Below are positions 1-64,000 of a stretch of 64,000 nt of DNA, piece after piece. Below the pieces are notes generated by a model. The model was not told the origin of the DNA. It saw nothing but the letters and a program-made list of their open reading frames with translations, and searched no databases. Made by a program: the position numbers and the translations under genes. Position 1 is the first letter of the stretch, and every line of letters starts with the position of its first letter. Source of the stretch: Pseudaquabacterium pictum (GTDB lineage: Bacteria; Pseudomonadota; Gammaproteobacteria; Burkholderiales; Burkholderiaceae_C); the NCBI RefSeq assembly GCF_005403045.1, contig NZ_BJCL01000022.1, positions 1 to 64,000 of the forward strand. Direction: 5' to 3'.

Positions 1-589
1 CCGCTGCGGCGGCCACCGGCACGGCGGGCGCGGCGGGTGCAGCGACAGCCGGCTGCGGCGCCTGCGCGGCCAGGCGCTGCGGCAGGGTGGCCGGCTGCTG
101 GGCCAGCTCGGCCTGGCGGCGCTTGAGCATGCGCTCGCGCACATAGTCCTGGAAGGTCAGCGTGCTCATGCCCAGGGTCTCGACATCGCGGGCCACGGTG
201 CCGTCGGCCGCGGTGTCGGCCTGACCGGCAGCGGCGGCATCGCTGAACAGGCCGGGCTCGATGCGTTCCTGCCGGCGCGGTTCGCTGCGGGCGTCCAGCC
301 GTTCGCCGCGGGCGGCGATGCGTTCGGCCAGGGTCATGGACCGCGGCGGCGCAGGCGGCGCCGGCACCACCGTGGGCTGGGAGGCCGCGGCGCGCGGGGT
401 CGGCGTCGCGGCGGGGGCCTGGGCGGCGGCCTGCTCGATGCGGGCCAGGCCGTCAGGCGCCATGGCCAGCACTTCCACGCCGTCGGCGGCGGGCTTGGTC
501 GACAGCACGACGGCATCGTCGCCCAGCACCTCGCGCACCTGCGCCAGCGCCTCGCGTGCCGTGCGGGCTGTGAATCGCTTCACGTTCAT
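1..589 (-). CDS. flhF: Flagellar GTPase FlhF, N-terminal part (runs off the window)
   Basis: SRP-family GTPase that sets where and how many flagella are built. Only the first ~196 residues are present; the GTPase domain lies beyond the window edge. The start MNVKRFTARTAREAL and the following VREVLGDDAVVLSTK are the conserved FlhF N-terminal basic/nucleotide-contacting segment. After that comes a long Ala/Pro-rich linker typical of betaproteobacterial FlhF. The ATG at 587-589 overlaps the flhA stop in an ATGA arrangement, so the two genes are probably translationally coupled. Third gene of a flhB-flhA-flhF operon. Confidence 0.93.
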   Translation of the reverse strand, partial: MNVKRFTARTAREALAQVREVLGDDAVVLSTKPAADGVEVLAMAPDGLARIEQAAAQAPAATPTPRAAASQPTVVPAPPAPPRSMTLAERIAARGERLDARSEPRRQERIEPGLFSDAAAAGQADTAADGTVARDVETLGMSTLTFQDYVRERMLKRRQAELAQQPATLPQRLAAQAPQPAVAAPAAPAVPVAAAA

Positions 590-2721
590 GCAGCGCTCCC
601 GATGATGTTGCCGATGCGGATGGAATGCGTCTCAGGAATCTCGCTGTGGCCCAGCACCTTCAGCCGCGGGGCAGCGCGCTTGAGCAGCCGGGCCATCGGC
701 ACGCGGATCACGTCGGGCACCAGCAGGCAGGCGGGCTGGCCCAGGTCTTCCTGCTTCTTGGCGGTGCTGGCGGCCTCGCGGGTCAGGGTGTCGGCCACGC
801 CGGGGTCGAGTGCGGCGCCGTGCGGGCTGGTCAGGGCCTGGGTGACCAGGCGCTCCAGGTCGGGCTCCAGCGCGATCACGTCCAGCTCCTTGGTGGGGCC
901 GTAGATCTGCTGCACGATCACCGGCGCCAGGTGCACCCGGACGCGACGGGCCAGTTCGCCGGGGTCACCGGCCTGGGCGCCGTGCTCGGCCACGCACTCG
1001 ACGATGGAGCGCATGTCGCGGATGTGCACGCCCTCGTCGAGCAGCAGCTGCAGCACTTTCTGCAATGTGGCGATGCCGACCATTTTGGGAATCACATCCT
1101 CGATGAGCTTGGGGGCCTGCTTGGTGACGTGCTCCACGAGCTGCTGGGTTTCCACCCGGCCCAGCAGGCGAGCTGCGTTCACTTGCATCAAGTGTGAAAG
1201 ATGGGTCGCCACGACGGTCGCGCAATCAACCACCGTGAACCCATTCATTTGCGCCATTTCCCGCTGGCGCTCCTCAATCCAGGTGGCGGGCAGGCCGAAG
1301 GCCGGATCGGTGGTGGGCGTGCCCGGCAGCTTGACGGTGGCACCGCCCGGATTGATGGCCAGCAGCATGCCGGGGAAGGCCTCGCCCTCGCCCACCACGG
1401 CGCCGCGCAGCAGCACACGGTAGGCGCTGGGCTTGAGCTCCAGGTTGTCGCGGATGTGCACCGCCGGCGGCAGGAAGCCGACCTCCTGCGCGAACTTCTT
1501 GCGCACGCCCTTGATGCGGCTGAGCAGATCGCCCTGGCGGGTCTTGTCGACCAGCGCGATCAGGCGGTAGCCCACCTCCAGGCCCAGGGTGTCGACCGGC
1601 TGCAGGTCGTCCCAGCTGGCCTCGGCGTTGGCGGGCTGGGCATCGGGTGGCGGCGGCGGCGGTGCCTCGGCGGCCAGCTTGTCGCGCCGGTGCAGGCCCC
1701 AGGCCAGGGCGCCCAGCGCACCGGCGATGACCAAGAACACCAGGTTGGGCATGCCCGGGATCAGGCCCAGCGCCCCCACGATGCCCGCGGTGATGCCCAG
1801 CGCCTTGCTGCTGCCGAACACCTGGCTGCCGATCTGGCTGCCGATGTTCTGCTCCTTGCCCACCCGCGAGACCACCATCGCCGCCGCCACCGAGATCAGC
1901 AGGCCGGGGATCTGGGCCACCAGGGCGTCGCCCACGGCCAGCAGCACATAGGTGCGGGCGGCATCGCCGGCGCTCATCGCATGGCTGATCACGCCGATCA
2001 GGAAGCCGCCGACGATGTTGATCACCAGGATCAGCATGCCGGCGATGGCGTCGCCGCGCACGAACTTGCTGGCACCGTCCATGGAGCCGAAGAAGTCGGC
2101 CTCCTCGCCCACCTCGATGCGGCGGCGCTTGGCCTCCTTCTCGTCGATGAGGCCGGCGTTCAGGTCGGCGTCGATGGCCATCTGCTTGCCGGGCATGGCA
2201 TCCAGGGTGAAGCGGGCGCCGACCTCGGCGATGCGCTCCGCACCCTTGGTGACCACGATGAAGTTGATCACCACCAGCACCGCGAAGACGATCAGGCCGA
2301 CGGCGAAGTTGCCCCCCACCAGGAAGTGGCCGAAGCTCTCGATCACCTTGCCCGCCGCGCCGGGGCCGGTGTGGCCTTCCAGCAGCACCACCCGGGTGGA
2401 GGCCACGTTCAGGGAGAGCCGCAGCAGCGTGGTGACCAGCAGCACCGCCGGGAAGGCGGCGAAGTCCAGCGGCCGCACCATCTGCGAGGCCACCATCATC
2501 ACCATCAGCGCCATCGCGATGTTGAAGGTGAACAGCAGGTCCAGCATCCAGGGCGGCAGCGGCAGCACCATCATCGCCAGCACCATGACGATGAAGATCG
2601 GGGCGCCCAGGCTGCGCAGGATGGGCAGGCTCAGGCTCGCCCCGGCGGCAGCCTTCTGCGCGGTGGGGTGGCCGGTGAGGCCATCCCAGAACGCTTGCAA
2701 TTGCTGAAGCAACGGGTTCAT
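586..2721 (-). CDS. flhA: Flagellar type III export gate protein FlhA
   Basis: Inner-membrane export-gate subunit of the flagellar type III secretion system. At 711 residues it is slightly longer than the usual 690-700. The N-terminal half holds a hydrophobic multi-span region. Around residues 161-190 is the conserved cytoplasmic FHIPEP loop (AERIAEVGARFTLDAMPGKQ, then the DADLNAGLI segment). A Pro/Ala-rich linker near residue 350 leads to the soluble FlhA-C domain (from about 370), which docks chaperone-substrate complexes. The start MNPLLQQLQ lies 3 bp after the flhB stop. Some annotators would start further in, because the first ~30 residues are not strongly conserved. Confidence 0.97.
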   Translation of the reverse strand: MNPLLQQLQAFWDGLTGHPTAQKAAAGASLSLPILRSLGAPIFIVMVLAMMVLPLPPWMLDLLFTFNIAMALMVMMVASQMVRPLDFAAFPAVLLVTTLLRLSLNVASTRVVLLEGHTGPGAAGKVIESFGHFLVGGNFAVGLIVFAVLVVINFIVVTKGAERIAEVGARFTLDAMPGKQMAIDADLNAGLIDEKEAKRRRIEVGEEADFFGSMDGASKFVRGDAIAGMLILVINIVGGFLIGVISHAMSAGDAARTYVLLAVGDALVAQIPGLLISVAAAMVVSRVGKEQNIGSQIGSQVFGSSKALGITAGIVGALGLIPGMPNLVFLVIAGALGALAWGLHRRDKLAAEAPPPPPPDAQPANAEASWDDLQPVDTLGLEVGYRLIALVDKTRQGDLLSRIKGVRKKFAQEVGFLPPAVHIRDNLELKPSAYRVLLRGAVVGEGEAFPGMLLAINPGGATVKLPGTPTTDPAFGLPATWIEERQREMAQMNGFTVVDCATVVATHLSHLMQVNAARLLGRVETQQLVEHVTKQAPKLIEDVIPKMVGIATLQKVLQLLLDEGVHIRDMRSIVECVAEHGAQAGDPGELARRVRVHLAPVIVQQIYGPTKELDVIALEPDLERLVTQALTSPHGAALDPGVADTLTREAASTAKKQEDLGQPACLLVPDVIRVPMARLLKRAAPRLKVLGHSEIPETHSIRIGNIIGSAA

Positions 2722-2724
2722 GGC

Positions 2725-3870
2725 TTAGACGGGCGCCGGCTCGGCGGTGTGCGGATCAAGATCGGGCGGCACCACGATGGGTGGCAGGTCGTGGGGCATG
2801 GCGGCACGGCCGGCCATGGCGGCGCGCAGCTGGTAGACATAGGCCAGCACCTGGGCCACGGCCGAGAACAGCCGCGCCGGGATCTCGTGGTCGACCTCGC
2901 TGTGGGCGTAGAGCGCACGGGCCAGCGGCGCGGCCTGCAGCACCGGCACCTTGTGCTCGCGCGCCAGGTCGCGGATCTTCAGGGCCAGCAGGTCGGCACC
3001 CTTGGCCACCACCTTGGGCGCGGCCATGCGGCCCTCGTCGTACTTCAGCGCCACCGCGTAGTGGGTGGGGTTCATCACCACCAGGTCGGCCTTGGGCACG
3101 GCAGCCAGCATGCGCTTGCGCGACATCTCGCGCATGCGGGACTTGATGCGGCCCTTCATCTCGACGTTGCCCTCGGCCTCCTTGTGCTCCTGCTTGGCCT
3201 CCTGGTGGCTCATCTTCAGCCGGTTGGCCAGCATGCGGCGCTGCAGCGGCACGTCGATGGCGGCGAACACCGCCAGCACGATGACCAGCAGCATCAGCCC
3301 ATCCAGCAGGGCGCCGCCGGTGTGGGCCAGGGCGGTGGGCAACGGCATGGCCAGCGCATCATGGAACTGGCCCAGGTGCAGCCACAGCCACAGGCCGCCG
3401 GCCACGCCCAGCAGCAGCGCCAGCAGGCAGGCCTTGGCCAGATCCCCCAGGTGCTGGCCCGAGACCATGCGGCCCAGGCCGGTCAGCGGATTGAGCTTGC
3501 CGAAGTTGGGGGCCAGCGGCTGCCAGGTGAAGTTCCAGCCGCCCGAAGCCAGCGCCGCGCCCACCACCAGCAGGATGCCCAGCGCGCCCAGCGGCAGCAG
3601 CACGACCATCCAGGCCCAGGTCAGCATGCCCAGGTGGCGGGTCATGGCATCGGCCTGTGACAAGGCTTGCAGATCGAAACGCAGACCGCTGGCCAGCAGG
3701 CGGGCCGACCAGTCAGCCAGCTGCGGCAAGGCCACCACCAGCAGCGCGCCGCCACCGCCCACCACCAGCAGGTGAGCCAGGTCGCGCGAACGCGCCACCT
3801 GGCCCTCGCGGCGGGCCTTGCGGATCTTCTTCTCTGAAGCTGGGAGGTTGCGTTCCTGGGCGTCAGCCAT
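2725..3870 (-). CDS. flhB: Flagellar export switch protein FlhB
   Basis: Membrane component of the flagellar export apparatus that switches substrate from rod/hook to filament proteins. At 381 residues it matches the family. The N-terminus (AQERNLPASEKKIRKARREG) is the conserved cytoplasmic leader, followed by four hydrophobic segments. The autocleavage motif N267-P268-T269-H270 sits in VVMNPTHYAVALKYD and the C-terminal cytoplasmic domain is complete. First gene of the flhB-flhA-flhF transcription unit. Its promoter must lie in 3871-4060, divergent from the giant repeat gene, but no clear match was seen there. Confidence 0.97.
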   Translation of the reverse strand: MADAQERNLPASEKKIRKARREGQVARSRDLAHLLVVGGGGALLVVALPQLADWSARLLASGLRFDLQALSQADAMTRHLGMLTWAWMVVLLPLGALGILLVVGAALASGGWNFTWQPLAPNFGKLNPLTGLGRMVSGQHLGDLAKACLLALLLGVAGGLWLWLHLGQFHDALAMPLPTALAHTGGALLDGLMLLVIVLAVFAAIDVPLQRRMLANRLKMSHQEAKQEHKEAEGNVEMKGRIKSRMREMSRKRMLAAVPKADLVVMNPTHYAVALKYDEGRMAAPKVVAKGADLLALKIRDLAREHKVPVLQAAPLARALYAHSEVDHEIPARLFSAVAQVLAYVYQLRAAMAGRAAMPHDLPPIVVPPDLDPHTAEPAPV

Positions 3871-4063
3871 GGCGATGCGGGCACGGGTGGAGGCACTGGC
3901 GGGATCGTCAGCGCACAGCCATGGTGCCGCCCGGTCGCCCGTGCGGGGACCGGATAAGCATCGCGGAACACCCCGTTATCGGCCCCTTGCGGCAAACCTG
4001 AAGCCTCAAGCTGGCGGGCAGCGTGAATTAACCGGGCCTTCGTCTGCCTGATCGGTTTCGCAC

Positions 4064-4091
4064 TCAAGTTGCCCCGTGGGGGGCCCGATAT
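4064..4091 (+). promoter_or_regulatory. Sigma-28 (FliA)-type promoter for the giant repeat gene
   Basis: TCAAGTTG at 4064-4071, a 12-nt spacer, then CCCGATAT at 4084-4091. This has the same architecture as the flagellin promoters in this window (TCAAGTTG then GCCGATAC for the first flagellin; TCAAGACC then TCCGATAA for the second). It lies 112 bp upstream of the giant gene's ATG, inside the 333-bp divergent gap (3871-4203) between flhB and that gene. Nothing else recognisable was seen in the gap. Confidence 0.7.
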
Positions 4092-4203
4092 GCCGACGAG
4101 GAACGCGCCGAAGGTGCCGTCCATGCCCTGCACGGGTGGACGGTGAGCCCGGCGACTCGCACCAAAGATTGCTGCAAACACTTGCGCCGAAGGATTTGAG
4201 ACC

Positions 4204-7200
4204 ATGGCCTCGAACATCACCAGCCTGACCCCTGCCGAAATCGCCGCGATGACCACGGCCCAGATTGCCGCGCTCACTGCCGCCGACTGGGCAGCGTTCA
4301 GCGTGGACCAGATGGCGGCACTGACGGCCGAGCAGTTGCCGGTCATTCCAGCGCAGCGGGTCAGCGCGCTGACCGGTGTGCAGATCGCAGCCCTGGATCC
4401 AGCGGACTTCGCGGCGCTGAGCTCGACACAGCTGCGCGCCATCAGCACCGCGGGCGTCGCGGTGATGACCAGCAGCGACTTCGATGCGCTCAACACCCAG
4501 CAGCTCAATGCACTGACGACGGCCCAGGTGCGGGCCATCGTCACCGCCGAGCTGGCCGGCCTGTCGGCGCAGACGGTGTCGGCCCTCGGCACCGCCCAGG
4601 TGGCGGCGCTGAGCACGCAGCAGATCGACAACCTGAGCCAGAGCCAGCTGCAGGCGCTGACCACGGCCCAGGTGCGGGCGCTGAACACCCAGCAGGTGGC
4701 CAGCCTGTCCACCGAGGACCTGACCGCGCTGTCGCAGGACCAGTTCGCCGCCTTCACCAGCCGGCAGATGACCATGCTCAGCGGCGCCCAGGTGGCGGCG
4801 CTGGATGCCAGCTACCTGGCCCAGCTGAACACCCAGCAGCTGCGCAGCCTGAGCACCGCTGCCGTGGCAGCCATGGCCGACGTGGACTTCGAGGGCTTCA
4901 GCGCCGCCCAGCTGGCCGCGCTGAGCACGGCCCAGGTGCGCGCCATCGGTGCCGGCGTGCTGACCGAGGTGGCCGCTGCCACCGTGGCCCAGCTCAGTGC
5001 CGTCCAGATGGCGGCCCTGTCCACCGACCAGATGGCCGCGCTGTCGACCGAGCAGCTCACCGCGCTGGGCAATGGCCAGCTGGCCGCACTGGCCAGCCAC
5101 CAGCTGACCGCGCTGGACACCGCCGTCCTCAACAGCCTGAGCAGCGCCCAGTTCCAGGCGCTCAGCAGCAGGCAGATCGGCAGCCTGTCGAACAACCAGC
5201 TCAGCAACCTCGAGTCCGAGGATCTGCAGGCGCTGACCGAGACGCAGGTGCGCGGCATCACCACCGCCGGCCTGGCCGCGCTGGACAGCGCCGACATCGG
5301 CCTGCTCACGCCCACCCAGCTGGCCGCACTGACCACCACCCAGCTGCGCGCGCTGGAAGCGGCCGACATGGCCTACCTGGCCACGGCGGCGCTGCAGGCG
5401 CTGAGCAGCGCCCAGGTCACCGCGCTCACCACCGCCCAGCTCGCCGGCCTGTCCAGCGAGCAATGGCAGGCCCTGGGCGCCACCCAGCTGCGCGGGCTGA
5501 GCACCGCCCAGATCGCCAGCCTGGCCACCGACGACCTGAACACCCTGACCAGCGCGCAGTTCCAGCTGCTGGGCAGCGCCCAGATCACCGCGCTGACCAG
5601 CCAGCAGATCGCCAACCTGGAGTCCGACGACCTGGGCGCGCTGAGCGCGGCGCAGCTGCGCGGCCTGGAGACGCGTGACATCGCGGTGCTCGACAGCGCC
5701 GACGTGGCTGCCATGGGCTCGAACCAGCTGGCCGCACTGAGCTCGCTGCAGCTGCGCGCCCTGGCCACCGACGCCCTGGCCGGCCTGAGCACGGCCACCG
5801 TGGCCAGCCTGGGCACGGCCCAGATCGGCCAGCTCACCACCGCCCAGCTGGCGGCGCTGGGCTCCGACCAGTTCCTGGCCCTGACCAGCCGGCAGCTGCA
5901 GGCCCTGGGCTCGGCCCAGCTGGCCGCACTGTCGACCGAGGAGCTCAACAGCCTGAGCACCGACCAGTTCGCCGCACTGACCAGCAGCCAGCTGGCCGGC
6001 CTCACCAGCACCCAGGTGGCCAGCCTGGAGGCGGCCGACTTCGGCGCCCTGTCGACCACCCAGCTGCGCGGCATCGCCCCGGCCAGCCTGGCCGCGCTCA
6101 GCACCGAGCTGCTGTCGCAGCTGAGCTCGGCCGACGTGGCATCGCTGACCAGCGCGCAGATCGCCGCGCTGGACTCGGCCGACCTGGCCGCCCTGGGCCA
6201 GAACGCCGTGGCCGCCCTCGGCGGCACCCAGGTGGCCAACCTGAGCACCGCCCAGCTGGCGGCGCTGAGCAGCGACCAGCTGCAGGCCATGAGCACCGCC
6301 CAGGTGGCGGCGCTGACCTCGGCGCAGATTGCCTCGCTGTCGACCGCCGACCTGAACGCCCTGTCCACCGCCCAGTTCGCGGCACTGACCACCCGCCAGA
6401 TTGCCGAGCTGAGCGCCAACCAGGTGGCCAACCTGGAGAGCGCCGACCTGGCCGCGCTGGGCACGGCCCAGGTGCGCGCGCTGGAGACCCGCGACCTCGC
6501 GGCCATGGATTCGGCCGACATCCGCGTGCTCAGCAGCACGCAGGTGATGGCACTGACCTCGGCCCAGATCCGCGCGCTGGAGACGGCCGACCTGGTCGGC
6601 CTGACGCCGACCACCCTGGCCACCCTGGGCACGGCCCAGGTGGCGGCGCTGACCTCGGCGCAGATCAACGCCCTGGGCAGCGACCAGCTGCAGGCGTTGA
6701 CCACCGCCCAGCTGCGTGCCCTCAGCGGCGAGCAGCTGGCCAGCCTGACCAGCGACGACCTGAACACCCTGTCGGCCGAGCAGCTGGGCGCGCTGAGCAC
6801 CAGCCGCCTGGCCGCGCTGACCACCAGCCAGCTCAACGCCATGGGTTCGGACGACCTGCTGGCGCTGACCACCGCCCAGGTGCGGGGCCTGACCACCGGC
6901 CAGCTGGCGGCGCTGGACACCGCGGTGCTGAACGTGCTGAACACGGCGCAGTTCGCCGCGCTCAGCAGCACCCAGATCTCGGCGCTGCAGCCCAACCAGG
7001 TGGCCAACCTGGAATCCGCCGATCTGGCGGCGCTGAGCACCGGCCAGCTGCGCGGCCTGGGCGCCAACGCCGTGGCCGCGATGGGCGCGGACGACCTGGC
7101 CGTGCTGAGCACGGCGCAGCTGCGTTCGCTGACCAGCACCCAGCTGCGGGCCATCGACACCGCCGAGATCGTCGGCATCACCACCACGGCGCTGGCGGCG

Positions 7201-10200
7201 CTGAGCTCGGCCCAGCTGGGCCTGCTCAACACCCACCAGCTGGCCGGCCTGACCGATGCCCAGCTGCAGGCGCTGAGCTCGGGCCAGCTGCGTGGCCTGA
7301 CCACGGCACAGCTGGCGTCGCTGGACACCGCGAACCTCAACGCGCTGACCACCGACCAGATCCGCGCGCTCAGCAGCACCCAGATCGCCGCCCTGACCAG
7401 CCACCAGCTGGACAACTTGGCCAGCGACGACCTGATGGCGCTGACCACCGCGCAGCTGCGCGGCATCGAGGCGCGCGACCTCGGCGCGCTGGACGCGACC
7501 GACCTGGGCCGCCTGACCTCCACCCAGGTGGCAGCCTTCACCAGCGTGCAGCTGCGCGCCCTCGACAGCGCCGACCTCGGCGGCCTGGGCACCGCCGGCC
7601 TGGCCGCGCTCAGCGGCGCCCAGCTGGGCGCGCTGACCAATGCCCAGCTGGCCGCGCTGGGCACCGACCAGCTGCAGTCGCTGACCAGCAGCCAGATCAC
7701 CGGGCTGACCACCGCCCAGCTGGCATCGCTGGCCACCGACATCCTCAACAGCCTCACGCCCGATCAGTTCCGCGCCTTCACCAGCGCCCAGATCGGCTCG
7801 TTGACCGCCACCCAGATCGGTGCGCTGGAATCGGCCGACCTGAACGCGCTGAACACCGCCCAGTTCAAGGCCATCGGCGCGGCGGCCGTGGCGGGCTTCA
7901 ACAGCGCCGACCTGGCCGCCCTGACCTCGTCGCAGCTGTCGGTGCTGACCACCGCCCAGGTGCGCCAGATCGCCACCGCCGAGATCGACGGCCTCACCTC
8001 CACCGCGGTGCAGGGCCTGACCACGGCCCAGGTGGCCGCGCTCAGCACGCCGCAGCTCGCCGCGCTGACCAGCGAGCAGCTGCAGGCCTTCACCTCGGGG
8101 CAGATCCGTGCACTCACCGCCGGCCAGATCGCCGGCCTGGCCACCGACGACCTGAACGCGCTGACCAGCAGCCAGTTCCAGGCCCTGAGCACCCAGCAGA
8201 TCGCTGCCCTGGCCACCGAGCACGTGGCCAACCTCGAGACCGAGGACCTGGCGGCCCTGACCACGCTGCAGATGCGCGCCCTGGAGACCCGCGACATCGC
8301 GGCCATGGGCTCGGAGGACATCGCCGCCCTGCGCGCCGCGCAGATCGGCGCCCTGACCTCGAACCAGATCAAGGCCATCGGCACCGATGACCTGGCCGGC
8401 CTGAGCACCGCGGTGCTGTCGACGATGAGCTCGGCACAGATCGGCATGTTCACCTCGTCCCAGCTGGCCGCCCTGTCGTCGGACCAGCTGCAGTCGCTGA
8501 GCAGCCGCCAGCTGGCCGGCCTGACGACGGCACAGCTGTCGACCATGGGCTCGGACGACATCCGCAGCCTCACCACCGAGCAGTTCCAGTCGCTGTCCAC
8601 CGCCCGCCTGGCCGCGCTGACGTCGGCCCAGCTCGACAGCCTCGGCAGCGACCAGCTGCAGCTGCTGACCTCCACCCAGCTGCGCGGCCTGACCACGCTG
8701 CAGCTGAGCACGCTGAACACCGACGACCTGAACGCGCTGACCAGCGCCCAGTTCCGACTGCTCACCTCCAGCCAGATCGCGGCGCTGGGCAGCGACCAGA
8801 TCGGCAACCTGACCAGCGAGGACCTGGCAGCGCTGACCAGCGCCCAGATCCGCGCCATCCAGGTCACCGACCTGGCCGGCCTGGACTCCGCCGACCTGCG
8901 CGCCCTGCAGGCCGGCCAGATGTCCGGTTTCACCACCGCCCAGCTGCGGGCCCTGGGCTCGGACGACGTGGTCGGCCTGACCAGCGATGCGCTGCGCGCA
9001 CTGAACGCCAGCCAGATGGGTGCGTTCACCAGCAGCCAGCTCGGCGCGCTCAGCAGCGACCAGCTGCAATCGCTGACCAGCGTGCAGCTGCGCGGCCTGA
9101 CCAGCACCCAGCTGGCGGCGCTGGACACCGATGACCTGAACATGCTGACCGGCGACCAGCTGGCCAGCCTGGCGACCAGCCAGATCGCGGCGCTGAGCGC
9201 CAACCAGATCGGCAAGCTCACCACCGAGGACCTGGCCGCGCTGACGACGGCACAGATCCGCGCCATCGAGACGCGTGACCTTGCCAACATCGATTCCACC
9301 GACATGGCGGCGATGAGCGCCGCCCAGGTGGCCGCGCTGTCCAGCACCCAGCTGCGGGCGCTGGACACCACCGACATCGGTGGCATCAGCACCGCCGGCA
9401 TCGCCGCGCTCAGCGGCGGCCAGGTGGCTGCGCTGACCACCGCCCAGGTGCTGGCGCTGTCCACCGACCAGGTGCAGGCCCTGGGCACCGCCCAGCTGCG
9501 TGAACTGACCACCGCCCAGATGGCGGCGCTGGGCACCGACGACCTAGTGGCCCTGACGACCAACCAGCTGGCCGGCTTCACCACGGCGCAGATCGCCGCC
9601 CTGTCGGCCGGCCAGATCGCCAACTTCTCCACCGACGACCTGGCCGCCCTGTCGGCAGCCCAGGTGCGGGCCATCGACACCCGCGGCGTCGCCACCTTCG
9701 ACACCGCCGACCTCGGCGCCCTCACCTCGGCCCAGCTGGGTGCACTGACCTCGGTGCAGCTGGCGGCCATCGGCACCGACACCATCGACGGCCTGTCCAC
9801 CGCGGCCCTGGCGGGCCTGACCGTCGGCCAGGTGGCCGGCCTCACCTCGGGCCAGCTCAGCGCCCTATCCAGCGACCAGCTGCAGGCCCTGAGCAGCACC
9901 CAGCTGCGCGCCCTGGCCAGCAGCCAGCTCGCCGGCCTGGCCACCGATGCCCTGAACCACCTCACCACCAACCAGTTCGCCGCGCTCACCACCCAGCAGG
10001 TGGCCGGCCTGACCAGCACCCAGGTGGGCGGCCTGAACACCGACGACCTGTCGGTGCTGAGCACGGCGCAGCTGCGTGCGCTGGACACCCGCGCCCTGGC
10101 CCTGCTCGACACCGCCGACATGGCGGCCCTGAACTCGGCCCAGCTGGCCGCGCTGACCACCGACCAGCTGCGTGCCATCGGCACCGACGACCTGCCCGGC

Positions 10201-13200
10201 CTGGGCAGTTCCGCGCTGGCCGGCCTGTCCAGCACCCAGATCGCGGCGCTGACCACGGCCCAGCTGGGCAACCTGGGCAGCGATGACCTGCAGGCGCTCA
10301 GCGGCAACCAGCTGCGCGGCCTGACCTCGACCCAGATCGCCAGCCTGGCGACCGACGACCTCAATGCCCTGACGAGCAACCAGATCGCTGCACTGACGAC
10401 GGCGCAGATCGCCGCGCTGGGCACCGAGCAGCTGCGTGCCATGGCCTCCGACGACCTGGCCGCGCTGACCACGCTGCAGGTGCGGGCGCTGGAAAGCCGC
10501 GACCTGGCGCAGCTCGACTCCACCGACCTGGCGGTGCTGAACTCGGCCCAGCTCGGTGCGCTGACCAGCGTGCAGCTGGCCGGTCTGGCCACCGACGCGG
10601 TGGCCGGCCTGGCCACCGATGCCATCCCCGGCATCAACGCGCTGCAGATCGCCGGCCTGACCTCCAGGCAGCTGGCCAACCTGGGCAGCGACCAGCTGCA
10701 GGCCCTGGGCAGCGCCCAGCTGGCCGGCCTGACGACCGCCCAGGTGGCCAGCCTGGCCACCGATGACCTCAATGCGCTGACCAGCGACCAGTTCCGGGCG
10801 CTGACCACGGCGCAGATCGCCGCGCTCGACAGCAACCAGCTGGGCAAGCTGGGGAGCGAGGACCTGGGCGCCCTGACCTCGCTGCAGATCCGCGCCATGG
10901 AGACCCGCGACTTCGCCGGCTTCGACAGCGCCGACCTGCGCGCCCTGGGCTCGGCCCAGCTGGTGGCCTTCACCACCGACCAGCTGCGGGCCCTGGCGTC
11001 CGACGACCTGGTGGGCCTGACCACCGAGGCGCTGAACGCCCTGTCGGCGGCCCAGCTGGCCGTGCTGGGCAGCACCCAGCTCGGCGCCCTGTCCAGCGAC
11101 ACCCTGCAGGCCCTGGGCAGCGAGGAGCTGCGCAGCCTGACGACCACCCAGATCGCCGCCCTGTCCACCGACGACCTGAACACGCTGACCAGCGACCAGT
11201 TCAAGATGCTGCTGACCGCGCAGATCGCCGCGCTGACCAGCAACCAGATCGCCGGCCTGGTGTCGGACGACCTGGCCGCCCTCACCTCGGCCCAGATCCG
11301 CGCCATCGAGACGCGCAACCTGGGTGCGCTGGACAGCGTCGACCTGGGTCACCTGACCTCGCTGCAGATGGCGGCGATGACCACGGCCCAGCTGCGCGCG
11401 CTCGACAGCGCCGACCTGCCCGGCCTGACCACCGACGCCCTCAATGGGTTGGGCACGGTGCAGATCGGCGCGCTGGGCACCGCCCAGCTGGCGGCGCTGG
11501 GCAGCGAGCAGTGGGGGAGTCTGTCCACCCGCCTGCTGCAAGGCCTGACCACCGACCAGATGGGCCGGCTGACCAGCGACGACATCAACGCGCTGACCAC
11601 CGACCAGCTGCGCGCCTTCACCACCGCCCAGATCGCCGCGCTGAGCACGCAGCAGGTGGCCAACCTGGCCTCCGACGACGTGGCCGCGCTGACCTCGGTG
11701 CAGCTGCGTGCGATGGAAACCCGCGACGTGGCCGCGCTCGACTCGGTCGACCTGGCCGCGCTCAGCAGCGTCCAGGTGGCTGCCTTCACCAGCAACCAGC
11801 TGCAGGCCCTGGAGACGGTGGACCTCGCAGCCCTCACCACCGACGGCCTGGCCGGCATCAGCGCGGCCAACATCAGCGCGCTGAGCACCCGCCAGCTCGG
11901 CGCCATCGGCACCGAGCAGTGGCAGTCGCTGAGCAGCACCCAGCTGCGCGGCCTGTCCACCGACCAGGTGGCCGGCATGGCCACCGATGACCTGGCCAAC
12001 CTCACCAGCAGCCAGCTGTCCAGCCTGACCAACGCCCAGTGGGGCGCGCTGAACACCGCGCGCATCGCCGCGCTGGGCAGCGAGGACATCGCCGCGCTGA
12101 CCACCGGCCAGCTGCGCAGCCTGAGCACCGCCCAGATCGCCGCCCTCGACTCGGTCGACGTGGCCGCCCTGAGCGCCACCCAGGTCGCTGCGCTGGGCAC
12201 CGAGCAGCTGCAGGGCCTGGAAACGCAGGACCTGCTGGCCATGGGCACACAGTCCCTGGCCGCCATCACCACCGCCAGCATCGACGGCCTGACCTCGCGC
12301 CAGATCGGCGCGCTGAGCTCCGACCAGCTGCAGGCGCTGACCACCGTCCAGCTGCGTGCCCTGACCACCGCCCAGCTCACCGGCCTGGCCTCCGAGGACA
12401 TCGGCGCACTCACCAGCAACCAGCTGGCCGCGCTGCAGACCGAGCAGCTGGCCAGCCTGAGCACCCGCCAGATCGCCGCCATGGGCAGCGAGGACGTGGC
12501 TGCGCTGTCGACGGCCCAGCTGCGCAACCTGACCACGGCCCAGATCCGCGCGCTGGACACCGAGGACATGGTCATCATGGACAGCCGCCAGGTGGCTGCC
12601 CTCAGCTCCGACCAGCTGGCCGCGCTGGAGACGGTGGACCTGGTGGCCATCACCACCGCGGGCATCGCCGCGATCACCACCGCCAACATCGGCGTGTTCG
12701 ACACCCGGCAGATCGCCGCGCTGGCCAGTGACCAGCTGCAGGCCCTGACCACGGCCCAGATCCGCGCCCTGGCCCCCAGCCAGCTGGCCGGCCTGGCCAC
12801 CGACGACCTGAATGGCCTGTCCAGCACCCAGATCAAGGCGCTGAGCACCGAGCAGCTGGTGGCGCTGACCACCAAGCAGATCAGCGCCCTGGAGAGCGAG
12901 GACCTCGGCGCCCTGGGCACCGAGCAGATCCGCGTGCTGACCACCGCCCAGGTCGTGGCGCTGGACAGCGCCGACTTCGCGGTGATGACCTCGCGCCAGG
13001 TGGCCTCGTTCGATGCCGACCAGCTGCGGGCCATCGAGACGGCCGACCTGGCCGCGCTGAGCACCGCCGCCCTGGGCACGGTGTTCGCTGCCGCCATCAA
13101 TGGCTTCTCCACCGGCCAGCTGGCCGCGCTGAGCAGCGAGCAATGGTCGTCGCTGAGCACCGAGCAGCTGACCGCGCTGACCACCCACCAGGTGGCCAAC

Positions 13201-16200
13201 ATCGCCACCGACGACCTGACCGCGCTGACCACCACGCAGATCGCTGCGCTGGGCACCGAGCAGGTCATCGCGCTGACCACCCGCCAGTGGACGGCCCTGG
13301 ACAGCACCGACATCGCCGCCCTCGAGACCGACCAGCTGCGGGCCATGGAGACCCGCGACCTGGCAGCCTTGGAGACGGCCGACTTCGTCGCCCTCTCCAG
13401 CCTGCAGATCCGCGCGCTGTCGACCGACCAGCTGATGGCCATCGAGACCCAGGACCTGCGCGCCCTTACCACCGAGACGCTGGCCGCCATCGCCAGCGCC
13501 GACATGGACGGCTTCAGCACCAACCAGCTGAGCAACCTGGCCAGCGAGCAGATCGAGGCACTGACCACCCGCCAGCTGCGTGGCCTGAGCGTGGCCCAGC
13601 TGCTGGGCCTGGGCACCGACGACATCGTCGCCCTGACCAGCGACCAGTTCACCGGCCTGGCCACCGACCAGCTCGCCGGCCTGGGCACCCGACAGATCGC
13701 CGCCATGGGCAGCGAGGACGTGGCCGCCCTGGGCACCGACCAGCTGCGCCGCCTGACCACCGCCCAGATCGTGGCGCTGGACTCGGCCGACGTGCTGGCC
13801 CTGACCAGCACCCAGGTGGCCGCCTTCGGCACCGACCAGCTCGCCGCCCTGGAGACGCAGGACCTGCTGGCCATGACCACCGATGCCATGGCGGGCCTGG
13901 AGAGCGCCGACATCGACGGCCTCACCTCGCGCCAGCTCGGCGCCCTGGGCACCGACCAGCTGCAGGCGCTGACCAGCGGCCAGCTGCGGGCCCTGACCAC
14001 CCACCAGCTGACCGGCCTGTCCACCGAGGACATCGGCACCCTGACCAGCACCCAGTTCGCCAGCCTGATGACCGAACAGCTGGCCAGCCTGAGCACCCGC
14101 CAGATCGCCGCCATGGGCAGCGAGGACGTGGGTGCCCTGGGCACCGACCAGCTGCGCCGCCTGACCACCGCCCAGATCGTGGCACTGGACTCGGCCGATG
14201 TGCTGGCCCTGACCAGCACCCAGGTGGCCGCCTTCGGCACCGAACAGCTCGCCGCCCTGGAGACCCAGGACCTGCTGGCCATGACCACCGACGCGATGGT
14301 GGGCCTGGAGAGCGCCGACATCGACGGCCTCACCTCGCGCCAGCTCGGCGCCCTGGGCACCGACCAGCTGCAGGCGCTGACCAGCGGCCAGCTGCGCGCC
14401 CTGACCACCCACCAGCTGACCGGCCTGTCCACCGAGGACATCGGCACCCTGACCAGCAGCCAGTTCGCCAGCCTGCAGACCGAGCAGCTCGCCAGCCTGA
14501 GCACCCGCCAGATCGCCGCCATGGGCAGCGAGGACGTGGGCGCCCTGGGCACCGACCAGCTGCGCCGCCTGACCACCGCCCAGATCGCGGCGCTGGACTC
14601 GGCCGACCTGGTGATCCTGGATTCCCGCCAGGTGGCCGCGCTCAGCTCCGAGCAGCTGGCTGCGCTGGAGACGGTCGACCTGATCGCCATCTCCACCAAC
14701 GGCATCGTGGCACTGAGCAGCGAAAACGTCGCCGCGCTGACCACCCGCCAGATCGGCGCCCTGGCCAGCGACCAGCTGCAGGCGCTGACCACCGCCCAGA
14801 TCCGGGCGCTGAGCACCGCCCAGCTGGCCGGCCTGGCCACCGACGACCTGAACGGCCTGAGCAGCACGCAGATCGTCTCGCTGAGCACCGAGCAGCTGGT
14901 GTCGCTGACGACCAAGCAGATCAGCGCGCTGGAGAGCGAGGACCTGGGTGCACTGAGCACCGAGCAGATCGTGGTGCTGACCACCGCCCACATCGCGGCC
15001 CTGGACAGCGCCGACTTTGCGGTGATGTCGTCGAAGCAGGTGGCGGCGCTGACCGCCTCCCAGCTGCGCGCCATCGAGACCGCCGACCTGGCCGCGATGA
15101 CCACCGCCGGCCTGGTGACCATCTCCGCCAGCTCGATCAACGGCTTCTCCACCAGCCAGCTGTCCGCCTTGGGCAGCGACCAGTGGGCCGCCCTGACGAC
15201 CGAGCAGCTGCAGAGCCTGACCACGACCCAGGTCGCCAACATCACGACCGAGGACATGGTGGCGCTGACCACCACCCAGCTGGCATCGCTGTCGACCGAG
15301 CAGATCGTCGCGCTGACCACCCGCCAGTTTGCGGCGCTGGACAGCGACGACATCGCCTCGCTGGGCACCGAGCAGGTGCGTGCCATGGAGACGCGCGACA
15401 TCGCCGCCCTCGACAGCGTGGACCTGGCTGCCCTGACCACGGCCCAGATGGCCATCCTCAGCGGCGACCAGCTGCGCGCCATCGAGACCAATGACCTTGC
15501 TGCCGTCAGCACCCAGGCCATCGCCGCGATGGGCCTGACGGCCATCACCGCGCTGACCAGCGTGCAGTTCGCGGCCATGGGCAGCGACCAGCTGCAGGCG
15601 CTGACCAGCGACCAGCTGCGCGCGCTGACCACGACCCAGATGGCCACCCTCGGCACCGAGGAGCTGAATGCGCTGACCACCAGCCAGATCAACAGCCTGA
15701 GCAACGACCAGATCGTGGCCCTGACCACCCGCCAGTGGGCCGCCCTGGGCAGCGAGGACATCGCCGCCCTGGGCACCGACCAGCTGCGTGCGATGGAAAC
15801 CCGCGACCTCGCGGCGCTGGACAGCGCCGACCTGGCCGCGCTGAACACCACGCAGGTGGCGGTGCTCAGCGGCGACCAGCTGCGCGCCCTGGAGACCGAG
15901 GACCTGGCCGCCATCAGCACCGATGCCATCGCCGCCATCGGCCTGGCCAACCTCACGTCGCTGAGCAGCACGCAACTGGCCGCGATGGCCAGCGAGCAGC
16001 TGCGGGCGCTGACCACCGACCAGATCCGCGGCCTGACCACGGCCCAGATCGCCACGCTGCAGACGGACGACCTCGGCGCCTTGACCACCGACCAGCTCGG
16101 TGCGCTGAATGCCGAACAGGTGGTGGCGCTGACCACCGCGCAGGTGGCCTCGCTGACCAGCGAGGACATCGCGTCCCTGGGCTCCGAACAGCTCAGCTGG

Positions 16201-19200
16201 ATGGAGACGCGCGACATCGCCGCCCTGGACAGCCTGGACATCCAGGCCCTGAGCAGCGGCCAGATCACCGCGCTGACCAGCACCCAGCTGCGCGCCATCG
16301 AGAGCGCCGACTTCGCCGCGGTCAGCACGCAGGCCCTGGCGGCCCTCTCGGCCGGCAACGTGGCGGCCCTGGGCAGCCGGCAGCTCGCCGCCCTGGCGAG
16401 CGAGCAGTGGACCGCCCTGACCACCGACCAGGTGCGCGGCCTGACCACCGCCCAGCTGGCCAGCCTGGCCAGTGAAGACCTGAATGCGCTGACCTCCGAC
16501 CAGTTCGTGGCACTCACCACCGAGCAGATGTCCGCGCTGACCACCGCCCAGGTGTCCATGCTGGAGAGCGTGGACCTGGCCGCACTGACGCCCGCCCAGC
16601 TGGCCGCGCTGACCACCCGCGGCATCTTCGCCCTCGACACGGCCGACATGCCTGCGATCACCTCCGCGCAGATGGCCCTGCTGAGCACGGCCCAGATCCG
16701 TGCCATCGAGACGGCCGACCTGGTCAGGATCGGCACCGAGGCGCTGATGGGCCTGACGACCCAGCAGGTGGCCGCCCTGGCCACGCAGCAGCTCGCCGCG
16801 ATGGCCTCGGAACAGCTGCAGGTGCTGAGCACCGCCCAGCTGGCCGGCCTGAGCACCACCCAGCTGGCCAGCCTGTCCACCGACGACCTGAACCAGTTCA
16901 CCGCCGAGCAGTTCGCGGGCCTGAGCACGGCACAGATCGCCGGCCTGACGACGCTGCAGTTCGCCAACCTGGCCAGCGATGACCTGCAGGCCCTGGACAC
17001 CCAACAGATCCGCGCCATCGAGACCCGCGATCTGGCGGCCCTGGACTCGGCCGACCTGGCCAAGCTCAGCGCCGACCAGCTGGCCGCACTGAGCACGACC
17101 CAGGTGCGCGCCATCGAGAGCGAGGACATCAAGGGCATCCTGGCCAGCGCCATCGGCAGCCTCAGCGCCGCCCAGGTGGCCGCGCTCACCTCGGTGCAGC
17201 TGGGCGCCATGGGCACCGACCAGCTCGGCAGCCTGACCGAGATCCAGGTGGCCGGCATGGGCACCGCCCAGCTTGCCGCGCTGGACACCGACGACCTGAA
17301 CGCGCTGACCCAGACCCAGATGTCCTGGCTCAGCACCGCCCAGGTGGCCGGCCTGACCACGCTGCAGTTCAACAAGATGGACACCGCCGACCTGGCCGGC
17401 TTCAGCACGGCGCAGATCCGGGCCATCGAGACCCGCGACATCGCCGCGCTGGAGAGCAGCCACCTGGCCGCGCTGGACGGCAGCCAGGTGGCCGCGCTGA
17501 GCACCGACCAGGTGCGCGCCATCGAGACGGCCGACATCGACAACCTCACCGTCAGCAGCCTGGGCAGCCTGAGCTCCGGCCAGCTGGGTGCACTGTCCAC
17601 GGCCCAGCTGGCGGCCCTGGGCAGCGAGCAGCTCCAGGCCTTCAGCCAATCCCAGCTGGCAGGCCTGAGCACGGCCCAGCTGTCCAGCCTGGCATCGGAC
17701 GACCTGAACGCCTTCAAGGCCGACCAGTTCAGCGGCTTCAGCACGGCCCAGATCGCCGGGCTGACCAGCAGCCAGGTCAGCACGATGGAGTCGGCCGACC
17801 TGCTGGCGCTGAGCGCCAACCAGGTGGCGGCACTGCAGACCCGCGCCATCGCCGGCCTGGACACCGCCGACGCCGCCGCGCTGAACGCCAACTTCATCAG
17901 CGCCATGACCACCGCCCAGGTGCGGTCGATGGAGACGGCCGACGTGGCCGCGCTGAGCGCGGCTGCCGTGGGCGGCTTCAGCTCGGCGCAGATCCGCGCG
18001 CTCAGCGATGAGCAGCTGGCCGCGCTGGGCAGCGAGCAGCTGCAGCGCCTGACCGGCGACCAGCTGGCCGGCCTGAGCACGGCCCAGATCGCCGGGCTGC
18101 AGACGGAGGACCTGAACATGCTGCTCGCCAGCCAGTTCAGCAACCTGTCGACGGCCCAGATCGCCGCGCTGGAGACGGCCCAGGTGGTCAAGCTGGAGAG
18201 CACGGACGTGCAGGCGCTCAGCGAGCGTCAGGTGGCGGCCCTGTCGACCGCCAACATCGCGGCGATGGATTCCAGCGACATCGGCTACTTCACCGCGACC
18301 CAGATCGCCGCGCTGACGACCGCCCAGGTGCGGGCCATCGACACGGCCGACCTCGGCGTGCTGACCGGCGGCACCCTGGGGGCGCTGACATCGGCCCAGA
18401 TTGCCGCGCTGAGCACTGAACAGCTTGGTGCCCTGGGCAGCGACCAGCTGCGCGCCCTCAGCGCCGACCAGCTGTCGGGTCTGACCACGGCGCAGATGCG
18501 CAGCCTGGTCAGCGAAGACCTGAACGCGCTGCAGGCCGCCCAGATCCAGAACCTGAGCACCCGCCAGATTGCCGCGCTCGCCAGCGAGCAGGTGATGAAG
18601 ATGGAGAGCACGGACCTGCAGGCGCTGAGCGCCGCCCAGGTGCGCGCCCTGGCCACCGACGCCATCGTGGGCCTGAGCTCGGAAGACCTGGGCCTGCTGT
18701 CGGCCGACCAGATCTCCGGCCTGGGCACCAACCAGCTCCGTGCCATCGAGACCGCCGACATCGGCGGCATCTCCCTGGCTGCGCTGACCGGGCTGACCTC
18801 GCTGCAGATCGGCGCGCTGAGCTCCGAGCAGGTGGGCGCACTGGGCTCCGAGCAGCTGATGGCCCTGAACGACGTGCAGATGCGCGGCCTCACCGCGGCG
18901 CAGCTGTCGGCCATCGCCAGCGCGGACCTCAACGCCTTCACCGCCGCGCAGTTCCGCAGCTTCAGCACCGCGCAGATGGCCGGCCTGAGCAGCGAACAGA
19001 TCGGCAACCTGGAGACCGACGACCTGGCCGCGCTGACCACCGCACAGATCCGTGCGCTGGGCACCGAGGACATGGTGGTCCTGGACAGCGCCGACTTCGG
19101 TGCCATGGGTGCCGAGCAGTTGGGCGCCCTGACCGATGCCCAGGTGCAGGCCATCGAGACCGACGACCTGAACGCCCTGTCGGCGACCGACTTCAACGAG

Positions 19201-21819
19201 TTCGGCACCGCGCAGATCCGCGCGCTCAGCCAGAGCCAGATCGATGGCCTGGCCACCGACACGCTGGCGGCGATGAGCGGCACCCTGGTGTCCGGCCTCA
19301 GCGCCACCCAGATCGGCTGGCTGGACAGCGTCGACCTGGGCCAGCTCAGCGGCGAGCAACTGGGCGCGATGAGCAGCACGCAGCTGCGCGCCATCGAGAC
19401 GGCAGACATCACCGGCCTGACGGTGGCAGCCCTGGGCGGCCTGACCGCGGCCCAGGTGGCGACGCTGACGACCGAGCAGCTGGCAGCGCTGTCGTCCGAC
19501 CAGCTGCAGGGCCTGAGCGACACCCAGATCGCCGGCCTGACGATCGCCCAGCTGAACTCGCTGAGCAGCGACGATCTCAACACCCTGGTGGCCAGCCAGC
19601 TGCAGGGCCTGACCACGCGGCAGATCGCCGCGCTGGGCACCGACCAGCTGCTGAACCTGGCCAGCAACGACCTGCAGGCCCTCACCGGCACGCAGATCGC
19701 TGCGCTGACCACGGCCCAGGTGGCCGCCCTGGGCACCGAGGAGCTGTTCCTGCTCACCGGCGACCAGCTGGCCAGCCTGACCACCAACCAGATCCGGGCC
19801 ATCGAGATCGGCGACATCGACGACATCGGAGTCGCCGCCCTGGGCAGCCTCACAGCCGCGCAGATGGCTGCGCTGACCAATGCCCAGCTGGCCGCACTGA
19901 CCAGCGAGCAGCTGCAGTCCTTCACCGACCAGCAGCTGGCCGGCCTCAGCACCACCCAGCTGGCGGCCCTGGCCACCGACGACCTGAACCTGCTCACCGC
20001 CACGCAGTTCCAGGCGTTGGGCACGGCACAGATCGCCGGCCTGCTGAACAACCAGGTGGCCAATCTGGAGACCGACGACCTCGGCGCGCTGACCGTCAAC
20101 CAGATGGCGGCCCTGCGCACCGGCCAGATCGCTGCGCTGGACAGCGCCGACCTGGTGGTGTTCAACGGCGAGCAGCTGGCGGCGCTGTCGACCGCCCAGG
20201 TGCGGGCCATCGAGACGGCCGACATCGGCGGCATCAGCGCCGGCGCCTTCGGTGCGCTGACCACCGCCCAGGTGGCTGCGCTGACCACGCCGCAGCTCGG
20301 TGCGCTGGGTTCCGAGCAACTGCAGGCCTTCACCAACGAGCAGCTGTCGGGCCTGAGCACCGCCCAGCTGGCCTCGCTGGCCACCGATGACCTGAACCAG
20401 TTCAGCGAGGACCAGTTCCGCGCCCTGTCGGCGGCCCAGATCACCGGGCTGACCAACAGCCAGGTGGCCAACCTGCAGGCCAGCGACCTGGCCGCGCTGA
20501 GCATCACCCAGGTGGCGGCACTGCGCACCGGCCAGCTGGCCGCCATGGATTCCGCCGACATCGCCACCCTCACCGGTGAGCAATTGGCGGTGCTGACCAG
20601 CGCCCAGCTGCGGGCCATCGAGACGGCGGACATCGGCGCCATCGGCCTCGATGCCCTGTCCAGCCTGAGCGCACTGCAGATCGGCATGCTCACCTCCAGC
20701 CAGCTGGGGGCGCTGTCGAGCGAGCAACTGCAGGCGCTGAGCGAGACCCAGCTGTCGGGCCTGAGCACGCTGCAGATCACGCAGCTGGCCACCGACGACC
20801 TGAACGCCTTCAGCGTGACGCAGTTCCAGCAGCTGAGCACGGCGCAGATCGCGGCGCTGACCACCAACCAGGCGGCCAACCTGCAGGCCGAGGACCTGAA
20901 CGGCCTCGGCGTGTCCCAGGTGCGGGCCTTCGGCACCGCGGCCATCGCCGCCTGGGGCACCGATGACCTGGCCGCCCTCACCGGCGACCAGCTCACCGGC
21001 ATGAGCGCCAGCCAGCGCCTGGCCATCGAGTCGGCCGACATCAAGGGCCTGAGCGAGGAGGCGCTGAGCTACCTCACCGCCGGCCAGGTGGGTGCGCTGA
21101 CCTCGCTGCAGATCGCCGGCCTGAGCGATGCGCAGCTGCAGTCGCTGTCGGAGAGCCAGATCGGCGGCCTGACCACGCTGCAGGTCTCCACCCTGGCCAG
21201 CGCCGACCTGCTGCTGTTGACCGACAGCCAGATCCAGGCCCTGAGCACAGTGCAGATCAATGCGCTGACCGTCACCCAGGTCGGCGCGCTGGACAGCACC
21301 GACATCGCCCTGCTGAGCAACAGCCAGCTGCGCGCCCTGGGCACCGACGACATCGCGATCCTGAGCGCCAACGACATCGCCGTGCTCAATGCCGAGCAGG
21401 TGGCCGCCCTGAGCACCATCCAGGTGCGGGCCATCGAATCGGCCGACATCGGTGCCCTGTCCGCCGGCGACCTGCAGGAGTTCACCGCCAGCCAGGTGAA
21501 GGCCTTCACCCAGCAGCAGATCAATGCCCTGGGCAGCGACGACCTGCAGGCCCTGACGGCCACGCAGTTCGCGGCGCTGACCACGCAGCAGATCCGCTGG
21601 CTGGAGACGGCCGACATCGCGGCGCTGACCAACGAGCAGATCTCGTCGCTGACCAACGCCCAGGCCGCAGCGCTGCTGACCAACCAGATCGTGGCGCTGA
21701 CCAACGACCACATCGCGGCGCTGCAGGTGAGCGCGATCCAGTCGATGTCGATGACCCAGGCACTGGCCTTCTCCACCGAAGACCAGGCGCTGATGAGCGG
21801 CGCGCAGCTCACGGCGTTC
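4204..21819 (+). repeat. Two-level coding tandem repeat: 24-bp unit inside 408-bp unit
   Basis: The DNA encoding residues 1-5872 repeats every 24 bp (8 residues) and, at a higher level, every 408 bp (17 octads). The super-unit reads by position: 1 TDDLNAL-type, 2 DQFxAL, 3 AQIAAL, 4 NQVANL, 5 SDDLAAL, 6 AQLRAL, 7 ETRDIAAL, 8 DSADLAAL, 9 TQLAAL, 10 QLRAI, 11 ETADLxGL, 12 TxALAxL, 13-14 AQVAAL, 15 SDQLQAL, 16 QLRGL, 17 AQIASL. By hand I find about 41 complete units, two shortened 7-octad units (near residues 850 and 1448), one 10-octad unit (ending near residue 4986), a 4-octad lead-in and a 9-octad end piece. Confidence 0.9.
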
Positions 21820-22518
21820 AATGCGCTGTCGCCGATCATCCTGGACCTGGACGGCAACGGGGTGAAGACCCTGTCGGCGGAGGAAGGCGTGCAGTTCGAC
21901 CTGGCGGCCACCGGCACCACCGGCCAGTACGGCTGGGTCGGCGAGGGCGACGGCCTGCTGGTGCGGGACATCAACCGCGACGGCAGCATCAACGACGGCA
22001 GCGAGCTGTTCGGCGTGGGCACCCGCCTCGCCAACGGCAACCGTGCCGGCCACGGCTACGCCGCCATGGCTGCGCTCGACAGCAACGGTGACGGCCAGCT
22101 GACCGCCGCCGACCAGGCCTTCGGCGAGCTGCAGGTGTGGGTGGACGGCAACCGCGACGGCTACACCGACGTCGGCGAACTGCGCGGCCTGATCGACCTG
22201 GGCATCAATGCGCTGAGCCTGGACCATGTCACGTCGGACCGCCTGGACAACGGCAATGCCGTGGCCCTGGTCGGCAGCTACACCACCGACGACGGCAACA
22301 CCCACGAGATGGCCGACGTGTGGTTCGCCAAGGCCCGCAGCGAGGCGCCGCCGCCTCAGATCACCGATCTGCTGGCCGACGCGCCAGACCACCTGACCGG
22401 CAGCGCCGATGGTGGCAGCAGCAGCGTGGTGCAGACCGCCAGCGTGACACCGGCCGTGGTCCACCACAAGCTCAACCCGTTCGAGGAAGAGCTGCTGAAG
22501 AACCAGCCGCTGATCTGA
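4204..22518 (+). CDS. Giant octad-repeat protein with C-terminal calcium-loop domain, probable type I secretion substrate
   Basis: 6104 residues with no signal peptide. Residues 1-5872 are 734 consecutive octads of the form [ST]-x-x-[QDE]-[LIVF]-x-x-[LIMF], for example TTAQIAAL or ESADLAAL, in uninterrupted 8-residue register from the first Met. Octads group mostly into 17-octad (136-residue) super-repeats. Residues 5873-6104 are non-repetitive and carry four EF-hand-like loops: DLDGNG at 5881, DINRDGSINDGSELFG at 5922, DSNGDG at 5959 and DGNRDG at 5981. This tail type is common at the ends of type I secreted proteins. The end, NPFEEELLKNQPLI, could be part of the secretion signal. Start: ATG after TTTGAGACC, without a strong SD. 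The gene is monocistronic, with a FliA-type promoter and a strong terminator. No family was recognised for the repeats; adhesin, filament coat or surface layer are guesses. Ser/Thr at octad positions 1-2 offers very many O-glycosylation sites. Confidence 0.9.
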   Translation: MASNITSLTPAEIAAMTTAQIAALTAADWAAFSVDQMAALTAEQLPVIPAQRVSALTGVQIAALDPADFAALSSTQLRAISTAGVAVMTSSDFDALNTQQLNALTTAQVRAIVTAELAGLSAQTVSALGTAQVAALSTQQIDNLSQSQLQALTTAQVRALNTQQVASLSTEDLTALSQDQFAAFTSRQMTMLSGAQVAALDASYLAQLNTQQLRSLSTAAVAAMADVDFEGFSAAQLAALSTAQVRAIGAGVLTEVAAATVAQLSAVQMAALSTDQMAALSTEQLTALGNGQLAALASHQLTALDTAVLNSLSSAQFQALSSRQIGSLSNNQLSNLESEDLQALTETQVRGITTAGLAALDSADIGLLTPTQLAALTTTQLRALEAADMAYLATAALQALSSAQVTALTTAQLAGLSSEQWQALGATQLRGLSTAQIASLATDDLNTLTSAQFQLLGSAQITALTSQQIANLESDDLGALSAAQLRGLETRDIAVLDSADVAAMGSNQLAALSSLQLRALATDALAGLSTATVASLGTAQIGQLTTAQLAALGSDQFLALTSRQLQALGSAQLAALSTEELNSLSTDQFAALTSSQLAGLTSTQVASLEAADFGALSTTQLRGIAPASLAALSTELLSQLSSADVASLTSAQIAALDSADLAALGQNAVAALGGTQVANLSTAQLAALSSDQLQAMSTAQVAALTSAQIASLSTADLNALSTAQFAALTTRQIAELSANQVANLESADLAALGTAQVRALETRDLAAMDSADIRVLSSTQVMALTSAQIRALETADLVGLTPTTLATLGTAQVAALTSAQINALGSDQLQALTTAQLRALSGEQLASLTSDDLNTLSAEQLGALSTSRLAALTTSQLNAMGSDDLLALTTAQVRGLTTGQLAALDTAVLNVLNTAQFAALSSTQISALQPNQVANLESADLAALSTGQLRGLGANAVAAMGADDLAVLSTAQLRSLTSTQLRAIDTAEIVGITTTALAALSSAQLGLLNTHQLAGLTDAQLQALSSGQLRGLTTAQLASLDTANLNALTTDQIRALSSTQIAALTSHQLDNLASDDLMALTTAQLRGIEARDLGALDATDLGRLTSTQVAAFTSVQLRALDSADLGGLGTAGLAALSGAQLGALTNAQLAALGTDQLQSLTSSQITGLTTAQLASLATDILNSLTPDQFRAFTSAQIGSLTATQIGALESADLNALNTAQFKAIGAAAVAGFNSADLAALTSSQLSVLTTAQVRQIATAEIDGLTSTAVQGLTTAQVAALSTPQLAALTSEQLQAFTSGQIRALTAGQIAGLATDDLNALTSSQFQALSTQQIAALATEHVANLETEDLAALTTLQMRALETRDIAAMGSEDIAALRAAQIGALTSNQIKAIGTDDLAGLSTAVLSTMSSAQIGMFTSSQLAALSSDQLQSLSSRQLAGLTTAQLSTMGSDDIRSLTTEQFQSLSTARLAALTSAQLDSLGSDQLQLLTSTQLRGLTTLQLSTLNTDDLNALTSAQFRLLTSSQIAALGSDQIGNLTSEDLAALTSAQIRAIQVTDLAGLDSADLRALQAGQMSGFTTAQLRALGSDDVVGLTSDALRALNASQMGAFTSSQLGALSSDQLQSLTSVQLRGLTSTQLAALDTDDLNMLTGDQLASLATSQIAALSANQIGKLTTEDLAALTTAQIRAIETRDLANIDSTDMAAMSAAQVAALSSTQLRALDTTDIGGISTAGIAALSGGQVAALTTAQVLALSTDQVQALGTAQLRELTTAQMAALGTDDLVALTTNQLAGFTTAQIAALSAGQIANFSTDDLAALSAAQVRAIDTRGVATFDTADLGALTSAQLGALTSVQLAAIGTDTIDGLSTAALAGLTVGQVAGLTSGQLSALSSDQLQALSSTQLRALASSQLAGLATDALNHLTTNQFAALTTQQVAGLTSTQVGGLNTDDLSVLSTAQLRALDTRALALLDTADMAALNSAQLAALTTDQLRAIGTDDLPGLGSSALAGLSSTQIAALTTAQLGNLGSDDLQALSGNQLRGLTSTQIASLATDDLNALTSNQIAALTTAQIAALGTEQLRAMASDDLAALTTLQVRALESRDLAQLDSTDLAVLNSAQLGALTSVQLAGLATDAVAGLATDAIPGINALQIAGLTSRQLANLGSDQLQALGSAQLAGLTTAQVASLATDDLNALTSDQFRALTTAQIAALDSNQLGKLGSEDLGALTSLQIRAMETRDFAGFDSADLRALGSAQLVAFTTDQLRALASDDLVGLTTEALNALSAAQLAVLGSTQLGALSSDTLQALGSEELRSLTTTQIAALSTDDLNTLTSDQFKMLLTAQIAALTSNQIAGLVSDDLAALTSAQIRAIETRNLGALDSVDLGHLTSLQMAAMTTAQLRALDSADLPGLTTDALNGLGTVQIGALGTAQLAALGSEQWGSLSTRLLQGLTTDQMGRLTSDDINALTTDQLRAFTTAQIAALSTQQVANLASDDVAALTSVQLRAMETRDVAALDSVDLAALSSVQVAAFTSNQLQALETVDLAALTTDGLAGISAANISALSTRQLGAIGTEQWQSLSSTQLRGLSTDQVAGMATDDLANLTSSQLSSLTNAQWGALNTARIAALGSEDIAALTTGQLRSLSTAQIAALDSVDVAALSATQVAALGTEQLQGLETQDLLAMGTQSLAAITTASIDGLTSRQIGALSSDQLQALTTVQLRALTTAQLTGLASEDIGALTSNQLAALQTEQLASLSTRQIAAMGSEDVAALSTAQLRNLTTAQIRALDTEDMVIMDSRQVAALSSDQLAALETVDLVAITTAGIAAITTANIGVFDTRQIAALASDQLQALTTAQIRALAPSQLAGLATDDLNGLSSTQIKALSTEQLVALTTKQISALESEDLGALGTEQIRVLTTAQVVALDSADFAVMTSRQVASFDADQLRAIETADLAALSTAALGTVFAAAINGFSTGQLAALSSEQWSSLSTEQLTALTTHQVANIATDDLTALTTTQIAALGTEQVIALTTRQWTALDSTDIAALETDQLRAMETRDLAALETADFVALSSLQIRALSTDQLMAIETQDLRALTTETLAAIASADMDGFSTNQLSNLASEQIEALTTRQLRGLSVAQLLGLGTDDIVALTSDQFTGLATDQLAGLGTRQIAAMGSEDVAALGTDQLRRLTTAQIVALDSADVLALTSTQVAAFGTDQLAALETQDLLAMTTDAMAGLESADIDGLTSRQLGALGTDQLQALTSGQLRALTTHQLTGLSTEDIGTLTSTQFASLMTEQLASLSTRQIAAMGSEDVGALGTDQLRRLTTAQIVALDSADVLALTSTQVAAFGTEQLAALETQDLLAMTTDAMVGLESADIDGLTSRQLGALGTDQLQALTSGQLRALTTHQLTGLSTEDIGTLTSSQFASLQTEQLASLSTRQIAAMGSEDVGALGTDQLRRLTTAQIAALDSADLVILDSRQVAALSSEQLAALETVDLIAISTNGIVALSSENVAALTTRQIGALASDQLQALTTAQIRALSTAQLAGLATDDLNGLSSTQIVSLSTEQLVSLTTKQISALESEDLGALSTEQIVVLTTAHIAALDSADFAVMSSKQVAALTASQLRAIETADLAAMTTAGLVTISASSINGFSTSQLSALGSDQWAALTTEQLQSLTTTQVANITTEDMVALTTTQLASLSTEQIVALTTRQFAALDSDDIASLGTEQVRAMETRDIAALDSVDLAALTTAQMAILSGDQLRAIETNDLAAVSTQAIAAMGLTAITALTSVQFAAMGSDQLQALTSDQLRALTTTQMATLGTEELNALTTSQINSLSNDQIVALTTRQWAALGSEDIAALGTDQLRAMETRDLAALDSADLAALNTTQVAVLSGDQLRALETEDLAAISTDAIAAIGLANLTSLSSTQLAAMASEQLRALTTDQIRGLTTAQIATLQTDDLGALTTDQLGALNAEQVVALTTAQVASLTSEDIASLGSEQLSWMETRDIAALDSLDIQALSSGQITALTSTQLRAIESADFAAVSTQALAALSAGNVAALGSRQLAALASEQWTALTTDQVRGLTTAQLASLASEDLNALTSDQFVALTTEQMSALTTAQVSMLESVDLAALTPAQLAALTTRGIFALDTADMPAITSAQMALLSTAQIRAIETADLVRIGTEALMGLTTQQVAALATQQLAAMASEQLQVLSTAQLAGLSTTQLASLSTDDLNQFTAEQFAGLSTAQIAGLTTLQFANLASDDLQALDTQQIRAIETRDLAALDSADLAKLSADQLAALSTTQVRAIESEDIKGILASAIGSLSAAQVAALTSVQLGAMGTDQLGSLTEIQVAGMGTAQLAALDTDDLNALTQTQMSWLSTAQVAGLTTLQFNKMDTADLAGFSTAQIRAIETRDIAALESSHLAALDGSQVAALSTDQVRAIETADIDNLTVSSLGSLSSGQLGALSTAQLAALGSEQLQAFSQSQLAGLSTAQLSSLASDDLNAFKADQFSGFSTAQIAGLTSSQVSTMESADLLALSANQVAALQTRAIAGLDTADAAALNANFISAMTTAQVRSMETADVAALSAAAVGGFSSAQIRALSDEQLAALGSEQLQRLTGDQLAGLSTAQIAGLQTEDLNMLLASQFSNLSTAQIAALETAQVVKLESTDVQALSERQVAALSTANIAAMDSSDIGYFTATQIAALTTAQVRAIDTADLGVLTGGTLGALTSAQIAALSTEQLGALGSDQLRALSADQLSGLTTAQMRSLVSEDLNALQAAQIQNLSTRQIAALASEQVMKMESTDLQALSAAQVRALATDAIVGLSSEDLGLLSADQISGLGTNQLRAIETADIGGISLAALTGLTSLQIGALSSEQVGALGSEQLMALNDVQMRGLTAAQLSAIASADLNAFTAAQFRSFSTAQMAGLSSEQIGNLETDDLAALTTAQIRALGTEDMVVLDSADFGAMGAEQLGALTDAQVQAIETDDLNALSATDFNEFGTAQIRALSQSQIDGLATDTLAAMSGTLVSGLSATQIGWLDSVDLGQLSGEQLGAMSSTQLRAIETADITGLTVAALGGLTAAQVATLTTEQLAALSSDQLQGLSDTQIAGLTIAQLNSLSSDDLNTLVASQLQGLTTRQIAALGTDQLLNLASNDLQALTGTQIAALTTAQVAALGTEELFLLTGDQLASLTTNQIRAIEIGDIDDIGVAALGSLTAAQMAALTNAQLAALTSEQLQSFTDQQLAGLSTTQLAALATDDLNLLTATQFQALGTAQIAGLLNNQVANLETDDLGALTVNQMAALRTGQIAALDSADLVVFNGEQLAALSTAQVRAIETADIGGISAGAFGALTTAQVAALTTPQLGALGSEQLQAFTNEQLSGLSTAQLASLATDDLNQFSEDQFRALSAAQITGLTNSQVANLQASDLAALSITQVAALRTGQLAAMDSADIATLTGEQLAVLTSAQLRAIETADIGAIGLDALSSLSALQIGMLTSSQLGALSSEQLQALSETQLSGLSTLQITQLATDDLNAFSVTQFQQLSTAQIAALTTNQAANLQAEDLNGLGVSQVRAFGTAAIAAWGTDDLAALTGDQLTGMSASQRLAIESADIKGLSEEALSYLTAGQVGALTSLQIAGLSDAQLQSLSESQIGGLTTLQVSTLASADLLLLTDSQIQALSTVQINALTVTQVGALDSTDIALLSNSQLRALGTDDIAILSANDIAVLNAEQVAALSTIQVRAIESADIGALSAGDLQEFTASQVKAFTQQQINALGSDDLQALTATQFAALTTQQIRWLETADIAALTNEQISSLTNAQAAALLTNQIVALTNDHIAALQVSAIQSMSMTQALAFSTEDQALMSGAQLTAFNALSPIILDLDGNGVKTLSAEEGVQFDLAATGTTGQYGWVGEGDGLLVRDINRDGSINDGSELFGVGTRLANGNRAGHGYAAMAALDSNGDGQLTAADQAFGELQVWVDGNRDGYTDVGELRGLIDLGINALSLDHVTSDRLDNGNAVALVGSYTTDDGNTHEMADVWFAKARSEAPPPQITDLLADAPDHLTGSADGGSSSVVQTASVTPAVVHHKLNPFEEELLKNQPLI
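13690..14505 (+). repeat. Nearly identical tandem 408-bp duplicate inside the giant gene
   Basis: Two neighbouring super-units (about 13690-14097 and 14098-14505) are almost base-for-base copies, with only scattered substitutions. The shared CAGCTGCGCCGCCTGACCAC starts at 13741, 14149 and again at 14557, exactly 408 bp apart each time. Most other super-units differ at many positions, so this pair looks like a recent unequal-crossover duplication. Confidence 0.85.
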
Positions 22519-22551
22519 CCGGCGCCGGCCACCGGCCGGTCCGACCCCACT

Positions 22552-22599
22552 GCCAGCCCCGGGCGGCGCCGAAAAGCGCCCCCCGGGGCTGGCTTCTTT
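22552..22599 (+). terminator. Rho-independent terminator after the giant repeat gene
   Basis: A perfect 12-bp stem (GCCAGCCCCGGG with CCCGGGGCTGGC) encloses an inner stem GGCGC/GCGCC with an A-rich loop. TTCTTT follows. It lies 34 bp past the stop and separates the giant gene from pseB. Confidence 0.85.
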
Positions 22600-22690
22600 G
22601 GCGATCCCGCCGGACCGGGCTGCGCCACAGTGGATGCATGCCGTCCGGCCCCGTGGCGGGCGGCCATCCATGCACAAGGCGGGTCAGCAC

Positions 22691-23701
22691 ATGCTCAACG
22701 GAAAATCTGTCCTCATCACCGGCGGCACCGGCTCCTTCGGCCGCCAGTTCGTCGGCACCCTGCTGCAGCGCTATCCCGGCGTGCGCCGGGTGGTGGTGTT
22801 CTCGCGCGACGAGCTCAAGCAGTTCGAGATGGCGCAGACCTACGGCGAGCGGGACTACCCGCAGATCCGCTACTTCATCGGCGACGTGCGCGACCCGCAG
22901 CGCCTGCTGCGCGCACTGGAGGGCATCGACGTGGTGGTGCATGCCGCGGCGCTGAAGCAGGTGCCGGCGGCCGAGTACAACCCGTTCGAGTGCATCAAGA
23001 CCAATGTGCTGGGTGCGCAGAACCTGATCGAGGCCTGCCTAGACGCCGGCGTCAAGCGGGTGGTGGCGCTGTCCACCGACAAGGCGGCCGCGCCGGTGAA
23101 CCTGTACGGTGCCACCAAGCTGTGCTCGGACAAACTGTTCGTGGCGGCCAACAACATCAAGGGCTCGCGCGACCTGCGCTTCTCGGTGGTGCGCTACGGC
23201 AACGTGATGGGCAGCCGCGGCTCGGTGATCCCGTTCTTCAAGGCGCGGCGCCAGACCGGCGTGCTGCCGATCACCGCACCCGAGATGACCCGCTTCAACA
23301 TCAGCCTGCACGAGGGCGTGGAGATGGTGCTGTGGGCCATCGAGCATGCCTGGGGCGGCGAGATCCTGGTGCCCAAGCTGCCCAGCTACCGCATCACCGA
23401 CGTGGCCGAGGCCGTGGCGCCCGGCTGCCGCCAGCAGGTGGTGGGCATCCGCCCCGGCGAGAAGATCCACGAGGAAATGATCACCGCCAGCGACAGCCCC
23501 AACACCGTGGACCTGGGCGACTACTACGCCATCCTGCCCAGCGGCGCCGACTACAGCCTGGACGACTACTGCGCCCGCCAGGGTGCACGCCGGGTGCGCC
23601 CGGGCTTCAGCTACGACAGCGGCAGCAACCCCGACTTCCTGACCGTGCCGCAACTGCGCGACCTGATCGCCACCCAGGTGGACGGCGTCGCCCAGCACTG
23701 A
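22691..23701 (+). CDS. pseB: UDP-N-acetylglucosamine 4,6-dehydratase (inverting), PseB family
   Basis: Catalyses C5-inverting 4,6-dehydration of UDP-GlcNAc, the first step to pseudaminic acid and related sugars used on flagellins. 336 residues, as expected for PseB. The N-terminal Rossmann motif TGGTGSFG is followed by the VVVFSRDELKQFEM segment typical of the family. STDKAA and the active-site YGATK (Y-x3-K) are present, as is RYGNVMGSRGSVIPFF. The ATG at 22691 was chosen because the conserved MLNGKSVLITGG begins there. First gene of a four-gene run (pseB, pseA-like, hisH, hisF). PseC, PseH, PseG, PseI and PseF are not in the window. Confidence 0.92.
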   Translation: MLNGKSVLITGGTGSFGRQFVGTLLQRYPGVRRVVVFSRDELKQFEMAQTYGERDYPQIRYFIGDVRDPQRLLRALEGIDVVVHAAALKQVPAAEYNPFECIKTNVLGAQNLIEACLDAGVKRVVALSTDKAAAPVNLYGATKLCSDKLFVAANNIKGSRDLRFSVVRYGNVMGSRGSVIPFFKARRQTGVLPITAPEMTRFNISLHEGVEMVLWAIEHAWGGEILVPKLPSYRITDVAEAVAPGCRQQVVGIRPGEKIHEEMITASDSPNTVDLGDYYAILPSGADYSLDDYCARQGARRVRPGFSYDSGSNPDFLTVPQLRDLIATQVDGVAQH

Positions 23702-23730
23702 CACCACCCAGACCCCCGAGGAGCCCCGAC

Positions 23731-24915
23731 ATGCTGACCTACTGCCGCAGCTGCGTGATGCCCGACACCAAGCCGGACCTGCAGCTCGACGAAACCGGCG
23801 AGTGCAATGCCTGCCGCAGCTACCGCAACCGCGCACAGGTCGACTGGGACCTGCGCCGCCAGGAGCTGCTGACCCTGGTGGAGAAGCACCGTCGGCGCGA
23901 CGGCAGCCACTGGGACTGCATCGTGCCGGTCAGCGGCGGCAAGGACAGCACCTACCAGGTGGTGCGCATGCTGCAGCTGGGCCTGAACCCGCTGTGCGTG
24001 ACCAGCAGCACCTGCGACCTGTCGCCCCTGGGCCGCCAGAACATCGAGAACCTCAAGCGCCTGGGCGTCGACCATGTCGAGGTGTCGCCCAACCCGCTGG
24101 TGCGGGCCCGGCTCAACCGCATCGGCCTGACCCAGGTGGGCGACATCGCCTGGCCCGAGCATGTGGGCATCTTCACCATCCCGGTGCGGGCGGCGGTGCA
24201 GTTCAACGTGCCGCTGATCGTCTGGGGCGAGAACTCGCAGGACGAGTACGGCGGCCCCGCCGCGGCGGCACAGAACAACGTGCTCAACCGCCGCTGGCTG
24301 GAGGAGTTCGGTGGCCTGCTGGGCATGCGGGTCACCGACCTGGTGGGCCAGGACGGCATCGAGGCCAAGCACCTGATCCACTACACCTACCCCAGCGACG
24401 AAGAGCTGGCCCGCGTCGGCGTGACCGGCCTGTTCCTCGGCCATTACCTGCCCTGGGACGGGCTGTCGAACGCGCTGATTGCCCAGGGCCACGGCTTTGC
24501 CAGCCACCCGACGGCGGTGGAAGGCTCGATGGTGAACTACGAGAACCTCGACAACCACCAGCACGGCATCCACGACTACTTCAAGTTCCTGAAGTTCGGC
24601 TTCGGCCGCGCCACCGACCATGCCTGCCTGCACATCCGCCGCGGCCGGCTGACCCGGGAGGACGGGCTGGACATCGTGCAGCGGCTGGACGGCAAGTTCC
24701 CCTGGTCCTACCTGGGCAAGCCGCTGGCCGAGATCCTGGCGCCGCTGGAGATGGGCGTCGACGAGTTCATCCGCCTGTGCGACCGCTTCACCAACAAGAA
24801 GATCTTCCAGCGCGAAGCCAACGGCGCCCTGCGCAAGGACCGGCACGGCAACCTCTTCAAGCTGAACCACGACAACCCGGTGCGCCCGGCCGTGGCCCTG
24901 CGCGAGGCGGCCTGA
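23731..24915 (+). CDS. pseA: N-acetyl sugar amidotransferase (PseA/WbpG family)
   Basis: Predicted to convert an acetamido group on a nucleotide-activated or nonulosonate sugar to acetamidino, using ATP and ammonia. 394 residues. Residues 4-7 and 28-31 carry two CxxC pairs (CRSC, CNAC). A PP-loop ATP pyrophosphatase motif SGGKDS follows near residue 72. The ATG is preceded by GAGGAG at a good distance. HisH- and HisF-like genes follow directly, the arrangement known for wbpG-hisH2-hisF2 in Pseudomonas O-antigen loci, where HisH/HisF supply ammonia. The exact substrate sugar cannot be read from sequence. Confidence 0.88.
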   Translation: MLTYCRSCVMPDTKPDLQLDETGECNACRSYRNRAQVDWDLRRQELLTLVEKHRRRDGSHWDCIVPVSGGKDSTYQVVRMLQLGLNPLCVTSSTCDLSPLGRQNIENLKRLGVDHVEVSPNPLVRARLNRIGLTQVGDIAWPEHVGIFTIPVRAAVQFNVPLIVWGENSQDEYGGPAAAAQNNVLNRRWLEEFGGLLGMRVTDLVGQDGIEAKHLIHYTYPSDEELARVGVTGLFLGHYLPWDGLSNALIAQGHGFASHPTAVEGSMVNYENLDNHQHGIHDYFKFLKFGFGRATDHACLHIRRGRLTREDGLDIVQRLDGKFPWSYLGKPLAEILAPLEMGVDEFIRLCDRFTNKKIFQREANGALRKDRHGNLFKLNHDNPVRPAVALREAA

Positions 24916-24918
24916 GCC

Positions 24919-25566
24919 ATGCGCGTGGGCGTCGTCGACTACGGCGTGGGCAACCTGGGCTCGGTGCTGCGCGCGCTGGCGTCGCTGGGTGCCGAGGCCA
25001 CCGCGTTGCGCCAGCCGGCCGAGCTGGCAGAGGTCGACCGCCTGGTGCTGCCGGGCGTCGGCAGCTTCACCACCTGCATGGGCCTGCTGGACGACGGCGG
25101 CTGGACCACAGCGCTGCAGCGCCAGGTGCAGGACCACGGCACGCCCCTGCTCGGCATCTGCCTGGGCATGCAGCTGCTGGCCAGCAGCGGCCTGGAGGGC
25201 GCCCACCGGCCCGGTGGCACGCCGGGTCTGGGCCTGGTGCCGGGCCGGGTGGTCAGCCTGGCCAGCCTGGGCTGCATCCAGCGCCTGCCGCATGTGGGCT
25301 GGAACGGCGTGCAGCCGGCGCAGGACGATGCGCTGCTGGGCGGCATCCCCACGGGCACCGATTTCTACTTCGTGCACAGCTACGGCATGGTGCCGGACGA
25401 CTCCGCCCACCTGCTGGCCACCACCGACTACGGCTTGCCGGTGGCCGCCGTGGTGCGCCACGGCCCTGTCTGCGGCACCCAGTTCCATCCGGAAAAGAGC
25501 GGCCGCGCCGGCTTCCGGCTGCTGCGCAACTTCCTCGCCCTGGTGACGGAGCCGGTGCCATGCTGA
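24919..25566 (+). CDS. hisH: HisH-type glutamine amidotransferase (sugar-amidination paralogue)
   Basis: Class I glutaminase of the imidazole glycerol phosphate synthase HisH family, 215 residues. It opens MRVGVVDYGVGNLGSV. The nucleophile Cys is in GICLGMQLL and the His/Glu pair in GTQFHPEKS, so the glutaminase triad is intact. It starts 3 bp after the amidotransferase stop and its end overlaps the hisF start by 7 bp. Context (after a PseA/WbpG enzyme, no other his genes) points to a paralogue supplying ammonia for amidination of a surface sugar rather than a histidine-biosynthetic enzyme. Confidence 0.88.
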   Translation: MRVGVVDYGVGNLGSVLRALASLGAEATALRQPAELAEVDRLVLPGVGSFTTCMGLLDDGGWTTALQRQVQDHGTPLLGICLGMQLLASSGLEGAHRPGGTPGLGLVPGRVVSLASLGCIQRLPHVGWNGVQPAQDDALLGGIPTGTDFYFVHSYGMVPDDSAHLLATTDYGLPVAAVVRHGPVCGTQFHPEKSGRAGFRLLRNFLALVTEPVPC

Positions 25567-26357
25567 AGGTGCGCGTGATCCCCACCCTGCTGTGGAAGCA
25601 GGTCGGCCTCGTCAAGGGCGTGGGCTTCGACAGCTGGCGCCGGGTCGGTCCGGTGCTGCCGGCCATCAAGGTCTACAACCAGCGGGAGGTCGACGAACTG
25701 GTGCTGCTCGACATCGTCGCGCACGCCACGGGCGACGAGCCCGACACCGAATCGGTGGACGACTTCGCGGCCGACTGCTTCGTGCCGCTGACCGTGGGCG
25801 GCGGCATCACCGGCATCGCGCAGGTGCAGCGCCTGCTGCGCGCCGGTGCCGACAAGGTGGCGGTCAACACCGCGGCCTATGCCGACCCGGGGCTGATCGA
25901 CGCCATCGCCCAGCGCCACGGCAGCCAGTGCGTGGTGGCCAGCATCGACGTGCGGAACACTGGCCCGGGCCAGTGGCAATGCTTCAGCCACGCCGGTCAG
26001 CACGCCACCGGACGCGCGGTGCGCGACTGGGCCCGCGAGCTGGAAGACCGCGGTGCCGGCGAGATCCTGCTGACCTCGGTCGAGCGCGACGGCACCATGC
26101 AGGGCTATGACCTCGACCTGATCGCCCAGGTGGCCCAGGCGGTGCGCATTCCGGTCATCGCATCGGGCGGGGCCGGCAACTACCGGCACATGGTCGACGC
26201 GGTGCTGCAAGCCGGCGCCTCGGCCGTGGCCGCGGCCAGCATCTTCCACTACACCGAACAGACACCGGCCGGCGCCAAGGCAGCGATGGCCGCCGCCGGC
26301 ATCCCGGTGCGCAGCGGCTTCGTGCCGGCGCCCGCGGTGCACGCCCTGCCCGCCTGA
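25560..26357 (+). CDS. hisF: HisF-like ammonia-channel subunit with altered active site
   Basis: A 265-residue TIM-barrel protein of the HisF family. In canonical HisF the first strand reads IIPCLDV, with catalytic Asp11; here it reads VIPTLLWKQVGLVKGV, so that Asp is replaced by Leu. The second catalytic Asp is kept in VVASIDV. Phosphate-binding segments (LTVGGGI, IPVIASGGAG) are present. Loss of the cyclase acid fits a role as HisH partner and ammonia conduit to the PseA-like enzyme rather than in histidine synthesis. The ATG at 25560 overlaps hisH. Last gene of the pseB run. Confidence 0.85.
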   Translation: MLKVRVIPTLLWKQVGLVKGVGFDSWRRVGPVLPAIKVYNQREVDELVLLDIVAHATGDEPDTESVDDFAADCFVPLTVGGGITGIAQVQRLLRAGADKVAVNTAAYADPGLIDAIAQRHGSQCVVASIDVRNTGPGQWQCFSHAGQHATGRAVRDWARELEDRGAGEILLTSVERDGTMQGYDLDLIAQVAQAVRIPVIASGGAGNYRHMVDAVLQAGASAVAAASIFHYTEQTPAGAKAAMAAAGIPVRSGFVPAPAVHALPA

Positions 26358-26384
26358 TCCTCCGCCGGGCACACCGCCCGCGGT

Positions 26385-28094
26385 TCACAGCCAGGCGCGC
26401 AGCGGCTGGGCCTCGGCCGAGGCGGCCACCAGCCTGGCGTGCTGGCTGCGGCGGTAGCGCCACAGCGCCAGCGGTTCGCCGACGAAGCGGTCCAGCTGCT
26501 GCAGCGTGTCGGCCACCGACAGGCGCGGCACGATGCGTTCGTCGGCCATGCGCAGCTGCTCGGGCTCCAGCCGGCGGCACAGCGTCTGCAAGACCGGCAG
26601 GCCCTGCTCCAGCAGGTCGAAGGCACCGCTGGTCGGCACGTCGTAGCCCAGCACCAGGTCGCAGCCCTGGGCAAAGTCCACCAGGCTGCCCTGCTGCTGC
26701 CGGGCCAGTTCCTCGGCGTCTATCCCCAGGCGGGCGCTGACCATCGGCAGGATGCTGCCGTTGGGCCGGCACCGGACGCGGCAGTGCACCCCATGCGCGC
26801 CGCACCAGGCCAGCAGCTGCTGCAGGCCGTGCATGTAGATGTGCATGTCCAGCAGCATGATGGTGTTGGCCGAGACCGCATTGAGCACGATGCCCAGCGT
26901 GGCCAGGGGCTTTGGCGGCTGGCTGGGCAGCTGCAGGCTGCGGCCGAAGTCCAGCAGGCCGGTGGCCATGCGGCAGCCGTCGACGTCGATCACCTCGCCA
27001 CCCTGCATCGGGTGGGTCAGGCACAGCACGTCCTGGTCGTAGCTGGGCACCACGCTGTTGAAGATCTTGGCATGCGGCACCATCACGATGCGCAGGCCGT
27101 GCTGGCGCGCAAAGCTGACCATCGCGCCATGCAGCCCCACATCGTGGTTGCTGATCAGCAGCGTCTTCGGCGCCTGCCGGCCGAAGCGGGCCTGCAGCGC
27201 CAGGTACAGCAGCACGTTCTGCCGGTAGCCCTCGACGATCACATCCACCTGGCGCTGGGCCATGCCGGCATGGCCCAGCAGCGGCTCGATGTGCGTCATC
27301 AGCAGTGCCGCCAGCCGGGGCAGCAGCGCCTCCAGCGCCTGCAGGTCGGCGCTGTCCAGCCGCCCGGCCAGCTGCTCGGGCAGCGCCAGGCTGCAGCGCG
27401 GCAGGCCGTCGGTGGGCACGTCGTACACCGGGGATGGCAGCACCAGCACCGACTTGCCGCTGGCCTGCAGCTCGGCGGTGAACAGCGCACTGTCCTGGAA
27501 GCAGGTGGGCACGCAGCACAGCAGCTCGGGCGCCATGCCGTCGGGCGCCGACCAGGGGTCGGGCAGCTGCACCGGATCCTGCGGCGGCACCGGGTTGGTC
27601 CACAGCCGCGGCGCCTGGCCGGCCTCGCGCAGCACCCGGTGCATCACCTGCCCGGGCACATAGGAGTGGTAGCCGTAGCGGTGCGGCACATCGGGCAGCA
27701 GCAGGTGCAGCTGGTCGCGCGCCACGTGCGGCGCCAGCGTGCGGGCGATGCTGCGGCAGCCGTAGACCGTGGTGTGCAGCGTGCGGAACCAGAAGCTCAG
27801 CCAGGCTGCACCACGGGCGGCCGGGATCAGCGCGCTCATCAGGGTGTCGGCCTCGCCGCTGATGATGCGGGCGGCCGACAGCGCGCGGGCGGCCGCTTCG
27901 GCCGAATCGACATCGCCGCCGCGCAGGTTCAGCAGCTGGGCGCCGCGCAGGCCGGTGCTCACCGCGTAGGTGTGCAGCGACGGGTCCAGCACGGTCAGCA
28001 CCGGCGGTTCGCCGCCCTGGGCGGCGAGCTGCTTGGCCAGCTGTTCGGCAGGCGCGATGTCCAGCCGGTGCAGAACGAGGATGCGGTCGACCAT
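26385..28094 (-). CDS. Putative GT-B-like surface-glycan protein, not firmly recognised
   Basis: 569 residues, no signal peptide or clear membrane span. The start MVDRILVLHRLDIAPAEQ was chosen because it opens a Rossmann-like strand; upstream residues are low complexity. The C-terminal part has GCDLVLGYDVPTSGAFDLL followed by EQGLPVLQ, resembling the nucleotide-sugar binding end of GT-B enzymes such as capsule transferases. The middle has LLISNHDVGLHGAM and VMVPHAKIF. It faces the hisF end and is divergent from the methyltransferase at 28318; the 223-bp gap between them holds no promoter I could identify. A glycosyltransferase is the best guess. Confidence 0.55.
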   Translation of the reverse strand: MVDRILVLHRLDIAPAEQLAKQLAAQGGEPPVLTVLDPSLHTYAVSTGLRGAQLLNLRGGDVDSAEAAARALSAARIISGEADTLMSALIPAARGAAWLSFWFRTLHTTVYGCRSIARTLAPHVARDQLHLLLPDVPHRYGYHSYVPGQVMHRVLREAGQAPRLWTNPVPPQDPVQLPDPWSAPDGMAPELLCCVPTCFQDSALFTAELQASGKSVLVLPSPVYDVPTDGLPRCSLALPEQLAGRLDSADLQALEALLPRLAALLMTHIEPLLGHAGMAQRQVDVIVEGYRQNVLLYLALQARFGRQAPKTLLISNHDVGLHGAMVSFARQHGLRIVMVPHAKIFNSVVPSYDQDVLCLTHPMQGGEVIDVDGCRMATGLLDFGRSLQLPSQPPKPLATLGIVLNAVSANTIMLLDMHIYMHGLQQLLAWCGAHGVHCRVRCRPNGSILPMVSARLGIDAEELARQQQGSLVDFAQGCDLVLGYDVPTSGAFDLLEQGLPVLQTLCRRLEPEQLRMADERIVPRLSVADTLQQLDRFVGEPLALWRYRRSQHARLVAASAEAQPLRAWL

Positions 28095-28317
28095 GTCAGG
28101 TGCAGGCCGGCGCGGGACGCCGGGCAGGATGGGGACGGGACAAGCCCGCATTGGATGCCGGCTGGCCGCGTCGCATTGGTGCAAAATCCGCGTGCTTTGG
28201 ACGTCAGTTCGCTGCGGCAACAGCCGCACACGCCGCGCCACCCTGCCCTGCAAATTGGCTGCGAAATCGCCCCATCACATGGTTTTGCCGGCGCCCCACC
28301 GTGGCAACGTTGGCGGT

Positions 28318-29250
28318 ATGCACGCTTCCTCCGTCCACACCACCCCGCTGCCGCCCTGCACGGCACGGCTGCAGGCGCTGTTCCAGGCGCACCACCGCCT
28401 GTCGGCCGGGCTGATCGGCCGCGCCCAGGCGGCGTTTGGCACGCCCTGGCTGCTGGCCTTCGAGGACCTGCTGCAGCGCTTCCTGCCCGGCGACGACGCC
28501 CTGGCCGCCGCGGCCCGCGGCTACAGCAGCTTCGCGCTGGACGCGATGCGCCGGCAGAAGGCCTTCGAGGCCAGCGGCACCTACCCCGACAAGAGCCATG
28601 CCGAGGCCGCCGCCGAGGTCTACTTCAACAGCCGCCACATGGCCGACGAGTACCTGCCCGGCCTGCTGCTGTCGCACTACCTGTGGCCGCACCACTACCG
28701 TCAGCTGCAGTTCTTCGAGCAGGCCTTCATCGCGCCGATGCGGCTGGCCGGCACCGGCCAGTTTGCCGAGGTGGGCGTGGGCACCGGCCTGTATTCGCGG
28801 CTGCTGCTGCAATCGCTGCCGGCGGCCAGCGGCGCCGGCTACGACATCAGCCCGTCGTCCTGCGAGTTCGCCGCCCTGCAGATGCAGCGCTTCGGCTGCG
28901 ACAGCCGCTACACCCTGCACCGCCAGGACGTGGTGGCCGAGCCGATGCCGCCGGTGCCCTGGCTGGTCTGCGTCGAGGTGCTGGAGCACCTGGACGATCC
29001 GGTGCGCTTCCTGCGCGCCCTGCATGCGGCGCTGCAGCCCGGCGGCAAGGCCTTCATCACGGCGGCCCTGAACGCCGCGCATGCCGACCACATCCACCTC
29101 TACCGCCAGCCCGACGAGGTCTGGCAGCACCTGCAGGCAGCGGGCTTCGTGCTGGAGCAGTCGTGGGCCGGTGCAGCCTATGCGCCGCCGCGCCCGGGCG
29201 TGCCGGTGCCGCTGGCCGCGGCCTTCGTCGTGGGCAAGGGGGCCGCATGA
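28318..29250 (+). CDS. Class I SAM-dependent methyltransferase
   Basis: 310 residues. The SAM-binding glycine-rich loop FAEVGVGTGLYSRLLLQ is followed by the acidic residue in GYDISPSS. The post-motif WLVCVEVLEHLDDPVRFLRAL is typical of small-molecule/sugar O-methyltransferases. About 150 N-terminal residues precede the SAM domain, possibly for substrate recognition. First gene of a tightly packed plus-strand operon: its stop overlaps the next start by ATGA. It probably methylates a glycan or acyl precursor made by the same operon. The ATG at 28318 is preceded only by a weak GGCGGT. Confidence 0.75.
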   Translation: MHASSVHTTPLPPCTARLQALFQAHHRLSAGLIGRAQAAFGTPWLLAFEDLLQRFLPGDDALAAAARGYSSFALDAMRRQKAFEASGTYPDKSHAEAAAEVYFNSRHMADEYLPGLLLSHYLWPHHYRQLQFFEQAFIAPMRLAGTGQFAEVGVGTGLYSRLLLQSLPAASGAGYDISPSSCEFAALQMQRFGCDSRYTLHRQDVVAEPMPPVPWLVCVEVLEHLDDPVRFLRALHAALQPGGKAFITAALNAAHADHIHLYRQPDEVWQHLQAAGFVLEQSWAGAAYAPPRPGVPVPLAAAFVVGKGAA

Positions 29251-30272
29251 GCAGCGACTTCGGCATCGCCATCCTCGGCACCGGCCACGACCTGCCGGCC
29301 CAGGTGGAAGACAACGCCAGTCTGTGCCAGCGGCTGGACGTGTCGCCCGAATGGATCGTCGAGAAGACCGGCATCCAGCGCCGCCACCTGGCCGGCCCCG
29401 ACGACAGCGCCGGCGACTTCGCGCTGCGCGCCGCGCGCCAGGCGCTCGATGCGGCCGGCATCCAGCCGGCGCAGCTGGACATCATCATCGTCTGCACCTT
29501 CTCGGGCGACTATGTGTTCCCGCCGCTGTCGGCCCGCCTGCACCGCGACCTGGGCGCGCGCGACGCGCAGATCTACGACCTGCAGGCCAACTGTGCCGGC
29601 GTGGTGGCCGGGCTCACCGCCGCCTCCGACCGCCTGTTCCGCGACGACACCCTGCGCCATGCGCTGGTGGTGGGGGTGGAGCTGTGCTCACGCTATGTCG
29701 ACCGGGCCGATGTGAACACCGCCATCTACCTGAGCGACGGCGCCGGCGCCGTGGTGCTGGGCCGCTGTGCGGCCGGCCAGGGCATCCAGTCGTCGGCCTT
29801 CCACACCGACAGCAGCAACTACGAGGCGGTGCGCCTGCGCGGCGGCGGCTCCAGCCACCCGATCCTGGGCCGCAGCAGCGATGCCGCCGTGGACGCGATG
29901 GAGATGAACGGCATCGCCACCTGGAAGCAGGCCATCACCCACCTGCCCAAGGTGATGCGGCGCGCCTGCGAGAAGGCCGGCACCAGCCTGCCGGCGGTGG
30001 ACTTCTTCATCTTCCACCAGGCCAACCTGCGCCTGCTCGAGTACATCGTGCGCAAAGTGGGCGCCAGCACCGAGCGCACCTACACCAATGTGCAGGACAT
30101 CGGCAACACCGGCTCGGCCTCGATCGCCATCGCGCTGAGCGAGGCGGTGCAGAAGGGGCATCTGCGGCCCGGCATGCTGGTGATGCTGGCGGCGGTGGGG
30201 GCCGGCTTCAACTTCGGTGCCAGCCTGTGGCGCTGGGCGCCCGCCGGCCAGGCCGTGGAGGCGCGGGCATGA
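29247..30272 (+). CDS. 3-oxoacyl-ACP synthase III-like (KAS III / FabH family)
   Basis: Thiolase-fold condensing enzyme, 341 residues. All three catalytic residues are visible: Cys116 in DLQANCAGVVAG, His257 in FIFHQANLRLLE and Asn287 in DIGNTGSASI. It begins with the family strand FGIAILGTGHDLP. Such stand-alone KAS III enzymes start short acyl chains on dedicated ACPs; comparable genes sit in Pseudomonas flagellin-glycosylation islands, where the acyl group decorates an amino sugar. The ATG overlaps the methyltransferase stop. It is not likely the housekeeping fabH, given its company. Confidence 0.85.
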   Translation: MSSDFGIAILGTGHDLPAQVEDNASLCQRLDVSPEWIVEKTGIQRRHLAGPDDSAGDFALRAARQALDAAGIQPAQLDIIIVCTFSGDYVFPPLSARLHRDLGARDAQIYDLQANCAGVVAGLTAASDRLFRDDTLRHALVVGVELCSRYVDRADVNTAIYLSDGAGAVVLGRCAAGQGIQSSAFHTDSSNYEAVRLRGGGSSHPILGRSSDAAVDAMEMNGIATWKQAITHLPKVMRRACEKAGTSLPAVDFFIFHQANLRLLEYIVRKVGASTERTYTNVQDIGNTGSASIAIALSEAVQKGHLRPGMLVMLAAVGAGFNFGASLWRWAPAGQAVEARA

Positions 30273-31462
30273 CCGCCTTTGCCGACTTCGACCGCCTGCA
30301 GGTCGGCGACAGCCAGGCCCTGCAGAAAACCATCACCGAGGCCGACATCCGCCGCTTCGTCGAGATGACCGGCGACGACAACCCGCTGCATGTCGACCCG
30401 GCCTTCGCCAGCGAGACGCCGTTCAAGCAGGTGGTGGTGCACGGCATGCTGGGCGCCTCGTTCATCAGCACGGTGATCGGCACGCAGCTGCCCGGGCCGG
30501 GCGCGCTGTGGGTCAGCCAGGCGATGGAGTTTCTGCTGCCGGTGCGCCTGGGCGACAGCCTCACCATCACCTGCACCGTGCTGAAGAAGCACGAGCGCGA
30601 CCGCCTGCTGGAGCTGGACACCCGCATCGTCAACCAGCACCGCCAGGTGGTGCTGCAGGGCCAGGGCAAGGTGAAGCTGCTGGCGCCGTCGGTGGCGGCG
30701 GCGCCGCCGCCACCGGGCCTGAGTCCGGTGGCCATCGTCACCGGCGGCGCCGGTGGCATCGGCGAAGCGGTCTGCCGCCGCCTGGCGCAGGACGGCCTGC
30801 GGGTGGTGCTGAGCTACCACAGCAGCCAGGCGCGGGCCCAGCAGATCGTCGACCAGCTGCAGGCCGACGGTGCGCAGGCCATCGCGGTGCAGGCCGACGT
30901 GGCCACCGAGGCCGGCGCCGCCAGCCTGGTGGCGCAGGCCCAGCGCCGCTTCGGCGCGGTGGGCGTGCTGGTGCATGCCGCCTCGCCGCGCATCGCACCC
31001 TGCAGCCTGGCCGATGCCCGCTGGGCCGACCTGCAGCAGCAGCTGGACGTGCAGCTCAAGAGCGCCTTCCTGCTCAGCCAGCTGTGTGCGCCGGGCATGC
31101 TGGCGCGTGGGGCAGGCCGCATCGTCCACATCACCTCGCAAGCCACCGAAGGCCAGCCCACGCCGCACTGGACCGGCTACGCCACGGCCAAGGCCGGGCT
31201 GGCGATGTTCGCGCGCAGCATTGCCGCCGAACTGGGGCCGGGCGGCGTCACCGTCAACTGCGTGGCGCCGGGCATGACCGACACCGGCCTGATCGGCGAC
31301 ATCCCCGAGAAGCAGCAGCTGATCGTGGCGCGGCAGACCCCGCTGCGCCGTCTGGCACGGCCGGCCGACGTGGCCGATGCCGTGGCCTACCTGGTCTCGC
31401 CCGCGGCGGCCTTCGTCACCGGCCAGACGCTGCGGGTCAACGGCGGCATGGTGATGGCATGA
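30269..31462 (+). CDS. MaoC-like hydratase fused to SDR ketoreductase
   Basis: 397 residues with two enzymes in one chain. Residues 1-~140 are a MaoC/PhaJ hot-dog domain with the motif GDDNPLH (35-41), the catalytic Asp/His of (R)-enoyl hydratases. A short Ala/Pro linker (143-150) leads to a FabG-like SDR: nucleotide motif TGGAGGIG (158-165), Ser290 and Y304-x3-K308, ending VTGQTLRVNGGM. The fusion would reduce a 3-oxoacyl-ACP to (R)-3-hydroxyacyl-ACP and could (de)hydrate it. It is coupled by ATGA to genes on both sides, between the KAS III and FkbH. Confidence 0.88.
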   Translation: MTAFADFDRLQVGDSQALQKTITEADIRRFVEMTGDDNPLHVDPAFASETPFKQVVVHGMLGASFISTVIGTQLPGPGALWVSQAMEFLLPVRLGDSLTITCTVLKKHERDRLLELDTRIVNQHRQVVLQGQGKVKLLAPSVAAAPPPPGLSPVAIVTGGAGGIGEAVCRRLAQDGLRVVLSYHSSQARAQQIVDQLQADGAQAIAVQADVATEAGAASLVAQAQRRFGAVGVLVHAASPRIAPCSLADARWADLQQQLDVQLKSAFLLSQLCAPGMLARGAGRIVHITSQATEGQPTPHWTGYATAKAGLAMFARSIAAELGPGGVTVNCVAPGMTDTGLIGDIPEKQQLIVARQTPLRRLARPADVADAVAYLVSPAAAFVTGQTLRVNGGMVMA

Positions 31463-33300
31463 GCGACACCCTGCAGGCGCAACGCCCGGCCACCGACACC
31501 CCGGCCGACACCCTGGCCAGCACCCCGGCTGCCCCCGACTGGCTGGCCCTGCTGCGCAGCCCCGGCACGCCGCTGGCCCGCACCCTGGCCGCGCTGCAGG
31601 CGCTGGAGCCGCAGCTGCCCGCGGACCGGCTGCTGCGCCTGGGCCTCTCGGCCAATGTCAGCATCGACCTGCTGGGCACCCAGCTGCGCCGCCAGGGCGT
31701 GCTGTGCGGCACCCGCGTGGTGGTGCAGACCGGCCAGCATGACGACCCGGTGGGCGATGCCGAACGCTTCCTGGCCGCCGGCCTGCACGGCATGGTCTGG
31801 GTGCAGCTGTTCGACAACCTGCTGCCCGCGCTCGAACTGCAGCTGCCGCTGCTGCCAGCCGCCCAGGTCGATGCGCTGGAGGCCGACCTGCGCGCCCGCT
31901 GGCGCCTGGTGTTCAGCCGCACGGCGGCCCTGCGCCACCTGCATGTGACCACCCTGCACCGGCTGGGCGAGGGGGTGGATGGCGGCAGCCCCGATTTGGT
32001 GGACACGGTGCTGGCGCGCTTCAATGCCGCGCTGCGCGACGAGGCCGCCGGCCATGCCCATGTGCGCCTGGTCGACAGCAGCGCCATCCTGCGGCAGCTG
32101 GGTGCCGGCGCCTGCCTGGACATGCGCTTCTACCTGCGCCACACCGCACCGTATACCGCGCGCTTTGCCGAAGGCCTGGCCGAGCGCATCAGCCTGGCCA
32201 CCCGCGGCTTCCACAGCCGCTTCCACAAGGCGCTGGTGCTGGATTGCGACAACACGCTGTGGGGCGGCATCGTCGGCGAGGACGGACCGCAAGGCATCCA
32301 GCTCGATCCGCACAGCCACCCCGGCCGGGTGTACTGGCGCGCCCAGCTGGCGTTTGCGGCGCTGGAGCAGCAAGGCGTGCTGCTGTGCCTGTGCAGCAAG
32401 AACAACCCGGCCGACGTCGAAGAGGTGCTGGCCCGGCATCCGCATGCGGTGCTGCGGCCGGCGCTGATCACCCAGTCGCAGGTCAACTGGGACGACAAGG
32501 TGCGCAACCTGCGCGCCATCGCCACCAACCTGGGCATCGGCCTGGACAGCCTGGTCTTCGTCGACGACTCGCCCTTCGAATGCGAGGCCGTGCGCCAGGC
32601 CCTGCCCGAGGTGACGGTGCTGCAGGTGCCGGCCACGCTGAGCGACTACCCGCAGCTGCTGCAGCAGGTGCAGGCGCTGTTCCTGGCCGGCGGCGTGACG
32701 GCCGACAGCCGCGCCAAGACCGCCCAGTACCGCCAGCGCCAGGCCGCGGCCGAGGCCAGCGCCGGCTTCGCCACGCACGAGGACTACCTGGCCTCGCTGG
32801 ACCTGCGGGTGCGGCTGACCCGCAACGACAGCGCCAGCATCGCCCGCATCAGCGAGCTGAGCCTGAAGTCCAACCAGTTCAACCTGACGACGCTGCGGCA
32901 GACGCCCGCCGAGATCCAGCAGCGCATGCAGGATGGCACCGGCGCGGTGTATTCGCTCCATGTGACCGACCGCTTCGGCGACGCCGGCCTGACCGGCGTG
33001 GTGCTGGTGCGCCGGGACGGCCCGATCCTGGTGGTCGATGCCTTCCTGATGAGCTGCCGCGTGATCGGCCGCGGCATCGAGTTCGCCATCTGGCCGCAGC
33101 TGCTGGCCGATGCCCGCGCCCAGGGCTGCACCGCCATCGCCGCCCACTGGCAACGCAGCGCCAAGAACGCCCAGGTCGAGGACTTCTACGACCGCCTGGG
33201 CCTGCCCCTGGTGGCGGCGCAGGCCGACACGCGACACTACGCAGCGCCGCTCGACAGCGTCCAACTCCGCAGCATTCCCTGGATCACCCTGAGCCCATGA
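31459..33300 (+). CDS. FkbH-like HAD-IIIC protein
   Basis: 613 residues. The signature VLDCDNTLWGGIVGEDG (D262 and D264 of HAD motif I) identifies the FkbH family. FVDDSPFECEAVRQ and a C-terminal GNAT-like acyltransferase region (about 430-613) follow. Characterised FkbH proteins load a glyceryl unit from 1,3-bisphosphoglycerate onto an ACP; relatives occur in surface-sugar clusters. The N-terminal ~230 residues hold an additional SGNH-like/unknown part. An ACP gene follows immediately (ATGA overlap), the usual partner. Whether this protein loads glycerate here is inferred from family. Confidence 0.85.
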   Translation: MSDTLQAQRPATDTPADTLASTPAAPDWLALLRSPGTPLARTLAALQALEPQLPADRLLRLGLSANVSIDLLGTQLRRQGVLCGTRVVVQTGQHDDPVGDAERFLAAGLHGMVWVQLFDNLLPALELQLPLLPAAQVDALEADLRARWRLVFSRTAALRHLHVTTLHRLGEGVDGGSPDLVDTVLARFNAALRDEAAGHAHVRLVDSSAILRQLGAGACLDMRFYLRHTAPYTARFAEGLAERISLATRGFHSRFHKALVLDCDNTLWGGIVGEDGPQGIQLDPHSHPGRVYWRAQLAFAALEQQGVLLCLCSKNNPADVEEVLARHPHAVLRPALITQSQVNWDDKVRNLRAIATNLGIGLDSLVFVDDSPFECEAVRQALPEVTVLQVPATLSDYPQLLQQVQALFLAGGVTADSRAKTAQYRQRQAAAEASAGFATHEDYLASLDLRVRLTRNDSASIARISELSLKSNQFNLTTLRQTPAEIQQRMQDGTGAVYSLHVTDRFGDAGLTGVVLVRRDGPILVVDAFLMSCRVIGRGIEFAIWPQLLADARAQGCTAIAAHWQRSAKNAQVEDFYDRLGLPLVAAQADTRHYAAPLDSVQLRSIPWITLSP

Positions 33301-33542
33301 CCACCGACGACACCCTCAAGAGCGTGCTGGCCACCCTGTTCGGCATCGACGCCGCCGGCATCACCGACGCCACCAGCATGGACACGGTGGAGGCCTGGGA
33401 CTCGATCCAGCACATGAACCTGGTGCTGGCGATCGAGGAGGAATTCGGCATCAGCATCCCCGACGAGGACGCGGCCAACATCACCTCCTTCGCCCTGATC
33501 CGCCTGGTGGTGGCCGAGCAGCTGGCCGCGCGCGGCGGCTGA
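33297..33542 (+). CDS. Acyl carrier protein (first)
   Basis: 81 residues. The phosphopantetheine-attachment Ser36 lies in EAWDSIQHMNLVLAIEEEFG, the standard helix-II motif. It is acidic overall. Last gene of the 28318-33542 operon, overlapping fkbH by ATGA, so it is the probable carrier for KAS III, MaoC-SDR and FkbH products. Distinct in sequence from the second ACP at 36324. Confidence 0.9.
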   Translation: MTTDDTLKSVLATLFGIDAAGITDATSMDTVEAWDSIQHMNLVLAIEEEFGISIPDEDAANITSFALIRLVVAEQLAARGG

Positions 33543-33543
33543 A

Positions 33544-33559
33544 GGGCGCCGCCGGCGCC
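33544..33559. terminator. Small hairpin between convergent operons
   Basis: GGCGCC-gcc-GGCGCC lies between the plus-strand ACP stop and the minus-strand stop at 33559. It has no T-run, so it is only a possible shared terminator. Confidence 0.35.
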
Positions 33560-34920
33560 TACAGCGCCAGCAGCCCGTGCTCGGCCAGGCGGTCGACCAG
33601 CGGATAGAGTTCCCACACCGGCACGCCGCACAGCTCGGCAATCTCGATCAGCGTGTGCCCGCCGTCGGCGTAGCTCAGCACGTCCAGGTACAGCTGCGCA
33701 GCCTGGCCCGGACCGCGGCCCGACAGCGTGGGGTACAGCCCGCGCTTGCCCAGCTGCGGCTCGCACAGCACGGTGACACGCGGCCGGCACTGCCGCTCGA
33801 TGGCCATCAGCGTGCGCTGGAACACCCGCAGCCCGCCCGCCAGGCCGGCTGGCGTGACCACCCGCTCCAGGTCGTCCAGCGAGGTGTGGTACTCCGGGTA
33901 CTCGGCGTACTTGCTGCGCATGATGGATGCGATCGGCAGGTCGACGCCCGGGGCGCAGTACTGCCGCTCGTCACTGCCGCGCAGCAGCCAGCTGTACGAC
34001 TTGTAGGCCGGGTCGGTGGCCTGCAGCACATGGCGGGCCACGGTGTCGCTGAGGGTGTCGCCGCGGCGCGACGGCAGGAAGGAGTAGGCCCGGTCGTCGC
34101 CGATGCAGTTGACGATGTAGCCGGCCACCACGTTGCGGCGCAAAGACTCCATGTGGCGGCTCAGGTAGGCGATGGAGCCGATGGTCTCGGGCAGGAAGAC
34201 GATGCGGTAGCTGTAGCGGCGGCGCGGCAGTGCCGCCAGCCAGGCCGCCAGGAAGCTGGTCACCACCGGGCCCGACAGCTCGTTGTTGGCCATCGACGGA
34301 TGGCACACATAGGTCGACAGCAGCACCTCCTGCGTGGTCTCGCCCGGGATCAGCAGCTCGCCGTAGCTCAGGCTGCCGTCGAACAGCTCGGTGTCGATGA
34401 CCACCTGGTAGTCGCCGTCGGGCAGGGCCTCGCGCTGGTCGTGGCGCAGGCAGAAGCCCCAGCGCTCCTTGTAGTAGCTGGTGACGAAGGGGATGGCGTC
34501 GGGCTGGTCGGGCAGCGAGTGCAGGTGGGCGTCCAGCGCCGCGCGGCTGAGGGTGGTGCGCACCGGCACGCTGTAGCCCAGCAGGTGCAGGTTGTTCACC
34601 GCGTGGTCGCAGATGCGCTGGCCGTCGGGGGTGAGGATGTAGGCCTCACGCACCCGCCATTCGCGCGGGATGTTCCAGTCGAACACCGCCGTGCCGCTGG
34701 GGATCTCGTGCACCTGCAGGCCCGGCATGCAGGTCTCGCGCAGCACGGCCAGGGTGGCGCGCACGCCGTCGCCGGTGATGCTGCGCGGGATCGGCCACAG
34801 CCGGCGCGCCAGGGCATGCATGGCCTGGCCGTCCTGCAGCGTGGCCAGCGGCGTGGCAGCGGTGGCCGGGTTGGCGGCCACGGCGGCGGCGGCAGTGGCA
34901 TGGTCGGCGGCAGTGTGCAT
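33559..34920 (-). CDS. Aminopeptidase-like protein (DUF4910/M28-like)
   Basis: 453 residues. The segment STYVCHPSMANNELSGPVV resembles the zinc-binding His/Asn-Asp stretch of M28-type peptidases, followed by LPETIGSIAYLSRH. The C-terminus (about 390-453) looks like a winged-helix segment. Proteins of this type recur in polysaccharide and flagellin-glycan clusters with unknown substrate; an amidase/deacylase role on a sugar intermediate is possible. The ATG giving MHTAADHATAAAA was chosen because the residues before it lack family character. Last gene of the minus-strand operon starting at 38756. Confidence 0.7.
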   Translation of the reverse strand: MHTAADHATAAAAVAANPATAATPLATLQDGQAMHALARRLWPIPRSITGDGVRATLAVLRETCMPGLQVHEIPSGTAVFDWNIPREWRVREAYILTPDGQRICDHAVNNLHLLGYSVPVRTTLSRAALDAHLHSLPDQPDAIPFVTSYYKERWGFCLRHDQREALPDGDYQVVIDTELFDGSLSYGELLIPGETTQEVLLSTYVCHPSMANNELSGPVVTSFLAAWLAALPRRRYSYRIVFLPETIGSIAYLSRHMESLRRNVVAGYIVNCIGDDRAYSFLPSRRGDTLSDTVARHVLQATDPAYKSYSWLLRGSDERQYCAPGVDLPIASIMRSKYAEYPEYHTSLDDLERVVTPAGLAGGLRVFQRTLMAIERQCRPRVTVLCEPQLGKRGLYPTLSGRGPGQAAQLYLDVLSYADGGHTLIEIAELCGVPVWELYPLVDRLAEHGLLAL

Positions 34921-34943
34921 GGTGGTCACTTTCGCAGGGTGGG

Positions 34944-35615
34944 TCAGGCGGCCAGGCGCTCGCGCACATGGGCCCATTTGCGGTTGAGGGCGGCCTCCTG
35001 GCCGACCGTGGTGGCCGCGCCGTGGCCCGGCAGCAGCACGGCAGCGGGGGCGAACTCGCGCTGCACCGTGTCGACGAACGCGCCGAACTCGGCCAGGTTC
35101 TCGCGGCTGTCGGCCAGGTTGACCTTCAGCGCATGGTGCAGCACCAGATCGCCGGTGATCAGGAAGCCGCCGTCCAGGTCATGCAGCCAGCAGCTGCCGC
35201 GGGTGTGGCCACCGGCATGGCGCAGGCCCAGGCCGAACTGGCGCAGCACGGCATCCAGCGCCGCATCGAAGGGTTGCGCAGGCGCCACCTGGATCGGGCG
35301 CTTGAACAGCATCAGCGAATAGCTGTTGGCGCGCTTGTACTCCGGCAGGTCCAGCGGATGCAGGTACAGCGCGGGCGCCGCGCCGGCCGCCACGATGCCG
35401 CCGGCGGCTGCCACATGGTCGAAGTGGGCATGGGTGGCCAGCATGGCGGCCAGCTGCAGGCCCTGCGCCTGCAGGTAGGCCAGCAGCAGGTCGGCGCGGT
35501 CGGACGGATCGATCAGCAGCGCCTGCTGCCCGCGCTGCACGATGAAGCAGTTGGTGCGGATCTCGTTGTGCACCAGCTGGTGGATGCAGCGGTCGCCGTC
35601 TTGGTGCACCAGCAT
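34944..35615 (-). CDS. Metallo-beta-lactamase-fold hydrolase
   Basis: 223 residues. The metal motif H-x-H-x-D-H appears in THAHFDHVAA, with further ligands in HAGGHTRGSC, FLITGDLVL and LLPGHG. This is the glyoxalase II/thioesterase-like branch. Between an aminopeptidase-like gene and an SDR/ACP pair, a thioesterase that releases or edits acyl-ACP is plausible but unproven. It starts 2 bp after the SDR stop. Confidence 0.8.
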   Translation of the reverse strand: MLVHQDGDRCIHQLVHNEIRTNCFIVQRGQQALLIDPSDRADLLLAYLQAQGLQLAAMLATHAHFDHVAAAGGIVAAGAAPALYLHPLDLPEYKRANSYSLMLFKRPIQVAPAQPFDAALDAVLRQFGLGLRHAGGHTRGSCWLHDLDGGFLITGDLVLHHALKVNLADSRENLAEFGAFVDTVQREFAPAAVLLPGHGAATTVGQEAALNRKWAHVRERLAA

Positions 35616-35617
35616 GG

Positions 35618-36319
35618 TCAGGACACCCCGCCGAAGTAGAGGGTCTGGCCACCGATGTCCAGCCGGTTGGCCTCGAAGAAGGCGATGGCGTTGGCGATCT
35701 CCTGCAGCGGCGCGAAGCCGTGGTGCGGGATCAGGTCCAGCACCTTGCCGGGCTGGTCGCCGATCACCTTGTCGAGCATGCCGCTCGGGAAGGCCGACAA
35801 GCCGATGTTGTTGACATGCACGCCGAAGGGATGGCCCTCCTTGTTCAGCACCCGGCTGAAGGCTTCCAGGCCGGCCTTGCTGGCGGCGTAGACCGAATCG
35901 CCCACCACGCTCAGCCGTGGCGCCATCGACAGGATGTTGACGATCTGGCCGCTGCGCCGGCCCACCATCTTGCGGAACACCGCCTTGCTGACCAGAATGG
36001 GCGCGCGCAGGTTGATGGCCAGCATGCGGTCGATGTCGGCGGCGGCCATCACGCCCAGCGGCACCGTCGACAGCACCGCTGCGTTGTTGACCAGCAGGTC
36101 GATGCGGGGATGGCGGCGCAGCAGGTCCTTCAGCGCGGCGTCGGTGTGGACCATGTCGGCCAGGTCGCAGGGCTGGTGCTCCACCCTCGGGCCGCCACCG
36201 TCGTCGGCGGCCGGCGTGCGCGACAGGTTGATCACGGTGTTGCCGGCGGCCCAGTGCCGGGCCAGGGCCAGGCCCAGCCCGCGCGAGGCGCCGGTGATCA
36301 GGATGGTCTTGCCCTGCAT
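35618..36319 (-). CDS. Short-chain dehydrogenase/reductase
   Basis: 233 residues. It opens MQGKTILITGASRGLGLALA, the SDR nucleotide motif. LVNNAAVL and the catalytic SVYAASKAGLEAF (Y-x3-K) are present. The start was chosen at MQGK because the preceding residues lie over the ACP gene and are not SDR-like. Directly downstream of the second ACP, so it may act as a second ketoreductase or on a sugar. Substrate unknown. Confidence 0.85.
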   Translation of the reverse strand: MQGKTILITGASRGLGLALARHWAAGNTVINLSRTPAADDGGGPRVEHQPCDLADMVHTDAALKDLLRRHPRIDLLVNNAAVLSTVPLGVMAAADIDRMLAINLRAPILVSKAVFRKMVGRRSGQIVNILSMAPRLSVVGDSVYAASKAGLEAFSRVLNKEGHPFGVHVNNIGLSAFPSGMLDKVIGDQPGKVLDLIPHHGFAPLQEIANAIAFFEANRLDIGGQTLYFGGVS

Positions 36320-36323
36320 CGCC

Positions 36324-36617
36324 CTAGGCCGTGGTCTTGGCCAGCACATGCGCTGCCAGCGTGCGCGGGCTGCGGAACGGCGTCTGGCCGTCGGCGATGA
36401 TGGCCGCGTCGTCGATGACCTGGATCTCCTGCCCGGTGGTCTCGAGCACATGCTCCTCCACCTTGATGATCAGGCCCACCAGGGCCATCGAATCGATCAG
36501 GCTGCCATCGCCGAACAGCACGCTGTCGGCATCCAGGCCGGCGGTGTCCACGCCCAGTTCGGCGCAGACCTGGCGCAGTTCGTCCAGGATCAGGGTGATC
36601 AGGTCGGTCTCGTTCAT
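36324..36617 (-). CDS. Acyl carrier protein-like (second)
   Basis: 97 residues, acidic. The attachment site is Ser43 in GDGSLIDSMALVGLIIKVEE, then a longer C-terminal helix than the first ACP. The start MNETDL follows GATGACGC with a weak SD. Sits between the AAC(3)-like acyltransferase and the SDR in one operon with an adenylating enzyme, which suggests direct loading of a free acid onto this ACP and transfer to a sugar. Confidence 0.85.
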   Translation of the reverse strand: MNETDLITLILDELRQVCAELGVDTAGLDADSVLFGDGSLIDSMALVGLIIKVEEHVLETTGQEIQVIDDAAIIADGQTPFRSPRTLAAHVLAKTTA

Positions 36618-36621
36618 CGCG

Positions 36622-37407
36622 TCATCCTCCAGTGGCGGTCTCGGTCTCGATGCGTTCGGCGCAGTACATCGGCTGGGCGCACAGGCGCTGGTGCAGCCAG
36701 GCATGCACCGGCGCGATGTCCATCGCGAACAGCGGCGTGCCCTGCACGGCGGCCTGGCGCACCAGGCCGGCGGCCACCAGGTCGTCCCACACCGGCTGCC
36801 AGCGGTTGACCGCCTGGTGGCCGGGGCCGATCTCGCGCACGTACATGCCGTAGGTGGCGGCCTGCAGCTGGCCATCGGGGCCGCGCACCGCGCCGGGAAA
36901 GTCCTTGTGGTGGCGGTAGGGCACCTGCGCCGTCTGCTCGGCATGGTGCAGGAAGGTGGCGCCACCTTCGAAGTCGGTGCCCAGCGCCAGGTTCACCGCA
37001 TCCAGCCCGACCAGCAGCTCCCACGGCGAGCCGGGGCCGAAGGACGACAGGTTGCGGCAGGCGGCGAAGCGCTCGGCCAGCGGCCCGGCCACCGCCAGCG
37101 AGTGGAAGGGATGCAAGGTGCGCAGCGTGCCCGGCAGGCGCCGGAAGTGCTCGCACAGCGCACCGGTCTCGGCCTTGCTGGCCTGCCAGTCCCACTGTCG
37201 GGTGCGTCCATACGACAGCGTGAAGGCCGGCATCAGCAGCGTGCAGCCCTCGCCCAGCACCTGGCGCAGCATCCACAGCACACCGGGCAGCCCGTCCTCG
37301 ATCTGGCCGAAACGCAGCATCGAGCTGTGCACGATGGCCACGCCGTCGCGCGGCAGCCGCAGCTGCTGCAGGGCAGCGCCCAGGTCGGCCAGGCGGGTGC
37401 GCTTCAC
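36622..37407 (-). CDS. AAC(3)-family N-acyltransferase, probable glycan acyltransferase
   Basis: 261 residues of the aminoglycoside N3-acetyltransferase fold. Family marks include VAIVHSSMLRFG near the start, TLLMPAFTLSY and LALGTDFEGGATFLHHAEQ. Members in sugar clusters acylate amino sugars rather than confer resistance; its place between an ACP and an acyl-adenylating enzyme supports that. The stop of the adenylating gene overlaps its start by 4 bp. Acyl donor and acceptor cannot be read from sequence. Confidence 0.78.
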   Translation of the reverse strand: MKRTRLADLGAALQQLRLPRDGVAIVHSSMLRFGQIEDGLPGVLWMLRQVLGEGCTLLMPAFTLSYGRTRQWDWQASKAETGALCEHFRRLPGTLRTLHPFHSLAVAGPLAERFAACRNLSSFGPGSPWELLVGLDAVNLALGTDFEGGATFLHHAEQTAQVPYRHHKDFPGAVRGPDGQLQAATYGMYVREIGPGHQAVNRWQPVWDDLVAAGLVRQAAVQGTPLFAMDIAPVHAWLHQRLCAQPMYCAERIETETATGG

Positions 37408-38756
37408 GGCGTGCGCACCTTCTTGAACCGGTCATTGACGAAGCTCTGCGTGCCGAAGATGAACTGCGACGGCACCTTGTAGCGCTCCAGCCGGCTGGCG
37501 CAGTGCTGGCGGATCAGGCGCTCGGCCTCGGGCCTTGCCTGGCCGTCGTGCAGCTGCACATGGGCCACGACGATCTGGCCGAGCAGCGGGTTCTTCTTGC
37601 CCTTGACCAGCACCTCGTCGACGAAGGGCAGCGCCTGGATGCAGTTCTCCACCTCGCTGGGATAGACCTTCAGGCCGCCCACGTTGACGATGTCGGTCTG
37701 CCGGCCCAGCACCATCAGCTCGTCGCCATCGCGGGCCACCAGGTCCTGGGTGCAGAACCACTCGCTGTCGCTGGTCTCCAGCACCGGGCCCTCGGGGCTG
37801 AACAGGAGCTTGCCGCGCAGGTTGGACCGGGTGCTGATCCACAGCACGTCGTTCTCGACCTTCCAGCGCACGCCGGGGTCGATGAAGCGGAACCACAGGC
37901 TGTCGTTGCTGCGCGACTTGATCTGCAGCACGCCGGTCTCGGACAGGCCGTAGGTCTGCTTGAAGACACAGCCCGGCAGCACCGCATTGAGTTTCTGCAG
38001 CACCGTCTCGCTCATCACCTCGGTGCCGTAGCTGATCACCTTGAGCGACGACAGGTCGTGGCGCTCATGCGCCCGCGACAGCAGCAGCTGGGACAGGAAG
38101 CTGGGCGTGGCCGGCAGCAGCTGCACCTGGTGGCGGGCAATGGCCTCGCACACCACGTCGACCTGGCGCGTGCCCGGGTTCACCGCCAGCCCGCCCTGGA
38201 ACAGCAGGTGCAGCACGGTGTTGATGCCGCCCATGTGGTCGAACAGCAGGAAGCAGATGGCGCTGACCGGCGGCTTGCGTGCCAGGTAGCGGTAGCACAG
38301 GCTGTCGATGTCGTGCACGATGGCCTTGGGCTGGCCGGTGCTGCCCGAGGTGAACACCACCAGCCCGCCGGCGTCCACCGGCAGCACGCTGCGCCAGGCC
38401 GCGCTGCCGTCGCGCGACTGGCGCAGGCGCTCGGGCGCCGGCTGGCGGCTGTCGACCAGCACATCGGGCTGCAGTGCCGCCACCTGGTCGGCCAGCTTGG
38501 CATGGGCCTGCGGCGTCAGCGGCACCACGGTGGCGCGGCACAGCAACAGCGCCAGCAGCTCGGCCAGCGCGGCGAAGGAGAAATCGCCCAGCAGCACCAC
38601 CACATCGCCGGCCCCGATGCCGGCGGCGCGGCAGGCCTGCTCCCGCCGGTCGACCTCGGCCGCCAGTTCCGCGTGGCTGTGGCACTGCCCGTCGGAGACG
38701 ATGGCCGGGCGCGGGCCATGCTCGGTCAGGCGCGATCGCAGGGTCTCGAAGCTCAT
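37404..38756 (-). CDS. Adenylate-forming enzyme (acyl-CoA/acyl-ACP ligase type)
   Basis: 450 residues of the ANL superfamily. The P-loop FTSGSTGQPK is at 135-144. LWISTRSN, DLVARDGDELMVLGRQTD (the hinge-Asp region) and the C-terminal RYKVPSQFIFG follow. It is shorter than acetyl-CoA synthetases, matching stand-alone activators in biosynthetic clusters. It probably activates a carboxylic acid for the second ACP. First gene of a six-gene minus-strand run. The 190 bp upstream (38757-38946) hold its presumed promoter; no confident match was seen. Confidence 0.82.
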   Translation of the reverse strand: MSFETLRSRLTEHGPRPAIVSDGQCHSHAELAAEVDRREQACRAAGIGAGDVVVLLGDFSFAALAELLALLLCRATVVPLTPQAHAKLADQVAALQPDVLVDSRQPAPERLRQSRDGSAAWRSVLPVDAGGLVVFTSGSTGQPKAIVHDIDSLCYRYLARKPPVSAICFLLFDHMGGINTVLHLLFQGGLAVNPGTRQVDVVCEAIARHQVQLLPATPSFLSQLLLSRAHERHDLSSLKVISYGTEVMSETVLQKLNAVLPGCVFKQTYGLSETGVLQIKSRSNDSLWFRFIDPGVRWKVENDVLWISTRSNLRGKLLFSPEGPVLETSDSEWFCTQDLVARDGDELMVLGRQTDIVNVGGLKVYPSEVENCIQALPFVDEVLVKGKKNPLLGQIVVAHVQLHDGQARPEAERLIRQHCASRLERYKVPSQFIFGTQSFVNDRFKKVRTP

Positions 38757-38946
38757 GGCGGCTGGGGGGCTGGTGGAGTGATCGGGGCGCTTGCAGGCGA
38801 TCAGCCGGTTGCCCGGCTGGGCTGCAGACCGCCACTGGCAGCCACTTTAATGCCCAGGCGACGCAGGCTGCGGCCGCAAATGGCCGGGTTTCGCCGCCAG
38901 TTCCGCTAAGTCGGCAGCACGCCGCCGATGCGGCGCTGACGGCCGC

Positions 38947-39636
38947 TCAGGCCGCCGCAGCCACCTGGTCCGACCAGTTGAAGCGCAGCATGCCGCGCGG
39001 CTTGGGCAGCCCGGCCGCCGCCCGCTGGGCGATCAGCGCCTGGTTGCGGCTCAAGTCGCGGTCCAGCCCGCTGGTGCGGAAGGCGATCTGTTCGAAGGCG
39101 ATGTCGGTCAGCAGCACCTCGGTGCCCACATGCTTGCGCCACATCATGCGGAAGGCCACGTCCTCGAAGCCGTAGTGGCCGCTGAAGTCCTCGTCGTAGC
39201 CGCCGGCCTTGAAGAAGCCCTGGCGGGTGATCAGGAAGCTGTTGATGTGCGGCTCCACGTCCACCCCGTTCTCGGTGCGGCGGAACACATGCAGCCGGTT
39301 CCGGTCCAGGTTCGGCAGCGCGTTCACCAGCTTCACCAGGCTGGCCTCGCTGGCCACGTTGTCGATGTCGAAGAACAGCATCCACGGCGTCTCGCACAGC
39401 GTGGCCGCCAGGTTGCGGCAGCCGGGCATGTTCCAGTCGATGTCGTCGTCCACCCGCACCAGGCGCAGGTCCAGGTCGCCCTTGTCCACCTGCAGCGGCA
39501 CATCGCTGTGGTCGTCGATGACCAGGAACTGCAGACGCGCGCGCAGCGCCGGGCTGAACTGCCGCCACAGCGCCAGCTGCCGGTCCACCGGACCCTGGGC
39601 GTTGTAGACATGGGTGATCAGCGTCAGGTCGGCCAT
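38947..39636 (-). CDS. Family 2-type glycosyltransferase
   Basis: 229 residues with a GT-A fold. The N-terminal strand LTLITHVYNAQGPVDRQL leads to VIDDHSDVPLQV, and the metal-binding DxD is in LFFDIDNVASEASL. YGFEDVAFRMMW carries the ED-x-D-like acceptor-side motif of GT2 enzymes. Lies 10 bp after the next glycosyltransferase in a minus-strand run. Cytoplasmic; donor sugar unknown. Confidence 0.82.
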   Translation of the reverse strand: MADLTLITHVYNAQGPVDRQLALWRQFSPALRARLQFLVIDDHSDVPLQVDKGDLDLRLVRVDDDIDWNMPGCRNLAATLCETPWMLFFDIDNVASEASLVKLVNALPNLDRNRLHVFRRTENGVDVEPHINSFLITRQGFFKAGGYDEDFSGHYGFEDVAFRMMWRKHVGTEVLLTDIAFEQIAFRTSGLDRDLSRNQALIAQRAAAGLPKPRGMLRFNWSDQVAAAA

Positions 39637-39646
39637 CGTGGCACCT

Positions 39647-40711
39647 CTAGGCGATGTGGGTGATGCACTGGGGGTTCAGGTACAGCCGCGCGCCGGCGGC
39701 CACCAGCTGGGCGTGGTACGGCACGTGCTCGCAGACCTCGCGGCCATCGACCAGGCCGCTGTAGCGGCCGTGGCCCACCACCGCCGCCTTGTACAGGCCG
39801 AAGCCGCCGAAGGCCGACTGCACCGGCAGCCAGCCGGCCACCCGGCCGGGCTGCAGCTGCTGGGTGGCAGCATGGATCTCGCGGCCGGCAAACAGTGCGG
39901 CGTTCAGCGTGTGCAGGCCGCTGGCCACGTAGTCGTCCGGGCAGATCGTGGGCTCGCGCAGGGCCCACAGGTCGTAGTACAGCGGCCAGCTCAGTGGAAA
40001 CACCGCATCCCAGGCCGCCTCGTGGCGGAAGCACGACAGGAAGCCGTCAACCGCGAACCGGGCGCCCACCAGGCCGTCCATGTCGGCCCAGCAGATGTAG
40101 TCGAAGCGGTCGGCACCCTGCGCCAGCACATGGTCGAGCAGGCGGTTGCGGCCGTAGGCCAGGCGCTCGGTGCGCAGCGGCATGCGGGCGGCCACGCCCT
40201 GCTCGCGGATGGCGTGCAGCAGGCCGTCGCGGGCCCCCTGGTCCAGCAGCGCACCGGTGTCGTCGCTGGAGTCGTTCTCGTAGACGTGGATCTCATGGTG
40301 GGCGAACAGCGCGCCCAGCTCGTGCAGCCTGGTGATGGTGGCCGGCAGCGCCTGCGCGCAGCTGCGCGCCGTGCCCAGGAAGGCGATGCGCTTGCCGCGC
40401 AGCACCTGGCGGATGCTGTCCAGGTCGGGCTCGGGCAGCGGCTCGATGCGGCCCAGCGGCACCACCTCGGCGGCGTCGCCCTCCCCGGCCGGCACGATGT
40501 CGAAACCGAAGCGGGCCCAGTTGTCGGGCCGGTGGAACACCAGCTCGGCGCTGTCTCCATCGATGCGCAGCCGGCAGGGCGGCGTGTCCCAGGCCAGCGG
40601 CTGGGCCACCCGGGCCACGCCGATGCGCACATCGCGGATCGGCACGCCCGGCGTGCGCAGGTGGATGGCCCGCACGAAGGCGTGGCTGTCGTTGTGCAGA
40701 CGGTGGCGCAT
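39647..40711 (-). CDS. Glycosyltransferase-like protein with DxD motif
   Basis: 354 residues. After an unassigned N-terminal ~100 residues comes RIAFLGTARSCAQALP, then HEIHVYENDSSDDTGALLD and DYICWADMDGLVGARF (DxD), resembling the GT-A core of fungal/bacterial CAP59-type transferases. The ATG at 40711 opens MRHRLHNDSHAF. It follows the GT4 gene by 2 bp. Probably adds a sugar to a surface or flagellar glycan. Confidence 0.65.
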   Translation of the reverse strand: MRHRLHNDSHAFVRAIHLRTPGVPIRDVRIGVARVAQPLAWDTPPCRLRIDGDSAELVFHRPDNWARFGFDIVPAGEGDAAEVVPLGRIEPLPEPDLDSIRQVLRGKRIAFLGTARSCAQALPATITRLHELGALFAHHEIHVYENDSSDDTGALLDQGARDGLLHAIREQGVAARMPLRTERLAYGRNRLLDHVLAQGADRFDYICWADMDGLVGARFAVDGFLSCFRHEAAWDAVFPLSWPLYYDLWALREPTICPDDYVASGLHTLNAALFAGREIHAATQQLQPGRVAGWLPVQSAFGGFGLYKAAVVGHGRYSGLVDGREVCEHVPYHAQLVAAGARLYLNPQCITHIA

Positions 40712-40713
40712 GG

Positions 40714-41904
40714 TCAGGCAGCGACCGTCTGCTGGGCGATCAGGTCCTGCAGCTGGCGGGTGACGGCGGTCCAGCTGTAGCGGGCCACCAAGTCGGCGCG
40801 GGCGGCCTGGGCCGTGGGCGTGTCGCGCGGCAGGCGGCCTTCGGCCACCCGCGCCATGGCGTCGAGCAGCGCGTCCTCGTCCGGCACCAGGAAGCGGCCG
40901 AACATCGCCGGCTCGTCGGCCTTGGTGCCCTCGCGCGCGGGCAGCTTGACCGACAGCGCCGGCGGGCAGAAGTCGTCGGTGGCGCCGCCGCCGGTCACGA
41001 TCACCGGCGTGCCGCAGGCCATGGCCTCCAGCACCGGCATGTTGAAACCTTCGGCCCGGTAGGGCGAGACATAGGCATCGGCCACGCCGTACAGCGCCCG
41101 CAGCTGGGTCTGGTCCAGGCTGCCCGACACCACCGAGATGCCGGCCAGCACCTGGTTGTCGATCAGCCCCGGGTTGGCGCGGGCCACCTGGGCCAGGGTG
41201 CGGTCGGCGCCGATGCCGTACAGCGCCTTGTGGTCCTTCAGCAGCAGGCGGGTGCGCGGGTGCTGCTTGCGCACCCGGGCGAAGGCCTTGACCAGCAGGT
41301 CCAGGCCCTTGTTCCAGGTGGCCACGCCGACGTTGAGGAACAGCACCTCGTCGTCGGCCACGCCCAGCGCGGCGCGGCCGGCCTGGCGGTCGGCCGGCTG
41401 CAGCGGCGCGAAGGTGTCGGTCTTGACGCCATGCGGCACGATGGCGATGCCGGCCGGGTCCATGCCGCCGTCGACCAGCCGGTCGCGCGACCAGGCCGAG
41501 GGCGTGATGATGCAGTTGTCGCCACGGGTGAAGGCCAGCGGATCGGTGGGCGGCGCGTCGAAGCAGTCGTCGACCAGGCCGCATTCGGTGACCATGAAGG
41601 TCAGCGTGCGCACCGCCGGGTCGATGACTGACTTGAACGGCGAGCTGATGCGCAGCAGGCAGTCGGGGCGCAGGCCCTCGGGTGGCGCCGGCACGGCGTC
41701 GATGGCGGCCTGCTCGGCGGCGCTGAAGCCGGCGGGCATCTGCCGCGTGTTCCAGTGCTTCAGGAAGAACGGCAGGTCGCGGTGGTAGAGCTGCCAGTCG
41801 GCACGCCAGGCCGGATCGTTCAGCAGCACCAGCATCTGGTACTGGTTGACCAGCGCGATGGAGTGGCTGACGCCACGCCAGCCTTCGATGCACAGGGAAT
41901 TCAT
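40714..41904 (-). CDS. Family 4-type glycosyltransferase
   Basis: 396 residues, GT-B fold. The donor-binding domain has LFLNVGVATWNKGLDLLVKA and the motif SPYRAEGFNMPVLEAMACG with the Glu pair of retaining GT4 enzymes, then TPVIVTGGGATDDF. The N-terminal domain carries GDNCIITPSAWSRDRL. It starts 10 bp after the TolC-family gene, linking the type I secretion genes to the glycosyltransferase run. Confidence 0.85.
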   Translation of the reverse strand: MNSLCIEGWRGVSHSIALVNQYQMLVLLNDPAWRADWQLYHRDLPFFLKHWNTRQMPAGFSAAEQAAIDAVPAPPEGLRPDCLLRISSPFKSVIDPAVRTLTFMVTECGLVDDCFDAPPTDPLAFTRGDNCIITPSAWSRDRLVDGGMDPAGIAIVPHGVKTDTFAPLQPADRQAGRAALGVADDEVLFLNVGVATWNKGLDLLVKAFARVRKQHPRTRLLLKDHKALYGIGADRTLAQVARANPGLIDNQVLAGISVVSGSLDQTQLRALYGVADAYVSPYRAEGFNMPVLEAMACGTPVIVTGGGATDDFCPPALSVKLPAREGTKADEPAMFGRFLVPDEDALLDAMARVAEGRLPRDTPTAQAARADLVARYSWTAVTRQLQDLIAQQTVAA

Positions 41905-41914
41905 GCGGTGCCCT

Positions 41915-43300
41915 TCATTGGAGCCAGGCGCTGAGGCCGGTGCCCAGCGAGGTGAGCGTGGCGTTCATCTGCTGCCCGTCGTGCAGCGCGTTGATGTACT
42001 GCACGCGCAGGTTGTAGTGGTCGGTCTCGGCGCCGATCACGTCGAACAGCGAGCGGCGGCCCATCTGCTGCCACTGCTGCAGGGTGAAGTTGCGCAGCCG
42101 GTCGCTGTCGCGCAGCACCAGGCCCACGCGCTGCAGCCGGTCGAAGGCCGACTGGGCCTGCTCGTGCACATCGACGATGCGCTGGCGGCGTTGCTCCAGC
42201 GCCTCGGCGCGCTGCAGGTTGGCGGCCTCGGCACGCTTGCGGGCGGCCTGGCTGCTGTATTCGATGGCCGGGTTCAGGATGGGCACGCTCAGCGTCACGC
42301 CGCCGGTCAATGCCAGGTTGCGCTGGCCACCGGCCACGCTGGCCGCGCCGCTGCTGGCCGACAGCAGCGCATTGCCGCCCAGGTTCCAGCTCAGCTGCGG
42401 CTTGTTGCCGGCCTCCACCACGCGGGCGATCTCGGTCAGCGCGCGGGCATTGGCGGCCAGCTGGTGGATGTCGACCGAGCGCTCGGCCGCGCTCAGCACG
42501 GCCGGCAGCTCGGGCACGGCCAGCATCAGCGTGGACATGCCCTCGGTGCCCGGCAGACCGTCGCCGACCATGCGGCGCAGCTTGGCCTCGACCTGGCGGG
42601 CCTGGCTCTGCGCCTGCACCTGCTGCAGCTCGGCCTGCTGCAGCTGCTTGCGGGCCTGCACCAGCTCGCTGGTGCGGCCCTTGTCGGCTGCCACGATGGA
42701 CTCCAGCGCCTGCACCAGGCAGCCCATCTTGCGCACGTTCTGGCCATAGATCACCGCCTGCATGCGGAAGCGGCTGCGCTCCAGCGCCATCGAGGTGGTG
42801 GCCAGGGTGATCTGCTCCTGGGTGGACAACATGCCCAGCCGGGCCGCCTCGGCCTGCTGGCGGCGCCAGTCGATCAGCCGGGCGCTGCGGCCACCGTCGT
42901 ACAGCACCTGGTTCCAGGTGACGCCGGCGCGGGCCTGCAGGCCGGAGGTGTTGCCCAGGCGGTCCTGATCGATCGACGGGCCGACGCTGCCGGTGAGGAA
43001 GGCCTGCGGCTTGCGGCTGGCCTCGGCCTCGCCCACATCCTGCTCGGCCGCCTCGGCCAGCAGGCGGGCGGCGCCGATGCCATGGCTGCGGGCCAGTGCG
43101 TCCTGCACCATCCGCTGCAGCGTGGCGCGCGGTGGCGTGGGCGACGCCGCGGCTGGCGCAGTGCCTGGCGCAGACATCGCCGGCAGCGCCTCCAGCTTCT
43201 CCTCGTCCAGGCAGTTGGCGCGGGCGGTGCCGGCGCAGGTCAGCAAGGCCAGGCCCAGCAGGGACAGCGTGCGGACGAACGGGATGGTGGGAGCAGTCAC
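41915..43300 (-). CDS. TolC/LapE-family outer-membrane channel of a type I secretion system
   Basis: About 461 residues from a GTG at 43300. The preferred start gives VTAPTIPFVRTLSLLGLALL and a signal peptide ending TARA. A TTG 30 bp further upstream is an alternative, and neither has a clear SD. The body is coiled-coil rich with two related halves, as in TolC: GSVGPSIDQDRLG and LSWNLGGNALLSA mark the beta-barrel strands. It would form the outer-membrane exit duct with the HlyD-like and ABC proteins encoded upstream. Confidence 0.82.
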   Translation of the reverse strand: MTAPTIPFVRTLSLLGLALLTCAGTARANCLDEEKLEALPAMSAPGTAPAAASPTPPRATLQRMVQDALARSHGIGAARLLAEAAEQDVGEAEASRKPQAFLTGSVGPSIDQDRLGNTSGLQARAGVTWNQVLYDGGRSARLIDWRRQQAEAARLGMLSTQEQITLATTSMALERSRFRMQAVIYGQNVRKMGCLVQALESIVAADKGRTSELVQARKQLQQAELQQVQAQSQARQVEAKLRRMVGDGLPGTEGMSTLMLAVPELPAVLSAAERSVDIHQLAANARALTEIARVVEAGNKPQLSWNLGGNALLSASSGAASVAGGQRNLALTGGVTLSVPILNPAIEYSSQAARKRAEAANLQRAEALEQRRQRIVDVHEQAQSAFDRLQRVGLVLRDSDRLRNFTLQQWQQMGRRSLFDVIGAETDHYNLRVQYINALHDGQQMNATLTSLGTGLSAWLQ

Positions 43301-43463
43301 GGGTCGGCGGTGGGGCAGGCAGTGCAGCACCAAGTAGACGCTGACGCCCCCAACCGCGATCCCTGGAAAGTCGGCCGGTTTTGCCGGCTATTCAGGCAGT
43401 CAGCCTGCAGCCGGCCGAGCGCCGGGCCGCTCCCAAGCCGGCCGGCCCACCCGCCCGGCGGGT

Positions 43464-43483
43464 CGCTGCGGTATCCCGCAGCG
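43464..43483 (-). terminator. Hairpin between the HlyD-like and TolC-like genes
   Basis: A perfect 8-bp stem CGCTGCGG/CCGCAGCG with a TATC loop lies 12 bp past the HlyD-like stop. There is no T-run on the minus strand, so it may be an attenuator or RNA-stabilising hairpin rather than a full terminator. Confidence 0.35.
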
Positions 43484-43494
43484 GGGTGCCCCGT

Positions 43495-44712
43495 CTACCG
43501 TTCGGTGAATGCCTCGGTGGCCTTCATCATCGGCCGCAGCAGGAAGCTCAGCACCGAGCGCTGGCCGGTGCGGATCTCGGCCGTGCCCACCATGCCGGGC
43601 AGCACCGTCAGCGGCTTGCCGCCGGCCTTGAGCTTGCTGGCGTCGGCGCGCACCAGGGCGCGGTACCAGGTGGCCTCGGCATTGGCCGCCGGCCCGCCGC
43701 TGTCGCTCAGCGCATCGGGGCTGACGGTGTCCACCGTGCCGTGCAGGCTGCCGTAGATGGTGAAGTCATAGGCCGACAGCTTGATCTCGACCGGATGGCC
43801 CACCCGCACCCAGCCGATGTCGCTGGGCTTGATGCGCAGCTCCACCAGCACCTGCTCGTCCACCGGCACGATCTCCATCACCGGCGCGCCGGCGCTGACC
43901 ACGCCGCCCACGGTGTTCATGCGGATGTTCTTCACCAGGCCGCGCACCGGCGAGGTCAGCGTGGTGCGCTTGAGGATGTCGTCGCGCACCACCTGCTGCT
44001 CGCCCAGCATGGTCAGCTCGGTCTGGGCCTTCACCAGCTCGGCGCTGGCGTCCTGGCGGAAGCGGTTGATGCGCTCCTGGGTGACCAGGGCCAGGTCGTT
44101 GGCCTGGCGGCGCAGGCGCATCACCTCCACCTCGCTCATCAGGCCCTTGGCCGACATGGTCTGCGCCATGGCCACCTCGCGCTCCAGCAGCGCCTGGTTG
44201 CGCTGGTTGGAGGCCACGGCCTCGTTCAGCGCCCGGCGGCGGGCCTCGTAGGAGGCGGTCTCGCCCTGCACCACCTCGGGCACTTCCTGCAAGTGCTTCG
44301 GGAAGGCCAGCGGCCGGCCACCGGCCTCGGCCTGCAGGCGCACCACGGTGGCCTGCAGGGCCAGGCGCTTGAGCCGGCCTTCGTTCTGCTGGGCCTCCAC
44401 CCGCGTCGGGTCGAGCAGGGCCAGCGGCTGGCCGGCGGTCACCGCCTCGCCCTCGCGCACCTTCAGCTCGCGCAGGATGCCGCCTTCCAGGCTGGCGATG
44501 ACCTGCTCGCGCCCCACCGGGATCACCCGGCTCTCGGCCCGGGTGACCATGTCCACCTTGGCCAGCGCCGCCCAGGCCACCGCCACCACCAGGGCCACCA
44601 GCATCAGGTAGACCGACCAGGTGGCCACATGGGCGGGCTCGTCCTGCTGCGCCGCCTGCAGCGGGCTCAGGAACTCCATGTCGCCGCGGCGCAGCGGCTT
44701 GGTTTCAGCCAT
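43495..44712 (-). CDS. HlyD/LapC-family membrane fusion protein
   Basis: 405 residues. One N-terminal membrane span (about 33-50, WSVYLMLVALVVAVAWAALA) is followed by AKVDMVTRAESRVIPVGREQ. The biotinyl-lipoyl-like segment GGILRELKVREGEAVTAGQP, a long periplasmic coiled-coil and a C-terminal beta-barrel part follow. It would bridge the ABC transporter to the TolC-like duct. It starts 9 bp after the ABC gene stop, so the two are clearly co-transcribed. Confidence 0.9.
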   Translation of the reverse strand: MAETKPLRRGDMEFLSPLQAAQQDEPAHVATWSVYLMLVALVVAVAWAALAKVDMVTRAESRVIPVGREQVIASLEGGILRELKVREGEAVTAGQPLALLDPTRVEAQQNEGRLKRLALQATVVRLQAEAGGRPLAFPKHLQEVPEVVQGETASYEARRRALNEAVASNQRNQALLEREVAMAQTMSAKGLMSEVEVMRLRRQANDLALVTQERINRFRQDASAELVKAQTELTMLGEQQVVRDDILKRTTLTSPVRGLVKNIRMNTVGGVVSAGAPVMEIVPVDEQVLVELRIKPSDIGWVRVGHPVEIKLSAYDFTIYGSLHGTVDTVSPDALSDSGGPAANAEATWYRALVRADASKLKAGGKPLTVLPGMVGTAEIRTGQRSVLSFLLRPMMKATEAFTER

Positions 44713-44721
44713 GGCAGCCCG

Positions 44722-47037
44722 TCATACCGCGGCCTTGGACTCCGCCGGCTGGGTGCTGGGGTGCCGGTGCACGTTGTTGGGCAGCGGCGCGGCGCCCTGC
44801 CCCGGCGTGCCTTGCGGCACCGGGCGGGCGCCCGACAGCGCCGCCAGCACCTGGGCCTTCGGCCCGTCCATCACCACCTTGCCGGCATCGACGACGATGA
44901 TGCGCTGCACCAGCTCCAGCACCGCCGGGCGGTGGGTCACCATGATCAGGGTGCAGCCGCGGGCCGATTCATGCAGCTGGCGCAGGAAGGCCAGCTCGCT
45001 CTGCGCATCCATCGAGCTGGTGGGCTCGTCCATCAGCAGGATCTTCGGCTCGGTGATCAGGCTGCGGGTCAGCGCCACCAGCTGGCGCTGGCCGCCCGAC
45101 AGCAGCGAGCCGGATTCGCCCACCGGCAGGTCCCAGCCCAGCGGGTGGCTCTCGGCCACGCGGGACAGGCCGGTGAGCTTGGCCACCGAGGCCAGGCGCA
45201 CCGCGTCGGCACCGGGCCGGCCCAGCAGCACGTTGTCGCGCAGCGTGCCGTTGAACAGGCGTGAATCCTGCGGCACATAGCCCACCTTCAGGCGGAAATC
45301 GCCAGGGTCGAGCTGGCGCAGGTCGACGCCGTCCACGTCCACCAGGCCGTCGCCCGGCCGGTACAGCCCGCCGATGACCCGCAGGATGGTGCTCTTGCCG
45401 CTGCCGATGCGGCCCAGGATGGCCACCCGCTCCCCCGGCTCGAAACGCAGCGTGACGCCCTTGAGCACCTTGGGCGCCTCCTGGCCGTCCTTGGCCGGGT
45501 AGGCGAAGCTGACATCGTTGAGGGCGATGCGGCCGCTCATCTCCCGCACCGGGATGTAGTCGCGCCCCGGCTCGCGCTCGGTGGGCTGGGCCATCACCTT
45601 GTTCAGCGCCAGCATGGCCGCACGGGCGCCCTGCCAGCGGGTGGCCAGCATCACGATGGACGACAGCGGCGCCACCGCCCGGGTGCCGAACATCACCGCG
45701 CCCATGAGCGCGCCGCCGGTGATGATCTTGGCGTCGATCAGGTACACGCCCCACACCAGCATCACCAGGGTGATCGCCTGCTGGCTGATCATCGACAGGT
45801 TGGTGGTCAGGCTGGTCAGCCGGCGCGAGCGGATCTGGCTGTTCACCGCCGCCGCCGACGACTGCTCGTACTGGTGCAGGAAGCGGCCCTGGGCGCCGGT
45901 GGCCTTGATGTCCTCCAGCCCTTCCACCGCCTCCACCAGCAGGCCGTGCAGGTCGGCCTGCTGCTGCATGTTGGCGGTGCTGGCGCGGCGCATCGCGCCC
46001 TGGATCAGCGCCGTGGCCAGCAGGATCAGCGGCACGCCGATCACCAGCACGAAGCCCAGCGGCCCGCCGATGACGAAGGCCATGGCGATGAAGATGAAGA
46101 TGAACGGCAGATCGCTGATCGCCGACAGCGTGGCCGACGAGAAGAACTCGCGCACCAGCTCGATCTGGCCGACGATGTGGCTGTAGGCGCCGGCCGATTC
46201 GGGGCGGTGCTCCATGCGCACCCCCAGGCTCTGGCGGAACAGCTGGGTGCCGACCAGCAGGTCGGTCTTCTTGCCGGCCAGGTCGATCAGGTAGGCGCGC
46301 AGCTGGCGCGCCGCCAGGTCGAACAGCAGCGCGATGCCGCCGGCAGCGGCCAGCGCCCACAGCGTGACGAAGGCCTTGTGCGGGATCACCTTGTCGTAGA
46401 TGACCGAGGTGACGGTGCCGATCACCAGCATCAGGGTGTTGCTCAGCAGCGCGGCCAGCAGGGCCGAGCGGTACAGCGGCACGAAGCGCCGCACCGTGCC
46501 CCACAGCCAGTGGCTGTCGGGGTCGCGCAGGGCGGCCTCCACATCGGCGCTGGCGATGCCGGTGCGCGGGCCCTGCGACGCCCGCGGCGTGGCCACCAGG
46601 GCGATGCCGGCGTACTCGGCGGCCAGCTCGGGCTCGGTGGCAGCCAGCTCCTGGGCGCTGTGCAGGCCGTCGTCGCCGGGCATCAGCACGGTGCACAACG
46701 GCGGGCCGGCCGCCTGCTGGCGGCGGGCCAGCAGCACCACCGCGTCGCCGGTCTTCAGCAGCAGCACCACCGGCAGCAGCAGGTCGCTGAATTCGCTGAT
46801 CGGCCGCTGCACCAGGGCGGCGTTCCAGCCGGCCTCGCGCAGCGCACGCACCGCCTGGTCCGGGCCCAGCTGGCCATCGATCTGCTGGCCTTCCAGCAGC
46901 GAGGCGATCGAGCGCGCATGGCCGTGGTGGCGCGTCAGCCACTCCAGGGCCTGGGCCAGCGGGTCCTGCGCCAGGCCGGGATGCGGCGGCGCGGGCTCGG
47001 CAGCCGCATCCAGGGAGGGATCGTCGCGGGCGGACAC
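44722..47037 (-). CDS. Type I secretion ABC transporter (LapB/HlyB type)
   Basis: 771 residues. Residues 25-150 are a C39-peptidase-like domain lacking the catalytic Cys/His pair, as in HlyB/LapB transporters that recognise C-terminal signals. The membrane domain spans about 185-465. Nucleotide domain: Walker A GRIGSGKST (542-550), signature LLSGGQ (645-650), Walker B ILLMDEPTS (666-674) and the H-loop MVTHRP. It lies 53 bp after the GT41-like gene. The giant calcium-loop protein at 4204-22518 is the obvious candidate substrate; no other substrate was seen in the window. Confidence 0.92.
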   Translation of the reverse strand: MSARDDPSLDAAAEPAPPHPGLAQDPLAQALEWLTRHHGHARSIASLLEGQQIDGQLGPDQAVRALREAGWNAALVQRPISEFSDLLLPVVLLLKTGDAVVLLARRQQAAGPPLCTVLMPGDDGLHSAQELAATEPELAAEYAGIALVATPRASQGPRTGIASADVEAALRDPDSHWLWGTVRRFVPLYRSALLAALLSNTLMLVIGTVTSVIYDKVIPHKAFVTLWALAAAGGIALLFDLAARQLRAYLIDLAGKKTDLLVGTQLFRQSLGVRMEHRPESAGAYSHIVGQIELVREFFSSATLSAISDLPFIFIFIAMAFVIGGPLGFVLVIGVPLILLATALIQGAMRRASTANMQQQADLHGLLVEAVEGLEDIKATGAQGRFLHQYEQSSAAAVNSQIRSRRLTSLTTNLSMISQQAITLVMLVWGVYLIDAKIITGGALMGAVMFGTRAVAPLSSIVMLATRWQGARAAMLALNKVMAQPTEREPGRDYIPVREMSGRIALNDVSFAYPAKDGQEAPKVLKGVTLRFEPGERVAILGRIGSGKSTILRVIGGLYRPGDGLVDVDGVDLRQLDPGDFRLKVGYVPQDSRLFNGTLRDNVLLGRPGADAVRLASVAKLTGLSRVAESHPLGWDLPVGESGSLLSGGQRQLVALTRSLITEPKILLMDEPTSSMDAQSELAFLRQLHESARGCTLIMVTHRPAVLELVQRIIVVDAGKVVMDGPKAQVLAALSGARPVPQGTPGQGAAPLPNNVHRHPSTQPAESKAAV

Positions 47038-47090
47038 GGGGCGCAGGTGCGGGGAGCAGGCTCAGTGGCGGGATGCGGCGGGAACTGGCC

Positions 47091-48881
47091 TCAAGCCTGT
47101 GCGCGGTGCTGCAGCGCCAGGCGCTCGAAGTGGGCCTCGATGTCGCGCACGATCTGCGGCAGGTCGAACAGCGGCGAGCTGCGGCCATGCTCGGCCAGGT
47201 AGCGCTTGTAGGAGGCGATGCGCGCCGGCTGGCGGCCCAGCAAAACGGCCAGTGTCTCGTAGTCGGCCAGGCTGGTGGTGGCCAGCTCGGGCAGGCCCAC
47301 CGCGGTGAGCAGGCTGCCGGCCATGCGCGAGATGTAGCTGCGCCCGCTGAGGGTGACGATGGGCGTGCCCATCCACAGCGCGTCGCTGGCGGTGGTGCCG
47401 GCGTTGAACGGGAAGGTGTCGAGCACCAGGTCGGCACACTGGAAGCGGGCCAGGTACTCCGGCGGCGCCACCCGGGGCGCGAAGATCAGCCGTTCGCGGG
47501 CCACGCCCTGGCGCTCGGCCTCGCGCAGCATGTTCTCGCGGGCGGTGTCGTTGTCGGCCAGCAGCCACAGCACGCTGCCCGGCACCTGCTGCAGGATGCG
47601 CATCCAGGCGCCGAACACCTCGGCGGTGAACTTGTGGTTGTTGTTGAACGAGCAGTACACCACCTGGTCCTCGGGCAGGCCGTAGGTGCTGCGCGCCGGC
47701 CGCGGCGCCACGGCGCGCTGGCGGTCGCTGACCTGGTAGCAGTTCGGCAGGCGCAGCGGCCGCTCGGTGTAATAGGGCTCGGCCTCGGGCGGCAGCACAT
47801 AGTCGTCCGCCAGCAGCCAGTCCACGCCCGGCAGGCCGCTGGTGCCCGGCAGGCCCAGGTAGCTGACCTGCACCGGCGCGGCGCGGTGGCCCAGGATGGC
47901 CGGGCGGGCGCCGTTGGTCAGCGCCTGCAGGTCCACCAGCACGTCGATGCCGGCCTCGGCGATCAGCCGTGCGGCGGTGTTGTCGTCCACCCCGCCCAGG
48001 CGCACATGGTGGTCCATGGCCTTGAGGATCCGCTGGCGCTGCGGCTGGTCGCTCTCGGGCGTCCAGCAGAAGGCCCAGACCTCGAACTTGCTGCGGTCGT
48101 GCAGCTCGAACAGCTCGGGCGACAGCAGGCCCACCGCATGCATGTGCAGGTCGCCCGACAGGTAGCCGATGCGGATCTTGCCGGTGCGCGGCGGCATGCT
48201 CTTGTACAGCGGCACCGGCGCCGGCTTCGGTACCCGCTCCAGCGCGAAGCGGGTGGCCGACAGCAGCTGCAGCGCCGGGTCGTCGGAGAGGCCCATCATC
48301 GCCAGCAGCGAGGTGCCCTGCAGCAGGCGGTTGGGCCCCACCTCGCCCACCGGCTGGTAGACCGGCCAGGCGCACTGCTTCTGGCGCAGGTGCACATAGT
48401 GCTGCACCACGCTGGGCTGGTTGGGGTCGAGCTGCAGGCTCTCGCGCAGCGCCGCCTCGGCCTCGGGGTAGCGGCGCAGCTGTTCCAGCAGGCGGCCGAT
48501 GTTGTTCCAGGCATGCACCTGCAGGTCGGCCGCCGGCTTGGCGTCCACCACCGCCTGCCACTCGGCCATCGCCGCATCGTGCTGGCCGCTGCGCTCCAGC
48601 AGGTGGCCCAGGTTCAACCGGGCATGCGGGAAGTCGGGCTGCAGCGCGGTGGCGGCGCGGTAGGCCGCCTCGGCCTCGGCGGCCCGCTGCAGCGGGCTCA
48701 GCAGCGTGCCCAGGTTGAACCAGGCCACATGGCGCATGGCCGGCGGTCCGTCGACCAGCCACTGCTGGTACAGCGCCACGGCGGCATCGGCGCGGCCCTG
48801 GGACTGCAGGCGCTGGGCCTCGTTGACCAGTTCGGCCAGCGTCAGGGTGGGCTTGGAAACATTCAGGACAGCATCAGGCAT
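47091..48881 (-). CDS. TPR plus SPINDLY/OGT-like (GT41) glycosyltransferase
   Basis: 596 residues. The N-terminal third has TPR units (for example VAWFNLGTLLSPLQRAAEAE and HARLNLGHLLERSGQHDAA). The rest is a GT-B catalytic region of the O-GlcNAc-transferase/SPINDLY family: RIGYLSGDLHMHAVGLL, VDLQALTNGARPAILGHRAA, YCSFNNNHKF, then VLDTFPFNAGTTASDALWMG for donor phosphate. Such enzymes modify Ser/Thr of proteins in the cytoplasm; relatives near fliC modify flagellin. It is upstream of the type I secretion genes on the same strand. The start MPDAVLNVSK was chosen over one 21 bp upstream. Confidence 0.85.
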   Translation of the reverse strand: MPDAVLNVSKPTLTLAELVNEAQRLQSQGRADAAVALYQQWLVDGPPAMRHVAWFNLGTLLSPLQRAAEAEAAYRAATALQPDFPHARLNLGHLLERSGQHDAAMAEWQAVVDAKPAADLQVHAWNNIGRLLEQLRRYPEAEAALRESLQLDPNQPSVVQHYVHLRQKQCAWPVYQPVGEVGPNRLLQGTSLLAMMGLSDDPALQLLSATRFALERVPKPAPVPLYKSMPPRTGKIRIGYLSGDLHMHAVGLLSPELFELHDRSKFEVWAFCWTPESDQPQRQRILKAMDHHVRLGGVDDNTAARLIAEAGIDVLVDLQALTNGARPAILGHRAAPVQVSYLGLPGTSGLPGVDWLLADDYVLPPEAEPYYTERPLRLPNCYQVSDRQRAVAPRPARSTYGLPEDQVVYCSFNNNHKFTAEVFGAWMRILQQVPGSVLWLLADNDTARENMLREAERQGVARERLIFAPRVAPPEYLARFQCADLVLDTFPFNAGTTASDALWMGTPIVTLSGRSYISRMAGSLLTAVGLPELATTSLADYETLAVLLGRQPARIASYKRYLAEHGRSSPLFDLPQIVRDIEAHFERLALQHRAQA

Positions 48882-48987
48882 GCGGGCTCCAGGGCACGGC
48901 ACAGGTGGCCTTCATCGTAGGAGCGGGGGCCCCGCGCGATCGCCTGGAAAAGGCCGGCCGCGGCCCGCCTTATCCCGGCCCGGAATG

Positions 48988-49012
48988 GCAAAAGCCGGGC
49001 AGGGCCCGGCTT
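48988..49012 (-). terminator. Rho-independent terminator after the MCP gene
   Basis: On the minus strand AAGCCGGGC-CCT-GCCCGGCTT is followed by TT, 26 bp past the MCP stop. A 9-bp perfect stem with a 3-nt loop and a short T-run separates the MCP gene from the GT41-like gene. Confidence 0.75.
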
Positions 49013-49037
49013 GTCGACAGCGGGAAGCGGGCCGGCG

Positions 49038-50591
49038 TCAGGCCAGGCGGAAGCCACCCACCACCTCCACCAGCCGGCCAGCCTGCTGGCGCAGGCTCTC
49101 GGCGGCGGCGGCACTCTCTTCCACCAGGGCGGCGTTCTGCTGCGTCACCTGGTCGAGCTGGCCCACCGCGTCGCCCACCTGGCTGATGCCGCGCGACTGC
49201 TCGGCCGTGGCGTGGGAGATCTCGCCGATCAGCTGGCTGACCTGCTGCACCTGGCGCACGATCTCGGCCATCGAGGTGCCGGCGTCGTTGACCTGGCGGG
49301 CGCCCAGCTCCACCTTCTCGCCGCTGCTGCCGATCAGGCTCTTGATCTCCTTGGCGGCCTGGGCGCTGCGCTGGGCCAGGCTGCGCACCTCGCTGGCGAC
49401 CACGGCGAAGCCGCGCCCCTGTTCGCCGGCGCGGGCGGCTTCCACCGCCGCGTTCAGCGCCAGGATGTTGGTCTGGAAGGCGATGCCGTCGATCACGCCG
49501 ATGATGTCGGAGATCTTGCGCGAGGCGGTGGCGATGTCCTGCATCGTGGCCACCACCTGGCCCACCACCTCGCCACCGCGGGCGGCGGCCGCGGCGGCGC
49601 CGGTGGCCAGCTGGTTGGCCTGCTGGGCCGTCTCGGCGTTGTTCTTCACCGTGCCGGTCAGCTCTTCCATCGACGCGGCGGTCTGCTGCAGGTTGCTGGC
49701 CTGCTCCTCGGTGCGCTGGCTCAGGTCGGCATTGCCGGTGGCGATCTGCGACGAGCCGGTGGCGATGCTGTCGCTGCTGCGGCGCACCTCGCCCACCATC
49801 GCAGCCAGGCGGTCGCGCATGCTGTGCATGGCCGCCATCACGCTGCGGGTGTCACCGGAGCTCACCGGCACGGCCACGCCCAGGTTGCCCTCGGCAATCG
49901 CCACCGCCACCCGGCGGGCGTCGGCGGGCTCGCCGCCGAGGTCGGTCACCACCGACCGCACCACCACCGTGGCCAGCAGCGCCGCACCCACCAGGGACAC
50001 CAGGGCCAGGCCGACCAGCAGGTTGCGGGCGGTGGCGTAACTGGCCTGGGCCACGTCGAAGGCCTTGCGGTTGCTCTCTTCCTGGTAGTTGATGTTCTGC
50101 TCCAGGGCGGCCTGCCAGGCGCCCACCGCCGGGCCGGCGCTGGTCAGCAGCAGCTTGGTGGCGAGTTCGAACTCGTTCTCCACGCCGGCCTTGATGGCCT
50201 GGTCATTGAGGAGGCGCGCCTTGTCGCGGGCGGCGGTGATGGCATCGCGCTGGACCTGGGCCTCGGGCGTCGCCGGGAACTTGTAGAGCTCCGCCTCGGC
50301 CTTGTTGTAACGGTCGCGGGCCGCGGCGATCTTCGTCATCTCGGCCTGCTGCTCGGCATCGTCGGTCAGCAGCGCCAGCGTGCGCGACACGCGCGAGACC
50401 ACATGCACCGCGCCCGACATGTCGTTGAGCAGTTCCACCTTCTTGCCGTTGACCAGCACCACCTCTTCCAGCGCGGCATGGATGCGGGTCATCTGGTAGA
50501 GGCTGAGCCCGCTGCCCAGCAGGGACAGCAGCACCAGGGCTGCGAAGCTCAGGCCCAGACGGCGGGCGAGCGTGAGATTTCCAAATTGCAT
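49038..50591 (-). CDS. Methyl-accepting chemotaxis protein
   Basis: 517 residues. The first membrane span (about 9-30) and a second near 190-210 flank a four-helix-bundle periplasmic domain of the Tar/4HB type; HAMP and the signalling domain follow. The conserved hairpin tip [20 protein letters not shown] and the [20 protein letters not shown] segment are intact. No NWETF-type pentapeptide is at the C-terminus (it ends GGFRLA), so CheR/CheB tethering is not expected. The start [13 protein letters not shown] fits a short cytoplasmic lead. It has its own FliA-type promoter. The ligand cannot be predicted. Confidence 0.93.
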
Positions 50592-50668
50592 GGCGACTAC
50601 CTCTTGGCGGCGGGCGGGACAACGGAACAGGACCAGCGGGGCGGCGCTGTGACGCGCTTCTTCCCGGT

Positions 50669-50695
50669 TCTTCGGCCGCCGAGGGGATTTCTTGA
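50669..50695 (-). promoter_or_regulatory. Sigma-28 (FliA)-type promoter for the MCP gene
   Basis: On the minus strand TCAAGAAA, an 11-nt spacer, then GCCGAAGA, about 78 bp before the MCP start. It shares the TCAAG and GCCGA core with the fliD promoter (GCCGAAAC). Confidence 0.6.
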
Positions 50696-50725
50696 GGGCG
50701 CCAGCTCCGCGCCGCCGAAACGCAG

Positions 50726-50749
50726 CCAGGCGGCCCGCGGGCCGCCTGG
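50726..50749 (-). terminator. Perfect 24-bp palindrome after cheZ
   Basis: CCAGGCGGCCCG followed directly by its reverse complement, 26 bp past the cheZ stop. It forms a strong GC hairpin but lacks a T-run. Probable terminator of the motA-cheZ operon. Confidence 0.55.
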
Positions 50750-50775
50750 ATCGGATCGGTGGGGCGGGGGCCGGG

Positions 50776-51408
50776 CTAGAAGCCCAGGCTGGCCAGCAGG
50801 TCGTCGACCTCGCCTTGGTTGGTGACGACGTCGGTGCGGCCCTCGGGGTTGACCACGGGGCCGGCCAGCACATTGGGGTCGACCTTCTCGCGCTGCTCGG
50901 GCGGCACCACCTGCACCAGCAGCTTGACCAGGCTGTCTTCCAGCTCGTTGGCCAGGCCCACCACCTTGGCCACCACCTGGCCGGTCAGGTCGTGGAAGTC
51001 CTGCGCCATCATGATGTCGGTCAGGTGGCTGTCGATCACCTTGGTGCGGGCCTCGACATCGTTGACGAAGTTGAACACCGCGCCCGAGGCCACGGCCTTG
51101 ACCGGATCGGCCTGCAGCGCGGCGGCCAGGCTGCGGGTCTGGTCGGCGATGGCGGCGTGCTCCGCCTTGGCCTGGTCGACCGAGTTCAGCACCTTCTCGG
51201 CCGCGGCGGCCGTCTTGGTGGCGATGTAGCTGAGCCGGCTGCGGGCGTCGGGGATGCCGTCGGCCGCCACCTGCAGCTTGGGCATCACACCCAGCTGCTG
51301 CATCGTGTCGTGCAGCAGGCGGGTGATGGTGCCGATCTGCTGGAACACCTCGGGCGAGGCCACCACACCTTGTTCGGGCACCATGGCCGCGATGTCTTCC
51401 ATCTTCAT
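50776..51408 (-). CDS. cheZ: Chemotaxis phosphatase CheZ
   Basis: Dephosphorylates CheY-P. 210 residues, the normal size. The catalytic helix [16 protein letters not shown] contains Asp140 and Gln144, corresponding to the known Asp143/Gln147 pair. The C-terminal [12 protein letters not shown] is the CheY-tethering peptide after a Pro-rich linker. It follows cheY by 25 bp. The first Met and the third residue (Met) are both possible starts. Last gene of motA-motB-cheY-cheZ. Confidence 0.95.
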
Positions 51409-51433
51409 GGGGGTACTCCTGGGAGTGACGCCG

Positions 51434-51832
51434 TCAGGCGGTGGTGGCCAGCTTCTGCATGATCTTGGTGACCTTCTCCTCCAGCGTGGCCTTGGTGAAA
51501 GGCTTCACCACATAGCCGGCGGCACCACTCTGGGCGGCCAGCAGGATGTCTTCCTTGCGGGCCTCGGCGGTCACCATCAGCACCGGAATGTGCTTCAGGC
51601 TCTCCTCGGCCTTCACTGCCTTGAGCAGGTCGAAGCCGTTCATGTTGGGCATGTTGATGTCGCTGACGACGAAGTCGTAGCGGTTGGTCTTCAGCATCTG
51701 CAGGGCGATGGCGCCGTCCTCGGCCTCTTCCACGTTGTTGCAGCCCATTTCCTTGAGCAGGCCGCGCACGATGCGGCGCATGGTGGAGAAGTCGTCGACG
51801 ACCAGGAACTTGAGGTCGGAGGGATTGCTCAT
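51434..51832 (-). CDS. cheY: Chemotaxis response regulator CheY
   Basis: 132-residue single receiver domain that binds the motor switch when phosphorylated. Acidic pair Asp13/Asp14, phospho-acceptor Asp58 in [13 protein letters not shown], Thr88 in MVTAEA and Lys110 in VVKPFT are all present. The start [14 protein letters not shown] was chosen because longer versions run into the non-coding gap before motB. Downstream of motB by 64 bp; partner of the adjacent cheZ. Confidence 0.96.
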
Positions 51833-51896
51833 GTCTGTCCTCGGGCTGGGGCTTGTGAGATGTGGAGGGGGAGTTGTCGGGCCGGCCGATGGAGGC

Positions 51897-52868
51897 TTAT
51901 CGGCCGGGTTCCGCGGGACTTGACACCAATGTGGGCTTTTGCGGCCGGATGCTGGGCTCGGTCTCGGGTTGCTGCGGCTCCACCCGGTCGGCGGTGGGCC
52001 GGTAGAAGCGGTCCTCGGCATCGCGGTTCATCACGATGATGCTGATGCGGCGGTTCTGCGGGTCGAGCGGGTCGTCCCGGTTGAATGGCTGGCTGCTGGC
52101 CAGGCCCTGCACCCGCAGCACCCGTTCCTCGGTCAGGCCGCCCGCCACCAGCTCCCGCCGCGAGGCATTGGCCCGGTCGGCGGAGAGCTCCCAGTTGCTG
52201 TAGCCGGCGCCGCCGGCGCCGAAGGGCTGGGCATCGGTGTGGCCTTCCAGCGTCAGCCGGTTGGGCACCTCCAGCAGCACGCTGCCGATGGCGCGCAGCA
52301 GTTCTCGCATGTAGGGTTTGACCACCGCGCTGCCGCTGTCGAACATCGGCCGGCTCAGCTCGTCCACGATCTGGATGCGCAAGCCGTCCCGGGTGAGGTC
52401 CAGCTTGATCTGCGAGGCGTACTGCGCCAGCTTGGGGTTGTTCTTGAGCTCGCTCTCGACCTGCTCGCTCAGTTCCTGCAGCCGGGTGGCCTCGGCCACC
52501 CGCTGTTCATGGCGCAGCGCCTGCAGGTTGATGGTGTTGCGCGGCGCCTCGACATCGCCGCGCTTGACCTGGCCGTGGCTGCGGGTGAGATCGGTGCCGC
52601 CGCCCTTGAGGATCGACGACGAATCGCCCGAGCCCGAGCCGCCATTGAGCAGCGCCACCTTCAGCGGGCTCTGGAAATAGTCGGCGATGCCCTTCTTGTC
52701 GCCCTCGGACGTGCTGCCCAGCAGCCACATCAGCAGGAAGAAGGCCATCATCGCGGTCACGAAGTCGGCATAGGCGATCTTCCAGGCACCGCCATGCGCC
52801 GCATGGCCGCCCTTCTTGACCTTCTTGACGATGATCGGCTGAAGTTTCTTCGCGTCACCAGCCATCAC
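51897..52868 (-). CDS. motB: Flagellar stator protein MotB
   Basis: 323 residues. After a basic cytoplasmic lead comes the single span [20 protein letters not shown] with the proton-carrying Asp35 (Asp34 if the second Met is the start). The plug/linker and an OmpA-like peptidoglycan-binding domain follow ([24 protein letters not shown]). Starts 27 bp after motA. Forms the torque-generating stator with MotA. Confidence 0.96.
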
Positions 52869-52895
52869 GCGCTCCGGTCGGGGTGGCGGGTGTCA

Positions 52896-53753
52896 TCACT
52901 TCTTCTTCACGTGGGCTTCGAGCTCGCCGAAGGTCGGGCGCACCGTGGACAGCAGCACCTTGCGGCCGAACTCGATGGCCACCTGCGGGGCATAGCCCTG
53001 CATGCTGGCCAGCAGCGTGGTCTTGATGCACTGCAGCTCCTTCGCACTCTCTTCCAGCTTTTGCTCCAGCAGGCCGGCCAGCGGCTCGGCGAAGGCATAG
53101 GCCAGCAGAATCCCCAGGAAGGTGCCGACCAGGGCCGAGCCGATCATCGCGCCCAGCACCGCCGGCGGCTGGCCCACCGAGCCCATGGTCTTCACCACGC
53201 CCAGCACCGCGGCCACGATGCCGAAGGCGGGCAGGCCGCCGGCGATGCGCTGGATGGCGCCCACCGGGGCATGGGCTTCCTGGTGGTGGGTCTCGATCTC
53301 GCTGTCCATCAGCGACTCGATCTCATGGGCATTGAGGTTGCCCGAGACCATCATGCGCAGGTAGTCGGTGATGAACTCGGTGACATGGTGGTCGTTGCCC
53401 ACCGTCGGATACTTCTGGAACAGCGGGCTGCTGTGGGGGTCTTCCACGTCCTTCTCGATCGACATCAGGCCCTCCTTGCGGGCCTTCTGCAGGATGTCGA
53501 ACATCAGGGCCAGCAGCTCCATGTACCGGTCCTTGGTGTACTTGCTGCCCTTGAAGCACATGCCCACGCCGGCCATGGTGGACTTGATCACCACCATCTG
53601 GTTGTTGACGATGAAGGCGCCCAGGGTGGCGCCGCCGATCATGGCCATTTCCCAGGGCAGCGCCTTCAGGATCGGCCCCATGTTGCCGCCGTGCGCGACG
53701 AACACGCCGAACACGCAGCCCAGGACCACGACCCAACCGATGATGACGAACAT
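52896..53753 (-). CDS. motA: Flagellar stator protein MotA
   Basis: 285 residues, four membrane spans. The start MFVIIGWVVVLGCVFGVF is the conserved first span; an in-frame Met 51 bp upstream lacks conservation. RKEGLMSIEKDVEDP is the cytoplasmic loop that meets FliG. PAFGIVAAVLGVVKTMG and ALVGTFLGILLAYAFAEPL form the last two spans. First gene of the motA-motB-cheY-cheZ operon, with a good FliA-type promoter just upstream. Confidence 0.96.
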   Translation of the reverse strand: MFVIIGWVVVLGCVFGVFVAHGGNMGPILKALPWEMAMIGGATLGAFIVNNQMVVIKSTMAGVGMCFKGSKYTKDRYMELLALMFDILQKARKEGLMSIEKDVEDPHSSPLFQKYPTVGNDHHVTEFITDYLRMMVSGNLNAHEIESLMDSEIETHHQEAHAPVGAIQRIAGGLPAFGIVAAVLGVVKTMGSVGQPPAVLGAMIGSALVGTFLGILLAYAFAEPLAGLLEQKLEESAKELQCIKTTLLASMQGYAPQVAIEFGRKVLLSTVRPTFGELEAHVKKK

Positions 53754-53816
53754 GGTGTTTCGCTGTGCAGGACGGCCCGCGCCGCGGAGTGCGGCAGCTG
53801 ACAAGGCCTCAGCGTT

Positions 53817-53843
53817 TTATCGGCAGGGGTGGGGCCGAGTTGA
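53817..53843 (-). promoter_or_regulatory. Sigma-28 (FliA)-type promoter for motA-motB-cheY-cheZ
   Basis: On the minus strand TCAACTCG, an 11-nt spacer, then GCCGATAA, an essentially ideal -10. It overlaps the last codons of the upstream methyltransferase gene and lies about 64 bp before the motA ATG. Confidence 0.8.
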
Positions 53844-54635
53844 GCCGGCTTCGGCCGCGCTTCCACCCACGCGGTAGGCCCACACCCGGCGCGCGCCCGG
53901 CTGGCCCAGTGCCAGATCGGCCTCGCGGCCGGGCACGGCGAAGTCCAGGCTCACCAGCCAGGCACCGGGCGCCAGTTCGGCGCAGGCCTTGTCCCAGGCG
54001 CGCGCCATGCTCTCGGGCCGCTGGAACAGGTAGACCACCTGGCAGCCCTGCCAGGGCAGCGCCCACATGTCGCCCCGCCGCACGTGGGCCCAGGGGCAGC
54101 GCAGCGCGCAGGCCAGGCGCAGCAGCCAGCTCCACTCCACCCCTTCGATGCGGGCCTGCGGCCAGGCGCGGTGCAGCGCGCGCAGCCCGTCGCCCAGGCC
54201 GCAGCCGGCATCCAGCACACGGGCGCCGGGCGCCAGCGGCAGTGCGGCCGGCAGGCCGTCCAGGGCATCGACGGGCGTGGGGAACAGCGGTGCATCGCGC
54301 CAGGCCCGCAGCGGATAGGCGGCCAGCAGCAGGCCCATCGGCAGCAGCCAGGCCCAGGCCGGCAGCGCCGCCGCACCGCTGAGCGCGGCCGAGACCGGAA
54401 ATCCTGCGGCCATGAACAGCCGCCGCCAGGCGCTGGCCTGCCGCGGCAACAGCGCCAGCCCGCTGCCGGCCAGGGCGGCCAGCAGCCAGGGCAGTGCCGG
54501 CGGCCAGGCTCGGGCGGCGGCCAGCGGCGCCAGCGGCCACAGCAGCGCCCAGGCCATCAGCCAGGTGCACAGCGCCGGCAGTGGCCAGGGCAGGCGCAGG
54601 CGTGGCAGGGCAGCGGTCAGGGGACGGGCCGGCAT
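53817..54635 (-). CDS. SAM-dependent methyltransferase with N-terminal membrane segments
   Basis: 272 residues from the ATG opening MPARPLTAALPRLRLPW. Residues about 18-115 contain four hydrophobic stretches rich in Leu/Ala/Trp, so the N-terminal half is probably membrane-embedded. The C-terminal half is a class I methyltransferase with ARVLDAGCGLGDGLRAL and IEGVEWSWLL. Starts 77 bp downstream of the flhC terminator, so it needs its own promoter. Target unknown; a location between flhDC and motAB suggests a motility-linked role but does not prove one. Confidence 0.7.
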   Translation of the reverse strand: MPARPLTAALPRLRLPWPLPALCTWLMAWALLWPLAPLAAARAWPPALPWLLAALAGSGLALLPRQASAWRRLFMAAGFPVSAALSGAAALPAWAWLLPMGLLLAAYPLRAWRDAPLFPTPVDALDGLPAALPLAPGARVLDAGCGLGDGLRALHRAWPQARIEGVEWSWLLRLACALRCPWAHVRRGDMWALPWQGCQVVYLFQRPESMARAWDKACAELAPGAWLVSLDFAVPGREADLALGQPGARRVWAYRVGGSAAEAGSTRPHPCR

Positions 54636-54711
54636 GGGCGCAGTGTCGCCAGCCGGCGCGGCGGCCGGTCGGCCGAACAGGCGGACAGTTCCGGCCTGTT
54701 GCGCCCGCCAA

Positions 54712-54745
54712 GAAAAACGGGCGAGATCCCGAAGGATCCCGCCCG
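54712..54745 (-). terminator. Rho-independent terminator after flhC
   Basis: On the minus strand CGGGCGGGATCC-TTCG-GGATCTCGCCCG, a 12-bp stem with one G-U pair and a UUCG loop, followed by TTTTTCTT. A textbook intrinsic terminator for flhDC, 145 bp past the flhC stop. Confidence 0.9.
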
Positions 54746-54889
54746 GAAAGCACAGAAGCTGTGCCAGGAGGAGACAAGCAAGAAACCGGATCAAGCGGCT
54801 GGCATTGACGCCAGCCAGGAACAATTCAAATCAGACCTGGCAGAAATCGGCCGCCGGGGCGCGGTCTGCAGGTCTGCGACAAGCGCACC

Positions 54890-55453
54890 TCAGTCGACCA
54901 TGCAATCCTGCGCACTCGGCAGGCGGATGGCGCCGGCATTGCGGCCCTTGCCGGCGCGCGCCGGCGGGTTGCACAGGCCGCACACATAGTGGCGGGCGAT
55001 CTCATGGGGGTGGGTCACGTAGTGGCCGCCGCACTTGCTGCACTTGGTCATCGTCAGCATGCCGTTGTCGACGAACTTCACCAGGCGCCAGGCGCGGGTG
55101 ACCGACAGCTGCGGCTCCAGGCCCTGGGCCGACACCTGCTCCATGTAGAGCTTGTAGGCCTTGATCACGGTGTCGATCTCGTCGAGCTCGGCCACCTTGT
55201 TCAGGTACTCGTGGATGTTGAGGAAGAGGCTGGCATGGATGTTGGGCTGCCAGGTCATGAACCAGTCGGTGGAGAACGGCAGCTGGCCCTTGCTGGGGCT
55301 CTTGCCGGCGACCTCCTTGTACAGGCGCAGCAGGCGCTCGTAGCTGAGGTCGGTCTCGCTCTCCAGCACCTGCAGGCGGGCGCCGAGCTTGATCAGCTCC
55401 ACGGCGGTGTCGATCTGCTTGGCTTCGGTCAGGATGCTCTTGGTGCGCGACAT
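54890..55453 (-). CDS. flhC: Flagellar master transcriptional activator subunit FlhC
   Basis: 187 residues. The four zinc-ligand cysteines C138, C141, C158 and C161 lie in KCSKCGG and YVCGLC, matching the known FlhC site. LSYERLLRLYKEVAGKSP and PFSTDWFMTWQPNIHASLF are conserved DNA-binding/assembly parts. It starts 51 bp after flhD. With FlhD it forms the hetero-hexamer that turns on class II flagellar genes, including fliA. Confidence 0.97.
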   Translation of the reverse strand: MSRTKSILTEAKQIDTAVELIKLGARLQVLESETDLSYERLLRLYKEVAGKSPSKGQLPFSTDWFMTWQPNIHASLFLNIHEYLNKVAELDEIDTVIKAYKLYMEQVSAQGLEPQLSVTRAWRLVKFVDNGMLTMTKCSKCGGHYVTHPHEIARHYVCGLCNPPARAGKGRNAGAIRLPSAQDCMVD

Positions 55454-55504
55454 GGTGCTCTCTCCGTCTTCTGTTGGTCTGTTCTGGCTGGGCAGCGCCG
55501 TGCG

Positions 55505-55828
55505 TCAGGCGGCCTCTTGATGGCGGCCGGCCATCAGGATGGACGCATGCAGGCGGCTGACGCTCTCGTTGGCCGCGCTCTTGCCGTGGCTGGTCAGCAG
55601 GCCCCAGACCAGGTCGTCGTCGCAGCGCATGCGGCACAGCAGGGTGCTGCCCGAGGCGATCTTCATCATCTGCGCCGGGGTCAGCGCGGCGATCATCGCC
55701 GCCGAGTCCTCGCTCAGGCCCAGACGGAACAGCGCCTGGTCGCGGTCGGTGCGGATCAGGGTCTGCGCCAGCATCAGGTACGACAGGTTGGCTTCGCGGA
55801 TCTCGGCGAGGATCTGGTCAGAGTTCAT
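55505..55828 (-). CDS. flhD: Flagellar master regulator subunit FlhD
   Basis: 107 residues from MNSDQILAEIREANLSYLML; a Met three codons earlier is a possible alternative. AQTLIRTDRDQALFRLGLS and LTPAQMMKIASGSTLLCRM (conserved Cys65) are typical of FlhD. First gene of flhDC. It would be controlled from the 318-bp upstream gap. Confidence 0.96.
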   Translation of the reverse strand: MNSDQILAEIREANLSYLMLAQTLIRTDRDQALFRLGLSEDSAAMIAALTPAQMMKIASGSTLLCRMRCDDDLVWGLLTSHGKSAANESVSRLHASILMAGRHQEAA

Positions 55829-56146
55829 GGTGGGCATCCGGTGGTGGTGGGGTGTGGGCGGCTTGTCTGCGTGTTGCCGGTGTGTGAACCCGGCGTGAAA
55901 CGAACTGTAGGGATCGCAACAGGGCCGCAACATCAGCCCAATTCGTGATCTTGAGTCCCCGTTCTTCCGGGGGGCGTGTCAGGCAAATTCCTACAAGGCG
56001 GTCGGTGTCGGGGCGGAAACCGCGCCGCACCGGGGCCACATAGCGCACGGAAGCCGGGCCCGGCGCATTGAAGTGCAGCCCGGCGCTGCCGACACTGCAG
56101 CAAGGCCGCACGCGGCACCGCGCGCCACCCACTGCAAGGCCCACCC
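55829..56146 (-). other. flhDC upstream region (divergent gap)
   Basis: 318 bp between flhD (minus) and the membrane-tethered receiver gene (plus). It is expected to hold the flhDC control region. I see GC-rich inverted repeats (for example GTCCCCGTTCTTCCGGGG near 55956) but no promoter that meets a confident match on either strand and no open frame worth calling. Confidence 0.4.
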
Positions 56147-56806
56147 ATGCTGATCGACCTGCTGAACACGCTGTTCCACCTGCTGCTGCCCTGGGTGCTG
56201 GGCGCCGTGGTGGTGGGCGCTGTGGTCGTCGTGCTGCTCGGCCGCAGGCCGGCGCGGCGGCGGCCCGCGGCCCCCGAGCCCGAACCAGAGCCCGCCCCCA
56301 CGATCGCCGCCGCCCCGGCGCCCCGCCCTGCCCCGCCGCCGGCCGCGCACCCGCCGACCCCAGCTGCACCCACCCCGGCGCCGGCGCCAGCGGCCAGCCC
56401 CCCGCCCGCCCTGCAGGCCGACCTGCTGCTGGTCGACGACTCGGCCGTGGTGCGGGCCAAGCTGCGCCGCCTGTTCGAGCCCGCCGGCTACCAGGTGGCA
56501 CTGGCACGCGATGGCGAAGAGGCCCTGGCCCTGCTGCAGGCGGGCCGCTATGCGCTGCTGGTCACCGACCTGGAGATGCCCAGGCTCGACGGTGTGGGCC
56601 TGGTGCGTGCGGTGCAGCTGCAACCCGGCCTGGCGGCGATGCCCATCCTGGCCATCACCGGGCACGACGATCTCCAGGCCCAGCTGAACCAGCTGCAGGC
56701 CGTGGCCGGCATCTACCGCAAGCCCTGGATCGACGACGACCTGCTGGGCCATGTGCAGGCCCTGGTGCAGCCGTCGATGGTGCCGGCGCACGCCGCCGAC
56801 GACTGA
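56147..56806 (+). CDS. Membrane-tethered CheY-like receiver protein
   Basis: 219 residues. One N-terminal membrane span (about 8-32, WVLGAVVVGAVVVVLLG) is followed by basic residues, a ~50-residue Ala/Pro linker (40-88) and a receiver domain (92-210). The receiver is complete: acidic pair Asp97/Asp98, phospho-acceptor Asp141 in LLVTDLEMPRLDG, Thr171 and Lys192 in YRKPW. No output domain follows. Divergent from flhDC. A phosphate sink or a localised CheY-type signal at the membrane is possible; its kinase is unknown. A small hairpin (56808-56827) follows the stop. Confidence 0.8.
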   Translation: MLIDLLNTLFHLLLPWVLGAVVVGAVVVVLLGRRPARRRPAAPEPEPEPAPTIAAAPAPRPAPPPAAHPPTPAAPTPAPAPAASPPPALQADLLLVDDSAVVRAKLRRLFEPAGYQVALARDGEEALALLQAGRYALLVTDLEMPRLDGVGLVRAVQLQPGLAAMPILAITGHDDLQAQLNQLQAVAGIYRKPWIDDDLLGHVQALVQPSMVPAHAADD

Positions 56807-56848
56807 CGCCGGCCCGCTCTGGCCGGCAAACACCGCGCTTTTCCAGGT

Positions 56849-56876
56849 TTGACCGTCCACCGGGGCTCCCTAGACT
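56849..56876 (+). promoter_or_regulatory. Sigma-70-like promoter
   Basis: TTGACC, a 16-nt spacer, then TAGACT, ending 28 bp before the ATG of the sulfotransferase-like gene. This is a reasonable housekeeping promoter and unlike the FliA-type sites nearby. Confidence 0.5.
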
Positions 56877-56904
56877 GGGCTTCCCCGATTGACGGAGTTG
56901 CGTG

Positions 56905-58287
56905 ATGAACGCCATTGCCCTGGCCATGCCCACCCCCCTGCCCGCTGCCGCACTGCCGGCCCAGCCCGCACCGGCCATGGCGGTGCCCATGGCACCGGTG
57001 GCCGGGTTCAACCTGCTGGCCGACACCTGCGTCGAGCAGACGGCCGAACTGCTGCGCCTGGCCTGCCGCCGCGGCCAGCTGGAAGATGCGAGCGCCGCTG
57101 CCCGCATCGCCCTGACGCTGGCACAGCCGCACTCGCCGCACGCCGCCATGCTGCAGGCCCTGGCGCAAGCCCAGCCGGCGCTGATGGTGCCGCCCGAGGA
57201 ACGCCGCCTGTACCTGGTGCGCGGCGCCGACGGCAACGCCCAGGGCGTGATCCGGCTGCGCGACAACGGCCGCATCGGCCTGACCGTGCCGGCCGGCGCC
57301 GAGCGCTGGCAGCTGCGCGACGGCAACCTGGAGCTGAGCGATGCCAGCGGCCAGGCCAGCGCCCGCTTCATGCTGTGCGGCGACCGCAACGGCCTGCGCC
57401 TGTACCTGGGCGAGCGCACCGCCGACGGCCAGCCCTGCGTGCTGCAGGAGCTGCGCTGCACCTACACCCGCCTGAGCCTGCTCGATCCCGAGCTGGTCGA
57501 CCCGTTCTGCAGCCTCTACAGCGCCGAGGAGATGGTGCCGGCCGAGCTGCCCGAGCGCGCCGCCCTGCTGCTGGGCGCCCCCCACACCCGCACCGACCGG
57601 CTGGCGCAGACCCTGAACCGCAGCACCGGCGTGCTGTTCGACGGCGACCTGCTGCATCCGCAAGGCATGCAGCTGCACGACAGGCTGCTCAGCCGCAGTG
57701 CCTCGCGCACCCTGCATGCACTGCGCGCCAAGGATGCACCCTGGTTCGCCCGCATGATGCTGGGCCGCTCACACGACGCGGCAGGCCGTGACCTGGCGGC
57801 CATGCAGGTACGCGGCTTCACCATGGCGCCGGCGCACAGCCCGGAGGCCCTGGCCTGGGCCCTGGCCGAGCCGGGCCTGCGCATCGTGCATGTGATGCGC
57901 AGCAACCTGCTGGCCGAGTTTGCCGACGTGCTGTGCGAACAGCAGGCCAATGCGGTGCAGGCTCTGCACTTCGAGCCCGAACGCTTCGGCCGCTTCATCG
58001 AGATGAAGCAGCGCCACCTCGACGGCCTGCGCCAGCAGCTGCGCCAGCGCAACGGCGACACGGTGGAGGTGGACGGCAGCCGCCTGAACCAGGCCACGGT
58101 CGCCGAGCTGCTGGGCTTCCTGTCCGACAACCCCGACACCGCCCGCATCGCCTGCGAGGCCGTGCCGATCAGCGGCCAGCGGGTGATCGAGCGCTTCGAC
58201 AACCCCGATGCGGTGCTGCCCTGCCTGCGCGCCCTGGACCGCCCGGGCTGGGCCGAGGCCGAAGGCGAGATCGTCGACCCGCTCTGA
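56905..58287 (+). CDS. Hypothetical protein with weak sulfotransferase resemblance
   Basis: 460 residues. The N-terminal ~50 are Ala/Pro-rich, then a helical part (to ~90) and a middle region I cannot place. From about 230 the order of elements (GAPHTRTDRLAQTLNRSTG, DGDLLHP, then LRIVHVMRSNLLAEFADVL) recalls the PAPS-binding 5' and 3' regions of NodH/Stf0-type sulfotransferases, but the first motif is poorly kept. ATG at 56905 with GGAG upstream; a GTG one codon earlier is possible. It has its own sigma-70-like promoter and a strong terminator, so it is a single-gene unit between flhDC and the flagellins. Confidence 0.6.
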   Translation: MNAIALAMPTPLPAAALPAQPAPAMAVPMAPVAGFNLLADTCVEQTAELLRLACRRGQLEDASAAARIALTLAQPHSPHAAMLQALAQAQPALMVPPEERRLYLVRGADGNAQGVIRLRDNGRIGLTVPAGAERWQLRDGNLELSDASGQASARFMLCGDRNGLRLYLGERTADGQPCVLQELRCTYTRLSLLDPELVDPFCSLYSAEEMVPAELPERAALLLGAPHTRTDRLAQTLNRSTGVLFDGDLLHPQGMQLHDRLLSRSASRTLHALRAKDAPWFARMMLGRSHDAAGRDLAAMQVRGFTMAPAHSPEALAWALAEPGLRIVHVMRSNLLAEFADVLCEQQANAVQALHFEPERFGRFIEMKQRHLDGLRQQLRQRNGDTVEVDGSRLNQATVAELLGFLSDNPDTARIACEAVPISGQRVIERFDNPDAVLPCLRALDRPGWAEAEGEIVDPL

Positions 58288-58313
58288 CGCACCGGCTGCG
58301 GCCGTGCCATCCA

Positions 58314-58337
58314 ACGGGGGCCTGCGGGCCCCCGTTT
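58314..58337 (+). terminator. Rho-independent terminator after the sulfotransferase-like gene
   Basis: A 9-bp stem ACGGGGGCC/GGCCCCCGT with a 4-nt loop is followed by TT and a T-rich stretch, 27 bp past the stop. Confidence 0.8.
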
Positions 58338-58537
58338 GCTTGGAGCGCCGCCGACCCAACCCATGAACTGAGGGGTCTCGACCTGCCAGTTCGGGGCATG
58401 CACGCCGACCGACACGGCTCCAGACGGCAGCCAAACCGGTCACTTGAGACCTTCAATGTGGCCATCGGCGTGACAGACCTCTCGCTTTCTGCCCGAAGCC
58501 ATCTTGACACGCTTGGAAATTGTTTTGCGTGAACCCC

Positions 58538-58565
58538 TCAAGTTGAAAAACCGATTCGCCGATAC
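58538..58565 (+). promoter_or_regulatory. Sigma-28 (FliA)-type promoter for the first flagellin
   Basis: TCAAGTTG, a 12-nt spacer, then GCCGATAC, close to the FliA consensus. It lies 230 bp before the GTG start, giving an unusually long leader with a stem-loop around GGTGGTGAGC and CACGCCACC. The rest of the 507-bp gap (58288-58794) holds the upstream terminator and no gene. Confidence 0.8.
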
Positions 58566-58794
58566 CCAAACCAACGGGCGGTCCAAACAAGACCACCGCG
58601 GTCCGGTTAGCCGGCCGATGGACGACAGGCCACTCAAGGTGACCCAAGAACATAGGCGACTAGCGCGGGCGTGCTGAGCAGATTGCTGTTGGGCAACTGT
58701 TCGGCGTGCAACGGTGGTGAGCTTGAGTTCACGCCACCACCCGAGTAACGCCGGCGCTCCCGCCGGGATTCATCGAAGCTGAAAGGAAATTACC

Positions 58795-59658
58795 GTGCCC
58801 CAAACCATCAACACCAACCTGACTTCGATCAACGCACAGAGGAACCTGTCGATGTCGCAGTCTTCGCTGTCGGTCTCCATGCAGCGCCTGTCCTCAGGCC
58901 TGCGGGTCAACTCTGCCAAGGACGACGCCGCCGGCCTGGCCATTGCCGAGCGCATGACAAGCCAGGTACGCGGCATGAACGTGGCCATCCGCAACGCCAA
59001 CGACGGCATCTCGATGTCGCAGACGGCCGAAGGCGCGATGGGCAAGGTCGCGGACTCGCTGCAGCGCATGCGTGAACTGTCGGTGCAGGCGGCCAACGCC
59101 ACCAACTCCGACAGCGACAAGGATTCGCTGGACAAGGAGTTCGGCGAACTGGCCAAGGAAATCCAGCGCGTGCTCGGCGGCACCACCTTCAACGGGCTGA
59201 ACATCCTCGGCACCGAGGCTGCCGCGTTCCGCTTCCAGGTGGGTGCCAACACCACGGCCGACGACACCATCGACATCACCACCACCGACCTGACGGCCGA
59301 CGCCACCATCACCGCGGTGGCCGGCACCGACAACACCGGCTCCGGCCGCGCGTTCATCGACAACACCGCCGATGCCACCACCATCCAGGGCGTGATCGAC
59401 AACATCGATGTGGCGCTGGACACGGTCAACAGCCAGCGTGCGGTGATGGGTGCCTCGCAGTCGCGCTTCGAGTCGGTGATCACCAACCTGCAGATCTCGG
59501 TGGAGAACCAGAGTGCAGCCAAGAGCCGCATCATGGACACCGACTTCGCTGCGGAAACCGCGAACCTGAGCCGCGCGCAGATCCTGCAGCAGGCCGGCAA
59601 CGCGATGGTTGCGCAGGCCAACCAGCTGCCCCAGCAGGTCTTGACACTGCTTCGATGA
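58795..59658 (+). CDS. fliC: Flagellin (first copy)
   Basis: 287 residues, a short flagellin with D0/D1 and only a small central domain. The N-terminus [40 protein letters not shown] and the C-terminus ending [13 protein letters not shown] are the conserved ends that polymerise. The centre (about 140-200) is Thr/Asp/Ala-rich (TTADDTIDITTTDL), a possible glycosylation surface. GTG start at 58795 behind AAAGGAAAT. No Cys. Own FliA-type promoter and terminator. Confidence 0.96.
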   Translation: MPQTINTNLTSINAQRNLSMSQSSLSVSMQRLSSGLRVNSAKDDAAGLAIAERMTSQVRGMNVAIRNANDGISMSQTAEGAMGKVADSLQRMRELSVQAANATNSDSDKDSLDKEFGELAKEIQRVLGGTTFNGLNILGTEAAAFRFQVGANTTADDTIDITTTDLTADATITAVAGTDNTGSGRAFIDNTADATTIQGVIDNIDVALDTVNSQRAVMGASQSRFESVITNLQISVENQSAAKSRIMDTDFAAETANLSRAQILQQAGNAMVAQANQLPQQVLTLLR

Positions 59659-59736
59659 CCTCCTGGCGGCTGCGCTGAGCGAGCGCCACGGTGGTGGCAA
59701 TCCAGCACGCGCACCACCCGCCCCCACAGGCTGACG

Positions 59737-59775
59737 ACGCGCCGATCCCCTCCTGGACGGCGCGTTATTTTTTTT
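59737..59775 (+). terminator. Strong Rho-independent terminator after the first flagellin
   Basis: ACGCGCCG and CGGCGCGT form a perfect 8-bp stem with a 13-nt loop, followed by TATTTTTTTT. Confidence 0.92.
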
Positions 59776-59797
59776 CACGGGCAGGCCGCTGGCACCA

Positions 59798-59825
59798 TCA
59801 AGACCGGCAGCCAGTCGTCCGATAA
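59798..59825 (+). promoter_or_regulatory. Sigma-28 (FliA)-type promoter for the second flagellin
   Basis: TCAAGACC, a 12-nt spacer, then TCCGATAA, 80 bp before the GTG start and just after the first flagellin's terminator. Confidence 0.8.
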
Positions 59826-59904
59826 GCCTTGAAGCAGTCGACCAACTCTGCTGACCCGCCGCAGGACATCCCTGCTGGGGTCCATCCGAGCGAAGGACAA
59901 GTTC

Positions 59905-60768
59905 GTGCCGCAGACCATCAACACCAACATCATTGCGCTGAATGCGCAGCGCAACCTGGCTGGATCGCAGTCGTCATTGACCAGCTCGATGCAGCGCCTG
60001 TCGTCCGGCCTGCGGGTCAACACGGCCAAGGACGATGCCGCGGGCATGGCCATCGCCGAGCGCATGACCTCGCAGATCCGCGGCATGACCGTGGCCGCGC
60101 GCAATGCCAACGACGGCATCTCGCTGGCGCAGACGGCCGAGGGCGCGCTGGGCAAGGTCTCCGATTCCTTCCAGCGCATGCGTGAGCTGGCGGTGCAGGC
60201 GGCCAACGCCACCAACTCCGACAGCGACAAGGATTCGCTGGACAAGGAGTTCGGCGAGCTGGCCAAGGAAATCCAGCGCGTGCTGGGCGGCACCACCTTC
60301 AACGGCCTGGCCATCCTGGGCGGCGATGCCGGCGTGCAGGTGTTCCAGGTGGGCGCCAACACCAGCAGCAACGACACGGTCAGCATCACCACCACCAACA
60401 TGACGGCCAATGCCGACATCACCGCGGTGGCCGGCACCGACAACACCGGCGGCACCCGGGTGAAGATCGACAAGGACGCCAGTGCCGGCGACATCCAGGG
60501 CGTGATCGACGACATCGACACCGCGCTGGACACGATCAACGGCGAGCGCGCCACGCTCGGCGCATCGCAGTCGCGCTTCGAGGCGGCGATCTCCAACCTG
60601 CAGATCTCGATCGAGAACCAGAGCGCCGCGCGCAGCCGCATCGTCGACACCGATTTCGCGGTGGAGACGGCCAACCTCAGCCGGGCGCAGATCCTGCAGC
60701 AGGCCGGCAATGCGATGGTGGCCCAGGCCAACCAGCTGCCCCAGCAGGTGCTGCAGCTGCTCCGTTAG
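59905..60768 (+). CDS. fliC: Flagellin (second copy)
   Basis: 287 residues, same architecture as the first. Conserved ends [20 protein letters not shown] and [13 protein letters not shown]. The central part (about 140-200) differs most from the other two copies ([33 protein letters not shown]), so this copy could give a filament segment with different surface properties. GTG start behind GAAGGACAA. Separate FliA-type promoter and a 15-bp hairpin after the gene. Confidence 0.96.
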
Positions 60769-60792
60769 GCGCGCCACCCCGCCACGCCATCC

Positions 60793-60827
60793 GAAGGCCC
60801 CGCCGGCACCCTGCCGGCGGGGCCTTC
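60793..60827 (+). terminator. Hairpin terminator after the second flagellin
   Basis: A perfect 15-bp stem GAAGGCCCCGCCGGC/GCCGGCGGGGCCTTC with a 5-nt loop, followed by only a short ATTT. Confidence 0.7.
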
Positions 60828-60960
60828 GCCATTTGGGGCGCCCGGGGGCGAACAAGCGGGGCTTCGGTCCTCAATTCAGGGTTTCAGAAAACGGCAGCTT
60901 TTCCACAATGGCCCCAACGCTTGAGACGCCGATCCGGCGACACCACCAGGAGTGGCCCAC

Positions 60961-61827
60961 ATGCCCCAGACGATCAACACGAACCTTGCTTCGCTGAACG
61001 CACAGCGCAGCCTGAACACGTCGCAGGGTTCCCTGGCGACCTCGATGCAGCGCTTGTCCTCGGGCATGCGTGTCAACTCCGCGAAGGACGATGCCGCCGG
61101 CCTGGCCATCGCCGAGCGCATGAACTCGCAGGTCCGCGGCATGAACGCCGCCATCCGCAATGCCAACGACGGCATCTCGATGGCGCAGACCAGCGAAGGC
61201 TCGATGGGCAAGGTGGCCGACGCCCTGCAGCGCATGCGCGAGCTGGCGGTGCAGTCGGCCAACGCCACCAACTCCGCCAGTGACAAGGATTCGCTGGACA
61301 AGGAGTTCGGCGAGCTGGCCAAGGAAGTGCAGCGCATCCTGGGCGCCACCACCTTCAACGGCAAGCATGTGCTGGGCACGGATGCCGGCAGCATGCAATT
61401 CCAGGTGGGTGCCAACACCACGGCCGACGACACCATCGACATCACCACCATCGACCTGACGGCCGATGCCACCATCACCGCGGTGGCGGGCACCGACAAC
61501 ACCGGCGCCGGCCGGGCCTTCATCGACAACACGGCCGATGTGGCGGCCATCCACACGGTGATCGACAACATCGACACCGCGCTGAACACGATCAACGCCG
61601 AGCGCGCCACGCTGGGCGCGTCGCAGAACCGCTTCGAGGCGGTGATCGCCAACCTGCAGGTGTCGGTGGAGAACCAGAGCGCGGCCAAGGCCCGCATCAT
61701 GGATGCCGACTTCGCGGCGGAAACCGCCAACATGAGCCGCGCACAGATCCTGCAGCAGGCCGGCAACGCGATGGTGGCCCAGGCCAACCAGCTGCCGCAG
61801 CAGGTGCTGCGCCTGCTGCAGAGCTGA
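60961..61827 (+). CDS. fliC: Flagellin (third copy)
   Basis: 288 residues, closest to the first copy in its centre (TTADDTIDITTIDL, GRAFIDNTADVAAIH). Ends PQTINTNLASLNAQRSLNTS and [14 protein letters not shown]. The ATG at 60961 (behind CAGGAG) aligns with the other flagellin starts; a GTG three codons earlier is in frame but unlikely. Unlike its neighbours it lacks a clear FliA-type promoter: the best site, TCAATTCA-11-AACGGCAG at 60871, is weak. Confidence 0.95.
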   Translation: MPQTINTNLASLNAQRSLNTSQGSLATSMQRLSSGMRVNSAKDDAAGLAIAERMNSQVRGMNAAIRNANDGISMAQTSEGSMGKVADALQRMRELAVQSANATNSASDKDSLDKEFGELAKEVQRILGATTFNGKHVLGTDAGSMQFQVGANTTADDTIDITTIDLTADATITAVAGTDNTGAGRAFIDNTADVAAIHTVIDNIDTALNTINAERATLGASQNRFEAVIANLQVSVENQSAAKARIMDADFAAETANMSRAQILQQAGNAMVAQANQLPQQVLRLLQS

Positions 61828-61859
61828 GCTGCGCCGCGGCAGCGCCCCGCCCTCCTGCC

Positions 61860-61882
61860 ACGGCCCGGCCCTCCCGGGCCGT
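61860..61882 (+). terminator. Hairpin terminator after the third flagellin
   Basis: A 9-bp stem ACGGCCCGG/CCGGGCCGT with a 5-nt loop, followed by TGTCGTTG. The T-run is poor. Confidence 0.6.
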
Positions 61883-61903
61883 TGTCGTTGGTGGCGGCGC
61901 CCC

Positions 61904-61930
61904 TCAAGTGGCGGCGCGCGCGGCCGAAAC
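61904..61930 (+). promoter_or_regulatory. Sigma-28 (FliA)-type promoter for fliD
   Basis: TCAAGTGG, an 11-nt spacer, then GCCGAAAC, 27 bp before the fliD ATG. Confidence 0.65.
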
Positions 61931-61956
61931 AACGCTTGCGAAGGAGCAAATCCACC

Positions 61957-63423
61957 ATGGCCACTTCCGTTTCCGGCGTCGGCAGCATCACCTCCACGGG
62001 CATCGGCAGCGGCCTGGACGTCGCCAGCATCCTCGACCGCCTGATGGCGGTGGAGCAGCGCCCGCTCAACCTGCTGCAGACCGCGGCCACCAACCTCAGC
62101 ACCAAGCTGTCGAACGTGGGCAAGCTGCAGGGCTACTTCGCCACCCTGCGCGACAAGGCCAATGTGCTGACCGCCCCCACGCTGTGGAGCGGCACCACCG
62201 CCACCTCGGCCGACACCAGCGCGGTGACGGTGGCCACCGGCAGCGGCGCGGTGGCCGGCAGCTATGCGGTCAACGTCAGCCGCCTGGCCGTGGGGCAGAC
62301 GGTGACCAGCACCGCCCAGCCGGCGTCCACCAGCACCCTGGGCACCGGCACCCTCACCATCGAGCTGGGCACCTGGGGCGCCGGCGAGCCGGCGGCCGAT
62401 TTCACCGCCAAGGCCGGCAGCAGCCCGGTGACCATCAACATCGGCGATGGCGAGACCAGCCTCGCGGCCATCCGCGACAAGATCAACAGCGCCGGCGCCG
62501 GTGTCACCGCCACCCTGGTGACCGATGCCTCGGGCACCCGGCTGAGCCTGCGCTCGCAGGCCACCGGCAGCGAGAACGCCTTCCGCGTCAGCGTGGCCGA
62601 GGCCACCCCGGACGGCAACGACGCCACCGGCCTGTCGATGCTGGCCTATGACGCCAGCGCTGCCGCCAGCCCGATGCTGCGCTCCACCACCGCGGCCAAT
62701 GCCGCGCTCACGGTCAACGGCATCGCGCTCAGCTCGGCCAGCAACACGCTCAGCGGCGTGGTCGACGGCCTGACGCTGAACCTGATCAAACCCACCGCCG
62801 GCGACGTGGCGGTGAGCGTGGCCACCGACACCGCCTCGGCCAAGACCGCGATCACCGATTTCGTCGCAGCCTTCAACACCCTGGCCGGCTTCATCCGCAC
62901 CCAGACGGCCTACAACGCCGACAGCAAGACCGCCGGCGCGCTGCAGGGCGACCAGAGCACGCTGTCCCTGCAGAGCCAGCTGCGTGCGGTGCTCAACGAG
63001 GGCAGCACCGCCTCGTCGACCTGGTCGCGGCTGTCGGACATCGGCCTGGCGCTCAAGAGCGACGGCACGCTGGAAACCAATGCCACCAAGCTGGACAACG
63101 CCCTGGGCAACCTGCCCGAGCTGAAGAAGCTGCTGGCCGGCGACGGCAGCAGCACCGCCGAGATGGGCTTCGTGCGGCGCTTCAAGAACCTGGCCGATGC
63201 CGCGCTGGGCAGCAGCGGCGTGTTCGAAAGCCGCAGCAGCAGCCTGCAGGCCAGCATCGACCGCAACGGCAAGTCGCAGGACACGATGGAGCTGAAGCTG
63301 GAGAAGACCCGCGCCCGGCTGCAGGCCCAGTACTCGGCGCTGGACACCAAGATGGCCTCGCTGACCAACCTCAGCAGCTACATGACGCAGCAGATCACCC
63401 AGATGAACCGGTCGTCCGGCTGA
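61957..63423 (+). CDS. fliD: Flagellar cap / hook-associated protein 2 FliD
   Basis: Caps the filament and folds flagellin at the tip. 488 residues. The N-terminal GIGSGLDVASILDRLMAVEQ is the FliD signature. Thr/Ala-rich middle domains follow, then a C-terminal coiled-coil (MELKLEKTRARLQAQYSALD) ending in LSSYMTQQITQMNRSSG. The ATG sits behind GAAGGAGCAAATCC, a good SD, and the N-terminal motif begins only about 12 residues in. Downstream of the flagellins and upstream of fliS, the normal order. Confidence 0.96.
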   Translation: MATSVSGVGSITSTGIGSGLDVASILDRLMAVEQRPLNLLQTAATNLSTKLSNVGKLQGYFATLRDKANVLTAPTLWSGTTATSADTSAVTVATGSGAVAGSYAVNVSRLAVGQTVTSTAQPASTSTLGTGTLTIELGTWGAGEPAADFTAKAGSSPVTINIGDGETSLAAIRDKINSAGAGVTATLVTDASGTRLSLRSQATGSENAFRVSVAEATPDGNDATGLSMLAYDASAAASPMLRSTTAANAALTVNGIALSSASNTLSGVVDGLTLNLIKPTAGDVAVSVATDTASAKTAITDFVAAFNTLAGFIRTQTAYNADSKTAGALQGDQSTLSLQSQLRAVLNEGSTASSTWSRLSDIGLALKSDGTLETNATKLDNALGNLPELKKLLAGDGSSTAEMGFVRRFKNLADAALGSSGVFESRSSSLQASIDRNGKSQDTMELKLEKTRARLQAQYSALDTKMASLTNLSSYMTQQITQMNRSSG

Positions 63424-63445
63424 GCGTCCCCACCCCACGCCAGGC

Positions 63446-63484
63446 CCGCGGGCCGGCCGGTGCACCGCACTGGCCGGCCCGCGG
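63446..63484 (+). terminator. Hairpin terminator after fliD
   Basis: A stem of about 13 bp (CCGCGGGCCGGCC with GGCCGGCCCGCGG) and a 13-nt loop, 23 bp past the stop. No T-run. Confidence 0.55.
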
Positions 63485-63537
63485 CGCTTGCGGCCACGGT
63501 CTGTCGCACACCCGTGCAACCCCGGAGCTTCCCCGCC

Positions 63538-63564
63538 TCAAGTCTGGCGGCGACGGTCCGATAA
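63538..63564 (+). promoter_or_regulatory. Sigma-28 (FliA)-type promoter for fliS
   Basis: TCAAGTCT, an 11-nt spacer, then TCCGATAA, 52 bp before the fliS ATG. Confidence 0.75.
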
Positions 63565-63615
63565 ATCCTTCAACACCGACGCTTCCGCCCGCCCACCCCC
63601 GACGCCAGGCCCTCC

Positions 63616-64000
63616 ATGTTCAGCGCACCGCACAGCAGTTCCAACCCGCAGGCACGCCAGTTCGCCGGCGCCTACCACCAGGTGGGCGTGCAGACCATGG
63701 TGGCCAGCGCCTCGGCGCACGGCCTGGTGGCACTGCTGTTCGACGGCTTCATGGCCGCGGTGCACCGGGCCAAGGGTGCCATGCGCCAGGGCGACATCGC
63801 GGGCAAGGGCCAGGCCATCGGCCATGCGGTGCGCATCATCGACGAGGGTCTGAAGTCCGCCCTCGACCTCAAGGCCGGCGGCAAGCTCGCGGCCGACCTG
63901 TCCGACCTGTATGCCTACGTCTGCCTGCGCCTGATCCAGGCCAACCTGAACAACGACGAGGCAGCGCTGGACGAATGCCTGACCCTGGTGACGCCGCTGC
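63616..64000 (+). CDS. fliS: Flagellin export chaperone FliS (C-terminus beyond the window)
   Basis: Binds unfolded flagellin in the cytoplasm and hands it to FlhA. 128 residues are visible. After the opening MFSAPHSSSNPQARQFAGAY (conserved Tyr region) come TMVASASAHGLVALLFDGFM and LSDLYAYVCLRLIQANLNND, which define FliS. The last few residues and the stop lie beyond position 64000. It has its own FliA-type promoter. Confidence 0.95.
   Translation, partial: MFSAPHSSSNPQARQFAGAYHQVGVQTMVASASAHGLVALLFDGFMAAVHRAKGAMRQGDIAGKGQAIGHAVRIIDEGLKSALDLKAGGKLAADLSDLYAYVCLRLIQANLNNDEAALDECLTLVTPL

Follow-up and report, generated by a model that had tools for sequence, protein, structure and literature searches.

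A giant ALTTAQ octad-repeat protein of Pseudaquabacterium pictum with a predicted superhelix, encoded near a T1SS operon that includes a TPR-GT41 glycosyltransferase

The giant gene, its repeat and its neighbours

The window, that is, the whole stretch of 64,000 nucleotides of Pseudaquabacterium pictum DNA that was analysed, contains an ATG-started ORF on the forward strand (positions 4204-22518) that encodes an ALTTAQ-repeat protein of 6104 residues with zero internal stops, for which a mass of 622 kDa, a pI of 4.05 and the absence of Cys were calculated. A frame-breaking frameshift, named in the initial annotation as a ground for refutation, was not seen in the assembled sequence. FlhA and FlhB are encoded upstream, the latter as the divergent neighbour (2725-3870, reverse strand) that adjoins the ALTTAQ gene in other Aquabacterium too, and the next downstream gene (22598-23701, forward strand) encodes PseB, a UDP-GlcNAc 4,6-dehydratase (inverting), at a distance of 79 bp as judged by the longest-ORF start. 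After an interval of 19 kb with sugar and lipid genes, the OMF, MFP and ABC genes follow in an operon-like row on the reverse strand (41.9-48.9 kb), which is composed of a TPR plus glycosyltransferase family 41 (GT41) gene (47091-48902), a T1SS permease/ATPase gene of LssB type (44722-47037, TIGR03375 over cut-off), a T1SS periplasmic adaptor gene (43495-44712, TIGR01843 over cut-off) and a gene for a TolC-type outer-membrane channel (41915-43333, PF02321; TIGR01844 below cut-off). The GT41 gene, the only one found in the genome, is located directly upstream of the ATPase gene on the same strand. Genes for CheZ, MotB, MotA, FlhC, flagellin and FliD lie past the operon. Only two HlyD-type adaptors of the genome passed the cut-off, namely that of this operon and a second one beside a different SPM-containing ORF. 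The initial annotation was silent on the secretion operon, the glycosyltransferase and the FrpC-type C-terminal domain.

The octad array (4204-21819, forward strand) runs from Met1 to residue 5872 as 734 octads without a slip of the register, as had been proposed beforehand, and no separate N-terminal domain precedes it. Positions 5 (LIVFMW) and 8 (LIMFVW) are both hydrophobic in 728 of the 734 octads, all six exceptions falling on position 5, and the longest uninterrupted run reached 700 octads when Ala was also permitted at position 5, while no run in 200 residue shuffles exceeded 6. The claim of a perfect pattern was therefore upheld for the register and not for the exact motif: [ST]xx[QDE][LIVF]xx[LIMF] was found in 347/734 octads (mean of 1.96 and maximum of 6 in 100 shuffles), with Ser/Thr at position 1 in 424, Gln/Asp/Glu at position 4 in 645, LIVF at position 5 in 688 and LIMF at position 8 in 729, while Ser/Thr at position 1 or 2 was present in 684. 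The 136-residue super-unit held up as well, octad identity at a lag of 17 being 0.518 versus 0.332 ± 0.005 in shuffles, with further peaks at the multiples of 17. The super-unit of 17 octads (408 nt) is present in 43 copies plus 3 octads, with a mean identity of 40% among all units, 52% between neighbouring units and 87% for the best pair; the internal-repeat alignments were gappy (624 and 816 columns per 408 residues). In the N-terminal octads (4204-4299, forward strand) the start and the Trp29-bearing octad are placed alike in relatives, but this invariance is uninformative because the pattern used to choose the 24 rows of N-terminal relatives itself demanded an initial Met and, in octad 4, a Trp.

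The repeat was assigned to PF20080 (ALTTAQ_rpt), three stretches of the giant protein scoring 645.5 (residues 1-1000), 756.8 and 270.9 bits against a cut-off of 26.4. CAAP1 (72.5), LRR_EndoS (42.9), Phage_TAC_7 (31.6) and EF-hand_11 (30.9) also passed their cut-offs by summed-repeat scores and, being far below PF20080, are taken as probable repeat or composition noise. In the whole genome, where scoring covered 150 of the 274 first-look candidates, 148 matches to PF20080 were obtained, every one inside the giant ORF; among 398 genomes of the phylum the family was matched in 28 and was over cut-off in 25. The best PDB sequence match was the solved chain 9zem, HeliScrew4 (E 2e-14, 109 residues aligned). 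The earlier view that the repeat belongs to no named family is hence refuted, by its own criterion, through the matches to PF20080 and 9zem. PF20080 describes the same octad with a model of 38 residues and a family name silent on function; as judged by this name, nothing was seen there on the 17-octad super-unit, the turn or the gene partners. HeliScrew4 shares the octad pattern, but is 120 residues long, often has Pro at position 2 in the aligned region, and was absent among the Foldseek matches of the octad models. Searches of the open-access literature found nothing on ALTTAQ or HeliScrew, nor on octapeptide-repeat superhelix solenoids or giant bacterial eight-residue-repeat proteins. The repeat is known by name with, as far as visible, no assigned function.

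The DNA of the array is repetitive and GC-rich and carries long antisense ORFs, as would be expected if the octad ORF were an assembly artefact or a low-complexity non-gene. This explanation is considered extremely improbable, given the mean identity of 40% among super-units (87% for the most similar pair), the open frames of 4137-6705 codons with the same C-terminal domain in six other genomes of the genus, and the comparison with a same-genus relative (genome G006), which covered the C-terminal 982 residues only, aligned with zero internal gaps. dN/dS was 0.33 over the whole aligned 982 codons and 0.34 over the 750 octad codons, from which the gene looks to be under selection. Amino acid divergence at octad positions 1-8 was 0.18, 0.15, 0.34, 0.01, 0.09, 0.23, 0.13 and 0.06, respectively, the strongest constraint being at positions 4, 8 and 5. 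Ser/Thr was retained as Ser/Thr in 52/57 cases at position 1, 42/46 at position 2, 13/21 at position 3, 8/10 at position 6 and 8/11 at position 7.

Predicted fold and superhelical turn of the octads

Two AlphaFold models were obtained with alignments of natural relatives, one for the N-terminal 320 residues (40 octads, 24 rows, pLDDT 95.0) and one for the C-terminal 392 residues (20 octads plus the C-terminus, 32 rows, pLDDT 85.5, with residues 41-160 of the model at 86-97 per ten-residue block). In both models almost all octads have a helix from position 2 to position 6 or 7, with a break at positions 8-1, which gives one mini-helix of 5-6 residues per octad. Both models thus put the N-cap at position 1 and the N3 residue of a capping box at position 4, in agreement with what the initial annotation had suspected from the motif. 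Of its two candidate folds, the superhelix of very short helices is favoured by these models, and the beta-solenoid was rejected, no strand being modelled in the octads of either. A leucine-rich repeat was likewise rejected for want of modelled strands, despite weak LRR matches by phmmer. The octads are thus almost certainly wound, as predicted by the models, into a single continuous superhelix. The best Foldseek matches of the octad model were to mesothelin (E 1.6e-4), with a TM score of only 0.25-0.35 for the best eight. According to the accessible part of PMC10035497, mesothelin is a right-handed solenoid whose 24 short helices are arranged in nine layers that mix two-helix and three-helix repeats, unlike the one mini-helix per octad predicted for the giant protein.

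The turn was estimated from the periodicity of the sequence. Asp at position 4 gave a spectral power of 112 for a period of 17/5 = 3.40 octads, the next harmonic reaching 24, and acidic residues at positions 1 and 3 and Arg at position 6 peaked there likewise; Ile or Leu at position 8 and Gly at position 7 showed no such peak. Position-4 spectra were also calculated for 44 blocks, each with 60 octads or more, taken from the window and 29 selected loci, and the acidic peak was found at 3.38-3.43 octads in 26/44 blocks, 24 of these being significant against permutations (1 of 200 or better), while the remaining 18 peaked elsewhere, at 2.0-2.1, 2.4 or 5.5-5.8 octads. The peak at 2.4 octads comprised all six blocks from four Pseudomonas loci, and period 2 was dominant in most blocks of family f65.

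Repeat lags were surveyed over 17,690 octads in 88 blocks. Blocks that were shorter than 60 octads, had an unlike composition or overlapped an earlier one had been dropped, and close relatives, e.g. L069/L070, had been kept. The best lags were 17 (25 blocks), 34 (15), 24 (10), 10 (9), 27 (8), 7 (4), 51 (3) and others (14), and these preferred lags agree with 3.40-3.43 octads. The mean cosine at 3.4 was 0.90 over all 88 blocks and 0.80 over the 45 with a best lag other than 17 or its multiples; for the 14 distinct lags of the latter subset the cosine was 0.60, a value reached by 0.0001 of random sets, with the optimum at 3.43 octads. The averaged lag profiles of both subsets (blocks of at least 124 octads) were best at 3.40 and 3.41 (r 0.69 and 0.62), respectively. 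Size covariation in the window, after subtraction of the 17-octad mean, was highest at lags 3 and 4 (2.18 and 1.86; other lags 1.45-1.81), as it was across the 31 blocks that have a period of 17 octads, among them that of the window (3.90 and 3.49; others 2.3-3.1), single strong negative terms being present at lags 8 and 9 as well. The helix lengths in the AlphaFold models showed no 3.4 periodicity, their peak of 4.4 having a power of 4.5, below the permutation level of 5.7. The sequence periodicity makes about 3.4 octads (27 residues) per superhelical turn quite probable. With this value, the 17-octad super-unit would close five turns, and 734 octads would give about 216 turns and, at a layer thickness of about 1 nm, a length of about 0.2 micrometre.

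C-terminal domain and export

The octads are followed by a domain (21829-22329, forward strand) like the calcium-binding self-processing module (SPM) of FrpC, with four EF-hand-like sites according to alignment and model. Residues 5877-6042 align to the FrpC module with an E value of 1.9e-39, and the modelled domain matched the solved FrpC module (PDB 6sjw, 6sjx) by Foldseek with an E value of 2.3e-16, a TM score of 0.81 by target and 48% identity. The loops of the four Ca sites, as given in the accessible part of PMC7078468, were read from the alignment at residues 5880-5886, 5916-5934, 5959-5970 and 5981-5992, the first one carrying one Asp to Asn change. The fold and the Ca2+ sites are shared with FrpC, but the domain follows octads and the scissile Asp-Pro is replaced by Ser5876-Pro5877, FrpC Asp414 corresponding to Ser5876. 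With such identity, TM score and four kept Ca sites, the domain might be thought capable, like that of FrpC, of active self-processing, by which it would cut itself loose and join the giant covalently to a partner. This is nevertheless very unlikely, since the cleaved Asp is Ser here, and of 46 SPM-type sequences (a table that includes the window and four octad-less sequences, L095 twice, L096 and L105), 23 have Ser before the Pro, 22 Thr, 1 Ala and none Asp. Two octad-less homologues beyond the filters of the table have Asp (L040) and Lys (L043). RTX nonapeptides (GGxGxDxUx), which FrpC has, gave 0 matches in the giant protein, and an RTX array was therefore rejected. The low-confidence tail (22339-22515, forward strand; pLDDT 40-67, with a short helix) ends with acidic residues and PLI, as do, in PLI-like form, many relatives, and this ending is probably a T1SS signal.

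The linkage to exporter genes was surveyed in 21 genomes of the genus, the own one included, by tracking the SPM domain as a proxy and not PF20080. The SPM domain was present in 19 and the adaptor in 20; one genome (G014) had no match for SPM domain, adaptor or GT41, and another (G017) had adaptor and GT41 and no SPM match. In the 19 genomes with both, the SPM gene lay within 26 kb of the adaptor in 9, at 76 kb in 1 and on a separate contig in 9; octads were found in 8 of the 9 genomes with close pairs, the contig of the ninth (G005) starting at the SPM domain, and the contigs of G003 and G004 were long enough to exclude such linkage within about 70 kb. From this gene linkage, export of the giant protein by the T1SS is judged quite likely. 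LapA-type adhesins are characterised by giant size, T1SS, calcium and LapG. Giant size, T1SS and calcium are shared with such LapA- and SiiE-type adhesins; a LapG-type protease (PF06035) was not found in the genome, so that LapA-type release was rejected, and SiiE, in the accessible part of its description, is built of Ig-like domains, unlike the octads.

GT41 linkage and proposed role of the giant protein

A GT41 gene was located within 4 kb of the adaptor in 19/20 genomes of the genus, next to a distant adaptor (38% identity) in G013, the exception being G006, in which the adaptor is at a contig end. Beyond the genus, 79 ALTTAQ loci were reduced to 75 non-redundant ones (597 kb), 66 of which had at least 2.5 kb of total flank. 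GT41 was encoded within 8 kb of the ALTTAQ gene, often as the next gene, at 23 of these 66 loci, which span Pseudomonas, Geobacteraceae, Accumulibacter, Aquabacterium and others, whereas the GT41 density in the genus (about 39 genes per 111 Mb) leads to an expectation of about 0.2 in 597 kb. T1SS parts were found at 20/66 loci, GT41 or T1SS at 32 and both at 11; within the DNA surveyed, 43/66 loci had no GT41 and 46/66 no T1SS gene. The GT41 ORF starts about 85-110 bp past the last ALTTAQ codon in L086, L087, G425, G405 and L083, and TPR plus GT41 were detected by Pfam in 9/9 ALTTAQ-linked proteins tested. L086 is Pseudomonas guryensis and additionally has OMF, MFP and ABC genes; L087 is from Accumulibacter, L083 from Geobacter and L085 from a Geobacteraceae MAG. 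In L075 the GT41 is fused to a C39-like domain. Among the 398 genomes GT41 was found in 19/28 with PF20080, 16 of these 19 being of one family, versus 114/370 without it. In family f65, 16 genomes had both GT41 and PF20080, and among the listed matches the two lay on one contig within about 11 kb of each other in 7 of these, namely G093, G100, G104, G132, G136, G163 and G195; in G175 they are about 24 kb apart.

In a tree of 59 GT41 domains the window GT41 fell into a clade of 21 (support 100/99), of which 20 rows carried the linked label from the outset, 13 for their place next to an ALTTAQ gene and 7 as members of the T1SS operon of the genus (the window's included); the 21st, L186, had been included as a control and was found to sit about 14 kb from an ALTTAQ ORF. 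Two further GT41 clades held 7 linked rows each, and the linked row L137 stood alone on a long branch. The linkage label, which does not form a single clade, changed 5 times on the tree versus a shuffled mean of 19.0 (0/500 as low), a contrast inflated by near-copies. Modification of the giant protein by the GT41, as suggested by this gene linkage, is regarded as moderately probable.

The window GT41 has its TPR and GT domains in a setting of FlmG type, beside flagellar and pseudaminate genes. FlmG of Caulobacter, as described in the accessible part of PMC7591256, has TPR and GT-B domains and glycosylates flagellins in the cytoplasm; like the window GT41 it joins TPR to a glycosyltransferase, acting before export, and its substrate is flagellin. 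The window GT41 might therefore be an FlmG-like flagellin enzyme using pseudaminic acid, and the giant an unmodified T1SS adhesin in a flagellar island. FlhA, FlhB, CheZ, MotA, MotB, FlhC, flagellin, FliD and PseB in the window, the 19 kb that part the giant gene from the T1SS-GT41 operon within this flagellar region, and the flagellin and FliK genes upstream of the ALTTAQ-GT41 pair in L087 all speak for it. However, GT41 genes of the window clade immediately follow the ALTTAQ gene in L086, G425 and L085, eight flagellar queries (FlhA, FlhB, FliC, FliD, MotA, MotB, FlhC and CheZ) gave no match within 19-20 kb on either side in G425, nor did the same queries in G405, whose GT41 is of another lineage, and in the window itself the GT41 gene immediately precedes the T1SS ATPase gene, with which it shares the strand. 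The flagellin reading, the main rival, is hence considered rather unlikely.

The octads could also be a plain spacer with no sugar role, which moves the end domain off the cell as in large T1SS adhesins. Growth in repeat number, the T1SS and the C-terminal calcium domain fit this account, which is nonetheless unlikely: octads begin at Met1 with no separate N-terminal domain, no LapG-type PF06035 is found in the genome, and the GT41 linkage would be left unexplained. The position of GT41 beside the exporter, together with the Ser/Thr at octad positions 1 and 2, suggests a dense O-glycosylation before export, by analogy with FlmG on flagellin as described in the accessible part of PMC7591256. 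Position 2 was Ser/Thr in 77.7% and Pro in 1.2% of the 17,690 octads. Helix capping might also account for the retention of Ser/Thr at positions 1 and 2, so that their conservation is no proof of modification.

The favoured reading, a surface superhelix glycosylated by GT41 and exported by the T1SS, is held with moderate confidence and would proceed in three steps. Each octad would form a capped helix of 5-6 residues, and the octads would wind into a continuous superhelix that completes five turns every 17 octads (about 3.4 octads per turn) and bears an acidic stripe. The cytoplasmic TPR-GT41 of the neighbouring operon would then O-glycosylate octad Ser/Thr, as the gene linkage suggests. Finally, the T1SS of the operon would export the chain C-terminus first, and the FrpC-like domain would fold on external calcium and stay joined to the superhelix because Asp-Pro is Ser-Pro. 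This would yield a rod or coat at the surface that is long, acidic and glycosylated. As a generalisation, for which the chances appear slightly less than balanced, a conserved cassette of ALTTAQ giants, lineage-matched TPR-GT41 and T1SS may produce a mucin-like surface polymer, i.e. a rigid superhelix of 3.4 octads per turn with hundreds of in-register Ser/Thr, O-glycosylated prior to export, and an inactivated FrpC cap, whose repeats would grow by about whole turns. An adhesive or coat role of the giant protein is put forward only tentatively.

What is new here is the T1SS operon of the window with its TPR-GT41, together with the linkage of GT41 to ALTTAQ genes. No paper on a GT41-ALTTAQ-T1SS cassette was found in the open-access search, as far as listed, and the open-access literature searched likewise offered no example of the apparent architecture as a whole, in which a giant octad superhelix and a disarmed FrpC module go with a T1SS and a GT41 of matching lineage. 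The link of PF20080 to a cytoplasmic glycosyltransferase and a T1SS would give these giants their first testable role and may point to a substrate of GT41 (OGT/SPINDLY-family) enzymes in prokaryotes. The protein would also represent a natural solenoid with one mini-helix per repeat, hundreds of turns long, and, if it holds that the duplication units are whole turns, the geometry of the fold would be readable from the sequence.

Antisense frames over the giant gene

The giant ALTTAQ-repeat gene (4204-22518, plus strand) was found to be overlapped by an antisense ORF of 4270 aa (9865-22677, minus strand), together with further long ORFs on the minus strand. TTA and TCA codons were absent from the sense frame of the giant gene and CTA occurred only twice, and it is because of this codon use that a codon-aligned antisense frame is open.

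Copy number and octad register of ALTTAQ ORFs

ALTTAQ ORFs were arranged in tandem, in rows of two to five, at the fetched loci L061, L062, L064, L069, L070, L077, L078, L079 and L094. For the genome family f65 (loci L129-L134, L136 and L140-L147), several ALTTAQ ORFs each were carried by some genomes (e.g. G163, G124 and G175), and most octad blocks had a period of 2, with the octads alternating in pairs. In several Aquabacterium relatives, the octad register slipped at roughly similar positions (near residue 1163 in L097, 1148 in L098, 1040 in L102 and 961 in L099, respectively), whereas the slip found in these four was absent from the window protein.

GT41 and SPM-type proteins elsewhere

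In Thiobaca trueperi (L075:4477-7698), a C39-like peptidase domain was located at the N-terminus of a GT41-TPR protein, which is possibly a fusion of a glycosyltransferase with a T1SS-type domain. Open frames of 1260-3781 codons containing GT41 shared a contig with ALTTAQ ORFs in seven f65 genomes. A second ORF with an FrpC self-processing-module-like (SPM-type) domain was detected in the window's own genome (G000:C8:268000-280889, locus L105), open over 2208 aa, devoid of octads, with Thr-Pro in place of the cleavable Asp-Pro, and adjoining a T1SS adaptor and ATPase of its own.

Genes between the giant gene and the T1SS operon

The genes with ACP synthase III, MaoC and SDR domains (26439-33300, plus strand), lying between the giant gene and the T1SS operon, constitute an acyl-chain pathway within the flagellar and sugar island. 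The PF02522 gene (aminoglycoside 3-N-acetyltransferase family; 36622-37407, minus strand) adjoins AMP-binding and glycosyltransferase genes and more likely encodes a sugar acyltransferase than a resistance determinant.
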